A stretch of 64,000 nucleotides of DNA from Bacteroides cellulosilyticus (GTDB lineage Bacteria; Bacteroidota; Bacteroidia; Bacteroidales; Bacteroidaceae), in the NCBI RefSeq assembly GCF_020091405.1, contig NZ_CP081903.1:6262501-6326500 (forward strand), read 5' to 3'. The notes beneath the pieces are model-generated. The model did no database searches and was not told the DNA's origin. It saw only the letters and a list, made by a program, of their open reading frames with translations. Of the stretch, positions 1-64,000 are shown one piece after another. Each line of letters starts with the position of its first letter. Position 1 is the stretch's first letter. A program made the translations under genes and the position numbers.

Positions 1-482
1 ATGTCCACATTACTCTTGCGAAGTTCTTCCGAACTAAAAAATCCCTTGATTACCAACTCCGACTGATATACATTCACCTTATAAATTCCTCGCTGAAGAA
101 TCTCCGTACTCAACTGTCCGTCTATTGACAATTCGTCAGGAAGCAATGTAACATTTCCCATAGTCACCTTCTTCGTACCATTATCTTCCTGTGTGATAGG
201 ATACTTCAGATTGATGTAAGGTCCTGTAATTGTCTGCGCCAGACTCCACTTCTGACCGACTTCGGCAATAGCATCCGTCTGTGTCCGCCCGCGTTCCGAG
301 ATCATGTCTTCGATCATAAACATCGGAATTAGTAGCAACAGAATAAGGAAAGCAATGACCACTACCTTGATAGATTTAGAGAAACGACGCAGACAGCCAC
401 TTGCCTGTTTTCTCGTTTCATTCAGATTCTCTGCAAGATCTCCATTGAAATCTTCGTTCAAATTGTCATTCAAATTGTCCAT
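1..482 (-). CDS. creD: CreD-family inner membrane protein (partial, C-terminus outside window)
   Basis: Reading the minus strand from the ATG at 482 gives about 160 residues before the window edge, so only the N-terminal part is present. After an Asn/Asp-rich cytoplasmic start there is one strong membrane segment (residues about 38-55), followed by the CreD signature: an SERGRTQTDAIAEVGQKWS stretch and then a TITGPYINLKYP stretch. Family knowledge: CreD proteins are inner-membrane proteins linked to envelope integrity; their molecular activity is not settled. It lies 59 bp downstream of the HTH regulator at 542-838 and reads in the same direction, so the three minus-strand genes from 1426 down probably form an operon. 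Confidence 0.85.
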   Translation of the reverse strand, partial: MDNLNDNLNEDFNGDLAENLNETRKQASGCLRRFSKSIKVVVIAFLILLLLIPMFMIEDMISERGRTQTDAIAEVGQKWSLAQTITGPYINLKYPITQEDNGTKKVTMGNVTLLPDELSIDGQLSTEILQRGIYKVNVYQSELVIKGFFSSEELRKSNVD

Positions 483-541
483 AATAAAATAGTATTAAGT
501 AAGATATTTAGTATTGTCCGGTTTTGTGTGAAGCCAAACAT

Positions 542-838
542 CTATGTTGATTTCAGAAAATTCTCCAATGCTTCTATGTGAGTTTTGAAAGCTTTCTTTC
601 CTTCGGAAGTAGCCTGGAAAGATGTTTTCGGTTTCCTCCCCACAAAGCTCTTCTGACAAACGATATAACCCAGTTCCTCCAAAGCCCTTGTATGACTTGC
701 CAGGTTACCGTCCGTCAGTGAAAGTAATTCCTTAAGAGTATTGAAATCGGCATCTTCATTTACCATGAGAACTGCCATAATACCCAAACGGACTTTACTT
801 TCAAATGCCTTATTTATATTTTGAAATGCTTCTATCAT
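542..838 (-). CDS. Winged-helix transcriptional regulator (ArsR/MarR-like)
   Basis: A 98-residue protein that is essentially one winged helix-turn-helix domain: a helix with FESKVRLGIMAVLM, the recognition region LSLTDGNLASHTRALEELGYI, and a wing ending in SFQATSEGKKAFKTHIEAL. No sensor domain is present. Small regulators of this type, placed between a small membrane protein and CreD, are common in Bacteroides; the partner promoter is unknown. It starts only 3 bp after the stop of the membrane protein gene at 842-1426, which implies translational coupling. Function beyond DNA binding is inferred from the fold. Confidence 0.8.
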   Translation of the reverse strand: MIEAFQNINKAFESKVRLGIMAVLMVNEDADFNTLKELLSLTDGNLASHTRALEELGYIVCQKSFVGRKPKTSFQATSEGKKAFKTHIEALENFLKST

Positions 839-841
839 CTA

Positions 842-1426
842 TTATTTCCTTCTTTCGTACTGTAAATAAAACAACATGCCATATAAAATATGAAATCCAC
901 CAAAACCAATTGTCCAAAACATTAAACCATGCCCCTCAAAGAAACAATCTGCAATGCCCAAGCAAAGAAAAGCATATCCTAACCATGCTACATTGGAGTA
1001 AGTGAACTTAGACACATTGACCAAAGAAAGTCCATAAAAAAGTAACATCACAGAAGATACCAGTCCGTAATGTTCATGTAGCAGTAAAGCTATACAGAAC
1101 AACCCTCCCGTCAACAACGGCAATGAAAAATTCCATGCAATACGATAGGTTAGTTTACTGAATAGCTTTTGTTGCATCTTCTTGGCCTTATACCAGGACA
1201 AGATACAGGCGGTAATAACTGAAACAGTCAAAACCAGTGAAGCAACCATTATCAGTCCTTCCCTATTATCTTCTGATCTTAATAACTGACCGGCCACATA
1301 AGCACCGGCTAATGCATACACTCCGGCCAAGACAGCCGTCATTCCACTGAGAGATACGAACTTAGAAGATCTTTCCATCAATTCTTTTATCTCATTTACT
1401 GATTCTATTGCTTTATTTCTATCCAT
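842..1426 (-). CDS. Small multi-pass membrane protein, first gene of the creD operon
   Basis: The start is taken at the ATG at 1426 (MDRNKAIESVNEIKELM), giving 194 residues. A longer open frame to 1543 would run through the promoter region of the divergent gene at 1566 and adds an unlikely AT-rich extension. The protein has a short N-terminal helix and about six hydrophobic segments, with no recognised catalytic motif. A -7-like box (TTACTTTG on the minus strand, 1447-1454, one mismatch to TAnnTTTG) lies just upstream. Proteins like this often accompany an HTH regulator and CreD in Bacteroides; the role is unknown. Confidence 0.7.
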   Translation of the reverse strand: MDRNKAIESVNEIKELMERSSKFVSLSGMTAVLAGVYALAGAYVAGQLLRSEDNREGLIMVASLVLTVSVITACILSWYKAKKMQQKLFSKLTYRIAWNFSLPLLTGGLFCIALLLHEHYGLVSSVMLLFYGLSLVNVSKFTYSNVAWLGYAFLCLGIADCFFEGHGLMFWTIGFGGFHILYGMLFYLQYERRK

Positions 1427-1528
1427 ATAAAAAGTACTTTGTGTCGCAAAGTAAAATATAAAAAATGAAAGAAACAAAGAATATCGAGGAAAAATGTATT
1501 CAATGAGATTAAGCCGCATAAGAATCAC

Positions 1529-1536
1529 TATATTTG
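1529..1536 (+). promoter_or_regulatory. -7 box of the DUF3795 gene
   Basis: TATATTTG matches the Bacteroides -7 consensus TAnnTTTG exactly and lies 29 bp before the ATG at 1566. No convincing -33 TTTG was seen. Confidence 0.5.
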
Positions 1537-1565
1537 CAATCAACTAAATATCAACAGATATCCTA

Positions 1566-1901
1566 ATGATGAAACAATTAATTGCTTGTTGCGGATTAGA
1601 TTGCGAAAGTTGCAATGCCCGCATAGCTACTGTCAGAGATGACAATGAGTTAAGAGAAAAAACAGCCCAACTGTGGAGTAAGCTGAACAATATACCGGAG
1701 ATTACGGCAGATACCATTAATTGTATGGGCTGTCGTGTGGATGGAGTGAAAACGATGTATTGCAGCGATATGTGCGCAATCCGCAAATGCGTAAACGAAA
1801 AAGGATTTAACACTTGTGGTGACTGTAAAGAATTGGATAACTGCCAGATAGTGGGTCCTATTTTTCAGCATACTCCCAGTGCTAAAGAAAATCTTCTATA
1901 A
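1566..1901 (+). CDS. DUF3795 cysteine-rich protein
   Basis: A 111-residue soluble protein with about a dozen cysteines in clusters: CCGLDCESC near the N-terminus, CMGC, CSDMC, and CGDC with DNC near the C-terminus. This pattern is typical of DUF3795, a family presumed to bind a metal or Fe-S cluster; no reaction is established. The second codon is also Met, so the start could be one codon later. It is transcribed alone, divergent from the creD operon, and followed by a strong hairpin at 1952-1990. Confidence 0.85.
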   Translation: MMKQLIACCGLDCESCNARIATVRDDNELREKTAQLWSKLNNIPEITADTINCMGCRVDGVKTMYCSDMCAIRKCVNEKGFNTCGDCKELDNCQIVGPIFQHTPSAKENLL

Positions 1902-1951
1902 CATTCGCCAGCTTTACGACCTGTACATTATTGTTCCCTTATCTTTAAAAT

Positions 1952-1990
1952 AAAGAAACAGCATTTGAGACTCTCTTATGCTGTTTCTTT
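1952..1990. terminator. Bidirectional intrinsic terminator
   Basis: A perfect 13-bp stem (AAAGAAACAGCAT at 1952-1964 with its complement at 1978-1990) and a 13-nt loop, with T-rich sequence after it on both strands. It lies between the convergent DUF3795 gene (ends 1901) and kdgK (ends 2016) and can serve both. Confidence 0.75.
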
Positions 1991-2015
1991 TCCCTTATTT
2001 CAATCAGATACTATC

Positions 2016-3089
2016 TTATCGTGATACCCTCCCTGATGTATTTCCTTGCATCAGGCTCTCTACTTCTTCCACCATCACATGATTAAAATCACCGTATACG
2101 GTATTCTTTAATGCAGAAGCAGCCAAAGCATATTCCAACGCTTTTTGATCATTATCCGGATATGTTATGAGACCATAAATCATACCGCCGACAAAAGCAT
2201 CGCCGGCACCTACGCGATCCACCTCACACTCGATATCATAAATACCTGTATGCTTCAATGTGTTATCAGAATAGAGGACGGCAGCCAGTAGATTATGATT
2301 GGAAGTAATAGAATTACGAAGTTCCAGAAAAGCCTTCTGGCAACGAGGGACAAGCTCCACCACCCGACGACCAAAGTCTTCAAAAGCAGGAAGACTTGCT
2401 TCAAACGTAGTATCCTCAGTATCTACGGCTTTAAAACCGACAGGTTGTATGCCAAGTATCTCTTTATATTCCGGTTCGGCACCGAAAATGACATCACTGT
2501 ATTGCACCAAAGGCTGCATGACTTCGGCAGCGGAACTCCCATAGTTCCAAAGTTTCTTACGGAAATTCAAATCACAAGAGATAGTCAATCCCATACGGTC
2601 AGCTATTTCAAGAGCCTCACGGCATGCATCAGCACCATCTTGTGACAAAGCAGCAGCAATGCCCGACCAATGAAACCAGCCAGCATCGGAGAATATCTTT
2701 TCCCAATCAATCATACCTGGACGCAATGTGGCAAAAGAAGAACCCTCACGGTCATAGACCACATTGGAATTACGGAATGCCGCACCACTTTCCAGAAAAT
2801 AAAGTCCCATGCGCTTACCACCAAAAACAATGCCTTCCGTACCTAAACCGTTAGCACGGAGCGAAGCTATGCAGGCACGTGCCACAGCATTGTCCGGCAG
2901 GCGGGTTACGAATTCTGTAGGAATACCAAAGTTAGCCAACGAAACGGCCACATTAGCTTCACTGCCACCGTAAGTGGCTATCATTTGATTGGTTTGTGAA
3001 AAACGAAGGAAATCAGGAGCGGTAAGCCTCAGCATTACTTCACCAAAAGTGATTACTTTCTTATCAGTGGCAATTTGTTTCTTGTACAT
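2016..3089 (-). CDS. kdgK: PfkB-family sugar kinase, probable 2-dehydro-3-deoxygluconokinase
   Basis: A 357-residue ribokinase/PfkB-fold kinase. The N-terminus has VITFGEVMLRLTAP followed by the substrate-binding GGSEANVAVSLANFG segment; the C-terminal anion-hole and catalytic motif is DRVGAGDAFVGGM with catalytic Asp at about residue 297. The N-terminal pattern is the one usual for KDG kinases, which phosphorylate 2-keto-3-deoxygluconate with ATP in the cytoplasm ahead of the KDPG aldolase step. This fits the uronate-releasing PUL from 14 kb onward, although the gene is not next to it. Other PfkB sugars cannot be excluded. A -7 box lies at 3150-3157. Confidence 0.82.
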   Translation of the reverse strand: MYKKQIATDKKVITFGEVMLRLTAPDFLRFSQTNQMIATYGGSEANVAVSLANFGIPTEFVTRLPDNAVARACIASLRANGLGTEGIVFGGKRMGLYFLESGAAFRNSNVVYDREGSSFATLRPGMIDWEKIFSDAGWFHWSGIAAALSQDGADACREALEIADRMGLTISCDLNFRKKLWNYGSSAAEVMQPLVQYSDVIFGAEPEYKEILGIQPVGFKAVDTEDTTFEASLPAFEDFGRRVVELVPRCQKAFLELRNSITSNHNLLAAVLYSDNTLKHTGIYDIECEVDRVGAGDAFVGGMIYGLITYPDNDQKALEYALAASALKNTVYGDFNHVMVEEVESLMQGNTSGRVSR

Positions 3090-3149
3090 ACGTTGTCAAT
3101 AATAAAGTTTAACTAAACACCAAAGTTGTATTTTTATTCCAAGTAAACG

Positions 3150-3157
3150 CAAAGATA
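3150..3157 (-). promoter_or_regulatory. -7 box of kdgK
   Basis: On the minus strand this reads TATCTTTG, an exact TAnnTTTG match, about 60 bp before the kdgK ATG. No clear -33 element was seen. Confidence 0.45.
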
Positions 3158-3212
3158 TAATAATATTTATTGGCGGAAAAGCAGGGATAAAACATAATCA
3201 TCAGATTTGTTG

Positions 3213-3220
3213 TAACTTTG
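3213..3220 (+). promoter_or_regulatory. -7 box of nhaC
   Basis: TAACTTTG matches TAnnTTTG and lies 28 bp upstream of the nhaC ATG in the short divergent interval shared with kdgK. Confidence 0.5.
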
Positions 3221-3248
3221 CAAAGTTTTAACTGATATAACAAACAGA

Positions 3249-4685
3249 ATGAGTTCATTGAAAAAAATTCCCTCTCCTTTAGTTTCCCTCCTGCCTATCG
3301 TGTTGTTGGTAGGAATGTTATTTGCCACCATACATACATTCGGAAGTGACGCACTGGAAGGAGGTAGCCAGATTTCCCTACTGACCACTACTGCTTTTTG
3401 CGTATTCATAGGCATAGCATTCTACCGTGTCCCCTGGAAAGATTACGAGCTCGCTATTACAAATAATATTTCAGGAGTTGCTACAGCAATTATTATCTTG
3501 CTGATAATAGGTGCACTGAGCGGTGCATGGATGATAAGCGGCATTGTCCCTACCCTTATATATTATGGTATGCAAATTATTCATCCTGACTTTTTTCTGG
3601 CATCAACCTGTATCATCTGCGCACTAATCTCTGTCATGACGGGGAGCTCGTGGACAACAATCGCCACTATCGGTATCGCACTGATGGGTATTGGCAAAGC
3701 GCAAGGGTTCAACGAAGGATGGATAGCAGGAGCCATTATCTCCGGAGCATATTTTGGTGATAAAATCTCCCCGCTGTCGGAAACTACGATACTTGCTTCC
3801 TCCATAACAGACGTGCCCTTGTTCCGGCATATACGCTATATGTTAATTACAACCACTCCATCGTTGATTATCACACTGATCATCTTTACAGTAATGGGAT
3901 TCGTCATCGAAACATACTCTACAGCGCACATGGAGGACTTTGCCACATCGCTGAAAGATACCTTCACAATCACTCCCTGGTTACTGATCGTTCCCTTAGT
4001 AACCGGAATACTTATTGCTCGAAAAATTCCGTCCATCATTACCTTGTTCATATCCACTATGCTGGCAGGTATTTGCGCCATCATCTTCCAACCGGATTTG
4101 CTACGTGAAATAGCAGGAGAAAATAACATCTTCAAAGGGGCAATGATGACATTCTACGGAAGCACCGGTCTGGATACCGGCAACAGTATGCTGACCGACC
4201 TTGTTTCTACACGTGGCATGGCTGGCATGATGGACACGGTCTGGTTGATTCTTTGTGCCATGTGTTTCGGAGGTGCCATGACAGCAAGCGGTATGCTGGG
4301 TAGTATAACTTCAGTCTTTGTACGTTTCATGAAAGGAAGAGTCAGCGTTGTAGCATCCACTGTTTGTTCCGGACTGTTTCTCAATCTGACTACCGCCGAC
4401 CAATACATCAGTATTATTCTCACCGGAAACATGTTTCGCAATATTTATGAGAAAAAAGGATATGAGAACCGATTATTAAGCCGTACTACGGAAGATGCTG
4501 TTACCGTGACCTCCCCTCTGATACCATGGAATACCTGCGGAATGACGCAGGCAACGATATTGAACGTATCTACGCTGACCTATCTTCCTTATTGCTTTTT
4601 CAACATTATCAGTCCATTAATGAGCATCCTCGTCGCGGCCATCGGATATAAAATTGTGAAGCGTCCCGTGAACAATCCCGAATAA
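3249..4685 (+). CDS. nhaC: Na+/H+ antiporter NhaC family
   Basis: A 478-residue integral membrane protein with about 11-12 hydrophobic segments. Characteristic stretches include SVMTGSSWTTIATIGIALMGIG, GAIISGAYFGDKISPLSETTILASS and VTSPLIPWNTCGMTQATIL, which are typical of the NhaC ion-transporter family. The family exchanges cytoplasmic Na+ for protons at the inner membrane. The first ATG at 3249 gives a normal length. The gene stands alone, 54 bp before the DUF4251 gene. Confidence 0.88.
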   Translation: MSSLKKIPSPLVSLLPIVLLVGMLFATIHTFGSDALEGGSQISLLTTTAFCVFIGIAFYRVPWKDYELAITNNISGVATAIIILLIIGALSGAWMISGIVPTLIYYGMQIIHPDFFLASTCIICALISVMTGSSWTTIATIGIALMGIGKAQGFNEGWIAGAIISGAYFGDKISPLSETTILASSITDVPLFRHIRYMLITTTPSLIITLIIFTVMGFVIETYSTAHMEDFATSLKDTFTITPWLLIVPLVTGILIARKIPSIITLFISTMLAGICAIIFQPDLLREIAGENNIFKGAMMTFYGSTGLDTGNSMLTDLVSTRGMAGMMDTVWLILCAMCFGGAMTASGMLGSITSVFVRFMKGRVSVVASTVCSGLFLNLTTADQYISIILTGNMFRNIYEKKGYENRLLSRTTEDAVTVTSPLIPWNTCGMTQATILNVSTLTYLPYCFFNIISPLMSILVAAIGYKIVKRPVNNPE

Positions 4686-4739
4686 AGGTTGTTTTGCAAT
4701 AAACGAACAAGAATCGTAAAACCTAAACATTAAAGAATT

Positions 4740-5330
4740 ATGAAAAAGTTTATTGCATTAGTAGCATTAGTGATGATGAGTGCGGCAACAACCGCCATGT
4801 ATGCACAAGAAAGTAGAGCGGAACGCCGCGCAGACCGTAAGGCTCAAAGAGACGCTGAACGCGCCCGCCTGAAAGCTGAAGAACAAGTAGCCGACGCAGT
4901 ATCGTATGATGACGCTGTAGCCGCATTGAAAGCCCACCAATTCGTACTGGAAGCCGACCAGGTAATGTTCCGTAACGGACAGACAGCTTTCGTTAACTCC
5001 AACACCAACTTCGTACTGGTAAATCAAGGACGTGGTACCGTACAAGTAGCATTCAACACGGTATATCCCGGTCCTAACGGTATCGGTGGTGTAACTGTAG
5101 ATGGTTCTACCTCGGATATGCAGATTACAACTGACAAGAAAGGTAACGTTAACTGCCAGTTCAGTATTCAGGGTATCGGTATCTCTGCACAGATTTTCAT
5201 TTCGCTGACTAACGGTGGAAACAATGCTACCGTAACCATCAGCCCGAATTTCAACTCCAATACGATGACGCTGACTGGTAATCTCGTTCCATTAAGCCAA
5301 TCCAGCATCTTTAAAGGACGCTCTTGGTAA
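4740..5330 (+). CDS. DUF4251 exported protein
   Basis: A 196-residue protein with a Sec signal peptide (MKKFIALVALVMMSAATTAMYAQ), then a highly charged Arg/Glu/Ala-rich helical segment (about residues 24-50), then a beta-rich domain with VLEADQVMFRNGQTAFVNSNTNFVLV and TSDMQITTDKKGNVNCQFSIQG. This is the pattern of DUF4251, a Bacteroidetes periplasmic family without an assigned function. A strong terminator at 5356-5411 ends the transcript. Confidence 0.8.
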   Translation: MKKFIALVALVMMSAATTAMYAQESRAERRADRKAQRDAERARLKAEEQVADAVSYDDAVAALKAHQFVLEADQVMFRNGQTAFVNSNTNFVLVNQGRGTVQVAFNTVYPGPNGIGGVTVDGSTSDMQITTDKKGNVNCQFSIQGIGISAQIFISLTNGGNNATVTISPNFNSNTMTLTGNLVPLSQSSIFKGRSW

Positions 5331-5355
5331 AGCCCTTTACAATATATATATTTCC

Positions 5356-5411
5356 ACTCCGCTGCAAATTGCCAGAAATGTGTACATTTGCAGCGGAGTT
5401 TTTATATTTTT
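5356..5411 (+). terminator. Intrinsic terminator after the DUF4251 gene
   Basis: A perfect 14-bp GC-containing stem (ACTCCGCTGCAAAT at 5356-5369 paired with 5386-5399), a 16-nt loop, then a T-rich run to 5411. It overlaps the upstream in-frame ATG at 5380 of the next gene, which argues for the start at 5422 instead. Confidence 0.85.
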
Positions 5412-5421
5412 GCATCCAAAT

Positions 5422-6081
5422 ATGAGAGAATTTATCATCGCAGACAATCAGGACATCACCAAAGCAGGTATGATGTTTCTACTCAGTAGTCAGAAAGACA
5501 CAGCCTTGTTACTGGAAGCAGATAACAAAACCGAATTAGTTCAGCAACTGCGTCTGCATCCGCAGGCAGTAGTGATACTGGACTATACGTTATTTGATTT
5601 TTCTGGTGCAGATGAGTTAATTGTACTGCATGAGCGTTTTAAAGAAGCCGACTGGCTCCTGTTCTCTGATGAATTGAGCATGGAATTTCTCCGACAGGTA
5701 TTGTTCAGCAGTATGGCTTTCGGAGTAGTGTTGAAGGATAATTCAAAAGAAGAAATACTGTCTGCATTGCAATGCGCTTCGCGAAAGGAGCGTTTTATCT
5801 GTAATCATGTCAGTAATCTATTGCTGTCCGGCAACAATGCATCTCCCGTACGCCACACACTGAAAGATGATTTACTGACGCCGGCGGAACGGAGTGTACT
5901 GAAAGAAATTGCTCTGGGAAAGACTACGAAAGAAATTGCGGCGGAGAAGAACCTTAGCTTTCATACGGTAAACAGCCACCGCAAAAACATATTCCGTAAA
6001 TTAGGAGTGAATAATGTGCACGAAGCTACAAAATATGCTATGAAGGCAGGAATTGTGGATTTAGTGGAATACTATATATAA
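5422..6081 (+). CDS. LuxR/NarL-type response regulator (orphan)
   Basis: From the ATG at 5422 (MREFIIADNQDITKAGM) the protein has 219 residues. An earlier in-frame ATG at 5380 lies inside the preceding terminator hairpin and is rejected. The N-terminal half is a receiver-like domain with acidic residues in IIADNQD and a probable phospho-acceptor Asp in VVILDYTLF. The C-terminal part is a LuxR HTH (LTPAERSVLKEIALGKTTKEIA, then NLSFHTVNSHRKNIFRKLGV). No histidine kinase is adjacent, so the partner is unknown. Its stop lies 9 bp from the convergent mnmA stop. Confidence 0.85.
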   Translation: MREFIIADNQDITKAGMMFLLSSQKDTALLLEADNKTELVQQLRLHPQAVVILDYTLFDFSGADELIVLHERFKEADWLLFSDELSMEFLRQVLFSSMAFGVVLKDNSKEEILSALQCASRKERFICNHVSNLLLSGNNASPVRHTLKDDLLTPAERSVLKEIALGKTTKEIAAEKNLSFHTVNSHRKNIFRKLGVNNVHEATKYAMKAGIVDLVEYYI

Positions 6082-6090
6082 AAAGACTAT

Positions 6091-7152
6091 TCAAATACCA
6101 ATCTCTCCACTGCCGATACATATCCGGGAAGCTTTATCATATACGACACCGAATTGTCCGGGAGCAATGCCCTGCAAATTTTCAGAAGATACAATATGAT
6201 AGATCTCCCCTTCCCGTATCAGTTTTCCTTTCATAAATTCCGGTGTATGGCGGATTTTAAAAGTCACATCGACTTCCTGATTATGTAACCAGGGATTTTC
6301 TGTAATAAAATGAAAATCATGAATCTTAAATTCACGCCCGTACTGCCATTGGGTATCATATCCCCGTGAGACATAAAGAACATTTGCCTCAACGTCTTTC
6401 CGAATGACAAACCAAGGACCACCACTTAAGCCCAATCCTTTGCGCTGCCCGATGGTATGAAACCAGTACCCCCGGTGTGTACCGATTTTCTTTCCAGTCT
6501 CCCATTCTACAATATCTCCTTGCCGTTCACCAAGGAAACGACGTACAAAGTCATTGTAGTTGATCTTTCCCAGAAAACAAATGCCCTGACTGTCACGGCG
6601 ACGGGCGGTAGGCAGTCCTGCATTGCGGGCAATGTCTCGTACTTCCTGTTTCATCAATCCACCAAGGGGGAACATCAGTTTGGAGACTTGCAAGTAATCA
6701 ATCTGTGCAAGAAAATCTGTCTGGTCCTTTACAGGATCGACAGCTGTACCCAACCATACCTTACCATCTTTATGGACCGTAGTGGCATAATGACCGGTAG
6801 CAGTAAAATCAAACTCTTTGCCTACCTTCTGTTCAAAGCAACCGAACTTAATGAAGCGGTTACACATCACATCCGGATTAGGAGTCAATCCACGACGAAT
6901 TTTATCAATGGCATAAGCAGCAACTTGTTCCCAATATTCTTTCTGCAAATCTACCATTTCCAAAGGCAATCCGTAGCGATGTGCAATAGCCGTAGCCATC
7001 TCCCAATCTTCTTCAGCAGAACAATCCATATAGTCGGTGCCATCCATTCCTATCTTAATATAAAACAGAGACGGCCGATACCCTTGCTCACAAAGAAGGT
7101 GTACGACAACTGAACTATCAACACCTCCTGATAATAAAACAGATATATTCAT
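6091..7152 (-). CDS. mnmA: tRNA-specific 2-thiouridylase MnmA
   Basis: A 353-residue PP-loop ATPase with the [13 protein letters not shown] nucleotide-binding motif at the N-terminus. The two cysteines expected for thiolation are present, in [13 protein letters not shown] and in [11 protein letters not shown]. The C-terminal half contains the [19 protein letters not shown] segment and a beta-barrel domain usual in MnmA. The enzyme thiolates U34 of Lys, Glu and Gln tRNAs. Length is normal. Upstream lies the 22-bp array at 7211-7280. Confidence 0.95.
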
Positions 7153-7210
7153 TCAAATGATTTAAAATATTACTTACAATAAATATTAGAAGCACGGTTG
7201 CATATTTAGC

Positions 7211-7280
7211 CTATCTCAGTCGTATACTTAGGCTACCTCAGTCCCATACTTAGGGTATCTCAGTCCTATACTGAGATAGG
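7211..7280. repeat. Three-unit tandem array, 22-bp period (array 1)
   Basis: Units begin at 7211, 7233 and 7255, each of the form CTATCTCAGTC followed by NTATACTTAGG, spaced exactly 22 bp. The last unit, with TATCTCAGT and ACTGAGATA (7256-7278), is a perfect palindrome with a 5-nt centre. A degenerate fourth copy may precede them at about 7189-7210. The array lies 58 bp upstream of mnmA. It shares its period, not its sequence, with the arrays at 33074-33289 and 62406-62559. Confidence 0.8.
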
Positions 7281-7398
7281 AACATTACAACGGCACTGAT
7301 AGCCAAGTAATTACAGATTCCCTTTTCAATATTAATAAATCAGAACAAACAATCGACAAAAAAGGAGAAATAGGCTCATTACTTTGCGGTTTTGAATC

Positions 7399-7496
7399 TT
7401 TTCACCACAGAGTAACACAGAGTATCACAGAGTTTAATCAATTTGAAATCAAAAAAATAGAACTCCGTGATACTCTGTGTTACTCTGTGGTGAAAA
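7399..7496. repeat. 98-bp long palindrome, 36-bp arms
   Basis: The left arm (7399-7434) contains repeated CACAGAGTAACACAGAG words; the right arm (7461-7496) is its reverse complement with a single C/T difference (a G:U pair in RNA). The loop is 26 nt of AT-rich sequence. It lies 27 bp past the stop of metY on the minus strand, where it could act as a transcript 3' end, although no long T-run follows. It may be a dispersed palindromic element. The rest of the 7153-7522 gap holds only array 1 and AT-rich sequence. Confidence 0.8.
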
Positions 7497-7522
7497 CTCA
7501 TGTCTGCACTGGTATGAACCAA

Positions 7523-8809
7523 TTATATTGTATCCAACGCCTGAGCCAAGTCCTCCAGCAAATCAGCAATATGCTCCGTACCGATAGACAGACGCACCGT
7601 TCCCGGCTTAATGCCTTGTTCTTCCAACTCCTGTTCATTCAACTGCGAATGTGTAGTGGTAGCCGGATGGATAACGAGCGACTTAACATCCGCTACATTT
7701 GCCAGAAGTGAGAATATTTGCAGGTTATCAATAAATGTCTGTGCCTCTTTCACCCCACCCTTTACTTCAAAAGTAAAGATAGAACTTGCACCATTGGGAA
7801 AATATCTTTGATACAATGCATGATCCGGATGTTCCGGCAATGACGGGTGATTCACCGCTGCCACTTTAGGATGTTTCTTCAAGAAATCAACCACCTTCAA
7901 TGCATTCTCTACATGACGTTCCACACGGAGGGAAAGAGTTTCCAGTCCCTGCAATAAAATAAAAGCATTGAATGGACTGATGGTAGCGCCCGTATCACGA
8001 AGCAGGATAGCACGAATACGAGTAACGTAAGCCGCAGCACCCGCAGCTTCAGTAAAACGTATGCCATGGTAGCAAGGCTCCGGTTCCGTCAGTTGAGGGA
8101 ATTTGCCCGAAGCTGCCCAATCGAACTTACCGCCGTCCACAATCACGCCCCCCAAGGAACTGCCATGGCCACCGATAAACTTCGTAGCGGAGTGCACCAC
8201 GATGTCTGCTCCATGCTCAATAGGCCGTATCAGGTAAGGTGTGCCAAATGTATTATCAATGATCAATGGAATCTTATGACGATGTGCTATCTCAGCAACA
8301 GCTTCAATATCAATAATATTGGAGTTTGGGTTACCCAGAGTTTCAATATATACAGCCTTTGTATTCTCCTGTATAGCCTTCTCAAAGTTCGAGAGATCAG
8401 CAGGGTCTACAAAAGTAGTAGTCACTCCGTAGGCAGGCAGAGTATGCTCCAACAGATTATACGTACCCCCATAGATGGTTTTAGCCGATACGATATGATC
8501 TCCGGCACGAGTAATATTCTCTAAAGCGTAAGTCACGGCAGCAGCACCCGAAGCAACCGCCAATCCGGCAACGCCACCTTCTAAAGCAGCTACACGTGCT
8601 TCGAATACACCTTGTGTAGAGTTAGTCAAACGGCCATAGATATTGCCCGGATCTTGCAAACCAAAGCGTGCGGCAGCATGGGCAGAGTTGCGGAATACAT
8701 ACGAAGTAGTCTGATAAATGGGCACGGCACGTGCATCAGTAGCCGGGTCGGGTTGTTCTTGTCCCACATGGAGTTGAAGCGTCTCGAAATGCAATTTCTT
8801 TGTTTCCAT
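7523..8809 (-). CDS. metY: O-acetylhomoserine sulfhydrylase / aminocarboxypropyltransferase
   Basis: A 428-residue Cys/Met-metabolism PLP enzyme. It starts [35 protein letters not shown], the hallmark of the MetY subgroup, and has the PLP-lysine motif [13 protein letters not shown] with Lys at about residue 210, and C-terminal ATTTHSQL and [11 protein letters not shown]. It forms homocysteine or methionine precursors from O-acetylhomoserine and sulfide in the cytoplasm. It is transcribed alone from the promoter at 8845-8875 and is followed by the long palindrome at 7399-7496. Confidence 0.92.
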
Positions 8810-8844
8810 TGTCTTTGTATTTTTTAGGATTAATTGATTGAGTG

Positions 8845-8875
8845 CAAAGATAATGGGATGTTATGACATGGGCAA
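8845..8875 (-). promoter_or_regulatory. metY promoter
   Basis: On the minus strand, TTG (8873-8875) is followed after 20 nt by TATCTTTG (8845-8852), matching the Bacteroides -33/-7 layout. The box lies 35 bp upstream of the metY start. Confidence 0.6.
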
Positions 8876-8931
8876 TGACACAAGATAGGGAATTTTATAC
8901 CACATTTATGGTAGATAAACAAACTATTCGC

Positions 8932-8939
8932 TAAATTTG
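8932..8939 (+). promoter_or_regulatory. -7 box of the S41-type lipoprotein gene
   Basis: TAAATTTG, an exact TAnnTTTG match, lies 26 bp before the ATG at 8966. The -33 region is weak. Confidence 0.5.
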
Positions 8940-8965
8940 CAACGAAAACCAAACGATAGATACAG

Positions 8966-10312
8966 ATGAGAAGAAGGAATATACAGCTTTTCCTACTATT
9001 TGGAGTCCTTGCATTGACAAGCTTATTCTCTTGTGGAGTAGACCGTTGGCCGGAATATTACAAATGGACCGGACGCGATCTATGGATAGACAGCGTCATG
9101 AGAGAAGAATATCTGTGGTTTGAAGACATACCTGACTCAAAAAACGTGAATTATTTCCTTGCCCCGGAGGCTTTTTTAAAATCAATAAGATCATCACTTG
9201 ATAAAGACTACTCCAGTGTCGATACATTGTATGCCACTCCTACACCGAGCTATGGCTTCGACTATTCTCTATATCGGATAAGCGGTAATGATACCGCCTA
9301 TAATGCACTTATCACATACGTCATTCCCGGATCTCCAGCTTCCGAAGTCGGATTAAAGCGAGGCGAATGGATCATGCAAATCAACGATGATTATATCACC
9401 AAAAAAACGGAGAAACTACTGACTGAAGGTGAAAATCAGAAACTATTGTTAGGAAAATATGTTTCAGCTGTCAATGATGAAGGAGAAGATGAAAGTAAGA
9501 TTGAATCCTACCGTGACGCAGTTCTTCCTGCCGCCCGCCCCGTAGAGGACGTCGCCATACCTGCTTACGATGTTTACTCTAGGGGAAGTATAAATGTAGG
9601 TTATTTGGCATATAACAGCTTCAACAAAGAAGATAATAGTGAGCTGCTCCAACTATCGCAGTTCTTTAAAGATAAGGATATAACAGATTTGGTTCTTGAC
9701 TTGCGCTACAATGCCGGTGGAGAAATAGAGTGCGTACAACTTCTGGCAGATATTTTGGTACCTGCCGACAAATTGAACAGCCCCTTCGCCTCACTGGAAT
9801 ATAGCCAGAAGCGAAAATATAAAGACCACGAACTCACACTCGACAGCAAGCTTTTGCAAGGAGGTGTGAACCTAAATCTATCGAAAGTGTATGTTCTGAC
9901 AAGCAGTACAACTGCCGCTGCTTCGGAAATGCTCATTAATTGTTTGAGACCTTACATGACAGTAATAACTATAGGCACCACAACCAAGGGAGAAACCGTA
10001 GCAACAGAAAGTTTCCCCAGCAATCAATTCTTATGGGTGCTTCGCCCTGTTGTATGCCAAGTATTCAATTCAGAAGGTGAGGCGGACTACACCAAAGGTT
10101 TCACACCGAATTATGCAGTCAGTGAACTGAGTGATTTTGCAAAAGTACTGCCATTAGGAGATCCTAAAGAGGCTTTATTCAGTGCAGCAATAGGTATCAT
10201 CGATGGTAGTATCGTGCTCCCTGAACCTAAACCAGAACCCGAAACTCAAATGACAGTAGTGAAAAGTGTGAAAGTAAAGCGCAATTTCCGCAATGGTCTT
10301 ATCATTAAATAA
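8966..10312 (+). CDS. S41-family (tricorn/CTP-like) lipoprotein, nucleophile apparently replaced
   Basis: A 448-residue lipoprotein (signal peptide ending LTSLFSC) with a PDZ-like region (about residues 110-160, AYNALITYVIPGSPASEVGLKRGEWI) and an S41 peptidase core (about residues 205-400, with DLVLDLRYNAGGEIECVQLLADILV). In S41 enzymes the nucleophile sits in an S-A-S-x-S-E type motif. Here the aligned stretch reads TTAAASEM, putting Ala at about residue 318 in place of the expected Ser, while the general-base Lys appears kept (TTTKGET, about residue 341). By-eye alignment therefore suggests an inactive or altered protease. It ends 6 bp before the next lipoprotein gene, so the two are probably co-transcribed. 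Confidence 0.8.
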   Translation: MRRRNIQLFLLFGVLALTSLFSCGVDRWPEYYKWTGRDLWIDSVMREEYLWFEDIPDSKNVNYFLAPEAFLKSIRSSLDKDYSSVDTLYATPTPSYGFDYSLYRISGNDTAYNALITYVIPGSPASEVGLKRGEWIMQINDDYITKKTEKLLTEGENQKLLLGKYVSAVNDEGEDESKIESYRDAVLPAARPVEDVAIPAYDVYSRGSINVGYLAYNSFNKEDNSELLQLSQFFKDKDITDLVLDLRYNAGGEIECVQLLADILVPADKLNSPFASLEYSQKRKYKDHELTLDSKLLQGGVNLNLSKVYVLTSSTTAAASEMLINCLRPYMTVITIGTTTKGETVATESFPSNQFLWVLRPVVCQVFNSEGEADYTKGFTPNYAVSELSDFAKVLPLGDPKEALFSAAIGIIDGSIVLPEPKPEPETQMTVVKSVKVKRNFRNGLIIK

Positions 10313-10318
10313 AACAGA

Positions 10319-11155
10319 ATGAAGAAGAATGTTTTCATAGCTTTACTATTCATAGGAGGATTGACAGCTTGTAGTGATAATAACGATAATCCGGGATATC
10401 CTGTAACTCATTTCTCTAAAATAGAATTAAAGGAAGTCAAGGAAGAGCCAGGTGCACCTGCTGTTACTGTAACTCAGACTTACGATTATAGTGCCGGCCG
10501 ATTGATTAACTTTACATCTACACAAAGTTTCGTAGCCGGAGGAGAATTGTTTAAGATAGAAAATGCAACAAATGTTGTTTATGGAGATCATCAGGCTGTA
10601 GTAACAGATGAAATTAATAATATCTCGACCTACACGTTGGATGATAATGGCTATGCTATAAGTTGCGTGCGCCAAGAAATGGATGGTAAAATACGCTCTT
10701 ATACTTTCGATTATCTTATCAATACAGAGGGAAAATACTTCCTGAAAAATATAACAGAAATATTAGACGGAAATAAGTCCTATTCTTCTATCAACATAGA
10801 TTATAGTAGCTATAGAACACTACGCATCACCCAGCAGGTTGACAAGTCCGAACAAACTTACATAGCCAGCACATCTACCGGCAATGAAATAGCCAATACT
10901 TCAGAGATTCCGTACCTATTCCTGACAGATCTATATCCCCTTTCATTCCACTCGGTTGCTATTTATGGTAAGTTTTTGGGAGATGCATACGATACTCTGA
11001 TTACTAACCTCATGCCTGAGGACAACAGCGGAAGTAACGAAACCACCACTTATAAATATGTATTCGACGGACGAGGTATCGTTACTTCCTGTGATGAGGT
11101 GACCAAGAGCTACGGTCACGACTACATGCGTACTGTATATTATACAATCGAATAA
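10319..11155 (+). CDS. Lipoprotein, DUF4595-like
   Basis: A 278-residue lipoprotein (MKKNVFIALLFIGGLTAC, followed by Ser-Asp-Asn-Asn-Asp). The mature part is a beta-rich repetitive fold with recurring Y-x-Y and D-x-x-G turns (TYTLDDNGYAISC, RSYTFDYLINTEGKYFLKNI, YKYVFDGRGIVTSC), resembling DUF4595-type RHS-like lipoproteins of Bacteroidales. No catalytic motif is seen. It starts 6 bp after the S41-type gene and probably shares its transcript. Family assignment is tentative. Confidence 0.65.
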   Translation: MKKNVFIALLFIGGLTACSDNNDNPGYPVTHFSKIELKEVKEEPGAPAVTVTQTYDYSAGRLINFTSTQSFVAGGELFKIENATNVVYGDHQAVVTDEINNISTYTLDDNGYAISCVRQEMDGKIRSYTFDYLINTEGKYFLKNITEILDGNKSYSSINIDYSSYRTLRITQQVDKSEQTYIASTSTGNEIANTSEIPYLFLTDLYPLSFHSVAIYGKFLGDAYDTLITNLMPEDNSGSNETTTYKYVFDGRGIVTSCDEVTKSYGHDYMRTVYYTIE

Positions 11156-11164
11156 ATTGAAATA

Positions 11165-11992
11165 TTATTTCTTGAAGAATTTATCAAAGAAAAGAATTTG
11201 GTAATCGATAGAGTTATTCCAATATTGCCCGTTATGTGCACCAGGACGAGTAATAAAGTCATGACTAATATTCTTCTCCAATAAAGCTTTATGCAATGCT
11301 TTATTTACTTCCAAGAAGAAATCTTTTTCGCCACAATCGATAATTAATGCCAAATCACCATCTGTAATCTTATCAATCTGGGTAATAACAGTATGCTGGT
11401 CCCATAAAGCGCTGTCGGCTTCATAATCACCGAGTTGTTTGCTCATCTCCCAATTCTTCGGAAAAGGGCGAATATCCACTCCACCACTGGTACTTCCTCC
11501 TGCACCAAATATCTCTTTATGACGGATTGCAAGCCACAAAGCACCATGTCCACCCATGCTCAATCCGGTAATGGCTCGCCCTTTTTTCTCCGGAATAGTA
11601 GCATAGTTTTTATCTGTATATTTCACCAGTTCCGAAGCTACAAAAGTTTCATAACGATAAGCCTGATTTTTAGGGCTATCCCAATACCAACTGTTTTTAC
11701 CATCAGGACATACAAAGATAATTCCTTTTTCATCTGCAATCTTAGGTAACTCCGGTTTCAATCCTACCCAACTACGTGCATTACCACCATAGCCGTGCAA
11801 CAAATAAACTACCGGACAAGCCTCAGCTTCCTCACCCAATGCTTTATCAGGGAGTACATATACCACTTGTACTTCTTTATTCATGGATGGGCTTTTTACC
11901 ATAATGGTATCTACTCGTGCAGCCTGTGTGGCAATAGCCGAAAACAGCAATAGAACACTGAATAAAATTTGTTTTCTTTTCATGTCTTTCAT
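11165..11992 (-). CDS. Exported esterase (esterase D / putative acetyl or feruloyl esterase fold)
   Basis: A 275-residue alpha/beta hydrolase with a Sec signal peptide (a second Met at residue 4 is an alternative start). It carries VVYLLHGYGGNARSWVGL (oxyanion-hole HGYGG), the nucleophile elbow GLSMGGHGA with Ser at about residue 145, DCGEKDFF as probable acid and GAHNGQYWNNSI with the catalytic His. This is the esterase D/antigen 85-like family, which hydrolyses ester bonds on small or carbohydrate substrates in the periplasm. Its stop is 10 bp from that of the convergent lipoprotein gene. Substrate unknown. Confidence 0.85.
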   Translation of the reverse strand: MKDMKRKQILFSVLLLFSAIATQAARVDTIMVKSPSMNKEVQVVYVLPDKALGEEAEACPVVYLLHGYGGNARSWVGLKPELPKIADEKGIIFVCPDGKNSWYWDSPKNQAYRYETFVASELVKYTDKNYATIPEKKGRAITGLSMGGHGALWLAIRHKEIFGAGGSTSGGVDIRPFPKNWEMSKQLGDYEADSALWDQHTVITQIDKITDGDLALIIDCGEKDFFLEVNKALHKALLEKNISHDFITRPGAHNGQYWNNSIDYQILFFDKFFKK

Positions 11993-12049
11993 TCTTTAAT
12001 AATCTCTATAAATAGGCAGCAATATTAGTAATAAAATTCAAAAAATTAG

Positions 12050-12057
12050 TAATTTTG
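12050..12057 (+). promoter_or_regulatory. -7 box of the CNNM/CBS protein gene
   Basis: TAATTTTG is an exact TAnnTTTG match. It overlaps the first possible codon of a longer open frame at 12055, so translation must begin downstream, at 12082. Confidence 0.55.
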
Positions 12058-12081
12058 CAATATAAACTATTCATAACCTAT

Positions 12082-13374
12082 ATGGAATTTATTATTATTC
12101 TATTTTTATTAGTGCTGAACGGTGTCTTTGCCATGTATGAAATAGCGTTGGTGTCATCCAGCAAAGCACGACTCGAAACCCTTGCAGGAAAGGGAAACAA
12201 AAGAGCCAAAGGAGTACTGAAACAATTGGAAGAGCCCGAGAAATTTCTTTCTACCATTCAAATTGGTATCACGCTTATCGGTATTGTATCCGGTGCTTTC
12301 GGTGGTGTAGCCATTGCCGACAATGTAGCACCGTTATTTGCCTCCATTCCAGGAGTTGCTCCCTACGCTAAAGACCTTGCCATGATTACAACAGTGGCAA
12401 TCATTACGTACCTTTCACTCATCATCGGTGAATTGGTACCCAAGTCCATAGCACTGAGTAATCCGGAACGATATGCAACTCTGCTTAGTCCGGTCATGAT
12501 TTTACTGACCAAAGTGTCTTATCCATTCGTCTGCCTACTCAGTTTCTCAACCAAGATAGTGAATAAACTAATCGGCCTGAACAATGGAGAAGAGCGCCCC
12601 ATGACACAGGAAGAATTAAAAATGATTCTGCATCAAAGTTCAGAACAGGGCGTTATTGATAAGGAGGAAACGGAAATGTTACGGGATGTATTTCGCTTTT
12701 CAGATAAGCGGGCCAATGAATTGATGACTTACCGCCGCGATCTTGTCGTGCTATATCCCACATACACACGCGACGAGGTTCTGCACATTATCCGCGAACA
12801 GCATTTCAGTAAATACCTGTTGGTAGAGAAAGGAAAAGATGATATTATTGGAGTAGTGTCCGTCAAAGATATTATTCTGATGTTGGGTAATGACCACCCC
12901 TTCGATTTGCGTAGTATTGCCCGTCCTCCGCTGTTTATTCCGGAAAGTTTATATGCCAAGAAAGTTTTAGAGCTATTTAAGAAGAACAAAAATAAGTTCG
13001 GAGTTGTTGTAGACGAGTATGGTAACACAGCAGGCATTATCACCTTGCACGATCTGACAGAAAGTATCTTCGGAGACATCCTTGAAGAAAATGAAATGGA
13101 AGAAGAAGATATCGTCACCCGGCAAGATGGCTCGATGCTCGTTGAGGCTTCTATGAATGTAGATGATTTTATGGAAGAGATGGGTATCCTGAGCTATGAT
13201 GACCTGAAAGAAGAAGACTTTACCACACTAAGCGGTCTCGCCATGTTCCTCATCGGGCGGGTACCTAAAGCAGGAGACTTGTTCAGCTACAAGAACCTAC
13301 AGTTTGAAGTTGTGGACATGGATCGTGGACGAGTGGATAAACTGCTCGTTATCAAAAAAGAAGAGGAAGAATAG
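12082..13374 (+). CDS. Hemolysin-like CNNM/CBS transporter-family protein
   Basis: From ATG 12082 (MEFIIILFLLVLNGVFAMYEIAL) the protein has 430 residues. The order is an N-terminal CNNM (DUF21) membrane domain with about four segments (residues 1-190), two CBS domains (about 205-325, including LLVEKGKDDIIGVVSVKDIIL and VVDEYGNTAGIITLHDL), and a C-terminal CorC/HlyC domain (about 345-425). Relatives are implicated in Mg2+ or cobalt efflux; the name hemolysin is historical. The upstream Met at 12055 is rejected because it lies in the -7 box. An NlpE-like gene follows 40 bp downstream. Confidence 0.88.
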   Translation: MEFIIILFLLVLNGVFAMYEIALVSSSKARLETLAGKGNKRAKGVLKQLEEPEKFLSTIQIGITLIGIVSGAFGGVAIADNVAPLFASIPGVAPYAKDLAMITTVAIITYLSLIIGELVPKSIALSNPERYATLLSPVMILLTKVSYPFVCLLSFSTKIVNKLIGLNNGEERPMTQEELKMILHQSSEQGVIDKEETEMLRDVFRFSDKRANELMTYRRDLVVLYPTYTRDEVLHIIREQHFSKYLLVEKGKDDIIGVVSVKDIILMLGNDHPFDLRSIARPPLFIPESLYAKKVLELFKKNKNKFGVVVDEYGNTAGIITLHDLTESIFGDILEENEMEEEDIVTRQDGSMLVEASMNVDDFMEEMGILSYDDLKEEDFTTLSGLAMFLIGRVPKAGDLFSYKNLQFEVVDMDRGRVDKLLVIKKEEEE

Positions 13375-13414
13375 TGTGAATTTGCATTATATATTAACTT
13401 AAACCATTAAAGCA

Positions 13415-13894
13415 ATGAAAAAAGTAATGATGATTGCAGCCATCGCTGCTGCATTGGTATCCTGCCAATCAAAAGGAACCCAGAACAATGATTCCGCCGT
13501 AGGTGAAGGAGTGTTGACAGTTGCCGGGAATGATTCTTCTGCCGTAGCCGTATACGAAGGTCTTCTTCCTGCTGCCGACGGTCCGGGTATCCAATACGTA
13601 TTGAGCGTGGACAGTGTAGGTCCTGACGGAGAAAGCGGTTATACTTTGGTTACTACTTACTTGGATGCGGAAGGTCAAGGAAAGAACAAGAGCTTCACTT
13701 CCAAAGGTAAGAAACAAGTCATCAAGAAGACAGTGAACAACAAACAAAAGACAGCCTACAAACTAACACCGAGTGATGGTGACGCTCCCGTCTACTTCGT
13801 AGTAGTGAACGATACCACTTTACGTTTGGTTAACGATAGTCTGCAAGAAGCTGTCAGCGACCTGAACTACGATATTATTCAAGTGAAGAAATAA
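13415..13894 (+). CDS. NlpE-like (copper resistance protein N-terminal domain) lipoprotein
   Basis: A 159-residue lipoprotein with lipobox MIAAIAAALVSC. The mature region (YEGLLPAADGPGIQYVLSVDSV, then a Lys-rich strand and YFVVVNDTTLRLVNDS) matches the small beta-barrel NlpE N-terminal domain, in which a polypeptide binds near a CxxC in E. coli NlpE; no such CxxC is present here. The role is probably envelope sensing or ligand binding, unproven. It is followed immediately by a strong terminator. Confidence 0.8.
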   Translation: MKKVMMIAAIAAALVSCQSKGTQNNDSAVGEGVLTVAGNDSSAVAVYEGLLPAADGPGIQYVLSVDSVGPDGESGYTLVTTYLDAEGQGKNKSFTSKGKKQVIKKTVNNKQKTAYKLTPSDGDAPVYFVVVNDTTLRLVNDSLQEAVSDLNYDIIQVKK

Positions 13895-13915
13895 TCAGCA
13901 AAACATTTCATGTGA

Positions 13916-13949
13916 GGGGAGCCAACTTTTGTTTGGCTCCCCTTTTTTT
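13916..13949 (+). terminator. Intrinsic terminator after the NlpE-like gene
   Basis: A 10-bp stem (GGGGAGCCAA at 13916-13925 with 13933-13942), a 7-nt loop and a run of seven T. Confidence 0.9.
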
Positions 13950-14076
13950 ATCCCTTTCCAATCACACCAACCCAAGAATGTTCTATCGCTTTTCTTCAAT
14001 CCACCTGACACCTGGTATTCCCGGTCGTCAGTCTATATTTATATACTAGTAGTAACTACAATTTATACTCATAACA

Positions 14077-16698
14077 TCATTCTACCTTTAATACAACCCT
14101 TTGTCTTGGAAGCCCCTTAGATTCTACTGTAAGTACTACTTTTCCCTGCTTCATATACTGGCTACGTAAAATGACTAATGCCAAACCGTTATAAGCATCT
14201 CTTTCTGATAACTGGAATGATAATAGACTGGTTGCATCTCCATTATCCGTAGCTATAATCTCAGCAGGTCCTGTTACAGAAAACTTCAAATGATTCTTAG
14301 AACGAGGAACAACACGACCTTGAGAGTCCACAACAGCTACACGGATAAATGATAAATCAGTACCATCATTTTTAAGCTCTGTTTTCTCTGCTGTCACTTG
14401 TAAAGCGGCTGGTTTTCCAGTAGTTTCTACAAGTTCTTCCGCCCATTTCTGACCGTTCTTATAAGCTATGGCTTTCAAACTTCCCGGCTCGTAACGCACA
14501 TCATCCCAGGTCAAACGATCATACGAATGAGCTTTTTCTCTACGTCCCAGTGATTTACCATTCAAAAACAGTTCAACAGCATCTCCCGAAGTATAAATAT
14601 GAACGGGAGTTATTTCACCAATCCGCTCTTCCCAGTTCCAATGAGGCAATATATGCACAGTGGGCACATCAGGGCGCCAGTAACTTTTATAGTTGTAATA
14701 ACGATCCTTCGGAAAACCACATAAATCGACAATACCAAAATAAGAACTACGGGAAGGCGCCTTTATCTTACCCAATTCTTCCAACTCTTTCCGAGCTTTC
14801 TCTAATTCCTTCGGATCACTGAAGTTTAACAAATTAGTAAGATCTTTATTATAAGGAGTAGGTTCACCCAGATAATCGAATCCGGTCCATACAAACTCGC
14901 CACTCATAAACGGATACTCTTCATTCATCTTAAACTGGGCTTCAGGACTACATCCCCACCCCACAGTTGTCATATCATACGATGAAAGCTGGAAGCTTGA
15001 GCGACTATCGTTAGCATCAGTAGTTACCGGGAAGAAATACTCTCCACGAGAACTCGTCGCAGACGAAGTTTCACTAGCATAATAACGGCGAGTCGGATTC
15101 TGCTCTTTGAAAACCGGATAGGTTTTATGGAAATAGTTCAGACCAAATATATCCACCTGATTCACAATATCCCGGAAAACGGCATCCCGCTTATTACATC
15201 CTAAAGAAGTAGGACGTGTAGGGTCTTCATCATGACAGTAAGCCGTCAGATTACGAGCTATTATAATTCCCTGATCAGTCGTCTGATCAGGCATTTCATT
15301 ACCTATACTCCACATTATGACAGAAGGATGATTACGATAATGACGTACCAACGAACGCATATCTGCTTCACTCCAATCATCAAAAAGAAGATTATAATCA
15401 TTTTTACGTTTCCCTTTTTGCCAAGTATCAGCTAATTCAAGCTGCATCATCAAGCCCATACGGTCACAGAGAGTAACCAACTCCGGTGACGGCGGATTAT
15501 GTGAAGTACGAATGGCGTTTGCACCCATTTCTTTCATGATACGTAACTGCCTTTCGGCAGCCACTTCATTAAAAGCAGCACCCAAAGCACCTAAGTCATG
15601 ATGCATGCACACACCTTTAATATCTACTTTTTGTCCATTTAGCATGAAACCTCGGTCATGAGTAAATTCAATTGTACGAATGCCAAAAGGAGTTTCATAA
15701 TTATCCATTTCTTTTCCATCCATGAATATCCGGCTGACCGCTACATAGCAATTCGGAGTATCAATATCCCACAACTTCGGTTTATCTACTTTAAATTGAA
15801 AGCGGGCACTCGACCAGCTATCTTTTTTAATCGCAATATCCTTAGTCGTACTTTGAGTTACTTCTTCACCTATAGGACGCCCATCCTTTCCCTGCAGATA
15901 TACACTTGTCTGCAACTTTACCTGAACATCTTTTCCTGCATGATTCTCAATATTCACTCCCATTTCCATAACAGCACTTTCTGAATCAACCTGCCGGTTT
16001 CGCACAAAAGTTCCCCATTGCTCCACATGAACAGGAGACGTTTTCACTAACCATACATTCCGATAAATACCACTACCCGGATACCAACGTGAAGTATCGT
16101 CCGGATTATCCAATCGAATAGCTAATACATTTTTTTGTCCTGGCTTTATATAAGGTGTTAAGTCAAGGCGAAAAGAAGCATAGCCATAAGGCCACCCACC
16201 CACATATTGCCCGTTACACCACACGGAAGCGTATGACATCGCTCCATCAATATCGAGATAGATTTGTTTCCCGGCATCATCCTGCGATAACTCCAGTGTT
16301 TTACGATACCAGCGTATCCCCCAATAAGGTAATTTTCCAGTCGAACCGTTATAGTCAATATTGAAAGGGCCTTCAATGGCCCAATCATGAGGTAAATTCA
16401 GATGTCTCCATCCACTATCATCAAAATCAGATTTTACATAGGCTATATTTTCTCCCGGATTACCTTCCGGTCTCTGATACTGCTTCCCGAATATAATAAA
16501 ATCGTTGGCACAAGGTAATAAATAAGGCTTTAGTTGAGAGTAATGTAATGCAGCATCCACCCCATCCGGATCATCTATCTGATAACACCAATCACGATTA
16601 ATGTTTAGGCGCTCACGCACCGTTGAGGTATTTGCATAAATAACACCTCGTCCGATAATGAGTGCTAAACTCAATGAAATAAGAAATCTGTTTTTCAT
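14077..16698 (-). CDS. Glycoside hydrolase family 2 enzyme (PUL outlier, long form)
   Basis: An 873-residue exported GH2 enzyme. After the signal peptide come the sugar-binding jelly roll (about 25-215), an Ig-like domain, the TIM barrel (about 320-640) with acid/base Glu in WSIGNEMPDQ (about residue 468) and nucleophile Glu in SGEFVWTGFDY (about residue 601), then C-terminal domains including VELFLNGKSLGRREKAHSYDRLTW. This layout is usual for Bacteroides beta-galactosidases or beta-glucuronidases; specificity cannot be read. Although separated from the rest of the PUL by the recombinase gene and transcribed away from it, its promoter carries the same operator as the PUL genes (16725-16793), so it very likely belongs to the same regulon. 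Confidence 0.88.
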   Translation of the reverse strand: MKNRFLISLSLALIIGRGVIYANTSTVRERLNINRDWCYQIDDPDGVDAALHYSQLKPYLLPCANDFIIFGKQYQRPEGNPGENIAYVKSDFDDSGWRHLNLPHDWAIEGPFNIDYNGSTGKLPYWGIRWYRKTLELSQDDAGKQIYLDIDGAMSYASVWCNGQYVGGWPYGYASFRLDLTPYIKPGQKNVLAIRLDNPDDTSRWYPGSGIYRNVWLVKTSPVHVEQWGTFVRNRQVDSESAVMEMGVNIENHAGKDVQVKLQTSVYLQGKDGRPIGEEVTQSTTKDIAIKKDSWSSARFQFKVDKPKLWDIDTPNCYVAVSRIFMDGKEMDNYETPFGIRTIEFTHDRGFMLNGQKVDIKGVCMHHDLGALGAAFNEVAAERQLRIMKEMGANAIRTSHNPPSPELVTLCDRMGLMMQLELADTWQKGKRKNDYNLLFDDWSEADMRSLVRHYRNHPSVIMWSIGNEMPDQTTDQGIIIARNLTAYCHDEDPTRPTSLGCNKRDAVFRDIVNQVDIFGLNYFHKTYPVFKEQNPTRRYYASETSSATSSRGEYFFPVTTDANDSRSSFQLSSYDMTTVGWGCSPEAQFKMNEEYPFMSGEFVWTGFDYLGEPTPYNKDLTNLLNFSDPKELEKARKELEELGKIKAPSRSSYFGIVDLCGFPKDRYYNYKSYWRPDVPTVHILPHWNWEERIGEITPVHIYTSGDAVELFLNGKSLGRREKAHSYDRLTWDDVRYEPGSLKAIAYKNGQKWAEELVETTGKPAALQVTAEKTELKNDGTDLSFIRVAVVDSQGRVVPRSKNHLKFSVTGPAEIIATDNGDATSLLSFQLSERDAYNGLALVILRSQYMKQGKVVLTVESKGLPRQRVVLKVE

Positions 16699-16724
16699 AT
16701 TATTCTGTTAAATTGTTAGCACTA

Positions 16725-16793
16725 CAAAAGTAAGGAATAGAAAGATAGACGATTATCAATATTATCTATGTTTCTGTTAATACTGTCTCAAAT
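16725..16793 (-). promoter_or_regulatory. Candidate HTCS-controlled promoter of the outlying GH2 gene
   Basis: On the + strand the half-sites are TATCTATGTT (16763) and TGTCTCAAAT (16784), starts 21 bp apart. The gene-proximal half-site is followed, after 30 nt toward the gene, by CAAAAGTA (16725-16732), which reads TACTTTTG, an exact -7 box on the minus strand. The same geometry is found before five other PUL genes. Confidence 0.65.
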
Positions 16794-16826
16794 ATCTTTT
16801 AATATGGACCTTATTTATCAACTTTG

Positions 16827-16845
16827 TATGCAAATAGCATGTTGC
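16827..16845 (+). repeat. Direct repeat copy 1 flanking the recombinase gene
   Basis: TATGCAAATAGCATGTTGC, 17 of 19 identical to 18139-18157 on the other side of the recombinase gene; the internal GCAA/TTGC ends give weak dyad symmetry. It lies about 50 bp before the recombinase start, in its promoter region. Confidence 0.7.
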
Positions 16846-16893
16846 TAAATACAATTTCAATTCATAGTTAATAACCAACAAATTTAAAAAGCC

Positions 16894-18126
16894 ATGTATA
16901 AATATTCTAAAGATGGGGTTTCCGTACTCACTGTATTAGATAAAAGGAAACAAAAGATGAATGGATTATTCCCCATAAAAGTACAAGTTATCTACAACAG
17001 AAGGCAGAAATATTATTCTACCGGACAAGAAGTTTCCATTAAAGACTGGGAAGCATTACCACACACCAAAAGCCGGCACCTATCCGAAATACGACGTAAC
17101 ATCGAAAACAGTTTTTCTCTAATCAGACAGCAAGTTGAATTTCTGTCTTTTCAGGGTGAATTTCATTTTGACATCTTAAATGCACGCTTAGGTAGATATT
17201 CTGATTTTTCAGTGAATGCTTTATTTCATAAGAAGTTAGAGGAGTTAAAAGAAAATGGACAAGCCAATACTTATCTATCTTATAAAGGTTCATTAAACAA
17301 AATAGAACAGTTTGCAGGAAAGCACATTTCTTTTCATGAAATTACCATCAACTGGTTAAACCGTTTTGAACATCACTTATCCGCGTTAGGAATCAGCTAC
17401 TCCAGCATGGGATTTTATTTCAGGAATCTCAAATGTATTCTCAATATAGCACGTAAAGATGGTATCATCAAAGAAAGTCAGTATCCTTTTGGAAAAGGAA
17501 AGTATGAAGTACCCACTGGATGTGGACGCAAATTGGCATTAAACCTGAAAGAAATAAAGAAAATTATTACTTATAATGATGGAACCCAAAAGACTGAAAT
17601 TTATCGTGATCTGTGGTTCTTCTCTTATTTATGTAATGGCATTAATTTTCGTGATTTATTATACTTACAGTACTCCAATATCATCAATGGAGAAATCTGC
17701 TTCATACGTGCAAAAACAGCCCGAAACACCAAACACAGTAAGATTATCCATGCAGTCATCACGCCCGAAATGCAAAAGATAATAGAGAAATGGGGGAATC
17801 CACCTAAGTCACCTGAAACTTATATCTTTCCTTTCGCTACCGGAAAAGAAAATCCGTTTGAAAGAGTAAAACTGGTAAGGGAGGTTGTCACCGAATGTAA
17901 TCAGATACTTTACAAAATTTCCCATAAGACAGGCATTCCACGCGTCACGACCTATTCAGCGCGTCATTCATTTGCAACAGTATTAAAGCGCAGTGGTGTC
18001 AACATTTCCTACATATCTGAAAGCCTTGGGCATTCCAATTTAGCTATTACCGAAAACTATCTCGCAAGTTTTGAAGCTGAAGAAAGGAAAAAGAATTCAA
18101 TACTCTTAACAAGGTTCGATCTATAA
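16894..18126 (+). CDS. Tyrosine site-specific recombinase, candidate invertase for the SusC/D switch
   Basis: A 410-residue integrase-type protein. The N-terminal region (to about 110) resembles the arm-binding domain of Bacteroides integrases (SVLTVLDKRKQKMNGLFPIKVQVIYNRRQKYYSTG is split around it), then a SAM-like core-binding domain (about 110-205) and the catalytic domain (about 210-400). The expected residues are present: Arg253 (NFRDLLYLQ), Arg357 (YSARHSFAT), His380 (LGHSN) and nucleophile Tyr389 (ENYLASF). The first His of the usual HxxR box is Tyr, as often in this group. It stands alone without excision, conjugation or phage genes. It lies 107 bp outside the left 154-bp inverted repeat and reads toward it, so its inferred role is inversion of the segment between the repeats. 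Confidence 0.85.
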   Translation: MYKYSKDGVSVLTVLDKRKQKMNGLFPIKVQVIYNRRQKYYSTGQEVSIKDWEALPHTKSRHLSEIRRNIENSFSLIRQQVEFLSFQGEFHFDILNARLGRYSDFSVNALFHKKLEELKENGQANTYLSYKGSLNKIEQFAGKHISFHEITINWLNRFEHHLSALGISYSSMGFYFRNLKCILNIARKDGIIKESQYPFGKGKYEVPTGCGRKLALNLKEIKKIITYNDGTQKTEIYRDLWFFSYLCNGINFRDLLYLQYSNIINGEICFIRAKTARNTKHSKIIHAVITPEMQKIIEKWGNPPKSPETYIFPFATGKENPFERVKLVREVVTECNQILYKISHKTGIPRVTTYSARHSFATVLKRSGVNISYISESLGHSNLAITENYLASFEAEERKKNSILLTRFDL

Positions 18127-18138
18127 AACAAATATGTA

Positions 18139-18157
18139 TATGTAAATAGCATGTTCC
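18139..18157 (+). repeat. Direct repeat copy 2 flanking the recombinase gene
   Basis: TATGTAAATAGCATGTTCC, 17 of 19 identical to the copy at 16827-16845, just 12 bp after the recombinase stop and 76 bp before the left inverted repeat. It could be a recombinase-binding or autoregulatory site. Confidence 0.7.
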
Positions 18158-18233
18158 GTAGTGACGGGCAAAAACTATTTCCATCTCTTTCTTTTCACAA
18201 GATCAAAATAATAACTGCTTTTCATAGACAGAG

Positions 18234-18387
18234 TTTAAAATGATGTATTGATATTATGTAAAAACAATCAAATCATGAACAACTCAAAAAGAATCTTAGG
18301 TGAAATCCCTTGTTAATTTAAGTCTAATTTAAAAAGTAGTTTAATGAAAAAGAAAGAACACAAATCGAAATCGCTGTTATGGCGGTT
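18234..18387 (+). repeat. Left 154-bp inverted repeat (IR-L)
   Basis: Base for base the reverse complement of 43403-43556 (coordinates sum to 61790 throughout, no mismatch or gap). It covers 110 bp of AT-rich leader, the susC start codon at 18344, and 44 bp of coding sequence for the first 14 residues. Identity ends sharply: AGACAGAG precedes it here and GTTTAAC precedes the right copy, and codon 15 onward differs. It contains no TAnnTTTG box, so promoters must lie outside it. Confidence 0.97.
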
Positions 18388-21300
18388 ATTTTTAGTTCTA
18401 TTAGCATTGGTCTTGAGTATTAATCTTATGGCTCAAACAATTACACAGACAGGTGTTGTTGTTGACCAAAACAATGAACCAATGATTGGCGTAACTGTAC
18501 AGGCGAAAGGTACAGCAACTGGTGGTATTACAGATTTAGATGGTAACTTTACCATTAAATGCAATAAAGGTGCCACATTAGTTTTCTCTTTTATGGGATA
18601 CAAAACAGTTGAGCACAAAGCAAGCGGTCAAAGAATGAAGATTGAAATGGCTGAAGATGCTCAGGCTCTGGATGAAGTTGTAATTGTCGGTTTTGGTTCA
18701 ATGAACAAAAAACATATTACAGGTTCAATGACTTCGGTTGATTCTAAAATCTTGGAAGAAAAGAATTCAGTGAATGTTTTTGATGCATTACAAGGAGCTG
18801 CTCCTGGTATGCAAATCGTATCAAACTCCGGAGCCCCCGGTTCTTCTTCATTTGTATCTATCCGTGGTGCCTCTACTTTTAGTGATGAAGGTGTATCTCC
18901 ACTGTATGTTGTAGACGGAGTAGTTGTTGATAACATTGACGATATTTCTGCCAATGATATTAAGCAAATTGACGTTATGAAAGATGCAGCTTCTTCGGCT
19001 ATTTATGGTGCTCGTTCTGCAAATGGTGTAATATTGATTACCACAAAATCCGGTGAATCTGGCAAGCCGCGCATTGATGCTCGTTATCAACATTCTTTCT
19101 ACACTGTTGCGCGTAAATTACCTCAGGTTAATGCGTTTGAAAGCCGTTTAAGTATGGCAGCTTCCGATTTAGATAATCCATCTAAAACTTTGGAGAAATT
19201 TTCTGCACGTACAGACTCTGTAGGTATGCAATATAGTACAAACTATTATTATCAGGATTTATTGTTCCGCACAGGCGGACGCGATGATGCCAGTGTACAA
19301 ATTAGTGGTGGTTCCAAAGGATTCAAGTATCGTGCATCTTTGAACTACATTGGTGAAAAAGGTGTGATTTTAGAATCAGGAAATGATAAGTATACCGCTA
19401 ACGTCAATGTCGATTATGAACCTTGGAAAAACATAAAGTTTACTACACGTGTTCGTCTGAGTTATAATAAGACTAACAATATTAAAGAAAGTGTTTTGCA
19501 GGATGCTATGCGCCGTGACCCTGATATGATTATCTGGTATCCGGATGGTGAATTGATTCCTTATTATTCCTCTGGCGGACGTCGAAATCCGATCGCTGAA
19601 TTGAAACAAAAGTTAGATGAACGTTCGACTTATAGAGGCAACTTCTATCAGGGTATAACATGGACTTTCGCTCCTTGGTTAAGATTAGATGCTGACATTT
19701 CTGCTGATTATACATCTTATAGAAATCTGACATTCTCATCAAAATATCTCGAAGGAAGTGATAATGGAAAGAACACTGGTGCAGATAAAAGTCAACAAAC
19801 CTGGAAATATGCAGGTGAAGCTTATTTAAACTTTAATAAGACAATTGCTAAAGATCATTCTTTGAGTGCTATGGTCGGTAGTAGTTTTGAAGTTAGTAAT
19901 CAATTGGCATATAATATAGCCGGTTCGTTTTTCCTCTCCGAAGATATTCATTATATGAATCTGGCGACTGTAAAAGATGTGAAGAACATCTATACAAGTG
20001 GTTGGGATGAAGCTATGGTCGGTGTTTTCGGACGTGTTGTGTACAGTTGGAAAAGTCGTTATACAATAACTGGTAATCTTCGTTTTGACGGTTCTTCCCG
20101 TTTCGGTAAGAATAACCGTTGGGGATCTTTCCCTTCTGTTTCTGCTGCATGGCGTATTTCAGATGAGCCATTTATGCGTTGGTCGAACAATATTCTTACG
20201 GATGCCAAAATCCGTGCCAGTTATGGTATTACTGGTAATGACAAGATTGGTCGTTATGAATCACAAACTGTTTATACAGCCGGTTCTCAATATTATAATA
20301 CGGTTGGTGGTATTGTACCAGCATCTAAATATGGTAATCCCGATTTAAAATGGGAACAGACCAAACAAACCAATATTGGTGTGGATTTGAGTTTCCTGAA
20401 TGGACGAATCATGTTTGTTGCTGATTATTACATAAAGAAAACAAGTGATCTGCTTTCTGACTATAATCTCCCGAGTACTACTGGTTATGATAAGATGCGT
20501 GTTAACTTAGCTAGTATTGAAAATAAAGGTGTTGAATTATCTCTTACCGCCACTCCGCTCAGAACACGCGATTTTAGCTGGAGTACAACCATTAACTGGT
20601 GGAAAAATGATAACAAAATTCTTGATTTGGCACGTGAGGACTATATTAGCAGCGCTTGGCTGATTGCAGCTGGAAAGCCCGCCGGTTTGTTCTATGGCTA
20701 CAAAAACTTAGGTGTGTATGAATATGATGCGAGCAATGCCTGGAGTCAGGATTTTAAGACTCGTCTGACGCCAGTTTTCAAACGTGATAATGAAGGTAAT
20801 GTTGTTATAGGTTTGAACGGTCAACCGACATTGCTGAAATATCTGAATTCCGATGGTACTGAATATACAGGTAAAATTGCCCAAATGAAAGTGAATGGTG
20901 TAATTGCCGGTGGTGGTGATGTGATATGGTATAATAAACCTAACGAGAATGGAGAATTAGATGATGTGATTAACTCTAATGACCAAACAGAATTAGGTAA
21001 AGCTAATCCAGACTGGTTTGGTTCTTGGGGCAATACTCTTACATATAAAGACTTCTCTCTTTCATTTAACTTTTATGTTAGCTGGGGTGGACAAGTTTGG
21101 AATGACTTGAAGCGTTATTATAGTTCATGGGGTGGCAACACTCATAAACAGACTCCCGAATATATTATGCAAGGATGGAAATATCCGGGTGAAATTACGA
21201 GTTGGTATGCTTTGAATTCCAAACAACGTAAAACCAATAACCACTCTATGAGTTTGAGTGATCAATTCTTGGAAGATGCTACATTTATTCGTTTGCAATC

Positions 21301-21514
21301 TGTTCGCCTTAGCTATAGTGTGGATCCAAAATTCTTGGCTAAAACTCCGCTTCGTTCAGTACAAGCATATATTTATGGTAACAATTTGCTGACTTGGACT
21401 AATTATACAGGTTATGATCCAGAATTGAGTGGTGGTGTTTTAACTCCCGGTAAAGATAGCTCTAAATATCCTCGTAAACGTGAGTTTGGTATCGGATTCA
21501 ATGTTGGATTTTAA
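18344..21514 (+). CDS. SusC-like TonB-dependent receptor 1 (left slot)
   Basis: A 1056-residue SusC/RagA outer-membrane transporter. Order: N-terminal signal anchor region (about 1-30, MKKKEHKSKSLLWRLF shared with SusC2 through the inverted repeat), carboxypeptidase-regulatory-like domain (about 35-105, GVVVDQNNEPMIGVTV), TonB-box-like DEVVIVGFGSM, plug (about 120-235, with PLYVVDGVVVDNI and ANGVILITTKSG) and a large beta-barrel ending in FGIGFNVGF. With SusD1 it would import large oligosaccharides using TonB energy. It heads a seven-gene + strand operon. No TAnnTTTG box or PUL operator is found between the recombinase stop and this gene, in contrast with susC2. Confidence 0.93.
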   Translation: MKKKEHKSKSLLWRLFLVLLALVLSINLMAQTITQTGVVVDQNNEPMIGVTVQAKGTATGGITDLDGNFTIKCNKGATLVFSFMGYKTVEHKASGQRMKIEMAEDAQALDEVVIVGFGSMNKKHITGSMTSVDSKILEEKNSVNVFDALQGAAPGMQIVSNSGAPGSSSFVSIRGASTFSDEGVSPLYVVDGVVVDNIDDISANDIKQIDVMKDAASSAIYGARSANGVILITTKSGESGKPRIDARYQHSFYTVARKLPQVNAFESRLSMAASDLDNPSKTLEKFSARTDSVGMQYSTNYYYQDLLFRTGGRDDASVQISGGSKGFKYRASLNYIGEKGVILESGNDKYTANVNVDYEPWKNIKFTTRVRLSYNKTNNIKESVLQDAMRRDPDMIIWYPDGELIPYYSSGGRRNPIAELKQKLDERSTYRGNFYQGITWTFAPWLRLDADISADYTSYRNLTFSSKYLEGSDNGKNTGADKSQQTWKYAGEAYLNFNKTIAKDHSLSAMVGSSFEVSNQLAYNIAGSFFLSEDIHYMNLATVKDVKNIYTSGWDEAMVGVFGRVVYSWKSRYTITGNLRFDGSSRFGKNNRWGSFPSVSAAWRISDEPFMRWSNNILTDAKIRASYGITGNDKIGRYESQTVYTAGSQYYNTVGGIVPASKYGNPDLKWEQTKQTNIGVDLSFLNGRIMFVADYYIKKTSDLLSDYNLPSTTGYDKMRVNLASIENKGVELSLTATPLRTRDFSWSTTINWWKNDNKILDLAREDYISSAWLIAAGKPAGLFYGYKNLGVYEYDASNAWSQDFKTRLTPVFKRDNEGNVVIGLNGQPTLLKYLNSDGTEYTGKIAQMKVNGVIAGGGDVIWYNKPNENGELDDVINSNDQTELGKANPDWFGSWGNTLTYKDFSLSFNFYVSWGGQVWNDLKRYYSSWGGNTHKQTPEYIMQGWKYPGEITSWYALNSKQRKTNNHSMSLSDQFLEDATFIRLQSVRLSYSVDPKFLAKTPLRSVQAYIYGNNLLTWTNYTGYDPELSGGVLTPGKDSSKYPRKREFGIGFNVGF

Positions 21515-21530
21515 TTAAAAAGATAAGAAA

Positions 21531-23078
21531 ATGAAGAAATATATAATTTTAGCTTTTGCAAGTCTTTTAGCTTTATCAAGTTGTGAGAGTTTTCTGGATC
21601 GGTCTCCTTTGTCAGACCTGTCTCCATCGAGTTACTTTAAAGATAAAGCTGAAATGAAGAACTGGAATGCAGGTATTTATGATGCATTTCAGAGTGCCCT
21701 TTCCAAGCGTCAGGTACTTTTTGGTGATGTTCGCTCGGATAATGTAACCGGTACATCTTACGAAGATTCAAAGATTTATATGAATGCTTTGATGCCCAAT
21801 ATTTCAGAAGCCAGTTGGGAACCTTTTTTCACTTGTATCTCCAGATGTAATATCGGTATTCAGATGTATCCGACAATTCCAAACATCTTAGAATCCGAAT
21901 ATGCCCCTTATATCGGACAATGCTATGCCATGCGTGCTTACCTCTATTTCTGGGGAACTCGAACTTGGGGAAAAATGCCGATAGTAACAGAACCATGGGA
22001 TGGGGCTTTAAATACGATATCCGTTCCTCGTTCCTCTTTAGAACAGGTAAAAGAACAGATATTATCTGACATTGAAAAGGCTATCGGTTACTTTAATCAA
22101 TCTGATACAAGTGATAAACTCTACTTAGGAAAGGACGCTATGTACGCTTTGTTGACTGAGGTTTATATGTGGTACAACGATTATCAGAACGCCCTGACTG
22201 CATCAGAACATTTTATCAATCACAAGACCCTTTCATTATCCAACGGAGAAATTGAATGGAAAAACATCTTCACTAATCCTACCGGTTCAAAAGAAGTAAT
22301 TTTTGCTATGGCATGGGATTATGAAACAGATGGCGCTTTGGCTGGTTGGCCGCAACTCTTAGGTGCAAGCAACACCAATAATGGTTATAGAATGGCAGAA
22401 CCTATTTTTAATGAATTCATTGATCGGTTACGTTCCGAAGAAGGTACTGACGCACGTTTTTGGAACACAATTGATACAGTGAAGGTATACTACAAGGCAT
22501 CTCGTGTTCCTTTGACGTATGCAAGTTATACAGCCGGTGTAGAAAGTGTAAATAAATGCATCAAGTATAGTAATATAGATCCTGAACGCGAATACGATTC
22601 TTCTAATCAGGTGTATAAATCATACTTTGCTGTGATGAATACAACAGACAGTGAATTTTCTCTGGTAATGATGCGTATGGCAAACATCATGTTACTTCGT
22701 GCAGAAGCTTTAAATAAATTGAACAGAGGAGATGAAGCTCTGAATATTGTCAACGAAATTCGTAGCCGCGTTGGCTATTTAAAAGATGCTAAAGAAGAAG
22801 TATCCAGTGTCAATAACGTAAATGAAGTAGAAAGCATTATTTTACAAGAAAGACAGTTGGAGCTTTATGGCGAAGGGTATCGCTGGTTTGATTTGATGCG
22901 AACCGGACACTTAATAGAAGTTATGGATCCGATCTATTCCGCACGTCAGGAAGCTGCAAACGTGACAGTTACCGGTTTCGGTGATGAAGGGACTAAATAT
23001 TGGCCGATTTATTATGGCGAATTTGAGTCAAATAAAGCGCTTGTCGGGGATCAAAATCCGCCTTATACTGAACGTTAA
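21531..23078 (+). CDS. SusD/RagB-family surface glycan-binding lipoprotein 1
   Basis: A 515-residue lipoprotein with lipobox ALSSC followed by ESFLDRSPLSDLSPSSYF, the classic SusD start. TPR-like helices include YIGQCYAMRAYLYFWGTRTWGKMPIVTEPW and the C-terminal motif LILQERQLELYGEGYRWFDLMRTG (read here with I and L variants). SusD proteins form the lid of the SusC barrel and capture glycan at the cell surface. It begins 16 bp after susC1. Confidence 0.93.
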   Translation: MKKYIILAFASLLALSSCESFLDRSPLSDLSPSSYFKDKAEMKNWNAGIYDAFQSALSKRQVLFGDVRSDNVTGTSYEDSKIYMNALMPNISEASWEPFFTCISRCNIGIQMYPTIPNILESEYAPYIGQCYAMRAYLYFWGTRTWGKMPIVTEPWDGALNTISVPRSSLEQVKEQILSDIEKAIGYFNQSDTSDKLYLGKDAMYALLTEVYMWYNDYQNALTASEHFINHKTLSLSNGEIEWKNIFTNPTGSKEVIFAMAWDYETDGALAGWPQLLGASNTNNGYRMAEPIFNEFIDRLRSEEGTDARFWNTIDTVKVYYKASRVPLTYASYTAGVESVNKCIKYSNIDPEREYDSSNQVYKSYFAVMNTTDSEFSLVMMRMANIMLLRAEALNKLNRGDEALNIVNEIRSRVGYLKDAKEEVSSVNNVNEVESIILQERQLELYGEGYRWFDLMRTGHLIEVMDPIYSARQEAANVTVTGFGDEGTKYWPIYYGEFESNKALVGDQNPPYTER

Positions 23079-23105
23079 TAATGAACTATTTAAATAGAGT
23101 GAATA

Positions 23106-23792
23106 ATGAAACTAGAATATTATAAAAAAGCATTAGTCTTGATGGTAGTTCCTTTCCTTTTCGCGAGTTGTGAATTGCTGGGATTGGATTATCAAGATTC
23201 ATATGATTATGATTACGATGCTGGCATGCCTAGTAATAAAATAGATATGTCTGCTTTTGAATTCATCAAATCCCGTACAGATATATTTTCTTTATTAGAG
23301 GAGGCGATTCTATATGCTGGAGTTGAAAATGAATTCAAACAAAGTGGAATGAGTTATTTATTACCGACGAATACAGCATTCAACTCAGAGACAAGTACTG
23401 ATTTAAGTTACTTCCAAACTCATCAATTAACTTATATAGATGATGAGACAGGAGAGGTGGTATCGTACGCACCGATTAGTATGACAGCTTATCCGAAGGA
23501 ACAAGTTAAAGAGTTTTTGCTTTATCACATTGTAAAGGGTAAGTACACCTTTACCAATCTTCCGGCAGAACCAACTTGGTTTGAAACGGTAGCTACAGCT
23601 GATACCGCTAAAATAAACATGTACTTATTGAAAGACCGTAATCCTAACATTGTATTTAACAATTTTGATGGTCATTACAAGTCTTCCATCAAGCCGCGTA
23701 CTTCCAATCTTTACAACTCTGACGGATCATATATGCATGTGTTGGATAGTTGGTTGGATCGCCCTACAAAAGAACAACTGAATATGAAATAA
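23106..23792 (+). CDS. Fasciclin-domain (FAS1-like) lipoprotein 1
   Basis: A 228-residue lipoprotein (lipobox PFLFASC). The domain shows the FAS1 pattern: ALEYAG-like helix (FSLLEEAILYAGVENEF), the LLPTNTAFNSE strand and LLYHIVKGKYTF near the end, with a conserved C-terminal SDGSYMHVLDSWLDRPT. FAS1 lipoproteins are frequent third genes after SusD and are thought to act in surface adhesion or glycan binding. Its counterpart in the right operon is at 37969-38679 in the same position. Confidence 0.78.
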   Translation: MKLEYYKKALVLMVVPFLFASCELLGLDYQDSYDYDYDAGMPSNKIDMSAFEFIKSRTDIFSLLEEAILYAGVENEFKQSGMSYLLPTNTAFNSETSTDLSYFQTHQLTYIDDETGEVVSYAPISMTAYPKEQVKEFLLYHIVKGKYTFTNLPAEPTWFETVATADTAKINMYLLKDRNPNIVFNNFDGHYKSSIKPRTSNLYNSDGSYMHVLDSWLDRPTKEQLNMK

Positions 23793-23810
23793 CCTAAAAA
23801 GATTACGATT

Positions 23811-24902
23811 ATGAAATATATTTATCAATTTTTTCTTGTTCTACTTTGTGCTTTCTCTTTTGCAAGCTGTGGCGATGATGATTTCATCGAGATAGACTCG
23901 CTGAGCGCAGATGGAGATGAATTCTACTGTAATCAGAAAGTGAAAGTATGGATGTGTGTACGTTCCAGTGATTTGTGGCACACGGACTATGAATGGAGCT
24001 GCGATGCAGGTTCACTAACCCAGCCGCAAGGTTTAAATGAAATGACTTGGAAGGCACCAAGTAGTCCAGGAACATATACGATTACTTGTCGTGCCAGCAT
24101 TGGTGGTGAGTCGCAAGTTCGTTCTCATAAAATGTATGTTTCCAGTTACTATTTTGACAAATTTGAGAAAACGCCCCATTCCCTATCTTTGCAAAGTAGT
24201 ACAACCGGAACACTGAAAAAGGAGTCTGATGGTAATCAATATCTACAGGCAAAAGTGAACTCTGCTGCAGAGGTTACGCGTTATATTCGTCGTGCTTTCG
24301 GTGACAATACATTATATACCCCGTTTAGTACCCGTATGAAACTTGGTTTTGAATCTAATGTTCCTAATATGCAAGAAATTAAGGTCGGCACTAAAACAGG
24401 AAAACCGACGTTGGAATATCGTTGGAATTTACGTTCAGACGATTCCAATAATGGCTCTTATATAAACCAGATTCGTTTATTATGGTATCCGGGAAAACTA
24501 AAAAGTGGAGAAGTATACCCGGTTGTACCTAATGAGGGTGTTACGCCTGAAGGTACTACCGATTATAATGTACAGTTAATTGTGCAATACACATCTGCTG
24601 CAGGTAAAAAAACGACGTATAATGAATACCATAACCTGAATACGATGAATACATTCACTGCTAAACTTTATCAGACAGTATCTATGTCTGTAGATGAAAG
24701 TGAAGCAATAATAGTACATGTAGCTGGTCAGGAAGTATTAAAGAGTACCATCTTAAGTGACGCCCGTATTCAGAACGCTTGTGAAGGCCGTATGTCTATC
24801 AATAACTGGGAACTTTATATACCTAATGGTAATGGAGGTACAAATATTCCGCTAGTGTATATAGACGATGCTTATGCTTCAAATACAGGTATTCTAGAAT
24901 AA
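23811..24902 (+). CDS. Surface lipoprotein with Ig-like and lectin-like domains 1 (candidate glycan-binding protein)
   Basis: A 363-residue lipoprotein; the lipobox SFASC is followed by GDDDF, the acidic signal for surface export in Bacteroides. An Ig/PKD-like domain (about 25-100: YEWSCDAGSLTQPQGL, then MTWKAPSSPGTYTITC) precedes a beta-rich concanavalin-like region (about 110-360). No catalytic motif is seen. In SusC/D operons such fourth genes are usually surface glycan-binding proteins (SGBP). The paralogue at 36981-37949 shares the Ig domain but the C-terminal part is strongly diverged, fitting different ligand preference. Confidence 0.7.
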   Translation: MKYIYQFFLVLLCAFSFASCGDDDFIEIDSLSADGDEFYCNQKVKVWMCVRSSDLWHTDYEWSCDAGSLTQPQGLNEMTWKAPSSPGTYTITCRASIGGESQVRSHKMYVSSYYFDKFEKTPHSLSLQSSTTGTLKKESDGNQYLQAKVNSAAEVTRYIRRAFGDNTLYTPFSTRMKLGFESNVPNMQEIKVGTKTGKPTLEYRWNLRSDDSNNGSYINQIRLLWYPGKLKSGEVYPVVPNEGVTPEGTTDYNVQLIVQYTSAAGKKTTYNEYHNLNTMNTFTAKLYQTVSMSVDESEAIIVHVAGQEVLKSTILSDARIQNACEGRMSINNWELYIPNGNGGTNIPLVYIDDAYASNTGILE

Positions 24903-24917
24903 TATTCATTCATTAGA

Positions 24918-25006
24918 AGAGGTTGTGTTAAAAATGCTGTGCTATGTGCGGGCGAATGATTATTCGCCCGGAATATACTAAGTGACTTTTGACACACCTC
25001 TTTTTT
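24918..25006 (+). terminator. Composite intrinsic terminator/attenuator inside the left operon
   Basis: Inner hairpin CGGGCGAAT / ATTCGCCCG (24949-24957 with 24962-24970, 4-nt loop) sits within an outer stem (AGAGG and TGTGT at 24918-24928 with ACACACCTCT at 24992-25001), followed by a run of T (25001-25006). It separates the receptor/binding genes from the plug, MG2 and lyase genes. The right operon has a terminator at the equivalent place (36908-36959). Confidence 0.75.
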
Positions 25007-25019
25007 AATTCTTGTAATT

Positions 25020-25685
25020 ATGAAAAAACGATTATTTCTTGTTTTGTACACATCACTTTTTGTTGTAACGATCTTTGGTCAAGACTTTAAGGGAGTTATT
25101 GTTAATGCCAAGCAACGTCCTTTAAAAGGAATGAAAGTTTGGAAAAAGAATACCACTGAAAGTGTAAAGACAGACAATATGGGAGTATTCTCTTTTTCCG
25201 GTTTACAGCCCACAGATACATTGGTAGTATCTATATCTAAAAAAGAAGAAGCAATTATCCCTATTGGTAAGCTATCTCAAGCTTCTCTTAAATTGGAAAA
25301 GAAATTTTTCATCTTATTCGATGGACAGAAAGAAGAAAAAAGAGAATACACGAGGATTCTCCGTACAAGTTATAACTCAAATGTATTGACCCGTGAGCAA
25401 ATTCAGAAGTTATCAGCCAATAGTATTTACGATCTATTTAAAGGTGGAGCTATTCCGGGGGTAACAGTGAACGGAGACAAAATTACAATTCGCGGAGGAA
25501 GTTCATTTGATTTGGATAATGAACCTTTATTTGTTGTCGACGGTACTTTATACGAAAGTAGCAGTGAAGTAGATGGTGTTGTATCAATCAATGATATAGA
25601 CAAGGTAGAAATACAAAAAGATGGTGCAGCTTATGGTATGAAAGGAGCTAACGGTGTTATAATTATTACTACAATTAAGAAATAG
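25020..25685 (+). CDS. Barrel-less TonB-receptor plug protein 1
   Basis: A 221-residue exported protein (signal peptide to about residue 21). It has a carboxypeptidase-regulatory-like domain (about 22-95) and then a complete SusC-type plug (about 105-221): TREQIQKLSANSIYDLFKGG, ITIRGGSSFDLDNEPLFVVDG and a final GMKGANGVIIITTIKK. It stops exactly where a SusC would begin its barrel. A paralogue of the same length occupies the same place in the right operon (36219-36890), so this is a conserved gene, not a truncation. Function unknown; it might compete for or prime the SusC channel, or act in the periplasm. Confidence 0.75.
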   Translation: MKKRLFLVLYTSLFVVTIFGQDFKGVIVNAKQRPLKGMKVWKKNTTESVKTDNMGVFSFSGLQPTDTLVVSISKKEEAIIPIGKLSQASLKLEKKFFILFDGQKEEKREYTRILRTSYNSNVLTREQIQKLSANSIYDLFKGGAIPGVTVNGDKITIRGGSSFDLDNEPLFVVDGTLYESSSEVDGVVSINDIDKVEIQKDGAAYGMKGANGVIIITTIKK

Positions 25686-25712
25686 TATATAACTATTAAA
25701 CACGCATGCACT

Positions 25713-28520
25713 ATGAAAAACAACCGGAGAAGATATTACCTGAGTTTGTGGATGATACTATTTGTTGGCATCTTTACAAGTTATGCTCAACAAACTGATA
25801 CTGTTTATATGAATAATATTGTCAGTTCATTTAAGCAAGTTACTAATTTGCCGCAAGAGAAAGTATATTTGCATACCGATAAACCATATTATTTTGCAGG
25901 TGATACAATTTGGTTGAAAGCATATTTGGTGAATGCCATTACCCACTTTTCCGGAAATGGCAGTCACTATGTGTATGTAGAACTTATAAATCGCAAGAAT
26001 AAAGTTCAGCAACGCATTAAGATTCGGCAACGCGAAGATATTTTCTCAAGTTTTATCCCCCTTCCAAAATTATTGGAGGCTGGTGATTATTATCTCCGTG
26101 CATATACCCATTGGATGTTAAACGAAAAATCCGACTTTTATTTTTCCAAAAATCTAAAAGTCTTTGCTTCCCAATCTTCGTTTATGTATCCGGAAATAAG
26201 ATATGAACAGAAAGGGAAAAAACGTATAGCAACTGTTACCTTCAAAAGACCCGACAATACCGTCTATGCAGGTAATTACGTGCACTATATGGTTCGTACC
26301 AAGCCATACGAAAATAAATTCCGTCAGCAACAGACTAACAAGAACGGAGAGATTCAAATAGATATACCTGAAAAAGATAAAATAAAGCAATACATCTATG
26401 TTGTATTGGAAGATAAACAGTTAAAGCACAAACACACATTTTATGTTCCGGATGCTTTTGACTACCATGTCGATTTTTTTCCGGAAGGTGGTAGCTTAAT
26501 TTCGGGATGTACCCAAAAAGTGGGTATAAAAGCTATAGACACAAATGGAAATTCAGTAGAAGTGACAGGTAGTATTTTAAACAGTAAAGGTGATACCACT
26601 ACTCATTTTAAGAGTGCTTATGCAGGTATCGGCAGTTTTATGCTACCTATTTCAATAGGTGAAAAATATAAAGCAGTCGTTAGTTCTATTACAGGAAATA
26701 TGAAGAAAGAGTTTTTACTGCCTGATCCGGAGGCTGACAAATTCTCTTTATCCATTACCGAACGTAACGGCATCATACATTACACTGTATTACATTCTCC
26801 CCAAGAGAAGTTGCCGGATAATTTATACTTGATAGCCCATGTTCGTGGTTTTCTCCTATTTGTACAGCCCATACAGAAAGGACAAGGAGCGGTTAGTCTG
26901 AAATCCATCCCTGAAGGGATATTAACCCTTACTTTATTGGATGGAAATTACGTTCCACACAGTGAACGTCTGGTATTCGTTCGCCAAAATCATTCAACCT
27001 GGCAGTTAGCCTCTGATAAGACATCCTATGGTTCGCGTTCACCGATATCTCTTGATATCCACCTCTCCGATCTGTCAGGGCAACCTATAACGGGTGATTT
27101 CTCTTTAAGCGTTACAGACAACTATGCCATCAGATGTGATTCTACAGCAGATAATATTCTTTCTAATTTGCTGCTGACATCAGATATAAAAGGATACATC
27201 GAAACACCAGGATATTACTTTAAAGATAATTCTCAGCGATTGAAAGCCTGTCTGGATAATTTAATAATGACACAAGGGTGGAGTCGTTTTAATGTAGAAG
27301 ACATTCTTAAAGAACAGCAAAAGAACCCCAAATACTTTATGGAAATCGGACAAACTATTTCCGGTAAGGTATTAGATATTCGTAATAAGCCACTTTCTGG
27401 AAAAACTGTGAATGTCTTCGTCAATAAACGTCCTTATCCCTCAACACAGACAGATAATAACGGAGTGTTTATTGTAGATAAGTTAAGTTTTGCAGATACA
27501 GCCAGAGTCGAAGCACAGGTAATAGAAAAAGGAAAATTCTTTCGTGCTAATATCCGGATAGACAGGGATTATTTTCCGGAAGCGGTAAACACCCATCCAT
27601 ACAAGGATGCAAAATATGAGCAACAGAACGAATATATAGAAGAAATGCAATCACCTTTTGTCAGAGAAGATGGAGTCTTGATGCTACGTCTTCCAGAAAT
27701 CGTGATTAATGCCAGAAGTTTAGTAAAAGATCGTTTTTCTTCCTATAAAATGGATGATGAAGAGATGTTGGCTCAACAAGATGCGTGCACGGCACTCGAT
27801 TTAGTCAAGAATGTTCCCGGATTCCGAATTATAGATAATCGTCCCTATATAAACCCCAAATACTCCCAACGTCCGGAACATCTGATGTCTAATGATGTAA
27901 ATAACAGGAATGCATTGCGTCCCAAAGAGAAAATAGATTATGGCCGTACTGCGCGCTTCATGCTGGATAACAAAACGATCAGTTTCAATGCTCTTTCTCT
28001 CATCAATGCGGAAGACATCGTAGGAGTACATAAAATTGATCCGGAAGTTGATGCAGCCGTCAATATTACTCAAAATCTGAAATACTTGGAAGCAGCCTAT
28101 AATGAAGCTTTTGAGAGTGGTGCCACCTTAGAAGAATTGGAAGAACTGGAAGTGGACAGACAACTCCAGAAAATGAAGGATGGTACTCAAAGTATTTCCG
28201 GTGGATGTATTGTGTTAACCTCACGTACCGGTAATTTAGAGATACCGCGTACTTCCCAAGGAGACACGGCATTTCTGCTCGGCTTTAATCGGTATAAATC
28301 CTTTTATAGCCCTAAATACGTAACAGACGAAGAACGCAAATCACTTGTACCGGATAATCGTACCACTATTTACTGGCAGCCTCAACTCCGGACAGACGAA
28401 AGAGGTAATGCCAGTGTACACTTTTACACAGCTGATCGTCCCAGCTATTATACAATTATTATTGAAGGCATAACAGATAAAGGTGTACCTTGTCGCTATG
28501 AACATTTATTAAAAAGATAA
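25713..28520 (+). CDS. Large exported MG2/macroglobulin-like protein with terminal plug-like domain
   Basis: A 935-residue exported protein. It has an MG2-type start (about 40-150: EKVYLHTDKPYYFAGDTIWLKAYLVNA), several macroglobulin-like beta domains, a carboxypeptidase-regulatory-like domain (about 545-610, ISGKVLDIRNKPLSGKTVNVFV), and a C-terminal portion resembling a receptor plug (about 650-850: IVINARSLVKD, ALDLVKNVPGFRI, SISGGCIVLTSRTG). Proteins of this class often sit next to TonB-dependent receptors in Bacteroidetes; they probably act at the outer membrane, but no activity is established. It is present only in the left operon. Confidence 0.65.
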   Translation: MKNNRRRYYLSLWMILFVGIFTSYAQQTDTVYMNNIVSSFKQVTNLPQEKVYLHTDKPYYFAGDTIWLKAYLVNAITHFSGNGSHYVYVELINRKNKVQQRIKIRQREDIFSSFIPLPKLLEAGDYYLRAYTHWMLNEKSDFYFSKNLKVFASQSSFMYPEIRYEQKGKKRIATVTFKRPDNTVYAGNYVHYMVRTKPYENKFRQQQTNKNGEIQIDIPEKDKIKQYIYVVLEDKQLKHKHTFYVPDAFDYHVDFFPEGGSLISGCTQKVGIKAIDTNGNSVEVTGSILNSKGDTTTHFKSAYAGIGSFMLPISIGEKYKAVVSSITGNMKKEFLLPDPEADKFSLSITERNGIIHYTVLHSPQEKLPDNLYLIAHVRGFLLFVQPIQKGQGAVSLKSIPEGILTLTLLDGNYVPHSERLVFVRQNHSTWQLASDKTSYGSRSPISLDIHLSDLSGQPITGDFSLSVTDNYAIRCDSTADNILSNLLLTSDIKGYIETPGYYFKDNSQRLKACLDNLIMTQGWSRFNVEDILKEQQKNPKYFMEIGQTISGKVLDIRNKPLSGKTVNVFVNKRPYPSTQTDNNGVFIVDKLSFADTARVEAQVIEKGKFFRANIRIDRDYFPEAVNTHPYKDAKYEQQNEYIEEMQSPFVREDGVLMLRLPEIVINARSLVKDRFSSYKMDDEEMLAQQDACTALDLVKNVPGFRIIDNRPYINPKYSQRPEHLMSNDVNNRNALRPKEKIDYGRTARFMLDNKTISFNALSLINAEDIVGVHKIDPEVDAAVNITQNLKYLEAAYNEAFESGATLEELEELEVDRQLQKMKDGTQSISGGCIVLTSRTGNLEIPRTSQGDTAFLLGFNRYKSFYSPKYVTDEERKSLVPDNRTTIYWQPQLRTDERGNASVHFYTADRPSYYTIIIEGITDKGVPCRYEHLLKR

Positions 28521-28551
28521 GCAGCTTATTTTTTATTTTAAATTTGATATC

Positions 28552-29577
28552 ATGAAGCGTATAAAATTATTGTTAGCACTATTTGTATTGGCTATTCTTT
28601 TATGTGGAATAAGTTCTTGTTCAAAAGAAGAAAGTGATAAACCGGATACCGAACAGCCCGACCCAGAACCAACTCCTGAACCTACCCCGGACCCAGAACC
28701 GGACCCAGACCCGGAACCGGATGACTATAAACTACAGGGAAATATGCAAGCTGCACGACAACTGGTTGGAAAAGATTATTCGGAAATCCATAAGTATATG
28801 CGCTCTTATGGATGGGACTATTCTGAACATCCTAATTCATCTGATAAAGATCATAAAGACGGAGTGCATTGCGAAGTTATATATGACGAAGCGATACAGC
28901 AATATGTTTTCAAGTTTATCAGCCATGCCAATGCTGATGCCCTTGACGGTGACCGAGGGAAACTGGAAGACCGCCAACGTAATGAAATGAAAACACAAAC
29001 GACTGCTGCCTGGTATAAATTGAATGGTAACTGGGATGAATGGCAACGCCTTGAATGGAAATTCCGTATTCCGAAAGATTTCAGACCTTCTACAAGTTTC
29101 TGTCATATTCACCAATTAAAGGCACAGGAGGGCAATAATGGTTCTCCATTGATAACCATAACTCCCCGCTGCAATAGCAATGGCAGTAACCGTCGTGTAC
29201 AAGTGATCCATACCGGTGATAATACTGCTACTACTAAAGGAACAATCATAGACAATCTGCCATTGTCTGATTTTGAAGATGAATGGATACAAGTAGAAAC
29301 AGAGATGCACTTTACGCACGATGGGGCATTCAGTATTAAGATGACACGTATCAGTGATAGTAAAGTATTAGTTGATAAGGCTTTTAGCAATATTGACCTA
29401 TGGCGGAAGGGAGCGATAAGTATCCGAAATAAATTTGGCATTTATCGTAGCTTTGGAAGAAAGATGGAAAGTACTGATGATCGTCCTACCAATGGAATAA
29501 AAGATGAGACTTTGCAACTGGCAGATTTCAAGGTTTATGAGAAAAATACAAATCCCAAGCCTGAAAGCCACGATTAG
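28552..29577 (+). CDS. Jelly-roll polysaccharide lyase-like lipoprotein (stand-alone domain)
   Basis: A 341-residue lipoprotein (lipobox GISSC followed by SKEES, a surface-export type start) with an extended acidic Pro/Glu/Asp linker (about residues 30-60) and one catalytic-looking domain (about 62-335). Landmarks are GWDYSEHPN, DGVHCEV, DRQRNEMKTQT, GNWDEWQRLEWKFRIP, HIHQLKAQEGNNGSPLI and NKFGIYR. The all-beta pattern and HQLKAQ motif suggest a concanavalin-like lyase of the heparin lyase I/PL7/PL13/PL20 type; the family is not certain. The same domain forms the C-terminal half of the protein at 33580-36039, ending with a nearly identical tail. Confidence 0.65.
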   Translation: MKRIKLLLALFVLAILLCGISSCSKEESDKPDTEQPDPEPTPEPTPDPEPDPDPEPDDYKLQGNMQAARQLVGKDYSEIHKYMRSYGWDYSEHPNSSDKDHKDGVHCEVIYDEAIQQYVFKFISHANADALDGDRGKLEDRQRNEMKTQTTAAWYKLNGNWDEWQRLEWKFRIPKDFRPSTSFCHIHQLKAQEGNNGSPLITITPRCNSNGSNRRVQVIHTGDNTATTKGTIIDNLPLSDFEDEWIQVETEMHFTHDGAFSIKMTRISDSKVLVDKAFSNIDLWRKGAISIRNKFGIYRSFGRKMESTDDRPTNGIKDETLQLADFKVYEKNTNPKPESHD

Positions 29578-29708
29578 GGTGATTTATTAAAAGTGTGCGC
29601 GAAATTACTGACGACGGGAAAGCATGTCGATACGTAAAACAGATAAGATAAATTGCTAATAAACGGAGGAGGCGGAGGCATAGTCAGATTATTTCCGTAT
29701 CTCTTTTA

Positions 29709-29768
29709 AGGAACAATATGTTCACAGGCAAGAAATATTTGTTTCTTGCCTGAGAAATAAACGTTCCT
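29709..29768. terminator. Hairpin between the two convergent operons
   Basis: An 11-bp perfect stem (CAGGCAAGAAA at 29725-29735 with 29742-29752) with 6-nt loop, flanked by a second pairing AGGAAC (29709-29714) with GTTCCT (29763-29768). No T-run follows on either strand, so a transcript-end role is inferred from position only. The remaining 29578-29849 sequence shows no gene. Confidence 0.45.
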
Positions 29769-29849
29769 CAGGGGTGGAACGACGACATAGCTTCTTCGTG
29801 GAGTCTTATTTATCGCACTTCGCTACAGAACAATCTATAAAAGAAAGCC

Positions 29850-30965
29850 TTATCGGACAGGGAAGCCTGCACTGGTCAGCGACGCCCAAGGCATAAACGA
29901 TTGGTTGGCCGTTCCTTCCGGACGGCTTCTTTGAATCATCTTACGAGTGTACGGCATATCCATTCCTTTGCGGTCATGATAATGATGGTAAGCTCGTTCC
30001 CAAGCTGGACAGATCTTCTCCCGTTGTTTGGATGAGATCTCAGGTCCATAGACCGACTTTCCACACCAAGTGATATACTGTACATGAGGAACTTTTTCGC
30101 CGGACATGTACCGGGCCGTGTACTCAAATCCTTTGTAGAGGCGATTGTCGAACGCTCCATATAAGTCTATATCTTGATTCCAGGCAATTTCGGCGGCACA
30201 GGCAAGGAAAGCAAGGCCCATCTGTACATGTTGTTGGTCACGTCCACTCTCCTGGCATTGTCCGCTTTCATAAAAATAATTTTTGATAGCCCCATTCGTA
30301 TTACCATCGGTAAGCTGCTTACAGGCAGTGTCAAAAATATCCCGTCGGTCAAGGAAAATGCCGATACACATAAGTGTTTGTCCGTTGGCAGCATCCCAGT
30401 TACCATTATAGCGAGGCGTCCAGTCCTTTATCACCGGATACCAGACGTTGATGACCATATCCTCAAATGCTTTACGATCTTTGGCATTCCAGCCCTTATA
30501 AGTATGTTTTATTATCTCGGCAGCATTGAGATATTTGATTCCTGCCGTACCCACCTTCAATTGACGGTTGTGATTTACGACCGATTCAAGAGTCTGAGCC
30601 CAGGCATTGAATATCTCGATAGCCTTCTCCGCATAAGCTTTGTCACCTTCCACATACCATTGCAAAGCCATGGTGTAGGCTGCTGCACCATCACGTACAA
30701 ACTCTTTTCCTCCATTATCGGGGTTATTATAAGGGCCGTTATCTACAACCTTAAAAGGAGTCGGTTTGTAATTGAGCGAAGCGATTTCCGATGACTTGAG
30801 CTGACTCCACGCTTCCTTCCAAGGTGCTTCGCCTGCAAGGACTTTAGCTTTCATGAATTCAAGATCAGAGGTCGTGTGTAACATTCCGGGATGTACGAAC
30901 TCCTGTCCGAAACAAACAGTACATATTAGCACATACAGGAGTGGAAAAACAGTTCTTTTAGTCAT
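29850..30965 (-). CDS. Alginate-lyase-superfamily protein (PL5/PL38-like) 1
   Basis: Start taken at the ATG at 30965 (MTKRTVFPLLYVLICTVCFGQ signal peptide), 371 residues; a longer frame would overlap the upstream gene. The mature protein is an all-helical (alpha/alpha) lyase type: HPGMLHTTSDLEFMKAKVLAGEAPWKEAW, FVRDGAAAYTMALQWYVEGDKAYAEKA, YNGNWDAANGQTLMCIGIFLD and ESGRDQQHVQMGLAFLACAAEIAW. This matches the alginate-lyase superfamily (Pfam Alginate_lyase), which beta-eliminates uronic-acid polymers. It is the last gene of the right-hand operon. Exact CAZy family and substrate are uncertain. Confidence 0.78.
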   Translation of the reverse strand: MTKRTVFPLLYVLICTVCFGQEFVHPGMLHTTSDLEFMKAKVLAGEAPWKEAWSQLKSSEIASLNYKPTPFKVVDNGPYNNPDNGGKEFVRDGAAAYTMALQWYVEGDKAYAEKAIEIFNAWAQTLESVVNHNRQLKVGTAGIKYLNAAEIIKHTYKGWNAKDRKAFEDMVINVWYPVIKDWTPRYNGNWDAANGQTLMCIGIFLDRRDIFDTACKQLTDGNTNGAIKNYFYESGQCQESGRDQQHVQMGLAFLACAAEIAWNQDIDLYGAFDNRLYKGFEYTARYMSGEKVPHVQYITWCGKSVYGPEISSKQREKICPAWERAYHHYHDRKGMDMPYTRKMIQRSRPEGTANQSFMPWASLTSAGFPVR

Positions 30966-31002
30966 AATCATTAAGAAATTTATTACTGATATTATAATTA
31001 TA

Positions 31003-32871
31003 TTATTTTCCAACAGTTCTTATCAGAACCTTCCGGCTGTAAGCCTTCTGACCGGCTTCTTGCACACGAACCACGTAAAAATCATCGTTCAATGGCATAC
31101 TCTCCACCCAATTGCCAGAAGAAGATTTGAGCATCTGCACCATGCTTCCATGAGTCGTGTAAATAGATACCCATGCATCTTTTTGCGATTTTACTCTCAC
31201 ACGATTTGTTTCCACAACAATATGCGGGATATCTTCTCTGCCTGCTTCAGGCATTATCCCCGTAGAGATACCTCTTGCCGCCCTCTGAGCCTCATAGAGT
31301 GATGCGGGCTGCAGGCCTTTACGATTCTGCCCTTCTATGTATCCATTGGTATATTCGCTCATATTGTTGCGGTATTTCCGTATTGTTTTAGCCGTGCATC
31401 CGATAGCGTAGTTTTGTCCCGTAGGCACTTTATCCAGATAAATGGCACCGTCCTGTACATCACAATTCCAGAATACACTGTTGGTGCCTCCCCATCCGTG
31501 GCCGCTTCCCATATTGTCACGCAGATACATACCTATTTTCCCGGCATTCGATTTTATAGTTCCCAATTCCGCCCAGTTATCAAACAGAATCCCCTGCGAC
31601 CACAACCGGTGTCCCTCAGCTTGTGCAAGGGAAAGTTCCGAACGGAAATTCAACACAACAATTCCGCTGGTAGAGGCACAGCCGTTGGAGATATAATGAT
31701 GACGTCCGTTGCGGGCATAACAGTCCTTCAGCAAGATGAGTTGTGAACGATGGTAATTCTCAAAGTTGTAATACGTACCGCCTGTGCAAAGTCCGGAGGG
31801 ATCAATAGCATAGCAATCTTCAATTGTACTCCTCGTGGTTGAAGTCGTTTTAATACCCGCATGAACAAAACCGGACATTGAAACACCTTTCACCCATGAA
31901 TTTTCCAACGAACTCATATAGATACAATTCTGATCAACGTTAGCCGTGGAATTCTCCGGACTTCTTTCAAAAGAGATGTGCAGATTCTCAATCCCTACAT
32001 TGTGGCGGATTGTTCCCGGATTTGATATCTTATAGATATATGCCTGTGCATACTGTTTGTCGAGCGCATAAAATACGGGCGCATCCACTTCAATCATATT
32101 ACCTTCCACTTTGGTGACGTAGCGATGGTAGGACATATCAATATCCTTAGTTTTCCATTTCTTGCTTTCATCTGTGTTGCGCTTTGTATTGCCGCCATAC
32201 CAGACTGCCTCCAGCCAAGCTGTTGTGGTAGGATATTTTATACAAATCAAGTCGCCCACCCGATAGGCGCTTGCATCTTCCACCTGAAAGGAATAGTCGC
32301 CGGGCATCACCTTCTGTGTTACAATATTCACCTGAGCATCCCCTTTCCCATTTCCCCAATTGTGCGCGGAGGAATTTCCCATTAAGATAAGCCGTTTAGC
32401 CTTTTCTGCCGCATTTCTACCGTAGAGAACCGTGGAATCATTGTCCGAGAAGCAATTACCTTCGCCACGCAGAATGACTCCGTCGTAAGTCAGGTTTAAC
32501 GTCCCGTCCACATTATACCGTCCGGCTTTCAGCAATACGACTCCTCTGATACCCTCTGCGTCCAAAGCCTGTTTTCCTACTTCGTCAATGGCTTTCTGTA
32601 TATGTTGCGTATTATCGGCCTCCTTGTCCTCCAGAGGACTGAGAGTAATGGTGCGTTCCGGTAAACTGACCACAGGAAGGTCTTTTCCATTCCCATATCC
32701 GGCCTGGCTGAAATCTGGAATGACAAAGCCATCATTATCTTTCTTATAAGTCAGGCTTCCGGATTCATCCTGAATGACGAGTTGCGATTGCCAACTTTCC
32801 TGGGCATTAAGGGAACAGCTGCCTACAAAACATAAGCTCCCGATACATAAAGATACAAGTTGTGATTTCAT
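31003..32871 (-). CDS. Right-handed beta-helix lyase-like protein A with sorting-like C-terminal tail
   Basis: A 622-residue exported protein. After the signal peptide comes the domain shared with the two other helix proteins of this window: VIPDFSQAGYGNGKDLP, GIRGVVLLKAGRYNVDGTL, GVILRGEGN, and GSGHGWGGTNSVFWNC (about residue 455). These repeated-strand proteins look like pectate-lyase-type beta-helices and are presumed polysaccharide lyases; the family is not recognised. Residues about 550-622 form an extra Ig-like domain (WVSIYTTHGSMVQM, DDFYVVRVQEAGQKAYSRKVLI) resembling type IX secretion-type C-terminal sorting domains. It has its own candidate HTCS promoter at 32899-32967. Confidence 0.68.
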   Translation of the reverse strand: MKSQLVSLCIGSLCFVGSCSLNAQESWQSQLVIQDESGSLTYKKDNDGFVIPDFSQAGYGNGKDLPVVSLPERTITLSPLEDKEADNTQHIQKAIDEVGKQALDAEGIRGVVLLKAGRYNVDGTLNLTYDGVILRGEGNCFSDNDSTVLYGRNAAEKAKRLILMGNSSAHNWGNGKGDAQVNIVTQKVMPGDYSFQVEDASAYRVGDLICIKYPTTTAWLEAVWYGGNTKRNTDESKKWKTKDIDMSYHRYVTKVEGNMIEVDAPVFYALDKQYAQAYIYKISNPGTIRHNVGIENLHISFERSPENSTANVDQNCIYMSSLENSWVKGVSMSGFVHAGIKTTSTTRSTIEDCYAIDPSGLCTGGTYYNFENYHRSQLILLKDCYARNGRHHYISNGCASTSGIVVLNFRSELSLAQAEGHRLWSQGILFDNWAELGTIKSNAGKIGMYLRDNMGSGHGWGGTNSVFWNCDVQDGAIYLDKVPTGQNYAIGCTAKTIRKYRNNMSEYTNGYIEGQNRKGLQPASLYEAQRAARGISTGIMPEAGREDIPHIVVETNRVRVKSQKDAWVSIYTTHGSMVQMLKSSSGNWVESMPLNDDFYVVRVQEAGQKAYSRKVLIRTVGK

Positions 32872-32898
32872 ATGTATTTATTACTTTTTTGTGATATG

Positions 32899-32967
32899 TA
32901 AAGAAAGGGAGATTTCTTCTATTAGTTTTGTAGTGTTATCTCATTTCCTTGCAATATTGTATCGGTC
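32899..32967 (-). promoter_or_regulatory. Candidate HTCS-controlled promoter of beta-helix gene A (weak -7)
   Basis: Half-sites TATCTCATTT (32937) and TGTATCGGTC (32958) on the + strand start 21 bp apart. At the expected distance the -7 position (32899-32906) reads TTTCTTTA on the minus strand, a poor box. Spacing is the same as in the five other promoters. Confidence 0.45.
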
Positions 32968-33073
32968 TATTTCATGGTGACATAGATTATAGCATTTCAT
33001 CGACACAAAGACATACTACGGGCGATTATTCTGACAGGGCTTTAAGGAGAAAACAGTCTTTCAGCCGGACTAA

Positions 33074-33289
33074 CCATCCGTTTTTTCAGAACAGATGGTC
33101 TATCTGACCGGAACAGACGGTCTGTTTACCCAAAACAAACCATGTATTTCAGCTAAACATACCATCTTTTCGGGCAAAACTAACATTCTTTTTCGTGATA
33201 AGGCTACACCTTATGCCCCAAAAGGTGTAGCTATGTTGCATAAAGGGTGACACCATACGGGATATAAGGTGTAGCCCTTTACTTATCGG
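33074..33289. repeat. Degenerate tandem array, 22-bp period (array 2, two blocks)
   Basis: Block A has units starting at 33074, 33096, 33118, 33140, 33162 and 33184 with loose consensus CCATCT-nTTT-n5-AAACA-nA. Block B has units starting at 33202, 33224, 33246 and 33268 sharing the word GGTGTAG or its complement CTACACC, which make hairpins such as CTACACCTT with AAGGTGTAG. The period is 22 bp in both although sequences differ. Confidence 0.65.
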
Positions 33290-33524
33290 GCTATATTCTT
33301 TTCTGGTTGCATCGGGAAAGTATTCGGGCGGAGAGTGTTCTTTTTATGCATGAAACGCTCAATGACTATCGTTTTCACTTAAGATATGATAGTCATAGCA
33401 CCCCTTTTTATTATTTCGTCCCCTTTCCCTTTCTTTCCGCATTTCTTTAATGGAGAATGCTTGCGTTCTTTCTTTTTCCTCCACCGTCGGGCGGAAAGAA
33501 AGGAATCTGAGACAATAGGATTAT

Positions 33525-33548
33525 CATTTTGTCAGCCTTGACAAAATG
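33525..33548. terminator. Hairpin after the fused lyase gene
   Basis: Perfect 10-bp stem CATTTTGTCA / TGACAAAATG with a GCCT loop, 32 bp past the stop at 33580. No T-run follows on the minus strand, so it may protect or process the RNA rather than terminate it. Confidence 0.45.
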
Positions 33549-33579
33549 CTCTTTTAGAGGTCGTCATCTGAAAAACCGG

Positions 33580-36039
33580 TTAGTCATGCGGCTGAGGATT
33601 CGGATTGGTATGCGCTTCATAAACCTTGAAATCAGCCAACTGCAGGCTTTCATCTTTAAGTCCGTTATCGGGTCTGTCGGATGCACTTTGCATTTTCCGC
33701 CCCAGACTGCGATAAATACCGAATTTATTCCGGATACTTGTCGCCCCCTTCCTCCATAAGTCCACATCAGCGAAAGATTGGTCGGCAAGCACTTTTCCAT
33801 CGCTGATACGGGTCAGTTTGATGCGGAACGTGCCATGATGGGTATAATGCATTTCTGTCTCCACTTGTATCCATTCATCTTCAAAGTCGGCAAGCGGAAG
33901 GTTGTCTATGATAACACCCTTGCCGGACGTTCGTGTGTCGCCTGTATGAATCACTTGTACACGCTTATTCCCTCCGTCTTCATCGCAACGGGTACTGATA
34001 GTAATGAGTGGGGCGCCATTGTTGCCTTCTTGTGCCTTCAGTTGGTGAAGATGACAGAACTTGGTGGTGGGTTGGAAACCTTTGGGTATGCGGAATTTCC
34101 ATTCCAGCCGTTGCCACTCGTTCCAGTTTCCGTTCAGATGATACCAGTCATGGTTTGTCTGGCTTTTCATCTCATTGCGCTGGCGGTCACTTAGCAATCT
34201 TCCCCGGTCACTGTCCAGGGCTTCGGCATTGGCATGATTGGTGAATTTGAAAACATATTGCTGCAGGGCCGCATCAAAAAGAACTTCACAATGCACACCG
34301 TCGTAATGGTCGTTTTTTGAGATATTGGGATGTTCGGAATAGTCCCAACCCAAGGCACGCATATACTCATGTACAGCCCTGTAATCTTTTCCCGCTAACT
34401 CGCGAGAGGCTTGCATACCTCCCTGAAAAGTATAGTCGGAACGGACAGGGGAAGGTAACTGTACGGTAGGCCCATATCCAATGGCTTGCAATGCGGATTC
34501 GCCCAAACGTTCCTTCAATTGCGCCAGATAAAGACTTTGAGGGGCAACCGGAGTATCATGCGAATCGAAAATACCTACCGGCAACGTAGGACCGGACTGA
34601 TTGAAAGGACGACGCAACGGAGTACTTTCTCCTTTACTGCCTATTACCCAGTTATAAGTGCCCGGGGGAATCTGATTTACATAACTCTTCGCCAAGCAAT
34701 TCCAGGCAACAGACCAGGCTGTGCCCCAACCATGACCGGAACCCATAGAGCCGCGGTTCTTGAAATCAATACCTCCGCCCGGCAAATTACAATTATCAAG
34801 CAATAAACCTGTACTCCAGCGTTGATGTCCTTCTATACGGCCATTCCCTTTGAAGTTGCAATTAAGGAATACAATAGGCCCTGTTTGCCCGGCGCCAAGT
34901 GCCACAAACCAGATATTATCTCCCTCTACCGAACAACGGTCAATCAGAATCTGTCCTCCGTTCGGTGCAAACTCCGCCGGTTTGGAAGCTCCCTGGTGCA
35001 AAGCCCTTCTGATTACATTAATCTGTTGCAAAGTGATGCGTCGCCCGCCTACACCTATGCTCTCCATGGTTTCCAATGCATTGATGTCCTTTGCCCAACA
35101 GTCTTCTCCGTTGATTCTTAGTGCATAATATAATGCTTTCCCGTGATTGACCGCTTGTGCGGGCGACTCGATACGCAGATTCTCCACACCGCACTGACGG
35201 AGGCGTTGTACGTTATTGGCCACTACCAATGTAGTATTGTCATCGGTGAATTTCGCATCGTAAGAGTCTACCAGCGGGACACTCAGCACAATTGTATTTC
35301 CTTCAATACCTGCAATGGTCCGTTCGGCAATCAGTTGCCGTCCTGCCTTTATCCAAGTTTGAGGTTTCCCGTCACGAACCAAATCATTCATCTTCATATA
35401 TTTGATCCATTTCTCGGTTACGGGTTTGCGTATTTCTATATTGTCACCGACGGAAAGTCCGGAAACATCAGCTACCGTCAAACGATATGAACCGGCAGGG
35501 ATGTACTTGTCGATCACCTTTATGCTTTTTTCATTTGGAGAAGTTTCGCCTAAACGATTGCCTGCACGTTGGCGGATGCCATTATTCACCACGATTGCCG
35601 TATGTTTGTCTCCGGTCATGACGATAACGCTTCCACTCGGATCACTCCCGCTGCCGCGCAATACGACGCCATCTGCCATTATCTGAAGGGAACGGTTGCA
35701 TGCGTAACGTCCCGGTGCCAGCAGAACTGCACCCCGAAAGCCATCGGCATCTTTGGGGAGTGCGGAAACCATATCAATGGCTTTTTGAATATAATCCGTG
35801 CAATCTTCGTTTTCTCCTAAAGGATGTACGGTCAGTTTTGCCGGAACGTATGGCAAGGTTACACCACCGCCCTTATATCCGGCATGTGAAAAGTCGATAA
35901 TCCGGTCACCTCTCTTAGTGGCTTTATACACTAACTTTCCGTTAGCATCTCGATAAACCCACTGGCTTTTGCCCGTCGGTTCCTGTCCCATAATGGATAG
36001 GGGGAAAAGAAGGCATAATAGATAATAAATGTTCTTCAT
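33580..36039 (-). CDS. Two-domain polysaccharide lyase: beta-helix fused to jelly-roll lyase domain
   Basis: Start taken at ATG 36039 (MKNIYYLLCLLFPLSIMGQ signal peptide; a frame opening at 36087 adds a non-signal extension across the -7 box), 819 residues. Residues about 25-515 are a beta-helix like those at 31003-32871 and 43751-45307 (VIDFSHAGYKGG-type start, VLRGSGSDPSGSVI, GSGHGWGTAWSVAWNC). After a Pro-containing linker (about 520-535), residues 540-819 are the jelly-roll lyase-like domain found alone at 28552-29577 (GWDYSEHPN, DRQRNEMKSQT, HLHQLKAQEGNNGAPLI). Two different lyase-type folds in one chain suggest coupled attack on a complex uronate polymer. It has its own operator-bearing promoter at 36085-36153. 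Confidence 0.75.
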   Translation of the reverse strand: MKNIYYLLCLLFPLSIMGQEPTGKSQWVYRDANGKLVYKATKRGDRIIDFSHAGYKGGGVTLPYVPAKLTVHPLGENEDCTDYIQKAIDMVSALPKDADGFRGAVLLAPGRYACNRSLQIMADGVVLRGSGSDPSGSVIVMTGDKHTAIVVNNGIRQRAGNRLGETSPNEKSIKVIDKYIPAGSYRLTVADVSGLSVGDNIEIRKPVTEKWIKYMKMNDLVRDGKPQTWIKAGRQLIAERTIAGIEGNTIVLSVPLVDSYDAKFTDDNTTLVVANNVQRLRQCGVENLRIESPAQAVNHGKALYYALRINGEDCWAKDINALETMESIGVGGRRITLQQINVIRRALHQGASKPAEFAPNGGQILIDRCSVEGDNIWFVALGAGQTGPIVFLNCNFKGNGRIEGHQRWSTGLLLDNCNLPGGGIDFKNRGSMGSGHGWGTAWSVAWNCLAKSYVNQIPPGTYNWVIGSKGESTPLRRPFNQSGPTLPVGIFDSHDTPVAPQSLYLAQLKERLGESALQAIGYGPTVQLPSPVRSDYTFQGGMQASRELAGKDYRAVHEYMRALGWDYSEHPNISKNDHYDGVHCEVLFDAALQQYVFKFTNHANAEALDSDRGRLLSDRQRNEMKSQTNHDWYHLNGNWNEWQRLEWKFRIPKGFQPTTKFCHLHQLKAQEGNNGAPLITISTRCDEDGGNKRVQVIHTGDTRTSGKGVIIDNLPLADFEDEWIQVETEMHYTHHGTFRIKLTRISDGKVLADQSFADVDLWRKGATSIRNKFGIYRSLGRKMQSASDRPDNGLKDESLQLADFKVYEAHTNPNPQPHD

Positions 36040-36084
36040 TCTTTGTCTTATTTTCAGGTTTACACTTTGTATTCCAACAATAGA

Positions 36085-36153
36085 CAAAAGTAGGCAAAGG
36101 CAATAAATAGCATTATAACTAATGTCTCAAATTCTATAACTAATATCTATTAA
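36085..36153 (-). promoter_or_regulatory. Candidate HTCS-controlled promoter of the fused lyase gene
   Basis: Half-sites TGTCTCAAAT (36123) and TATCTATTAA (36144) start 21 bp apart on the + strand; 30 nt nearer the gene is CAAAAGTA (36085-36092), i.e. TACTTTTG on the minus strand, an exact -7 box identical to that of the GH2 gene at 16725. Confidence 0.65.
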
Positions 36154-36218
36154 TTGATTTATTTGAGAGAATAAAGTATCCATTCAGGGATTTTCATGGC
36201 AGAAGAGTTAGCGAAGGA

Positions 36219-36890
36219 TTATTTTATCCGTATGATGATAACGCCGTTCGCTCCTTTCATACCATACTCAGAACCATCTTTTTTTATTTCGACTTCTCGT
36301 ATATCTTCTACTGACACTGCGTTATTAGCTTCTTCCAATGAATTATATTCGGTTCCGCCTACAATGAATAGCGGTTCGGTACTGAGAGCAAAAGATGAAC
36401 TTCCCCGTATTGAGGCCTTCATTTGTCCATCAGAATAATTAATCTGCAATCCGGCAATATTACCTCGCAGCAAATCTATTAAATTGTTGACGTCTAATTG
36501 CCGGATTCTCTCATAAGTGATAATATTGCTGTTATAGGTTTGTTCCGGTATTTCCTGATACATGCAGGTTATTGTTTTTTCATTCGTGGCATAGCGCAAT
36601 GAATTCTTTCCCAGATGTATGGTATAGGTTGGAATTCCCGACATAGGCACATAAGCCACTAACTTCCTGTTAGGATATACCAACAGTGTATCGCCTGTTT
36701 TTACATTATCCAGTTCAAATGTACCTTTTGATGAAGTGGAAAGCATCTTCATGCGCCCCTTTACACGCATTTTTATCTTCTTGGCCGGTTTACCCTTTTC
36801 ATTCAGGATAACTCCTGCCACATTGTCCTGTGCTGTTCCCACTAGTGAAATCAGAATAGCTGATAATAAAATCAGAATACGATGTTTCAT
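36219..36890 (-). CDS. Barrel-less TonB-receptor plug protein 2
   Basis: A 223-residue exported protein, paralogue of the one at 25020-25685. It has a signal peptide, a carboxypeptidase-regulatory-like domain (AGVILNEKGKPAKKIKM) and a plug (about 110-223: TYERIRQLDVNNLIDLLRGN, KASIRGSSSFALSTEPLFIVGG, GMKGANGVIIIRIK), again ending where the barrel would start. It is preceded by the terminator at 36908-36959. Function unknown. Confidence 0.75.
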   Translation of the reverse strand: MKHRILILLSAILISLVGTAQDNVAGVILNEKGKPAKKIKMRVKGRMKMLSTSSKGTFELDNVKTGDTLLVYPNRKLVAYVPMSGIPTYTIHLGKNSLRYATNEKTITCMYQEIPEQTYNSNIITYERIRQLDVNNLIDLLRGNIAGLQINYSDGQMKASIRGSSSFALSTEPLFIVGGTEYNSLEEANNAVSVEDIREVEIKKDGSEYGMKGANGVIIIRIK

Positions 36891-36907
36891 ATCTTTATAA
36901 TATTAAT

Positions 36908-36959
36908 AAAAGGAGAGAATATTCAAACACAATATGTATGTCCAATATTCTCTCCTTTT
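36908..36959 (-). terminator. Intrinsic terminator/attenuator inside the right operon
   Basis: Perfect 16-bp stem (36908-36923 with 36944-36959), 20-nt loop, then TTTTATT on the minus strand. It lies directly after the fourth gene of the right operon, the same position as the terminator in the left operon, but with unrelated sequence. Confidence 0.8.
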
Positions 36960-36980
36960 TCGATGAATGAGATTGATTAT

Positions 36981-37949
36981 TTATCTTTCACGAGGTTCGG
37001 CTGTGCAGATTGTACCATTATCAAATACAAATAGATTATCGGCAAAAATAACGACTTTGTTGTCCAATCCGAAACCAGAACGAGATACATAATATTGATC
37101 CTGCACACTGGCTAATGCACTGCTCTCAAAATATTTCTTGCCATCATAGTAAACAATGAATTTCTTATTTGCATCGATTGATACCGCAATAGTTTTGAAA
37201 GCATCCTTTTTAAACTTAAAGTTTGCCGTATCCGTACCTTCATCTATTGTAATATCTTCCGTCTTTCCTGTTGTCACATTGGTTGTGGTATAAGTTGCTT
37301 TCCATGCTCCTGTTTTGGGGTAGGTTGTAAAGCATGCCTTAGTTACATAAAACGTGGCATTATTGATACGGGCAAATTCAATACGGATCTCTGCAAAATT
37401 ATTATCTGAAGGACAAGCATTTACTGCATAGTCCACTTGTGTGGAGAAAGGAACAGATACATTATCCCAGCTACGGGCAAAACGTCCGTCAGCTTTAGTG
37501 GAAGTTAATTTAACTGCACCATTCGTTCCCTTATTAGCGTCAAATGCTACTGTCATAGATGCATTAGACCAGCCTTCATTATAATAAGGAGTCTCAAAGT
37601 TAGAGTAAAACAGTTCATCCAGTACAGTCATTTTGGAACGACGGGTTTCTTTCTTACCACCACATTTTACCGTGCACCAAATTTCATAAGTTCCGGCTTC
37701 ATTCGGAGCTTTCCATACATTCTCAAATAGTCCTTGAGGATTTGTCATGCTTCCACCATCGCATCCCCATTCATAACTAACATCTGTATCATCACTGAGT
37801 TCGGCAGAAACAAATACTTTCACCACATCATTACGGCAAAACTTTGTGCCGAAAGTGTTCAATGAAACAATATTTACACTGTCATCGTCTGAACAGGAAG
37901 TGAAGATCACACATATTAATATAGCAATATTGAATACTAGTTTTTTCAT
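36981..37949 (-). CDS. Surface lipoprotein with Ig-like and lectin-like domains 2
   Basis: A 322-residue lipoprotein; lipobox VIFTSC is followed by SDDDS, a surface-export type signal. The Ig/PKD-like domain (VSYEWGCDGGSMTNPQGLFENVW, then KAPNEAGTYEIWC) matches the left paralogue; the C-terminal region (about 105-322, FYSNFETPYYNEGWSN, YDGKKYFESSALA) is a LamG/concanavalin-like fold much less similar. Inferred surface glycan-binding protein. Confidence 0.7.
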   Translation of the reverse strand: MKKLVFNIAILICVIFTSCSDDDSVNIVSLNTFGTKFCRNDVVKVFVSAELSDDTDVSYEWGCDGGSMTNPQGLFENVWKAPNEAGTYEIWCTVKCGGKKETRRSKMTVLDELFYSNFETPYYNEGWSNASMTVAFDANKGTNGAVKLTSTKADGRFARSWDNVSVPFSTQVDYAVNACPSDNNFAEIRIEFARINNATFYVTKACFTTYPKTGAWKATYTTTNVTTGKTEDITIDEGTDTANFKFKKDAFKTIAVSIDANKKFIVYYDGKKYFESSALASVQDQYYVSRSGFGLDNKVVIFADNLFVFDNGTICTAEPRER

Positions 37950-37968
37950 ACGTTTCTATATTATTAAT

Positions 37969-38679
37969 TTATTCTTGACCCAAAAAATATCTCGATGGGC
38001 GAGGTTGCCACCAGTCAGATACATGGATATAACCATCACGTGCATGAATGTTAGTGGTGCGGCAACTACCGGAAGATGCAGCTAACAATCCTCTAAAATT
38101 CCATTCAAAATTATTCAATTGAAGCGGCAGGTTACGGTCATGTCCGGCCTTGACACACATTACTGCAGTATCTCCTTGAAGTGTCTGACCATCTTTGTTG
38201 TAGGAAAAGCTACCTTCTCCATAAGTCCCGATCCAACGGTCCGAAGAATCTATATTAAAATATGACCATTCTCCTCTTACAATATGATAAGTCAGCAATT
38301 CTTTTACCACTTTCTTGTCATATTGCTCCCACGCAGTAGCAGCTGCGGCTTCCGTAGCTCCTGGAAGCATCACCGGATTTTTCTTCCAAAAACAGTTATC
38401 CCCACTGCTAAGAGCGCTATTGGTCAGCAATATATGCGTATTTCCTGCTTCTTTATACAAGTCTTCAATTCCTGCATACTGAATACCTTCAATTAAAGAA
38501 CTGAATATATCAGGACGGCTCTGGATAAATTCCCAGATTGTCATATTTACCTTATTATCCGCTTTTTTTGCTTCATATTCCTCGTTGCTTTGAAAATCAA
38601 GGTCAAACAAGGTGCATGAACTCAGTGAAATGCAAAATAAGGCCAGACTTATAAAATATCTATAGATTTTCATATTCAT
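37969..38679 (-). CDS. Fasciclin-domain (FAS1-like) lipoprotein 2
   Basis: A 236-residue lipoprotein (lipobox CISLSSC) paralogous to 23106-23792: IWEFIQSRPDIFSSLIEGIQYAGIEDLY, ILLTNSALS, LLTYHIVRGEWSYF and GYIHVSDWWQPRP at the end. Third gene of the right operon, 20 bp after susD2. Confidence 0.78.
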   Translation of the reverse strand: MNMKIYRYFISLALFCISLSSCTLFDLDFQSNEEYEAKKADNKVNMTIWEFIQSRPDIFSSLIEGIQYAGIEDLYKEAGNTHILLTNSALSSGDNCFWKKNPVMLPGATEAAAATAWEQYDKKVVKELLTYHIVRGEWSYFNIDSSDRWIGTYGEGSFSYNKDGQTLQGDTAVMCVKAGHDRNLPLQLNNFEWNFRGLLAASSGSCRTTNIHARDGYIHVSDWWQPRPSRYFLGQE

Positions 38680-38699
38680 TATTGTTTAAAACATTATTG

Positions 38700-40283
38700 T
38701 TATTCTTCATAAGGTTTGTTCTGTTGTCCTCTCATAGATGGGTTCTTACGGAATACATCCTGATTCAGAGGCCACAAAATTCTGCCGTAACCGCCAATCT
38801 GATTAGCTTCTTTCTCAGCACCAATAACAAAACCTTCCGGAATTCTCTGATCACCCAAGTCTTCATTCTGCAAATATGGATCTAAATATTCTTTTACCAT
38901 ATCATTGCGTACCAAATCAAACCAACGTTTACCTTCTGCCCAAAGCTCAATGGTACGTTCATCAATAATCAACTTAATCAAATCTTTCTCGGTTGGGTAA
39001 TCCTCTAAAACTGCAATATTTTCCCAACCTGCACGTTCACGTATTTGATTGACGATATTAATCGCGCCTTGATAATCTTTATGCGTACCTAATACTAAAG
39101 CTTCAGCTTTTAGCAACAAGATATCTGCTAAGCGATAAATTGGCATATGGGTAGAACATGATCCGTTAGCAACATAGGAATATCCGGGCCTGCCATCATT
39201 AGCAGTTGCTCCGTATTCTGTGAATTTCGGACATTTAATTTGGAAATTAGCGGCATTACCATAATCACCGTTCATTGCTTTTTCATACGATTCGTCTATC
39301 ATCTCGTCAGGAGTAATGAAATAGCTGATAGCAAATGTATCCATAATCATAGTGACGCGGTTATCTTCTCTCTTACGGGATACCAATTCCTTATAATATG
39401 CCTTTGTCGGATGATATCGGATCGTGTTTGAACCTGACGCAAGTTCCTGAGCATATCCAAAGCCGTTGCTATCTTCTTCATAGTTCCAGAAAAGATTGAA
39501 TATCATTTCTTTAGAACTTGATGGATTCAAAAACATACTGGAATAGGTAGATGCCGGTTCAAGACTATATTTATAGTTTGTCAGTAAGTCATTAGCTGCT
39601 ACGAGCGCTTTGTCATATTCCTTATACCACATTAATACATCTACACGCAATGCCATAATAGCTCCGCGATTTAAATAGTACTTACTGGCACTGGACATAT
39701 CTGTAGAAGCACCAATATGTTCTAATGCTTTCTCTATATCTTCCAGAATAAAAGCTTTCAATTCTTCTACAGAAGTTCTTCCATAATATCGTTCCTGCGA
39801 AGAGACATCTTCCATGGGTTCAGTGATTTTAGGTACACCGCCCCATACACGTATAGCATAAAAATACATCAATGCACGCATTGCATAAGCCTGACCTAAA
39901 TATGGAGCAGATACAGAACTGCCTATAGGGCTGGTGGGAATATGCTTAATAGCCGCATTCGCACGATAAATAGTTTTATAAAGGTCACTCCAACTGGAAG
40001 AGCCCGACTGAGAGTTCAAACCATTGTATAGTAAGTTACGGTCGTAAGCCGTTCCACGTTCTGCATACACACCGGAACGAAGTTCGCCCCAATAGAACCA
40101 GTTTGTACGTAAGGTAGATTGCAGACCGTCATACATACCTGCATTCCAGGTTTTCAAATCCTGTTCTGAAGTCCAGAAAGTCTCGCCCGACAGCGAACTT
40201 TCGGGTTGTCTGTCTAAGAAGTTCTCACAAGAAGTGAGCAGCAGACTGACACCAGCGATCAGTAAATATTTTAATCTTTTCAT
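38700..40283 (-). CDS. SusD/RagB-family surface glycan-binding lipoprotein 2
   Basis: A 527-residue lipoprotein with lipobox LLLTSC then ENFLDRQPESSLSGETFW. SusD helices include YLGQAYAMRALMYFYAIRVWGGVPKITEP and LIIDERTIELWAEGKRWFDLVRND near the C-terminus. It pairs with SusC2, 13 bp upstream, as the capture lid at the cell surface. Confidence 0.93.
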   Translation of the reverse strand: MKRLKYLLIAGVSLLLTSCENFLDRQPESSLSGETFWTSEQDLKTWNAGMYDGLQSTLRTNWFYWGELRSGVYAERGTAYDRNLLYNGLNSQSGSSSWSDLYKTIYRANAAIKHIPTSPIGSSVSAPYLGQAYAMRALMYFYAIRVWGGVPKITEPMEDVSSQERYYGRTSVEELKAFILEDIEKALEHIGASTDMSSASKYYLNRGAIMALRVDVLMWYKEYDKALVAANDLLTNYKYSLEPASTYSSMFLNPSSSKEMIFNLFWNYEEDSNGFGYAQELASGSNTIRYHPTKAYYKELVSRKREDNRVTMIMDTFAISYFITPDEMIDESYEKAMNGDYGNAANFQIKCPKFTEYGATANDGRPGYSYVANGSCSTHMPIYRLADILLLKAEALVLGTHKDYQGAINIVNQIRERAGWENIAVLEDYPTEKDLIKLIIDERTIELWAEGKRWFDLVRNDMVKEYLDPYLQNEDLGDQRIPEGFVIGAEKEANQIGGYGRILWPLNQDVFRKNPSMRGQQNKPYEE

Positions 40284-40296
40284 AAGTTGTTACAAG

Positions 40297-43200
40297 TTAA
40301 AAGTTAACATTTAGTCCGAAACCAATTTCTCTTGCGGTAGGATATCGTCCGTTATCAATACCCGGACGCAGCACATTGCTATTGGAAATACTTGACGGAT
40401 CAAATCCTTTGTATTTTGTCCAAGTAAGAAGGTTGTTTCCATATACATACAACTGAAGATCGGAGATATGGAACCGTTTGATAAGATTACGGTCAACCCT
40501 ATAAGCTAAACGAGTATTTGTAAGGCGAATATAGTCGCCATCTTCCAGGAAGAAAGAAGAAAGTTCACGCGCATTGTTTACACCAGTTGTTGCTTTGGCA
40601 CTACTATAAACTTCTGTTATTTGTCCCTGATATTTCCACAAACGATAACAGTCTCTTGCTAATGGAGTCATATTCGATGATGAATTTTGTAACAGGTCAC
40701 GGCGTTGTTTATTATAAATCTTGTTACCGAAACTTCCATAAAACGAGAAGGATAATGAAAAATTCTTGTAATTCAAATAGTTAGTCCATCCCATATACCA
40801 TGTAGGCATGCCATTACCCAAGATACGTCTGTCCGAATCACCAATTACACCATCATGATCCAAATCATCCCAGATTATATCACCACCTTTGCTCACTGAA
40901 CCGGCGGTAGTCATTTGACCTACATCACCTGTATATTTCTGACCACCTTTTGTCTCATAGTGTAAGAAAATGGGTTTACCGTTAGAACCATAAATATAGT
41001 TATTATAGTTATTCGGATCTCTTTGATACACAGGAACCAAACGATCACCAAACGAACCGTCGCTATTCTTGATATATGCATTTGCTTCATCTGTGGCATA
41101 AATGCCCAAAGCTTTTTGTCCAAACCATTGTCCCAAAGGCGAACCTTCTTCAATTAAGTATTTACCATCTTCCACAAAACTCTTGCCTTCCGATAGCTTT
41201 AATACTTTATTCTTGTTTTTAGTATAGGTAAGAGTGGTCTGCCATGAAAAATCACGAAGCTGAACAGGAGTTGCATTTATTGTCAGCTCAATACCTTTAT
41301 TCTCAATATTACCCATATTGACACGCATACTACTAACACCTAATTCTGAAGGGATAACTTCATCGGCCAACAAATCTTTAGTCTTCTTGATATAATATTC
41401 CGCTACTAAAGAAACTCGTCCGTCAAGTAATGTCACATCCAAACCAATGTTAGTTTGTTCTGTTGACTCCCAACTTAAATCAAGGTTAGCCAACTTATCC
41501 GTTTGGGTAACTCCGATGACGCCATTATAATATGAACCAATATTATATTGGTTAATTGATTCATAGTTACCTACGCGTTCATTACCATTTGTACCCCAAC
41601 TGAGTCTGAATTTAGCATCAGTCAGTACAGGCTTTGCCCAGTCAAAGAAAAATTCATCAGAAGCGCGCCATGCAATAGATGCAGACGGGAATAGTCCCCA
41701 ACGGTTACCAACGAAACGTGAAGAACCATCATAACGAAGATTTGACGTAAATATATATTTCCCTTTATAACTATAGTTTACACGTCCGAAGAAAGATGCC
41801 ATAGCATGACTTTCATAAGTGGTCTTAGTTTTTGTCAGGTCTTTCACTTGCTGAGCGTTAGAAGTTAGGATCGATTCTGATACATAATCGCTACCTTCTA
41901 AGTGGAATGTCTCATCACGCCAATCCTCGACACTGGTACCGAACATAGCGCCTACTGAATGATCTTTGAAATCTCTGGCAAAGTTAATGTAGGTTTCCGC
42001 AGATAATTTACGAGGGATTTTTGCATCATTAGAACCGGAACTGATACCTGAAGAAACCAAATCTCCACGGATTAACTGGTCATTACGGTTAACTTTCAAT
42101 TCTCCCTGTACATTGGCAGACCAGATTAAGCCTTTCATAAGCTGAAATTCTGCTCCCTGATACAAAGAAACTGAATAAGAAACACTTTTATTAACACGTT
42201 CATATGCATCAGCTATCGGATTGAACTGCCCACCATTATTATATACATAAGATCCATCAGGGAAGTAAAGTGCCATTTGTGGCGGACGACGTAATGCCTG
42301 ATTAATTACACCACCAGTATTGATGTTATTCTTATCCGTATAAGCCACATTAAAGCGGCTCATTAATTTGAAACGATCCGACACAGCGAAATCAACGTTA
42401 GTTCTAGAAGTTATACGATTCAAATAACTATTTAGTACAATACCTTGTTCGTTCAAATAACCAATACTTGTATAATAACTCATTTTATTCTTTGCACCAC
42501 TGATATTAATATCAACTTGGTTAGAATGAGCCATACGAGTAATCAAATCCTGATAGTCGTTATCAGCCATGAAGTTAGGATGCAAAGAGTCATTACTGGT
42601 TTTCCATAAAGAAGTTCCTGCATTACCGGCTCTTTCTTTCAAATAACGTTCAAATGCATTTGCCTGATCAATCTTATGTCCTAACTTCTTCATTGAGTGG
42701 TTGTACTTCACTGAAATTCTAGCAGGAGCACCTTCTTTACCACGTTTAGTACTGATGATAATTACACCAGCAGCCGAACGTGAACCATAAATAGCGGCTG
42801 AAGCAGCATCTTTCAAAATTTCCATGCTTTCAATGTCGGCAGGATTGATAGTAGAAATATTATCTACTGCCACACCGTCTACAATGTATAACGGAGTAAC
42901 ACCTGATCCCATAGTAGAAGCACCACGAATCAGCATAGTACCTGTATCCCCAGGAGCACCTGAGTTATTGGAAATCTGCAGACCGGATACTTCCCCCTGT
43001 AATGCTTGAAAGATATCAGTCGGTTGGCGTTCTTCAATCGTTTTGGCATTTACAGTGGAGATAGCACCTGTCAAATCTCTCTTCTTTACCGTACCGTAAC
43101 CTATGACTACAACTTCATCCAATGCTTGGGCGTCTTCCGTCAGTACTATATTCATTTTAGTACCCATTGCTACCTGCGTTGCATCCTTATAGCCAATATA

Positions 43201-43446
43201 GCTAAATTTCAATGTAGCACCTTTGTTACATTTAATAGAGAAGTTACCATCAATATCAGTAATTGTCCCATTACTACCTTTCATAACGGAAACCGTTACT
43301 CCAATTAGAGGTTCCCCATTTTGATCGACAACCGTACCAGTTGTTGTTATTTCCTGAGCATATAGATTAAAACTCATAGAAAATGCAAACAGAACGAGGA
43401 GAAACCGCCATAACAGCGATTTCGATTTGTGTTCTTTCTTTTTCAT
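40297..43446 (-). CDS. SusC-like TonB-dependent receptor 2 (right slot)
   Basis: A 1049-residue SusC/RagA receptor. The first 14 residues are identical to SusC1 because both lie in the 154-bp inverted repeat; thereafter the two are homologous but clearly diverged (TTTGTVVDQNGEPLIGVTVSVMKGS against TQTGVVVDQNNEPMIGVTV, with the longer stretches split here). Order: regulatory-like domain (about 32-105), DEVVVIGYGTVKKRDLTGAI TonB-box region, plug (PLYIVDGVAVDNIS, AAGVIIISTKRG), barrel ending FGLGLNVNF. Unlike susC1 it has an HTCS-type promoter just outside the repeat (43583-43651), so in the orientation shown it is the operon in the regulated slot. Confidence 0.93.
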   Translation of the reverse strand: MKKKEHKSKSLLWRFLLVLFAFSMSFNLYAQEITTTGTVVDQNGEPLIGVTVSVMKGSNGTITDIDGNFSIKCNKGATLKFSYIGYKDATQVAMGTKMNIVLTEDAQALDEVVVIGYGTVKKRDLTGAISTVNAKTIEERQPTDIFQALQGEVSGLQISNNSGAPGDTGTMLIRGASTMGSGVTPLYIVDGVAVDNISTINPADIESMEILKDAASAAIYGSRSAAGVIIISTKRGKEGAPARISVKYNHSMKKLGHKIDQANAFERYLKERAGNAGTSLWKTSNDSLHPNFMADNDYQDLITRMAHSNQVDINISGAKNKMSYYTSIGYLNEQGIVLNSYLNRITSRTNVDFAVSDRFKLMSRFNVAYTDKNNINTGGVINQALRRPPQMALYFPDGSYVYNNGGQFNPIADAYERVNKSVSYSVSLYQGAEFQLMKGLIWSANVQGELKVNRNDQLIRGDLVSSGISSGSNDAKIPRKLSAETYINFARDFKDHSVGAMFGTSVEDWRDETFHLEGSDYVSESILTSNAQQVKDLTKTKTTYESHAMASFFGRVNYSYKGKYIFTSNLRYDGSSRFVGNRWGLFPSASIAWRASDEFFFDWAKPVLTDAKFRLSWGTNGNERVGNYESINQYNIGSYYNGVIGVTQTDKLANLDLSWESTEQTNIGLDVTLLDGRVSLVAEYYIKKTKDLLADEVIPSELGVSSMRVNMGNIENKGIELTINATPVQLRDFSWQTTLTYTKNKNKVLKLSEGKSFVEDGKYLIEEGSPLGQWFGQKALGIYATDEANAYIKNSDGSFGDRLVPVYQRDPNNYNNYIYGSNGKPIFLHYETKGGQKYTGDVGQMTTAGSVSKGGDIIWDDLDHDGVIGDSDRRILGNGMPTWYMGWTNYLNYKNFSLSFSFYGSFGNKIYNKQRRDLLQNSSSNMTPLARDCYRLWKYQGQITEVYSSAKATTGVNNARELSSFFLEDGDYIRLTNTRLAYRVDRNLIKRFHISDLQLYVYGNNLLTWTKYKGFDPSSISNSNVLRPGIDNGRYPTAREIGFGLNVNF

Positions 43447-43556
43447 TAAACTACTTTTTAAATTAGACTTAAATTAACAAGGGATTTCACCTAAGATTCT
43501 TTTTGAGTTGTTCATGATTTGATTGTTTTTACATAATATCAATACATCATTTTAAA
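43403..43556 (-). repeat. Right 154-bp inverted repeat (IR-R)
   Basis: Perfect reverse complement of 18234-18387. It includes the susC2 start at 43446 and 44 bp of coding sequence. Recombination with IR-L would invert the 25,015 bp between them and rejoin each susC body to the same first 14 codons in frame. Confidence 0.97.
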
Positions 43557-43582
43557 GTTAAACATCATTGTTTTCCATACCG

Positions 43583-43651
43583 CAAACAAACAACAATTTC
43601 CTCAAACAAGATTTAAAGATTGTATCAAATACTATCAATTATATCTCAAAG
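43583..43651 (-). promoter_or_regulatory. Candidate HTCS-controlled promoter of the right SusC slot
   Basis: Half-sites TGTATCAAAT (43621) and TATCTCAAAG (43642) start 21 bp apart on the + strand; 30 nt nearer the gene is CAAACAAA (43583-43590), i.e. TTTGTTTG on the minus strand (one mismatch to TAnnTTTG). It lies 27 bp outside IR-R, so it stays in place when the segment inverts. The transcript would have a leader of about 130 nt made mostly of repeat sequence. Confidence 0.62.
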
Positions 43652-43750
43652 TGTTATAGACTGTAAACGAAAGAAGAAATAACAATCTAGAAACCAATAC
43701 ATTACCAACAATCACGATTTTACAACACCAAATTACAAGCTAATTCCGGC

Positions 43751-45307
43751 TTATTTAGTCAATATTCGCAAGTCCATATTCTTATGACGAGCCATTAATT
43801 GTGCTATATAAAGTGAACGGGGGAAAACATTCTTCTCATTCTGTCCTTCCCAAACACCATCCGGACGATCAATAAAAACTCCCGGATATTTTTCACCCTT
43901 CATACCAAAACTATAATTATATCCTGATGTCCAGGGGCTCTGTACAGCAGCACGCTTCACACGACAGTTCCAAAGTACCTGAGTTACTCCGGCCCAGCCA
44001 TGTCCACTTCCCATTTTACCACGATCCTGCACATTGATTTCTCCATCGGTAATCACATTATCATAAAGGGTTCCAACTGCCCAGCGATGGTGAGGACCTA
44101 TATCCGCATAAGTTTGCGAAGCCGTACAATTATAAAATACATTGGGACCACATACACGTGCACCCGTCACATAGTCATGACGCCCCTCTGTACTCTGACA
44201 GTTCATAAACAGATTTTGCTGTCCCCAATTATTAAAAGAATATCGCAGTCCACCGGTTATCAGAGATTTTGTTTCCAGGCAGCGGCAATCCGTCACAGTT
44301 ACATTCTTCGCATTGCGTTCACAACTTACCGCTGAATACCCGAAATAGCGACAAGTTAGATTACGCGCCCAGCAGTTTTCCACTTTATCGAACTGAACGC
44401 CAATCCAACCATGCTCGTTATCCTCATAATGTTCAAATTCAGATTCCAAACACATATTCGTCACCCCGACTTCACTGATACGACTGTCAAATGTATACTT
44501 AAAAACTTCACCACCACCATATTTCTCTTCCATTTGCATTACTACCGGATTATCAATATAAATACGGTTACCTTCTACTTTTATAATTTCACGTTCGAAA
44601 GAAAGATTATACTCCCGTGCAGTCCATTGGCGGGTTCCCTGGCGTTCAACGATTTGATCCATCTTAATATCATGTATCCAATTCTCCGTTCCCGGGCGAT
44701 AAACAATGATACGATCACCCACTTTAAAATTTGTAGCAGAAGAAACCTGAAAAGAGTGTGTTCCCACCGGTACAAAAGCATCCGTAATCTTCACCCTTGT
44801 TCCGGATACTTCCTCCATTCTACCATTACCAGATACTTCTATCAATGAAAAACGCTGCTTACCGATAGCCAATAGACGGGTTTCATTCACATTATCTCCT
44901 TCTCCGGTCAAAATAACTCCACTTGCATTTATATGAATCGTTCCATGAACATGATATACTCCCCGTTTTAGCAGAACCGTTCCACGGTGTCCGTCTTTAT
45001 CCGGTTGCATACGAGACACTTCATCTATTGCATTCTGAATTCTCTGACGGCTATCCCCTTTTCCCACAGGATATACAGTTTTTGTTACCGGATAATCAGG
45101 AATTGATTTATCACCATGATGATAACCAACCCGACTAAAATCCGGTATCGTATTTCCCTGTTTATCGGGATAATAAGCTAACTCCCCTTTCGGAGTAATT
45201 TTCACATAGCTGGATTGCCAGCCCGGAGGTAATTTGGTCTGGGCAGATACACTTACACAAAGTGTTATCGCCAATATACCTCCCACAAGTTTCTTTACAC
45301 GATTCAT
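43751..45307 (-). CDS. Right-handed beta-helix lyase-like protein B
   Basis: A 518-residue exported protein (signal peptide to about residue 22, VSVSAQ). It shares the family landmarks: IPDFSRVGYHHGDKSIPDYP, GHRGTVLLKRGVYHVHGTIH, GVILTGEGDNVNETRL, GSGHGWAGVTQVLWNC (about residue 434) and a C-terminal PRSLYIAQLMARHKNM, without extra domains. Presumed polysaccharide lyase, family unassigned. It follows the GH95-like gene by 14 bp and reads toward IR-R; no intrinsic terminator is visible in the 194 bp between its stop and the repeat, so read-through into the right slot is possible. Confidence 0.68.
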   Translation of the reverse strand: MNRVKKLVGGILAITLCVSVSAQTKLPPGWQSSYVKITPKGELAYYPDKQGNTIPDFSRVGYHHGDKSIPDYPVTKTVYPVGKGDSRQRIQNAIDEVSRMQPDKDGHRGTVLLKRGVYHVHGTIHINASGVILTGEGDNVNETRLLAIGKQRFSLIEVSGNGRMEEVSGTRVKITDAFVPVGTHSFQVSSATNFKVGDRIIVYRPGTENWIHDIKMDQIVERQGTRQWTAREYNLSFEREIIKVEGNRIYIDNPVVMQMEEKYGGGEVFKYTFDSRISEVGVTNMCLESEFEHYEDNEHGWIGVQFDKVENCWARNLTCRYFGYSAVSCERNAKNVTVTDCRCLETKSLITGGLRYSFNNWGQQNLFMNCQSTEGRHDYVTGARVCGPNVFYNCTASQTYADIGPHHRWAVGTLYDNVITDGEINVQDRGKMGSGHGWAGVTQVLWNCRVKRAAVQSPWTSGYNYSFGMKGEKYPGVFIDRPDGVWEGQNEKNVFPRSLYIAQLMARHKNMDLRILTK

Positions 45308-45321
45308 TCTATTCTCAATTA

Positions 45322-47592
45322 TTAGTTTGTATATAAATTCAGTTCAATCTTCTCACCCGCCACAGTCGGTATTTGCAGATATTCTCCATAAAGTATGTCC
45401 GATTTTCCATTTTCCCGGATAACTTGCACAGGGCATCCTTTCCATGGATTTTCTATTTTACAGACACGCCCTTTCTCACTAATCAGGGTTACTTTCCGAA
45501 TTAATCCTTTCTTCAAAGTAGAAGTAACTAGAAACGCACCATAAGCTCTCAGATTTTCAAAAGATGCATCCTTCTTATGATTCCAATTTGGAAAAACACG
45601 AATAACGCCTTCATAACTTTGTAGCAGCATTTCATTAATAGTAAGGGGAACAGCTGCTAAAGTTTCAATGCCTCCCCCACCTTGCACAATCCAGGAATTG
45701 GGATATACATCCATCTCAATCCGCTTCTTCAAATGAGATAGAATCTTATCCGAGGGATACCCCACACGCACAGCTCCGGGATAGCAGGTTTCAATTCCAT
45801 TGTTAGATGTATTTCCCCAATCATTCGGATCACGTTGTTTATCTGACCAATGCGCCACATCTTCCAGCAAGATAGTATTGAAAGCCGCATCTGTCATGGG
45901 TCCCACAACACCTGCAGGGAGAATCAAGCCATGAATAGACACCCTGTTCAGCCCCGATGGACGTACTTCTTTATCCTGAGGTCCCTTCTCCATATTCTTC
46001 AAACTTTGACGTCCGCCTTCTGTAATTCCCAATGGGTATTCACTCAGTTTCTCCAAAATATCCTGCCAGCGGGATTGCCGTATCTTGTCAATGGAAAGGA
46101 AATCACTCATATCCATCACACCCTGAAACAGCATACGAACCAAACCCAACGAAAGAGTTGAATTAAAATCACCTAACCGATTACGCCAGACACCTCCATT
46201 GCGTTTATTAGGCATCACCTCGTTGAAATGATCCATACGAATGACATAACGTCCATTCTCTAGAGAGAGATAATCTTCCCAAAAATCCGCACAGGCCAGA
46301 AGATACGGATATACTTTACGGGCATACGCCTCATCATACGTACTGTAATATCGCATCAACATATTTCCAACACTAAACACCGCATTGATTTTCTGTCCCA
46401 AAAACTTATAACCGCCATCAATTGTATTTTCACGGGTCGAATACTTTTCCTGCATTTCTTCAGGAGTTAACGGCCACATAGCTGTACATAAACCTTTAGG
46501 ACCGATACCTACCGGATAATAAATACCTTTGCAATTCAGCAATTCCTGCGCATGCTTCCGTCCAGCCTCCATATAATCTAATAGAGGCTGATCAAAATTA
46601 TCCGTCAGACTAATATGATTGGAAGAAAATGACGCCCAGTAAGGTGCCTGATAATTGTAATTCAGATGATAATCACCTCCCCATGCCGCTTCGTCACGCG
46701 TAACAAATGGTCCCCAGATACCAGGCGCAAACTTACCCTCACGGGAAGAACAAGCAAACAAATATTGCGATTGATAGTAATACTTTTCAAAATAACTATC
46801 ATCTATATTAATATGAGACTGTTTCCAAAAATGATTCCACCAGGAATGATGTTCTTTCCGTAATTGCTCGACACCCGCTTCCGTTACTTTCTCTGCTTCT
46901 GTAATAGCTTTGTTTTTCCAATCCGGTGTATCATGATTCGTATAAACAGATATAACCAATTGTACTTTCTTACCTGGAATCAAGGAAAACTCATCAGAAC
47001 TTGAGTTTAGAGCCAATGCCACATGAGTAGACCAACGCAGCAATTCCGTATTTTCAAAGGAACGACTTACCCACATTACTTTATCTTTGCCTCCCGCCGT
47101 AGTCGAAGTATTACTTTCCGCAGCCCATAGACGCAAATGGGCAGTAACGGCTTTGTCCGATTGCAATTCTATAATAATCTTATTATCCGTTGCAGCAACC
47201 CATGCAGACAAATTCAACTGACAATGAGGAGTTGTGAATTTAGTTCTGATTTCAGCAGATCCGGGCAATTGTTCCGCATAGTAAGTAGCTCCTTGCAGTT
47301 CTTTTATCTCTATATTCAGTCCACCCGGAAGCGCAATTCCTCCCGGATAAACAGGATAAGCCCTCCAAAAATCATTTTTACCAATATAAAAACAGAGTTT
47401 ATCAGGAGTACCTCCCATTGTGATACCGATATCTCCATTACCGGCTAAAGGAGCATCCGGAGTTTTGGTAGTGGGAACATGCTGTGGGGATGAGGTAAAG
47501 ACAGCTTTATAGTTATCAATGGCAAACTGAGCCTTCACCCCAATAGTGCTCAGCAATGCTACGCCCAAAATAAAAGCCTTGTGTGTATTCAT
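45322..47592 (-). CDS. GH95-like / DUF5703-type glycoside hydrolase
   Basis: A 756-residue exported protein (signal peptide to GVKAQ). The N-terminal beta domain has the DAPLAGNGDIGITMGGTPDKLCFYIGKND-type start (longer than quoted motifs of the family: PLAGNGDIG and KNDFWRAYP), followed by an (alpha/alpha) barrel with GGDYHLNYNYQAPYWASFSSNH and a C-terminal beta domain. This is the GH95-type architecture (inverting fucosidases/galactosidases), but catalytic residues were not identified by eye, so activity is uncertain. It carries its own operator-bearing promoter at 47617-47685 and leads beta-helix gene B. Confidence 0.6.
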   Translation of the reverse strand: MNTHKAFILGVALLSTIGVKAQFAIDNYKAVFTSSPQHVPTTKTPDAPLAGNGDIGITMGGTPDKLCFYIGKNDFWRAYPVYPGGIALPGGLNIEIKELQGATYYAEQLPGSAEIRTKFTTPHCQLNLSAWVAATDNKIIIELQSDKAVTAHLRLWAAESNTSTTAGGKDKVMWVSRSFENTELLRWSTHVALALNSSSDEFSLIPGKKVQLVISVYTNHDTPDWKNKAITEAEKVTEAGVEQLRKEHHSWWNHFWKQSHINIDDSYFEKYYYQSQYLFACSSREGKFAPGIWGPFVTRDEAAWGGDYHLNYNYQAPYWASFSSNHISLTDNFDQPLLDYMEAGRKHAQELLNCKGIYYPVGIGPKGLCTAMWPLTPEEMQEKYSTRENTIDGGYKFLGQKINAVFSVGNMLMRYYSTYDEAYARKVYPYLLACADFWEDYLSLENGRYVIRMDHFNEVMPNKRNGGVWRNRLGDFNSTLSLGLVRMLFQGVMDMSDFLSIDKIRQSRWQDILEKLSEYPLGITEGGRQSLKNMEKGPQDKEVRPSGLNRVSIHGLILPAGVVGPMTDAAFNTILLEDVAHWSDKQRDPNDWGNTSNNGIETCYPGAVRVGYPSDKILSHLKKRIEMDVYPNSWIVQGGGGIETLAAVPLTINEMLLQSYEGVIRVFPNWNHKKDASFENLRAYGAFLVTSTLKKGLIRKVTLISEKGRVCKIENPWKGCPVQVIRENGKSDILYGEYLQIPTVAGEKIELNLYTN

Positions 47593-47616
47593 AGTCTATA
47601 ATCATTTATCTAAAAA

Positions 47617-47685
47617 CAAAAATAGACGTATCTTACCAACAAGGCTTGCAATATTATTTCAATCGTTTGGAGAAATGGTTCAAAA
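47617..47685 (-). promoter_or_regulatory. Candidate HTCS-controlled promoter of the GH95-like gene
   Basis: Half-sites TATTTCAATC (47655) and TGGTTCAAAA (47676) start 21 bp apart on the + strand; 30 nt nearer the gene is CAAAAATA (47617-47624), i.e. TATTTTTG on the minus strand, an exact -7 box. The gene starts 25 bp further on. Confidence 0.6.
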
Positions 47686-47701
47686 TGTGTTTTTTAACGA
47701 A

Positions 47702-49873
47702 TTAACCCACTATGGAAGTTGTTTTCCCCTTCTCTTTTCCTTCGGGAAGAGAAATACGTACCTTTTTATGATTCAACTCAAGTTCTGCAACGCTTCTCTG
47801 TTGAGTCGGATCGGCATAGTTTATTATGTACCGACCGGATTCACTTTTCCGTATCATATAGATTCCGGGAGTTTGAATATTCAATATCAGATCCGTACTT
47901 ACAGTTAATTGTACCGGCTGATAAGCGGCCACCCAACAAGTAGTATTTCCTTCACTATAGACAGCCTGAACAGTAGCATCATTACGGAGTATCCGTATAT
48001 CCGATAAATTAAAAGCAGCCACATTTTCTTTGTCCATTTCGGGCAATATCAAATATTGATATGCGCCTTGCTTAGGTGCAACGCCATGCGTCAAATAGAT
48101 GGCGGTCACCTCTCCATGTGTTTCTTCCGGGTGATACATTTGCATCACATCATACCATGATCCCGTACGTTTTGCTGTTTCAGCTACAACTTCATGAGTA
48201 TTGCCCCATACAATATATCCTGTATGATCATGAAAATAGCGCTGTTCCTTTCCCTTAGCAGATTGCTTTGTATTCACAACATTCCATCGTGCATTTTCCC
48301 AAGAAAGCAGTTCCCCATTTTTATGACATTGCTCTATAGAAGTGGTAACAACAAGATTACTATCTGACTGTATACCTGCTCCCAAACAAAGAATAAAGTC
48401 ATCCGTACAAACCCATGCCTTATGAGCCTTCACTCCGGAACGATCTAACTCCATAACAGTCATTCCTTGTTTTCCATCCGAAACAGCTCCTACAAAAGTT
48501 CCTTTATTACGAGGTTGATAACTTTTAATCAGAGGCATAGGCGCATTATCTTCAAAAGCTGTTACTCCCGGTAATTTCCGCCAGTCCCAAAGAGGAAAAA
48601 TATCCAGATACTCCTTACCATCTTTATAAATATAAGTAGCTCCATCTGCCATATAATACCCTTTCATATTATCGCCATTCATCATTTCCGTACCGATAAT
48701 ACGGTCAGAAGCCATTTTTATAGACGCCATCCAGGAAGGACGGCGATGAATTGTATAATCCGACTGCCAGAAATGCTTATGTCCTGTAAGCACATTCACT
48801 GCAGGTGCAGGATAATTATCACGAAGCAAAGCTGTTGCCACAGCCACGCACTCATCTGATTCACCTCCACCTAACTCCGAGGCTGCAAATGCAAGACTCA
48901 GTGCTTTATGTACGGGAGCATGATGAAACAGTTGACGTCCCAAAGCATTTACATCCATCATTCCTTTCCAGATTACCCAACGATATCCCTTATCAATCAG
49001 CGTACTCAGAATACTCAACTGTTTATCATCAAATGCTAACGACGTCCCTGAAAATAACCCAGAGAAGAAACTCATTCCGGATACGAACGAAAGCCCATAA
49101 TTACCAAATTGCTGCTGAGCACCATGCTGGTGAAAGCACCAATCGTCTTTTATACCTTCTGCTCCCCCCGTGACTATTTCAGATGCAATGGTATCACGCG
49201 CCATCTTTACCAACTCATAATCATTCTGTAATAATGCACGCATCATCACATTTCCGGCAAGCCATACCTTATTCTGTCCGGTCATCCCAAACTTAGCATT
49301 CTCCATTACAGTTATAGCGTTCTGTTTCTCCACAGGGGTCAATTGCTTCTCAAACAAGATAAAAACCGTACCCAGTGTTTTAGGAATACCTATTTGATTA
49401 TACCACCAGTTCAAACATACCGGTTTAGCAGTAAACCAATAATTCAAAGCTTTATGAATAATCGCTTCCACCTCCGAAGAATGATAGTAGGAAGTCTGAT
49501 CGGAGCTATAGAGCTTTACCAGCTCCAGAATACGTTCCGCATGAATTTTAGGCTCCCAGCCGGAACGCTTTTTGTCATCGTAATTAATATCCGGCCATGT
49601 TCCTGCTTCCGTGAAAGAAGACAGATAAGTTTCTACTTTCTTTAAATCAAAAGGATATCGCTGATGCAACTCTACCACAACCTGATCCGAAATCTCTGTT
49701 TCCGGTTGAATAGACGAAAGGATGGACAATAAACCAAACGGATCTTTACCAGAAGGAACCAACATTCGGGCATAATTTTGCTTGATACGCACCAACTCAT
49801 CCACACCACTTGCCTGTACAGTAACAGATACAAGTAATACACTAATTATAATCAGATTACGCAAAATTCTCAT
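47702..49873 (-). CDS. Polysaccharide lyase family 8 (hyaluronate/chondroitin/xanthan-lyase type)
   Basis: A 723-residue exported PL8 lyase. The N-terminal (alpha/alpha) toroid has NWWYNQIGIPKTLG (about residue 153, with the catalytic-site Asn), WCFHQHGAQQQFGNYGLSF (about 245-265, catalytic His and Tyr) and NALGRQLFHHAP with the Arg. The C-terminal beta-sandwich region has MDRSGVKAHKAWVC-like and WEN segments. PL8 enzymes cleave uronic-acid 1,4-linkages (hyaluronan, chondroitin) or xanthan side chains by beta-elimination. With no sulfatase in the locus, an unsulfated target is more likely. It lies 6 bp after the GH105 gene. Confidence 0.88.
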   Translation of the reverse strand: MRILRNLIIISVLLVSVTVQASGVDELVRIKQNYARMLVPSGKDPFGLLSILSSIQPETEISDQVVVELHQRYPFDLKKVETYLSSFTEAGTWPDINYDDKKRSGWEPKIHAERILELVKLYSSDQTSYYHSSEVEAIIHKALNYWFTAKPVCLNWWYNQIGIPKTLGTVFILFEKQLTPVEKQNAITVMENAKFGMTGQNKVWLAGNVMMRALLQNDYELVKMARDTIASEIVTGGAEGIKDDWCFHQHGAQQQFGNYGLSFVSGMSFFSGLFSGTSLAFDDKQLSILSTLIDKGYRWVIWKGMMDVNALGRQLFHHAPVHKALSLAFAASELGGGESDECVAVATALLRDNYPAPAVNVLTGHKHFWQSDYTIHRRPSWMASIKMASDRIIGTEMMNGDNMKGYYMADGATYIYKDGKEYLDIFPLWDWRKLPGVTAFEDNAPMPLIKSYQPRNKGTFVGAVSDGKQGMTVMELDRSGVKAHKAWVCTDDFILCLGAGIQSDSNLVVTTSIEQCHKNGELLSWENARWNVVNTKQSAKGKEQRYFHDHTGYIVWGNTHEVVAETAKRTGSWYDVMQMYHPEETHGEVTAIYLTHGVAPKQGAYQYLILPEMDKENVAAFNLSDIRILRNDATVQAVYSEGNTTCWVAAYQPVQLTVSTDLILNIQTPGIYMIRKSESGRYIINYADPTQQRSVAELELNHKKVRISLPEGKEKGKTTSIVG

Positions 49874-49879
49874 TCCTGT

Positions 49880-51109
49880 TTATTTTTTCAGTTGTTCTGT
49901 TTCCATTATAACAGCCGCCCACAATATGCCGGCAACAGCCTCTTTGGCATTCAATATTTTGGGAACAGTAACATATTCTACAAAATTCTTTTTAATCACA
50001 ACTCCATCACATGCTCCTATCACATCCAGTAAGCCTCTGTCATTCACCTGTATAAAAGGAAAGAGACTTTGATATCCCCTATATGCAACCAGAGTATATT
50101 CCTTTGCTTTTAAGAGCCCTAACTCTACACCACGCTGAATAGAGTATACAAACATAGCAGTTCCGGATGGATCTACAAAATTTAAAGGATTATCTCCTTT
50201 ATCCACAACCATAAACCAACCGCCGGTCTTCTTATCCTGCACTTCTTTCAGCCCTTTACACATTTTCAGATAAATATCAAGGACCTGCTGATAATTCGGA
50301 TGTGTTGTTGGTAGTAAAGCCAGTAGTTCAGGTACCACCAAAGTGTACCACCCCATGCCTTCACTCCATACCTCCGGTGACAGTCCGGTAGTTTTATCCG
50401 CCCACACAGCCCTTTCAGGCTCTGTAGTCCATGCATGAAGGATAAGTCCATCCGGGCGTTGCAAATGACGGGCAGCAGTAATAATATTCCTACATGCCAC
50501 ATCATAGCAATAATCGGCTTCCCCCACATATTGTGCACAACGTATAAGGAACATCTGCATCATAAAAACACCATCTATCCACATATTAGGACTCCGGTTT
50601 CCGTGCCAGAACTGTCCATCAGAACTGGGATACTGATCCACAGCTTTCAATATTTGCAAGGCAGCTTTCTTATATTTCTCATCACCCGTACGCCCGTATA
50701 ATGTACAAAAGGCCGAACCAGTCATGAAATTATCGAGATTCGTTAATCCACCTCCTTTGTAATTACCCGCTTCATCGACGAAATGATCCATATATTTCTT
50801 TATATATTCCAGATACCTGCTATCGCCTGTCAATTGTCCCAAACGGTCTATAGCCTCAAACATATATCCCTGCACATATGTATAGTCTTTCCAGTAAGCC
50901 ATCCGATAATCCGGATACCTCGCCATGACAGTTTCCGACAAAGGTATAGCCAAATATTCCGGAGTAACTCCGGGGGTATATCCCAGTTTAGCTTCCGGCA
51001 CTCCCTGAGAAGTAGTTCGCCGATAGCGGGTAGTAGTCTCCTGAGAAAAACTCGTACCGACTGCACATACGATATAAACTCCTACTATTATTTTCCGTGT
51101 TATTATCAT
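49880..51109 (-). CDS. GH105/GH88-type unsaturated uronyl hydrolase 1
   Basis: Start taken at ATG 51109 (MIITRKIIVGVYIVCAVGTSFSQ), 409 residues; a longer frame from 51136 would overlap the upstream gene. An (alpha/alpha)6 barrel with WKDYTYVQGYMFEAIDRLGQ, FWHGNRSPNMWIDGVFMMQ (catalytic Asp, about residue 176), WSEGMGWYTLVVPELLALLP and DPSGTAMFVYSI. GH105 and GH88 enzymes hydrate the double bond of the unsaturated uronic acid left by lyases and release it. It sits between two lyase genes in the operon. Confidence 0.85.
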   Translation of the reverse strand: MIITRKIIVGVYIVCAVGTSFSQETTTRYRRTTSQGVPEAKLGYTPGVTPEYLAIPLSETVMARYPDYRMAYWKDYTYVQGYMFEAIDRLGQLTGDSRYLEYIKKYMDHFVDEAGNYKGGGLTNLDNFMTGSAFCTLYGRTGDEKYKKAALQILKAVDQYPSSDGQFWHGNRSPNMWIDGVFMMQMFLIRCAQYVGEADYCYDVACRNIITAARHLQRPDGLILHAWTTEPERAVWADKTTGLSPEVWSEGMGWYTLVVPELLALLPTTHPNYQQVLDIYLKMCKGLKEVQDKKTGGWFMVVDKGDNPLNFVDPSGTAMFVYSIQRGVELGLLKAKEYTLVAYRGYQSLFPFIQVNDRGLLDVIGACDGVVIKKNFVEYVTVPKILNAKEAVAGILWAAVIMETEQLKK

Positions 51110-51126
51110 AGCATCATTATTAATGA

Positions 51127-52293
51127 TTAAATCCAAATCAACGGATTACGTACAGGCAGATTACGCACCACTTCATCGGTTACAGGGAAATGCTCTAACT
51201 TCTCCCATGCTGACTGCCAGTTTTTATTATGAATCTGTAACGCACCGAATATCAGGAAAGGATGTGCTACCGGCCATTCATCCCAATACATTACATCTTT
51301 CGTATAATTCCATCTTTCTTTATCAATGACATAAGGATAGATAAAATTAATACCTTTCTCCATATTCTTACCTCCCTCTGCCGTATAAATCCATAAATTA
51401 TCATTCTTATCCGAAAGCGTCTGGCATATTGTTGCCATGGCATCCAGATTAAATAAAGAATAACCATAAGGTTTTGTACGCGCTGTCTCTAACGGAAAAC
51501 TTCCGTCTTCTGCCATCTGCTTAGGTAAAAGTACTTCTTTATAACGCCGCTTACAAAAATCCATCGTATCCTTATCACCGGCATAACGGGCAAATACAGC
51601 AGCCTGCATCACCCAACAGGTACCATGATTATTCTTAGCATTCATCTCGTCTATGCCATACTGATGTGTGAACATCCATTTCAAATAATCAGCAAACCAC
51701 TGTTTAGTAGACTTTATATCATCCTTAGACAATACTCCAAGCTTTTCTAACTGCCATAACGATTGGGCTACTTCCATAAGATGTACCGTATCAATGATGC
51801 CAATACCACGTCCTGTAGCAATTCCCTTAATAGCTTGCGCATACTGCAAGTTAGGATTCATTTTCGTAGACTCATTCACAAACCAGGCACGCACATGCGC
51901 CAGTATCGCATCTACATATTCTTTATCCTGAGTCAATAAATAAGCAGAGGTCAGATTACCTACGATTGAACTAAAGCGTATCATAGCATGACGATGAGCT
52001 ACAAAATTATCCGGATTGGTCTCACCATCCCGACGCACATAAGGTCCGTCAGGGTTCAAAGTATCCGGCCACCAATAATCACCCTCCGAATAAAAATCAT
52101 GTATATCCCCTGCACTGCGTTCCGCTATAAAGGCGGTAACCGTTACCGGCTCCTCCTTTATATTCATAGCGGCACGTTCCAGTATACCCTGCTTTAAAAC
52201 GCACTTCACAAAATCTTTACCGTCTTTATCCGATGTACACGAAATAGCCAGAAAAGAACATATCCCTAAAAATAACATACCTACCTTTTTCAT
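51127..52293 (-). CDS. Alginate-lyase-superfamily protein (PL5-like) 2, lipoprotein
   Basis: A 388-residue lipoprotein (lipobox SFLAISC followed by TSDKD). Helical alginate-lyase fold: DYWWPDTLNPDGPYVRRDGETNPD (split in two around TLN in the family), HRHAMIRFSSIVGNLTSAY, NPNLQYAQAIKG, the catalytic-type NNHGTCWVMQ (about residue 215-222) and FPLETARTKPYGYSLFNLDA. PL5-type enzymes use Asn/His/Tyr/Arg for beta-elimination of mannuronate or glucuronate polymers. It begins 5 bp after the GH2 gene. Confidence 0.82.
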   Translation of the reverse strand: MKKVGMLFLGICSFLAISCTSDKDGKDFVKCVLKQGILERAAMNIKEEPVTVTAFIAERSAGDIHDFYSEGDYWWPDTLNPDGPYVRRDGETNPDNFVAHRHAMIRFSSIVGNLTSAYLLTQDKEYVDAILAHVRAWFVNESTKMNPNLQYAQAIKGIATGRGIGIIDTVHLMEVAQSLWQLEKLGVLSKDDIKSTKQWFADYLKWMFTHQYGIDEMNAKNNHGTCWVMQAAVFARYAGDKDTMDFCKRRYKEVLLPKQMAEDGSFPLETARTKPYGYSLFNLDAMATICQTLSDKNDNLWIYTAEGGKNMEKGINFIYPYVIDKERWNYTKDVMYWDEWPVAHPFLIFGALQIHNKNWQSAWEKLEHFPVTDEVVRNLPVRNPLIWI

Positions 52294-52297
52294 AATC

Positions 52298-54739
52298 TTA
52301 CTGCACCGTTATAAATGATGTTTGGACTTTATCAGCTTTTACAGCTACACAGGAAGTACCGCCTTGCGTACGAACCCGTATTTGTGCCCGCCCGTTACGT
52401 GCCTGTACTTTGCGGGAACCGGTTGCCGTGCCCTGATTCTGTATCAGTTCTCCGTCACCGGCAATATCGAAAGAAACAAAAACTCTGGAATCAAGACACC
52501 TGATACCATTACTATCTACCAGCTGGGCTTCAACTTCAACAATTCCGTCTTCTTTAGGAGTAGAAGTTACCCGGAATGCATGTTCTTTCCCCCACTTCTC
52601 GGTCTGATATTCAAAGCTCAATTCATCAGCAAGAACTTCTTTTCCAGCAGCCACTGCACGCAATGTATTCTGCCCCTTAGCAAGCTTCACATTCCAGCGC
52701 AAACCCGCTGCGGGAAAATCCTGACTATTACGCTTGCGTATCCCCTGGCTTTGTCCGTTCACAAACAGTTCCACCGATGGACAGTTAGAGTAAACCAAGA
52801 CCTCTTTTTCTTCATCGGCATCTCCCCATCTCACAGGCCAACCATGCCCATAGATATGAACCATAGGCTTTTCTGTCCAATAGGATTGGAATACGTAATA
52901 ACTTTCCTTTTTCGTAAAGTCACGTTCCACCACTCCTTTCTGATTCATATATGGTACCGGATTATCCGGACGCACCGGTGTGGAAAAGTCCTTAAACGGC
53001 CAATAAGCAGCGCCGGTCAGCCAAGGCATATTCTCCTGTTCCTTCAAATGCCAATCTATCAGCTTAACGATATAACTTTCCGACCAGTCTCCTTTCTTCA
53101 ACACCAGAGCCGAACCGTTCAGAGCTGCATCGCCATCACTTTCACCTTCTTTTCGTATAGGAGCAGTAGCCTCCGCATGACGTCCGGCATGGCTATCACC
53201 CCCCCACTCTACATGCAGAAAATGTTTCACCTTCTCCATTTCTTCTTTGGACATCTGCTGATAATCTGTATAAACCCCACGATACCAACCGGCCCAGATC
53301 GAAGGAGAATATACATCTACAATATCGCTACAGAATGCACAACGGCGAATTGCCGTCTTGCGTTCGGCATCAAGATGATGTGCCAGTGTATTCAACTCAC
53401 TCATCAGGCTCCGTATCTCGCGTTGTTCAAATTCAGGAAAGTCATTCGGCCAGTCATTCTCATTACCCAATCCCCAGATTATCACTGAAGGGTGGTTATA
53501 GTGCTGGGTTATCATATTCGTCAACATACGTTTCGCTTGTCCGCGATAAGTTTCATTCCCCACACCACCACGGCACCAAGGAATTTCTTCCCAAACCAGA
53601 ATACCCAGTTCATCACAAAGATTCAAAATGATTTCAGATTGCTGATAATGTCCCAGACGGATGAAATTCACTCCCATCTCTTTCATCATTTTCATTTCCT
53701 GTATCATCTGCTCCTCGGTCATGGCAGCAGCTACTCCTGCATGATCCTCGTGCCGATGTGTTCCCCGCAACAAGAGGCGCTTTCCATTCAGCATGAAAGG
53801 CCCCTTATCTATAAACTTAAAAGAACGGAAACCGAAACGTTCACTCGCTGTCACTTTCTGCCCATTAGCAGTTACAGTAACCTCGCAAGTATATAATACC
53901 GGATGATCTACATCCCAAAGTTGTGGTTTATCAATCTGAATACCCAACATATCCAAATCTCCCAACGGAGTTATTTTATCCAGCGTACGGGTAGATACCA
54001 CTTCACCTTTAGCATTCTTCACAGTAACTTCCACCAGTGCTTCACGCACATCCGCAGGATTATAGAATGTACCGGATACCTTTAACATCCCCTTTTTCAA
54101 TTTAGCGTCCAATGCCGGTTCTATCCGGAGAGAAGCCACGGAGACTTCCGGAAGATACACCAGATTCAGATAACGGTAAATGCCGCCATATAAATTGAAG
54201 TCCGATAAATCCGAAGGTATCATTTCAGCATCCCGGGTATTATCACAACGAATACTCAATGGAATTTCACCTCCAAAACGTTCAGCATCTTTGCTTACCA
54301 GAAAAGTTCGCACGGCATCTGTTATATCTACATTCCAACTATCATATCCACCGACATGACTACCCACTTTGGTCATATAAACATATACATCCGTCTTCTG
54401 TCCCGCTCCTTCGAATTCCAATACCACCCGTCCGTCAGGATATGGATTATCCAGTTTCAGGCGTGTTTTATACCACCCCGGTCCCTGATAGTAATTCAAA
54501 TCCGGATCGACAGCATCCTCCGCATTAAAGCAGTGGGGCAACGTAACTTTTGTCCATATAGGTTGTTCTTCCGGCTGGCCTTTCTTTACAGGGCGTACCA
54601 GTTCCCAAATATTGCCCACATCCTGACGGAGAAACTCCCAGTTATCCGTTAACCGGATCTTATTGCCCATCACAGGTACCTTCGCAAAGGTACCTGCAAC
54701 AAAGCAACTCATCACTAACAATGCAATTATACGTCTCAT
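52298..54739 (-). CDS. Glycoside hydrolase family 2 enzyme (probable beta-glucuronidase/beta-galactosidase)
   Basis: An 813-residue exported GH2 enzyme: sugar-binding jelly roll (about 20-210), Ig-like domain, TIM barrel with acid/base Glu in IIWGLGNENDWPND (about residue 427) and a probable nucleophile Glu in LHVEWGGDSHAG (about residue 511), then two C-terminal Ig-like domains (VELFVNGQSQGIRKRNSQDF). The HxEWGG-type nucleophile segment is unlike that of the other GH2 at 14077-16698, so the two probably attack different linkages. It starts 19 bp after the GH88 gene. Confidence 0.87.
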   Translation of the reverse strand: MRRIIALLVMSCFVAGTFAKVPVMGNKIRLTDNWEFLRQDVGNIWELVRPVKKGQPEEQPIWTKVTLPHCFNAEDAVDPDLNYYQGPGWYKTRLKLDNPYPDGRVVLEFEGAGQKTDVYVYMTKVGSHVGGYDSWNVDITDAVRTFLVSKDAERFGGEIPLSIRCDNTRDAEMIPSDLSDFNLYGGIYRYLNLVYLPEVSVASLRIEPALDAKLKKGMLKVSGTFYNPADVREALVEVTVKNAKGEVVSTRTLDKITPLGDLDMLGIQIDKPQLWDVDHPVLYTCEVTVTANGQKVTASERFGFRSFKFIDKGPFMLNGKRLLLRGTHRHEDHAGVAAAMTEEQMIQEMKMMKEMGVNFIRLGHYQQSEIILNLCDELGILVWEEIPWCRGGVGNETYRGQAKRMLTNMITQHYNHPSVIIWGLGNENDWPNDFPEFEQREIRSLMSELNTLAHHLDAERKTAIRRCAFCSDIVDVYSPSIWAGWYRGVYTDYQQMSKEEMEKVKHFLHVEWGGDSHAGRHAEATAPIRKEGESDGDAALNGSALVLKKGDWSESYIVKLIDWHLKEQENMPWLTGAAYWPFKDFSTPVRPDNPVPYMNQKGVVERDFTKKESYYVFQSYWTEKPMVHIYGHGWPVRWGDADEEKEVLVYSNCPSVELFVNGQSQGIRKRNSQDFPAAGLRWNVKLAKGQNTLRAVAAGKEVLADELSFEYQTEKWGKEHAFRVTSTPKEDGIVEVEAQLVDSNGIRCLDSRVFVSFDIAGDGELIQNQGTATGSRKVQARNGRAQIRVRTQGGTSCVAVKADKVQTSFITVQ

Positions 54740-54758
54740 ACCTATTGATTCTCCACAT

Positions 54759-55982
54759 TTACAGAATAGCCGTACCTTCTTTCTCTAATTTAGCTTTCTT
54801 AAGCAAAGCTTCCAGGAAGTAATAGTCTGCATAAACCAAAGGCACGTCTCTTTCAAAGTTACGGGCACCTGTGCTGTGCAGAAGCAAGAATCCACGGTCA
54901 CCCTCCAATTGCGCACGATAGTTCTTGCTTAAGCTCTCAACAATCGTATCCGCCCATTTCTTGTATAATGCAGCTTTCTCCGGATTGTACATAGATAATT
55001 CGTACATGGCACAAGCCATCACTGCGGCAGCAGAAGCATCTCTCGGTTCGTTCGGAATACCCGGAGCATCAAAGTCCCAATATGCAACCATATCTTCCGG
55101 CATGGTAGGATTGGTAAAGATGTAATTGGCTATATTCTCAGCCTGCGACAAGAATTCCGGAAGTTTCGTTTCACGATAACACATGGTATAGCCATACAAA
55201 CCCCATGCCTGACCTCTTGACCAGGCAGATTCGTGATTGTATCCCTGGTGCGTATGCTTATGAAGTACGTCGCCGGTGATTGTATCATAATCGATTACAT
55301 GATAAGAGCTATAATTATCGCGGAAATGATTTTTCATTGTAGTGCGGGCATGTGTATTCGCAATGTTATAATACACGGAGTCACCGGTTTCCTTAAATGC
55401 CCAATACAGCAATTCAAGGTTCATCATATTATCAATGATAACCGGACATTGCCACTTGTCCCGACTGTGATCCCAAGAACGGATACAATCAATTGTAGGC
55501 TTATAGCGGGTAATCAATGTGGCTGCAGATTCCAGCAGAATATCTTTGTAGTTCGCATCATTGGTCAGGCGATAACCATTACCAAAGCTACAGTACATTT
55601 TGAATCCCATGTCATGCGTTCCACCATTCGTTTTCTGGTCTTCTATATTAGCAGTAAACGCCTGTGCCTGCTTCTTCCAGAAATCATCTTGTGTATACTC
55701 ATACATATACCACAATTCACCGGGAAAGAAACCACTGGTCCAGTCTCTTGATGCTACCAGGCGCAAGGCACCGTTATCTTCTATCGTGCGGGGAGAGACC
55801 GGCTTCCTTTTCAGTTGTTCCTCCGGCATGCTTGCTTTAGCAGAATCTATTTGCGTAAATGCATACTTCAACTGCTGTCCGGCAAAATCAAAACTGTCTT
55901 TTACGACATCCGTTTCTTTTGTCGCTTGGCTGCATGCTCCACATACGACCAATAACGATACTAATCCTGTTTTAAATTTCAT
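54759..55982 (-). CDS. GH88 unsaturated glucuronyl hydrolase, lipoprotein
   Basis: Start taken at ATG 55982 (MKFKTGLVSLLVVCGAC lipobox), 407 residues; an upstream in-frame ATG at 56033 lies in the T-run of the preceding terminator. GH88 hallmarks are RDWTSGFFPGELWYMYEYT, THDMGFKMYCSFGNGYRLT (catalytic Asp, about residue 124), PVIIDNMMNLELLYWA (second Asp, about 181), HQGYNHESAWSRGQAWGLYGYT and DASAAAVMACAMYEL. GH88 removes unsaturated glucuronic acid from lyase products, next to the GH2, PL5-like, GH105 and PL8 genes read after it. Confidence 0.92.
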   Translation of the reverse strand: MKFKTGLVSLLVVCGACSQATKETDVVKDSFDFAGQQLKYAFTQIDSAKASMPEEQLKRKPVSPRTIEDNGALRLVASRDWTSGFFPGELWYMYEYTQDDFWKKQAQAFTANIEDQKTNGGTHDMGFKMYCSFGNGYRLTNDANYKDILLESAATLITRYKPTIDCIRSWDHSRDKWQCPVIIDNMMNLELLYWAFKETGDSVYYNIANTHARTTMKNHFRDNYSSYHVIDYDTITGDVLHKHTHQGYNHESAWSRGQAWGLYGYTMCYRETKLPEFLSQAENIANYIFTNPTMPEDMVAYWDFDAPGIPNEPRDASAAAVMACAMYELSMYNPEKAALYKKWADTIVESLSKNYRAQLEGDRGFLLLHSTGARNFERDVPLVYADYYFLEALLKKAKLEKEGTAIL

Positions 55983-56033
55983 AATAGTTATTCTTACTAA
56001 TGTTGATATTGATTTAAAGATTAAATTCTCCAT

Positions 56034-56073
56034 AAAAAGATTGCGCTAAGATAGGCGATTTATCTTAGCGCAA
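56034..56073 (-). terminator. Intrinsic terminator between HTCS and GH88 genes
   Basis: Perfect 13-bp stem (TTGCGCTAAGATA at 56041-56053 with 56061-56073), 7-nt loop, then TCTTTTT on the minus strand. No convincing promoter was found between it and the GH88 start, so it may attenuate read-through from the HTCS operon into the five-gene lyase/hydrolase block. Confidence 0.82.
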
Positions 56074-56131
56074 CTTTCAATATTGTCTTATTCATTTGAG
56101 ATTCTATTCCAAACGATATGTAAAACATAAG

Positions 56132-59100
56132 CTATTTGGGAGTTTCTCCCTTATCATTATGCCTTTGTACCCACTCTGAAGGTGAATAGCCATAAAATGA
56201 CTTGAAGCAGTTGGTGAAATAAGCATGACTATTGAAGCCTGTGTAGACCGATATTTCAGAAACCGTATAACTGGATTCCAACAAGAGTTTGGCAGCTATC
56301 TCCAAACGTTTATTACGTATCAACTCTGTTGGAGAAAGCTCCGTTACCGCTTTCAGTTTCCGGTACAGGTTGGCACGGCTCAAACCTAACTCCTGGCTCA
56401 ACAAGTCCACTCCAAGCTCCGGATTAGAGATATTCTTCTCAATGATCTCAAAGAAACTCTGCGTAAACCGATCATCCCCCGAAACAATCTCGATACCCAT
56501 CGCTTCCGGAGAGAACTTCTTTCCATATAGTTTCTTCAGTTTCTCACGGGATTCCAGCAAACTGTTGATACGGCAAATCAACACATCCATACTGAAAGGT
56601 TTCACGATATAGTCATCGGCACCAACCGAAAAACCTTCCTTGATATGAACCACCATGGACTTGGCCGTCATCAGTACTACCGGAATATGCCCAAGCTGTA
56701 AATCCTGCTTCACACGTGAGCACAGTTCCAATCCGTCCATCTGCGGCATCATGATATCACTCAGTATCAAATCCGGATATTTCTCCAGACTCAGTTCCAG
56801 TGCATCCTTACCATTGTTTACATCCAGCACATAGAAATAAGGATCCAGACATTCTTTGACGTAAGCTCTTACTTCATCATTATCTTCCGCCAGAAGTACA
56901 GTCCACTTCTTCTCTATCTCAAAGTGCATTTCCTTGGCTGACGGGATAACGTCCTCCACTACCTGCTCTTCATCATCCTCCACTAACTGCTCCTTGCCGT
57001 AGACAGAATTGCTGATCGGAATATAAACTTTGAAGATCGTACCCGTAGGCTGATTATGGGATACGGAAATAGTGCCTTTATGCAGAAGCACGATTGAGCG
57101 TGTCAGACTCAGACCTATACCCGTACCCACATTCTCTTTATTGTCATCTTCACCCTGATAAAAAGGTGCAAATATATTCTTCATATCTTCCTCCGTAATA
57201 CCCTTCCCGGAATCGGTAACCGAGAGACAGGCAAACCTGGTATCGGCAGGCATCTTATTCAACTCCGCCTGCTGTTCCGACGGAAGTTCGGCAAAGGTAC
57301 ACCGGGACAGTGAAAACACAACTTTACCATTATTCGGAGTAAACTTCATCGCATTGGACAAGAGATTGAAGACCACCTTTTCTACGATAGACTTGTCAAA
57401 CCATGCTGACATTCTCTCCTCATTCTTCTCAAAAGTAAATTCTATGGATTTCTTTGCTGCAAGATGGTTGAAGGCATAGTAAATCTCTTGCAGGAACAGA
57501 TTCATATCCGTTTTGGCAATATGCAACTTCAATTTACCCTCCTGGTTCTTGCGCAGATCCATCAACTGATTCACGAGCAGCAACAGGCGTTGGGCATTAC
57601 TGAATATCAGGCTCAGCTTATTCTTCACGCTGGAAGAGAATTCCGGCATAGACACCAGATCCTGTAAAGGTGCAATAATCAGTGTAAGCGGAGTGCGGAG
57701 TTCATGGGAGAAATTGGTAAACATACGTATCTTCGCCTGATGGAACTCTTCCAGTTGTAGTTTCTCCTTCTGTTTGAATTGCAATTCACGCTCCAGCTTT
57801 TGCTTTTTCGATATATAATACATGATGAGTGTCATTATAAAGACAAAAGCAATGGCATAAAACAGGTAAGCATACCAGGTTTTCCACAAGGGTGGATGCA
57901 CAATGATGCGTATCTTACGTGTCTGTTGGCTCCAGACTCCATCATTATTAGAAGCCTTCACTTCAAATACATAGGTTCCCGGACTTAAGTTCGTATAGTA
58001 GGCTTCCCGACGATTGCCAATATAATTCCAGTCTTTATCGTAGCCTTTCAGGAAAGTGGCATACTGATTCTGCCGGGCAAAAACAAAGTTCAGTGCGCAG
58101 TAACCGATAGAGATATTATTCTGATTATAACTCAGTTCTATTTCTTCCATACCGTCCAGCACGGTGTCCAATATTCCGGTTTCGTCTTCCGGTTCAATCA
58201 CCTGGTTATTCACTACCAATTTCGTGAACACCAATGGCGGTACAAAAGAGTTTAATTGCAACTCCTGCGGGCTAAAGGTCACAAAGCCGTTGTTACCACT
58301 AAAGCAGATTTCTCCATTGGGCAGTAATAAACCACTATGGGGAGTAAACTCATAGACTCCGATTCCATTCAGAGAATTGTAATTGGTAAACTCCTCTGTC
58401 TTCAGATTGTATTTCGAAATACCATTGCTCGCACTGATCCATAGGTTATTGTCGCTATCTTCCACAATGGAGCAAATATCATTCTCTATCAATCCCTGTT
58501 CCTTCGTTACGGTCTTTACAATTCCTTTCTCTTCATCGTACAAAGCGATACCGCCACCAAACGTACCAATCCAGATACGACCGGAACTATCACGCACAAT
58601 ACCCGTCACATAATTACTAAGCAACCGATGAGGCTCTTTCTCATCCGTATCATAGTAAACCACCTCTTCCCTATTTACATCGTACTTTATCAGACCATCA
58701 TTACGGCTGCCAATCAGCATTACCCCATCACGCAACTTCAGTATGCAGCGCGAACTGGCAAACAGGCAACTGTCCTTTCCGCCATTAATAGGAAAGTGTT
58801 TCTGAAGTTCCTTTTTATCCGACAAGCGCATCACTCCCATACGCGAATCGGAAGTTATAACCCACAGACTATTATCCTTATCACGAAGCATGGAGTAAAT
58901 GGACATTTCCCCCGGCAGCTGATAATAGAACGTATATTTCTTAGTACGGGTATTGAATTGATAGATAGATCCCTTATTCGTTCCGCACCAAAGTATATCA
59001 TCTTCCAACAGAAGCCCTTTTATAATATTCTGGCTGTACTGCAACCGTGAAGCCTTATCTATCGGGTAATACGCATACTGCCTGTTTTCCAGATTATAAT

Positions 59101-60238
59101 CGAGCAGCCCTCTGCCCTCCGTTGCCATATATAAAGAACCGCCGGGAGTGGAAACCATACAACCGTATATCCCAAACAATGCATCAAACACCGTAGCAGG
59201 ATCATGGAAATCAAAGCGGTTGTTAAAACGGCTGGAGAAACTCACTCCACCGGCATACGTCCCCACCCATACCGTCTGACTCCTGTCTACAAACAACGAA
59301 TAAATGGAAAAGTGACTCAGATTCCCCTTTTCAAGGGAAGCATCCGTATGTTTCCAGAAAGAATTAGTGGAAAGATCGATGGTATACAGCCCGTCGAACG
59401 TACCGACAAGCAACATTCCGCGCAACTCCGATATGGCTCTGACGCTATTGCTCGTCAGGACACTGTTACCCTTATGGTAGGTCACCATTTCCTCCTTCTC
59501 AAAGTTTATGCGATACAATCCGCTCAGTCCGCTTCCCACCCATAACGTTCCGTTTGAATCTTCATAGATAGTAGAGATGCTATTGCCAAGCAGATGAAGC
59601 CCCGGCGTCCGGGTGGTCAGTTGCCGTTGCACTTTCATGTTCATATCGCAGACAAACAGGCCTTTCGTAGAAGTGCCTATCAGAATCTGATGCTGCTTCG
59701 TTTCGTAGACTACAGAGATAAATTCATCTTTGATCTTCCCGTTCAGGTCTATACGCTGAAATACATCCATTGCAGGCACATACAGGTACAGCCCCTTGGT
59801 AGTTCCTATCCAAAGGCGATTACGAGAGTCTACCGTCAGGCAGCGTACTTCACTTTTGGCAAAAGCGCCGTATCGTTCGTCAACAAACGGCTTGATACGG
59901 TTGGTTTTCAGGTCGAGTTTATTCAATCCGCGTGCCGTACCAATCCACAAATTGCGGTCGTTATCTTCGGCTAAACTCCAGATATGATTATCACTCAGGG
60001 TCAGAGAGTCTTTCGGATCATGTTTATAGATCACGAACTCACTGCCATCATAACGATTCAATCCGTTGCGCGTACCAAACCAGATGAAACCTTTGGTATC
60101 CTGGAATATTTTAAGCACAGATATCTGAGACAAACCATCTTTCAGATTCAGGTTCGAGAAATAGAAGTTCTCATTATTCTGCGCGGTTACTTCCAGGGTC
60201 GCCAACAAGGTTATCAGCAAAAGAATATGTTTTCTCAT
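56132..60238 (-). CDS. Hybrid two-component system (HTCS) sensor-regulator of the PUL
   Basis: A 1368-residue one-chain signalling protein. Order: signal peptide (MRKHILLLITLLATLEVTAQ), periplasmic two-component propeller repeats (about 25-720, recurring LWIGT and IWFGT words), a Y_Y_Y domain (about 725-785), one membrane segment (about 790-812), histidine kinase with FSHELRTPL (His845) and GTGIGLSLTRSIV, a receiver domain with phospho-acceptor Asp1161 (LILSDIMMPQMDG) and a C-terminal AraC-type HTH (LSRANLYRKLKAVTELSP, FNSHAYFTNCFKSFYGYSP). It senses an oligosaccharide in the periplasm and activates PUL promoters; the 21-bp direct repeats before six genes fit an AraC-type dimer. Second gene after GH105, 25 bp apart, probably autoregulated. 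Confidence 0.95.
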   Translation of the reverse strand: MRKHILLLITLLATLEVTAQNNENFYFSNLNLKDGLSQISVLKIFQDTKGFIWFGTRNGLNRYDGSEFVIYKHDPKDSLTLSDNHIWSLAEDNDRNLWIGTARGLNKLDLKTNRIKPFVDERYGAFAKSEVRCLTVDSRNRLWIGTTKGLYLYVPAMDVFQRIDLNGKIKDEFISVVYETKQHQILIGTSTKGLFVCDMNMKVQRQLTTRTPGLHLLGNSISTIYEDSNGTLWVGSGLSGLYRINFEKEEMVTYHKGNSVLTSNSVRAISELRGMLLVGTFDGLYTIDLSTNSFWKHTDASLEKGNLSHFSIYSLFVDRSQTVWVGTYAGGVSFSSRFNNRFDFHDPATVFDALFGIYGCMVSTPGGSLYMATEGRGLLDYNLENRQYAYYPIDKASRLQYSQNIIKGLLLEDDILWCGTNKGSIYQFNTRTKKYTFYYQLPGEMSIYSMLRDKDNSLWVITSDSRMGVMRLSDKKELQKHFPINGGKDSCLFASSRCILKLRDGVMLIGSRNDGLIKYDVNREEVVYYDTDEKEPHRLLSNYVTGIVRDSSGRIWIGTFGGGIALYDEEKGIVKTVTKEQGLIENDICSIVEDSDNNLWISASNGISKYNLKTEEFTNYNSLNGIGVYEFTPHSGLLLPNGEICFSGNNGFVTFSPQELQLNSFVPPLVFTKLVVNNQVIEPEDETGILDTVLDGMEEIELSYNQNNISIGYCALNFVFARQNQYATFLKGYDKDWNYIGNRREAYYTNLSPGTYVFEVKASNNDGVWSQQTRKIRIIVHPPLWKTWYAYLFYAIAFVFIMTLIMYYISKKQKLERELQFKQKEKLQLEEFHQAKIRMFTNFSHELRTPLTLIIAPLQDLVSMPEFSSSVKNKLSLIFSNAQRLLLLVNQLMDLRKNQEGKLKLHIAKTDMNLFLQEIYYAFNHLAAKKSIEFTFEKNEERMSAWFDKSIVEKVVFNLLSNAMKFTPNNGKVVFSLSRCTFAELPSEQQAELNKMPADTRFACLSVTDSGKGITEEDMKNIFAPFYQGEDDNKENVGTGIGLSLTRSIVLLHKGTISVSHNQPTGTIFKVYIPISNSVYGKEQLVEDDEEQVVEDVIPSAKEMHFEIEKKWTVLLAEDNDEVRAYVKECLDPYFYVLDVNNGKDALELSLEKYPDLILSDIMMPQMDGLELCSRVKQDLQLGHIPVVLMTAKSMVVHIKEGFSVGADDYIVKPFSMDVLICRINSLLESREKLKKLYGKKFSPEAMGIEIVSGDDRFTQSFFEIIEKNISNPELGVDLLSQELGLSRANLYRKLKAVTELSPTELIRNKRLEIAAKLLLESSYTVSEISVYTGFNSHAYFTNCFKSFYGYSPSEWVQRHNDKGETPK

Positions 60239-60263
60239 AGGTCAAAAAGAAATGTGATAGGCT

Positions 60264-61403
60264 TTATTTCGTCAACAACTCCGTAGCGCACCATAACAAT
60301 GGAGCGTGAGCGTGCAGGTCACCGGTGATTTGCTTGCGGTTCATGTAATGGTTCTTGTCATTCTTGATATTGGTTCCCTCGCATACGTTTGTTACCTCGT
60401 CTTCATCATTGATATAAGAAACCAATGCCAGCCATCCTTTTGTAGCGGCAGGAGCATAGGTTTTCTTATCGAGCCAACCGTGTTTTACACCCACCAGCAT
60501 GGCATAGGTGAACATTGCCGTGCCGGAAGTCTCTTTGTACGAAGCGGGTTCATCGATCAACTGGTGCCACATGCCATCGGGGTCCTGATTTTCGAGTAAG
60601 GTAGCCATCATCTTTTTATAGGCTTCCATAATAACCGGGCGGTTCGGATTATCCTTCGGAAGTACGGAAAGCAGACGGGACATTCCGGCAGCCATCCAAC
60701 CATTGCCACGTGCCCAGAAGAAAGGGGCTGTGGGGGCGTGATAGAAAAGACCGTTCGGTCGTTGTATCTTCTCCAGATACATCGCCATTTCAGCAGCGGC
60801 GCGGTCTATATACTTCCGGTCACCCGTAGCCAGGTAGGCTTGCGACTGTATGGTGGTTATCATAAACATGTCGTCAATCCATACACGCGTTTGCCAGGAA
60901 TAGCCCTGTTCGGCATACGCTTTCTCCTCCGGCTTGGCATCGGCAGGAACTTCCCATTGGGTATCGGCATACTTCATTCCGAGATCGAAGTATTTCCGGT
61001 CGCCCAACTTCTGCATATGGATTTCGAGGGGAACAGCCCCCACCACGTTATAGTCTACGTGCACCATGCGGGGGAGCATCTTCTTTTCTGTAGTAAACAA
61101 GGGTTCAAAGCGTTCCTTCAGCCGCAGTTGCATATCTTTATTCTTCACGGCTTTGCTGAACCATAAGGCGCCCAACCAGGTACAGGCATCAGGATAAGTC
61201 ACATAATTGGGAGCTTTTTCCGCCCGCGGATTTCCAAAGCGGGTATGAGGGGTGACCAGGAACTTATTGACTATACGCGTACCTATCACTTTCGGATCGG
61301 CATCTTTCATACGTTTCTTCAAATCGGCATCCTGGGCGTTCATTGTTCCACACCAGCCTGAAAAGGCGGCAAATAGGATAAGTAAGATCTTGTGCGTCTT
61401 CAT
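60264..61403 (-). CDS. GH105 unsaturated uronyl hydrolase 2
   Basis: A 379-residue exported (alpha/alpha)6 enzyme. GH105 motifs: TYPDACTWLGALWFSKA, TRVWIDDMFMITTIQSQAY (catalytic Asp, about residue 176), FFWARGNGWMAAGMSRLLSVLP, WHQLIDEPASYKETSGTAMF and GDLHAHAPLLWC. The family hydrolyses unsaturated rhamnogalacturonyl or glucuronyl units. It is the first gene of the operon that includes the HTCS and has an operator-bearing promoter. Confidence 0.88.
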   Translation of the reverse strand: MKTHKILLILFAAFSGWCGTMNAQDADLKKRMKDADPKVIGTRIVNKFLVTPHTRFGNPRAEKAPNYVTYPDACTWLGALWFSKAVKNKDMQLRLKERFEPLFTTEKKMLPRMVHVDYNVVGAVPLEIHMQKLGDRKYFDLGMKYADTQWEVPADAKPEEKAYAEQGYSWQTRVWIDDMFMITTIQSQAYLATGDRKYIDRAAAEMAMYLEKIQRPNGLFYHAPTAPFFWARGNGWMAAGMSRLLSVLPKDNPNRPVIMEAYKKMMATLLENQDPDGMWHQLIDEPASYKETSGTAMFTYAMLVGVKHGWLDKKTYAPAATKGWLALVSYINDEDEVTNVCEGTNIKNDKNHYMNRKQITGDLHAHAPLLWCATELLTK

Positions 61404-61436
61404 TCCATAGCATTGTTAGCAGATTAATAACTATGG

Positions 61437-61505
61437 CAAAATTAGGGAATTTGGGGCTGAGGGGTTTGAAGGATCGTTCCAAAAGCTTGAACTATTCGCT
61501 CAAAA
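61437..61505 (-). promoter_or_regulatory. Candidate HTCS-controlled promoter of the GH105-HTCS operon
   Basis: An exact -7 box lies on the minus strand (TAATTTTG, 61437-61444), 33 bp before the GH105 start. At the position predicted from the other PUL promoters there are CGTTCCAAAA (61475) and TCGCTCAAAA (61496), starts 21 bp apart and proximal half-site 30 nt from the box. The half-sites are weaker, but the geometry fits and implies autoregulation. Confidence 0.52.
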
Positions 61506-61519
61506 TAGCGTATATAGGC

Positions 61520-62302
61520 CTATCTTACAGCATCTTCCTCTTCTGCCGGCTCCTCGCCCACCCTAAGCACTTTATGGTCCACCCACCGCACCGGTTCTTT
61601 CAGCGGTGTAGGTTTGGTGCAGCACTGCGAACTGACGGCCAGGCGATAGGTTCCATCGGGCAAATCTTTGGGCAGACGGAAGAAAAGGCGCGAACGGGTG
61701 TTCATACTCCCCAGCTCTGCGGCAGGGAAATGGTGTATCACTTCTTCAGTTTCCGCATCCAGCAGTTCCACTCCGCGCAGGGGCGAATCACCGTTCATCA
61801 GCAGCAGGCGTCCTTTGAGAAAGACGTAACCTCCGGGAGTGAGGCGTTCATTGTGCGTGCCGCTCTCCATATCGCGTATATCGAAGATGAAGGGGCCTTG
61901 TTGAAGGGAGTTTTCTACGTGGAAGAGAGGGTCTTCGAATACTTTTTTCAGTTCGGTGCTCAAGGCGTAAGAGAGCGATGCCTGGTTCTGTGCGCGGGCG
62001 GCAGGGTTGATACGGTTGAAATTCCACATACCACGCACGACGGGGGTGAGCCGTCCCATAGGCGTGTTCAAGGCATAGCCGTCTACAAGCGCGTCGCGGG
62101 CAACGGACATGAGTTGGTTTACAATCAGTTCGGTGTCGGCGGCACGGTAGATGCCCCGGCTGCGCTCTTCGAGGATAAGTGCCAGGTCGTGCACATCGAG
62201 TGTGCCCCGCAGCACGACGCGGGGATGGAGGTCGTCACTTTCTTTCAGGTTGTAGTGCTGGAGGCGGACGCCCCATTCTACACGTTTCTTGTATTTAGCC
62301 AT
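61520..62302 (-). CDS. HU-like DNA-binding protein with C-terminal Ig-like domain (DUF4469 type)
   Basis: A 260-residue cytoplasmic protein without signal peptide. Residues about 1-125 resemble the HU/IHF-like domain of Bacteroidetes (MAKYKKRVEWGVRLQHYNL, LALILEERSRGIYRAADTEL, LVDGYALNTPMGRLTPVVRG). Residues about 130-240 form an Ig-like domain (GGYVFLKGRLLLMNGDSPLRGVEL, SRLFFRLPKDLPDGTYRLAVSSQ) as in DUF4469 proteins. Probably a nucleoid-associated protein. Base composition is GC-richer than its neighbours. The 22-bp palindromic array at 62406-62559 lies 104 bp upstream. Confidence 0.8.
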   Translation of the reverse strand: MAKYKKRVEWGVRLQHYNLKESDDLHPRVVLRGTLDVHDLALILEERSRGIYRAADTELIVNQLMSVARDALVDGYALNTPMGRLTPVVRGMWNFNRINPAARAQNQASLSYALSTELKKVFEDPLFHVENSLQQGPFIFDIRDMESGTHNERLTPGGYVFLKGRLLLMNGDSPLRGVELLDAETEEVIHHFPAAELGSMNTRSRLFFRLPKDLPDGTYRLAVSSQCCTKPTPLKEPVRWVDHKVLRVGEEPAEEEDAVR

Positions 62303-62405
62303 AATGATGGAAAAGTTTTATTCAGAGAGGTAAAGGTAGGCAATGCGTGTGAGAGTATGATGGTAGTGGCGGTTAAAGTGTGTGAAAGGGTAAGGATGAA
62401 GTTCA

Positions 62406-62559
62406 TATACGCTCCGATATAGTGTTTTATACCGAAGCGTATATTAAATTATACCGCACGGTATATTTATTTATATCACTCGGTATAAACAGATATACCG
62501 CACGGTATAATTAGATATACCGAATGATATAATTCAATATATCGGATGATATGTATACT
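62406..62559. repeat. Seven-unit tandem palindromic array, 22-bp period (array 3)
   Basis: Units start at 62406, 62428, 62450, 62472, 62494, 62516 and 62538, exactly 22 bp apart. The best units (62450, 62494) contain the palindrome TATACCG-CA-CGGTATA; the others are degenerate versions. The unit palindromes are separated by 6-bp AT-rich linkers. Confidence 0.88.
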
Positions 62560-62602
62560 TCATCCTTAGGCTGTAGGAAGGTATAACAACAGGAGGAAGG
62601 GA

Positions 62603-62691
62603 GGAATGAAGAATGAGGAACGAAGAATTACCTTGCGGCATGCTTGCATAGCGCAGCCAAATTCTTCATTCTTCATTCTTAGTTCTTCATT
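62603..62691. repeat. Imperfect inverted repeat of GAAGAAT words
   Basis: GAATGAAGAATGAGGAACG-type sequence at about 62603-62629 is mirrored by AATTCTTCATTCTTCATTC-type sequence at about 62659-62691, with a GC-richer loop of about 30 bp. It lies 7 bp past the ccsA stop and could form the 3' end of that transcript, with imperfect pairing. Confidence 0.55.
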
Positions 62692-62697
62692 AAATTA

Positions 62698-64000
62698 TCA
62701 TTTCCCAAAACGCGCCCGCCTATACCCAGCATAAATCATCAGCGCAAAAGCGCAGGCATACGTAATGAAGACGGCAGTCAGTCCCGGCGGTGTATCACCT
62801 CCGCCATACGAATGAAGACCGGACAGATAGTAGTTCACACCGAAGTAAGTCATCAGTACCGAAGCAAGTCCCAGTACGGACATGACGCTGAATGCATAAT
62901 CCGAACGGAGAACGGGAAGAAAGCGTGCATGCAGGATAAAAGCATAAACTACCATCGTAATCAATGCCCAAGTCTCTTTAGGATCCCAGCCCCAATAACG
63001 TCCCCACGACTCATTTGCCCAAACAGCACCAAGGAAGATGCCCGCCGTCAGCAGATAAAGCCCTATATGCAGGGACATTTCATTGATGATGCGGAGTTCA
63101 CGGATATGGGGCTGCAACAAGGCTACTTTCGACGGATTGCCGGCACTCATGAATGCAAGGGTAAGCAGACCGAGCAGGAAACTGATACCGAAGAAGCCAT
63201 AACTTGCCGTAATTACAGCCACATGTATCATCAGCCAATACGACTTCAACACCGGAACCAGGGGAGTGATTTCGGGGTCCATGAAGTTCAGGTTGGCAAC
63301 AAACAGGATGATACCTGCGAAGAAAGCCGCCAAAGCCAACGTCATGGAGGAACGCTTGATAAACAAAAGTCCCGCCAACGCTGTAGCCCAGGCCACATAT
63401 ATCATGGACTCATAAGCATTGGCCCAGGGGGCACGCCCGGATATGTACCAACGGATACCGATTCCGGAAGTATGCAACAAGAAGATCAGTACGACCAACG
63501 CCACCAAGGGAATGATAACGGTTTTCAGCAGACGGCGTCCGGGCTTCAGCAACCGCCCTACCACGAATATCAACAATAACAGTCCGACCGCCATATACCC
63601 CATAGCCGACCAGAAGAACAAACGTGCTTTATTATAAAACAATTCCCACGACACTTGCTTCTCCGTCAGCAAAGGTGTGGCGCTCTGCTTCTGTTGATAC
63701 ACGTTCATCATGGAAAGCACCTCTCCCGCGCTCTCCCATGTACCGGTACGCAAGGCATCAAAAGCTTCTCCCAGATACCACGGCATGATTTTCGATACGA
63801 ACAGAGAGTCTTTCCCGGAATACACACTCAGATCATCTCCCGGAGAATACCATTTGCCACTCGTATCTCCCGGCAACGGGAACAGTGCAAACATCTTTCC
63901 TTGTTGCAGGGAATACAGGATATTAATCTTTTCGTCCAGCTTCAACAGGTCTTTTTCAAGCCGCGAACGTTCGGCTGCCGGACGGGAATATGCCTTGTCT
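62698..64000 (-). CDS. ccsA: Cytochrome c biogenesis protein CcsA/CcsBA (partial, N-terminus outside window)
   Basis: The frame is open to the window edge (…AYSRPAAERSRLEKDLLKLDEKIN), so any start inside the window is artificial. About 434 residues are visible: a periplasmic region, then about eight membrane segments with the haem-handling motif WGRYWGWDPKETWAL and conserved His in MIHVAVITASYG and HIGLYLLT. In Bacteroides CcsA is often the C-terminal part of a CcsB-CcsA fusion for haem ligation to cytochrome c at the inner membrane; the extra periplasmic part seen here fits that. Confidence 0.9.
   Translation of the reverse strand, partial: DKAYSRPAAERSRLEKDLLKLDEKINILYSLQQGKMFALFPLPGDTSGKWYSPGDDLSVYSGKDSLFVSKIMPWYLGEAFDALRTGTWESAGEVLSMMNVYQQKQSATPLLTEKQVSWELFYNKARLFFWSAMGYMAVGLLLLIFVVGRLLKPGRRLLKTVIIPLVALVVLIFLLHTSGIGIRWYISGRAPWANAYESMIYVAWATALAGLLFIKRSSMTLALAAFFAGIILFVANLNFMDPEITPLVPVLKSYWLMIHVAVITASYGFFGISFLLGLLTLAFMSAGNPSKVALLQPHIRELRIINEMSLHIGLYLLTAGIFLGAVWANESWGRYWGWDPKETWALITMVVYAFILHARFLPVLRSDYAFSVMSVLGLASVLMTYFGVNYYLSGLHSYGGGDTPPGLTAVFITYACAFALMIYAGYRRARFGK

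Follow-up and report, generated by a model that had tools for sequence, protein, structure and literature searches.

Tsr0667 of Bacteroides fragilis is a tyrosine recombinase whose sites follow the consensus AGTYYYN4GDACT. In the published sections that concern it, the B. fragilis SusC/SusD shufflons are placed under Tsr0667 control, the enzyme acting at three SusC/SusD clusters and at nine other regions (PMC11852207, PMC4747536). Nutrient-receptor (SusC/SusD) shufflons are also mentioned in an account of B. thetaiotaomicron (PMC12548429). In B. intestinalis APC919/174, the excerpted report describes inversions of large TonB-receptor/SusD clusters that are often flanked by a dedicated integrase, PVR3 being an example; uptake genes are upregulated on complete PVR3 inversion, and long reads revealed recombination hotspots in every culture tested, mostly at such regions (PMC8375218). 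Finally, TonB-receptor and SusD genes are summarized as the neighbourhood in which inverton group 131 is enriched; B. cellulosilyticus DSM 14838 has a group member of about 650 bp, and in mice the orientation of that inverton drifts (PMC11892184).

The window analysed here, a stretch of 64,000 nucleotides from B. cellulosilyticus, contains a 25-kb segment with two SusC/SusD operons. Going by these partial accounts, both SusC/SusD shufflons and cluster inversions flanked by an integrase have been published, and the locus joins that kind as a new member. The original prediction had regarded the exchange of whole operons by a 25-kb inversion as possibly new, a novelty that is reduced by the cluster inversions beside an integrase described in B. 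intestinalis (PMC8375218) and by the SusC/SusD shufflons described elsewhere. As in PVR3, likened here by its description, whole nutrient-uptake gene clusters invert beside an integrase gene; at the present locus the repeat anatomy, the exchange of cassettes between species and the side of the predicted promoter are described. With the B. fragilis shufflons, as outlined in those sections, it shares a tyrosine recombinase, inverted repeats and alternative SusC/SusD sets, whereas the multi-region action of Tsr0667 differs from the situation here, where the recombinase gene lies next to a repeat that occurs twice in the genome. The group 131 member, as summarized, belongs to the same strain as one of the genomes compared below (G042) and to the same class of regulated genes, but its length is a small fraction of the roughly 40-kb segment in that strain. 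No recognisable paper on the locus appeared among the literature matches listed, which is not proof of absence.

Results

The inverted repeat is an exact run of 154 bp with sharp edges on both sides, formed by a recombinase-side arm (18234..18387, + strand) and a PelB-side arm (43403..43556, − strand). It comprises a 110-bp leader and, beginning with the start codon at 18344, 14 susC codons and two further bases, so that the left arm contains the leader and the opening 14 codons of susC-A and the right arm the 5′ end of susC-B. The noncoding leader is as identical as the coding part, and past the repeat the two susC genes share 44% amino acid identity and, beyond codon 20, agree at 86 of 191 fourfold sites; repeat length, sharp ends, identical leader and divergence beyond it had all been anticipated correctly. 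Since so few fourfold sites are identical, recent duplication fails to account for the identity of the arms, and it was ruled out as the cause together with leader selection. In the 6.94-Mb single-contig genome these arms are the only two matches to the repeat, and a search of viral contigs with a 24-base repeat pattern gave no match. The perfect identity claimed originally holds in the window and not in the relatives, where the arms differ by up to 8% with conversion-like patches: pair identity is 98.1% in G057, 95.5% in G042, 92.9% in G117 and 91.6% in G086, identical runs common to both G086 arms not exceeding 33 bp. Compared with nine copies from relatives, the repeat of the window genome (G000) is 89.2-96.8% identical.

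Operons A and B converge within the segment. Operon A (18344..29577, +) encodes susC, susD, a fasciclin-domain protein, A4, a plug-only protein, an MG2-domain protein and A7, as read from ORFs and Pfam domains; its operon status we infer from gene order. The receptor module of operon B (36219..43446, −; ORFs and Pfam) consists of susC, susD, B3, B4 and a plug-only protein and is paralogous to A gene by gene (32-44% at the amino acid level), which agrees with the convergent, paralogous layout predicted from the first reading. The downstream part of operon B (29850..36087, −) adds B6, a 622-aa protein and an alginate-lyase-family enzyme; both B6 and the 622-aa protein match a hyaluronate-lyase family weakly, below the cut-off. 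At about 11-14 kb each, the cassettes in the window hold a receptor pair, further surface-type proteins and lyases. In relatives B6 stands behind a third susC, that of cassette C, whose susC/susD pair lies in about 5.4 kb that are extra in G086 and G057 and missing from the window; blastn gap structure and the gene map place the difference at 36052..36191 (no strand assigned). A partial third repeat copy precedes susC-C in G057, G086 and G042, against two copies in the window, and in G022 the third copy, likewise before susC-C, is longer (repeat positions 12-151, 74%).

The tyrosine recombinase (16894..18126, +; 410 aa; Pfam Arm-DNA-bind_5, Phage_int_SAM_5 and Phage_integrase) ends 107 bp from the repeat, exactly where it had been predicted. 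R253, R357, H380 and Y389 are candidate residues that we take to be catalytic, and the best of eight PDB matches are tyrosine recombinases with weak E-values. Matches to the Tsr0667 consensus with at most one mismatch number 13 in the window against a chance mean of 16.3, with none in the repeat, which speaks against membership of that regulon. Full-length orthologues (at least 79%) occur in eight of 158 genus genomes, its own included; in seven of them the gene adjoins the repeat and in the eighth (G031) the contig ends 171 bp after it. At all six loci with both cassettes readable, a full-length recombinase stands beside the repeat. A PelB-like gene without a full-length recombinase match is present in seven of 15 genomes (G007, G035, G038, G091, G108, G118 and G043, the last having a truncated copy and a single cassette in view). 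The stretches fetched from G007, G038, G108 and G118 run into a contig end or show a different neighbourhood, and only those of G035 and G091 hold a related cassette. These two carry the polysaccharide utilization locus (PUL) with no recombinase match at threshold and one cassette in view each, both being drafts (about 240 and 120 contigs) in which a second cassette may lie elsewhere.

Outside the segment, upstream of the PelB-side repeat, lies the PUL enzyme cluster (43751..56033, −), encoding a 518-aa protein, GH95, PL8, GH88, alginate-lyase-family and GH2 enzymes and a 424-aa protein. The 518-aa protein, called PelB here, has a weak hyaluronate-lyase-family match, and a PDB search with it gave no match. 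A hybrid two-component regulator (HTCS; 56132..60238, −; Pfam Reg_prop, Y_Y_Y, HisKA, HATPase_c, Response_reg and HTH_18) is likely the PUL activator. A Bacteroides-type promoter is predicted at 43553..43586 (−), with TTTG at 43586-43583, a 22-nt spacer and TAACTTTA at 43560-43553 straddling the repeat edge, and a transcription start is predicted near 43546. By itself such a match is not significant, 0.78 being expected per window; the edge box TAACTTTA with TTTGTTTG is found in eight of eight scored copies on the PelB side and in none of seven on the recombinase side. Further upstream the conserved motif TTTGATACAATCTTTAAAT (43611..43629, −), a candidate activator site, is exact in all eight scored PelB-side flanks, and its nine exact matches in 158 genomes are these flanks plus one in G035 upstream of its susC. 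The recombinase-side flank (18127..18233, +) has neither edge box nor motif (0/7 copies), and edge box, TTTGTTTG and motif are missing there in the window and six other genomes. The recombinase side does have weaker promoter-like sites, with scores of 7 or 8 out of 10 compared with 9 for the PelB side. A terminator-like site was not detected in the interval from the recombinase gene to the repeat, and transcripts may therefore read through into the recombinase-side operon. The predicted promoter is restricted to the PelB side in seven of the eight species read on both sides, pointing to an expression site that faces a likely silent site; G031 has promoter region and motif on both sides, and this ON/OFF logic is therefore not universal. 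Nor does the locus resemble a simple invertible promoter of the CPS type, as the segment is 25 kb long, the operons lie inside it and the best predicted promoter straddles the outer repeat edge.

Comparison with relatives, as the original prediction had proposed, revealed the opposite orientation. Between B. timonensis AP1 (G086) and G057, blastn matches of 19,049 bp at 99.78% and 10,480 bp at 98.8% are inverted while the flanks are direct, and the inverted matches begin at the outer repeat edge, which is the change-over point; the G086 orientation is read from two contigs, which leave the middle unjoined. Naming the recombinase-side cassette before the PelB-side one, the order is A, B in G000 and G057; B, A in G086; B, A2 in B. 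cellulosilyticus DSM 14838 (G042); C, B2 in B. oleiciplenus (G117) and D, B3 in G022, and G043 has cassette C on the PelB side. The window is thus oriented as G057 and DSM 14838 as B. timonensis, giving 2:2 among the four close genomes with A- and B-type cassettes, the differences being between species representatives. Two further receptor types (C and D) occupy repeat ends in other species. Typing the recombinase-side receptor of G022 as C was rejected at 32% identity, and it was named D; the third, contig-edge susC of that genome is of type C (87-89%). Cassette C follows B in G057 and G086 and A2 in G042, and takes an end position in G117 and G043; by comparison types A, B and C have each been at both ends over evolution. 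The contigs of G031 and G047 end at the repeat, which fits an assembly repeat, possibly of mixed orientation.

Blocks at repeat positions 4-36, 42-61, 65-96 and 98-125 are identical within all five repeat pairs compared. The PelB-side repeats of G057 and G086 are identical over 154 bp and the recombinase-side repeats of G000 and G086 match through position 97; in both comparisons different cassettes follow. Judged from these sequences, crossover probably takes place in the inner part of the repeat, at about positions 65-99, with occasional conversion elsewhere. The G000 PelB-side repeat has recombinase-side bases at positions 3, 37, 38 and 41, for which gene conversion and not a single core crossover is needed. 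Crossover could be pinned to one short core only in part, haplotype tracking favouring position 65 onward. Haplotype switching and block conservation indicate as candidate core the near-palindrome TTAATTTAAGTCTAATTTAA (left copy 18313..18332, +; right copy 43458..43477, −), with two exact occurrences genome-wide; given how common AT-rich palindromes are, it is suggestive only.

Discussion

Taking into account that (i) two susC/susD sets have a common inverted repeat at their 5′ ends; (ii) a site-specific tyrosine recombinase gene lies at the locus (Pfam; full length in 8/158 genomes), and (iii) both orientations exist, between species representatives, as in a SusC/SusD DNA-inversion shufflon, we propose that the 25-kb segment is a switch, and consider it likely that the adjacent recombinase swaps operon A or B into one predicted promoter. 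In the model, the recombinase would recombine the two inverted repeats and invert the segment, setting either operon at the single predicted promoter beside the PUL enzyme genes. Promoter and candidate activator site are predicted to stay outside, on the PelB side. As leader and first 14 codons belong to the repeat itself, either susC stays in frame after inversion. For the window this means that operon B, together with the PUL, would be in the ON state, while expression of operon A would be OFF or low. The operon swap originally predicted is supported as to the inversion, given opposite orientations with the change-over at the repeat, and loses its symmetry, the predicted promoter lying on one side in 7/8 species. 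With A, B and C cassettes moving between both ends over evolution, the locus would behave as a small shufflon of uptake operons. We lean, less firmly, towards a broader reading in which a dedicated recombinase loads whole uptake operons singly into one regulator-controlled site, at least four receptor types (A-D) circulating across Bacteroides while the main enzymes stay constant.

The inversions might instead be driven by RecA-type homologous recombination between the repeats, the recombinase being a bystander or relic. A perfectly identical repeat of 154 bp could serve RecA, the patches at positions 3 and 37-41 are conversion-like and, by eye, the two G031 flanks look the same from the repeat outward across the promoter region, a pattern expected of homologous conversion. 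We nevertheless hold this unlikely, as a full-length recombinase stands beside the repeat in every two-cassette locus and no match at threshold was found in the one-cassette drafts G035 and G091. Moreover, G086 is inverted relative to G057 though its arms share identical runs of at most 33 bp, a divergence that may postdate the inversion.

Alternatively, rare inversions between species may have left a locus that no longer switches in this strain; the evidence is indeed a between-species comparison, and G043, with its truncated recombinase and one cassette, indicates that the system can decay. Against such a frozen history, which we find improbable, the exact identity of the G000 arms, noncoding part included, at only 89.2-96.8% to relatives argues for recent exchange, and the 2:2 orientations and the contigs of G031 and G047 ending at the repeat, possibly in mixed orientation, point the same way. 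Least probable, and very doubtful, is that both operons are always on and the repeat is a shared regulatory or leader sequence held identical by conversion. Conversion alone would not invert 25-35 kb, and the boxes and motif lacking from the recombinase side in seven genomes speak against it, whereas the two-sided promoter region of G031, the missing terminator-like site and the weaker promoter-like sites on the recombinase side would suit it.

If the switch operates as proposed, a gut bacterium holds the main enzymes of a glycan locus fixed and randomises the outer-membrane receptor set on display. Phages and the immune system meet SusC/SusD receptors at the cell surface, and a receptor swap would thus alter exposure with the nutrient kept. 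The anatomy provides junctions at known positions for PCR, and species whose assemblies show one or the other orientation can be compared.

More distant homologues of the recombinase (49-61%) have TonB-receptor-type genes within about 1 kb in five of the seven loci examined. Self-blastn of these seven loci, with thresholds of 40 bp and 88%, yielded no inverted repeat, and the repeat system was not extended to them. Shorter or weaker inverted repeats are present at three of the seven.

The inverted repeat and the paired operons

A perfect 154-bp inverted repeat had been noted at two convergent susC operons, A and B, and is borne out: the arms at 18234-18387 and 43403-43556 are identical, and the match ceases at once on either side. 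Each arm spans 110 bp of leader plus codons 1-14 of susC. The arms are the sole matches to the repeat in the 6.94-Mb single contig of this genome. Outside the repeat, susC-A and susC-B share 44% amino-acid identity, and 86 of 191 fourfold sites past codon 20 are identical; judged from these sequences, the divergence is old. For the paralogous SusD, third, fourth and plug-only proteins, identity between the operons is 32-40%. The expected recombinase is also in place, a tyrosine recombinase of 410 aa ending 107 bp outside the left arm (recombinase side).

Right of the right arm (PelB side) lies a polysaccharide utilization locus (PUL) on the minus strand, encoding PelB, GH95, PL8, GH88, an alginate-lyase-family enzyme, GH2, a 424-aa protein, a hybrid two-component regulator (HTCS) and a second GH88. 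PelB is our label for a protein of 518 aa that weakly matches a hyaluronate-lyase family. This enzyme content fits a uronic-acid polysaccharide as the putative substrate class.

Each operon also encodes a plug-only protein of 221-223 aa (25020-25685, plus strand; 36219-36890, minus strand), made up of only two TonB-receptor domains, CarboxypepD_reg and Plug, and lacking the barrel. It is retained in the cassettes of relatives (31-99% amino-acid identity to A5 or B5, the plug-only proteins of A and B). Residues 52-341 of A7, the last gene of operon A (28552-29577, plus strand), are 72% identical to residues 545-835, at the C-terminal end, of B6, a downstream gene of operon B (33580-36087, minus strand); A7 thus looks like a B6-like protein that has lost an internal stretch, and a similarly shortened B6 occurs in genome G035. 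Elsewhere in the window, an inverted repeat at 7399-7496 (48-nt arms, 88% complementary, 2-nt spacing, CACAGAGT-like units) is flanked by one gene of the tRNA methyltransferase family (MnmA-like) and another for an enzyme of Cys/Met metabolism.

Orientation of the segment in related genomes

The repeat was used as query against 158 genomes of the genus, one per species (E ≤ 0.001, at most five candidates scored per genome), and matched 14. Copies stand at both ends in seven genomes (G000, the present one, G057, G086, G042, G117, G047 and G022), a single copy in G043, a MAG, and in the remaining six the matches span 28-80 bp. The contigs of G047 stop at the repeat; both end cassettes were readable in six genomes. 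Given as recombinase side/PelB side, they are A/B in G000 and G057, B/A in G086 (B. timonensis AP1), B/A2 in G042 (B. cellulosilyticus DSM 14838), where A2 is a diverged A (susC 62% at the amino-acid level), C/B2 in G117 (B. oleiciplenus YIT 12058) and D/B3 in G022; G043 has C at the PelB side.

Cassettes A, B and C are common to G086 and G057. By blastn, 19,049 bp (99.78%) and 10,480 bp (98.8%) match in inverted orientation, beginning at the repeat's outer boundary, and the outer flanks match directly. The comparison is limited by the G086 locus being read from two contigs with a gap between them in the middle. The opposite orientation that the original prediction proposed to seek in relatives is thus found; since each species is represented by one genome, this evidence applies between species and not to one culture.

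Crossover and recombinase

The PelB-side repeats of G057 (cassette B) and G086 (cassette A) are identical over 154 bp. The recombinase-side repeats of G000 (A) and G086 (B) match through position 97, counted from the outer edge, after which a 1-bp insertion and, from position 130, substitutions set them apart. Inward of position 154 the sequence tracks the cassette. Because repeat haplotypes stay with the side and the sequence past 154 with the cassette, the joint lies within the repeat, and probably past position 64 on the inner side. In the five genomes compared, the two repeats of a pair are 91.6-100% identical, therefore perfect identity is not required. Gene conversion would also be needed, since the PelB-side repeat of G000 carries recombinase-side bases at 3, 37, 38 and 41, and the recombinase-side repeat of G042 carries PelB-side bases at 37, 38 and 41.

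Among the 158 genomes, 8 have a full-length recombinase orthologue (79% identity or more), and 16 further ones have homologues of 42-61% at the threshold used. The gene adjoins the repeat in seven of the eight; in the eighth, G031, the contig stops 171 bp after it. In G043 it is truncated at residue 111. A PelB-like gene is present in 15/158 genomes (at the threshold used), six of which have no recombinase match; two of these six, G035 and G091, have a related receptor operon, with one cassette in view each. The association of recombinase absence with a single visible cassette is suggestive only, because both are drafts in many contigs.

A single predicted expression side

All eight PelB-side copies scored carry the edge box TAACTTTA, the upstream TTTGTTTG and the motif TTTGATACAATCTTTAAAT; all three are absent from the seven copies scored on the recombinase side. 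The TTTG spacing is 22 or 23 in seven of the eight, and in G047 the script ranked another site top. Against the Bacteroides promoter consensus, the best promoter-like sites score 9 of 10 on the PelB side and 7 or 8 on the recombinase side. As 0.78 chance occurrences of the pattern alone are expected per window, the weight of the predicted promoter comes from its conservation and place. The 19-bp motif TTTGATACAATCTTTAAAT has nine exact matches in the 158 genomes, namely the eight PelB-side flanks and the region upstream of susC in G035. Two further matches have one mismatch, in G039 and G003; in the 20 kb read there, no gene of the locus was found except weak HTCS matches in G003.

In G031 the flanks past the recombinase and past PelB end, by eye, in the same promoter-bearing sequence, and both operons might be ON given a predicted promoter region on both flanks. 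Both of its contigs (L088 at its end, L115 at its start) stop at the repeat edge. A single predicted expression side is found in seven of the eight species read on both sides. The outline of an inversion swapping uptake cassettes holds, with both orientations among relatives, but its two sides are not equal.

Further cassettes and probable movement between species

In G057 and G086, cassette C, a susC/susD pair, separates B6 from the B receptor genes; relative to these genomes, about 5.4 kb are missing from the window at 36052-36191. In G042 the C segment follows A2, in the opposite orientation to B. A partial repeat copy precedes C in these three genomes. The C-type susC is 95.7-99.9% identical among G057, G086 and G042, where it is internal, and G117 and G043, where it occupies an end. 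Type C was ruled out for the recombinase-side receptor of G022 by 32% identity, and it was named D; behind D follow a third repeat copy and a C-type susC that the end of the contig truncates (87-89% over at most 343 aa). Since A, B and C (A2, B2 and B3 counted with their types) each occupy both ends among the genomes compared, the behaviour of the locus would be shufflon-like.

The mechanism class is already known, according to earlier reports: whole TonB-receptor/SusD clusters lie in large inversions in B. intestinalis, often with a dedicated integrase (PMC8375218), and SusC/SusD shufflons occur in B. fragilis (PMC11852207, PMC4747536) and, under one transcription factor, in B. thetaiotaomicron (PMC12548429); larger segments carry genes into expression loci, as a review states (PMC12632263). 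The novelty originally suggested for the swap of whole operons therefore narrows to the clear two-ended architecture, the natural opposites among near relatives and the whole-operon cassettes with lyases.

Between G057 (contig stretches L033-L035) and G086 (L041-L043), cassette B differs by 0.06%, C with the downstream genes by 0.2% and the PelB flank by 0.4%, whereas the recombinase flank differs by 9.4% (90.6% identical), a pattern suggesting that part of the locus was recently transferred between species. Cassette A differs by 1.2% over 10,480 bp; a second estimate, 3.3%, is probably inflated by part matching a paralogue.

In G042 (L036-L037, joined positions about 13400-23030), about 9.6 kb interrupt B6 at residue 231 and include an HTCS-like gene with 27% amino-acid identity to the HTCS of the window.
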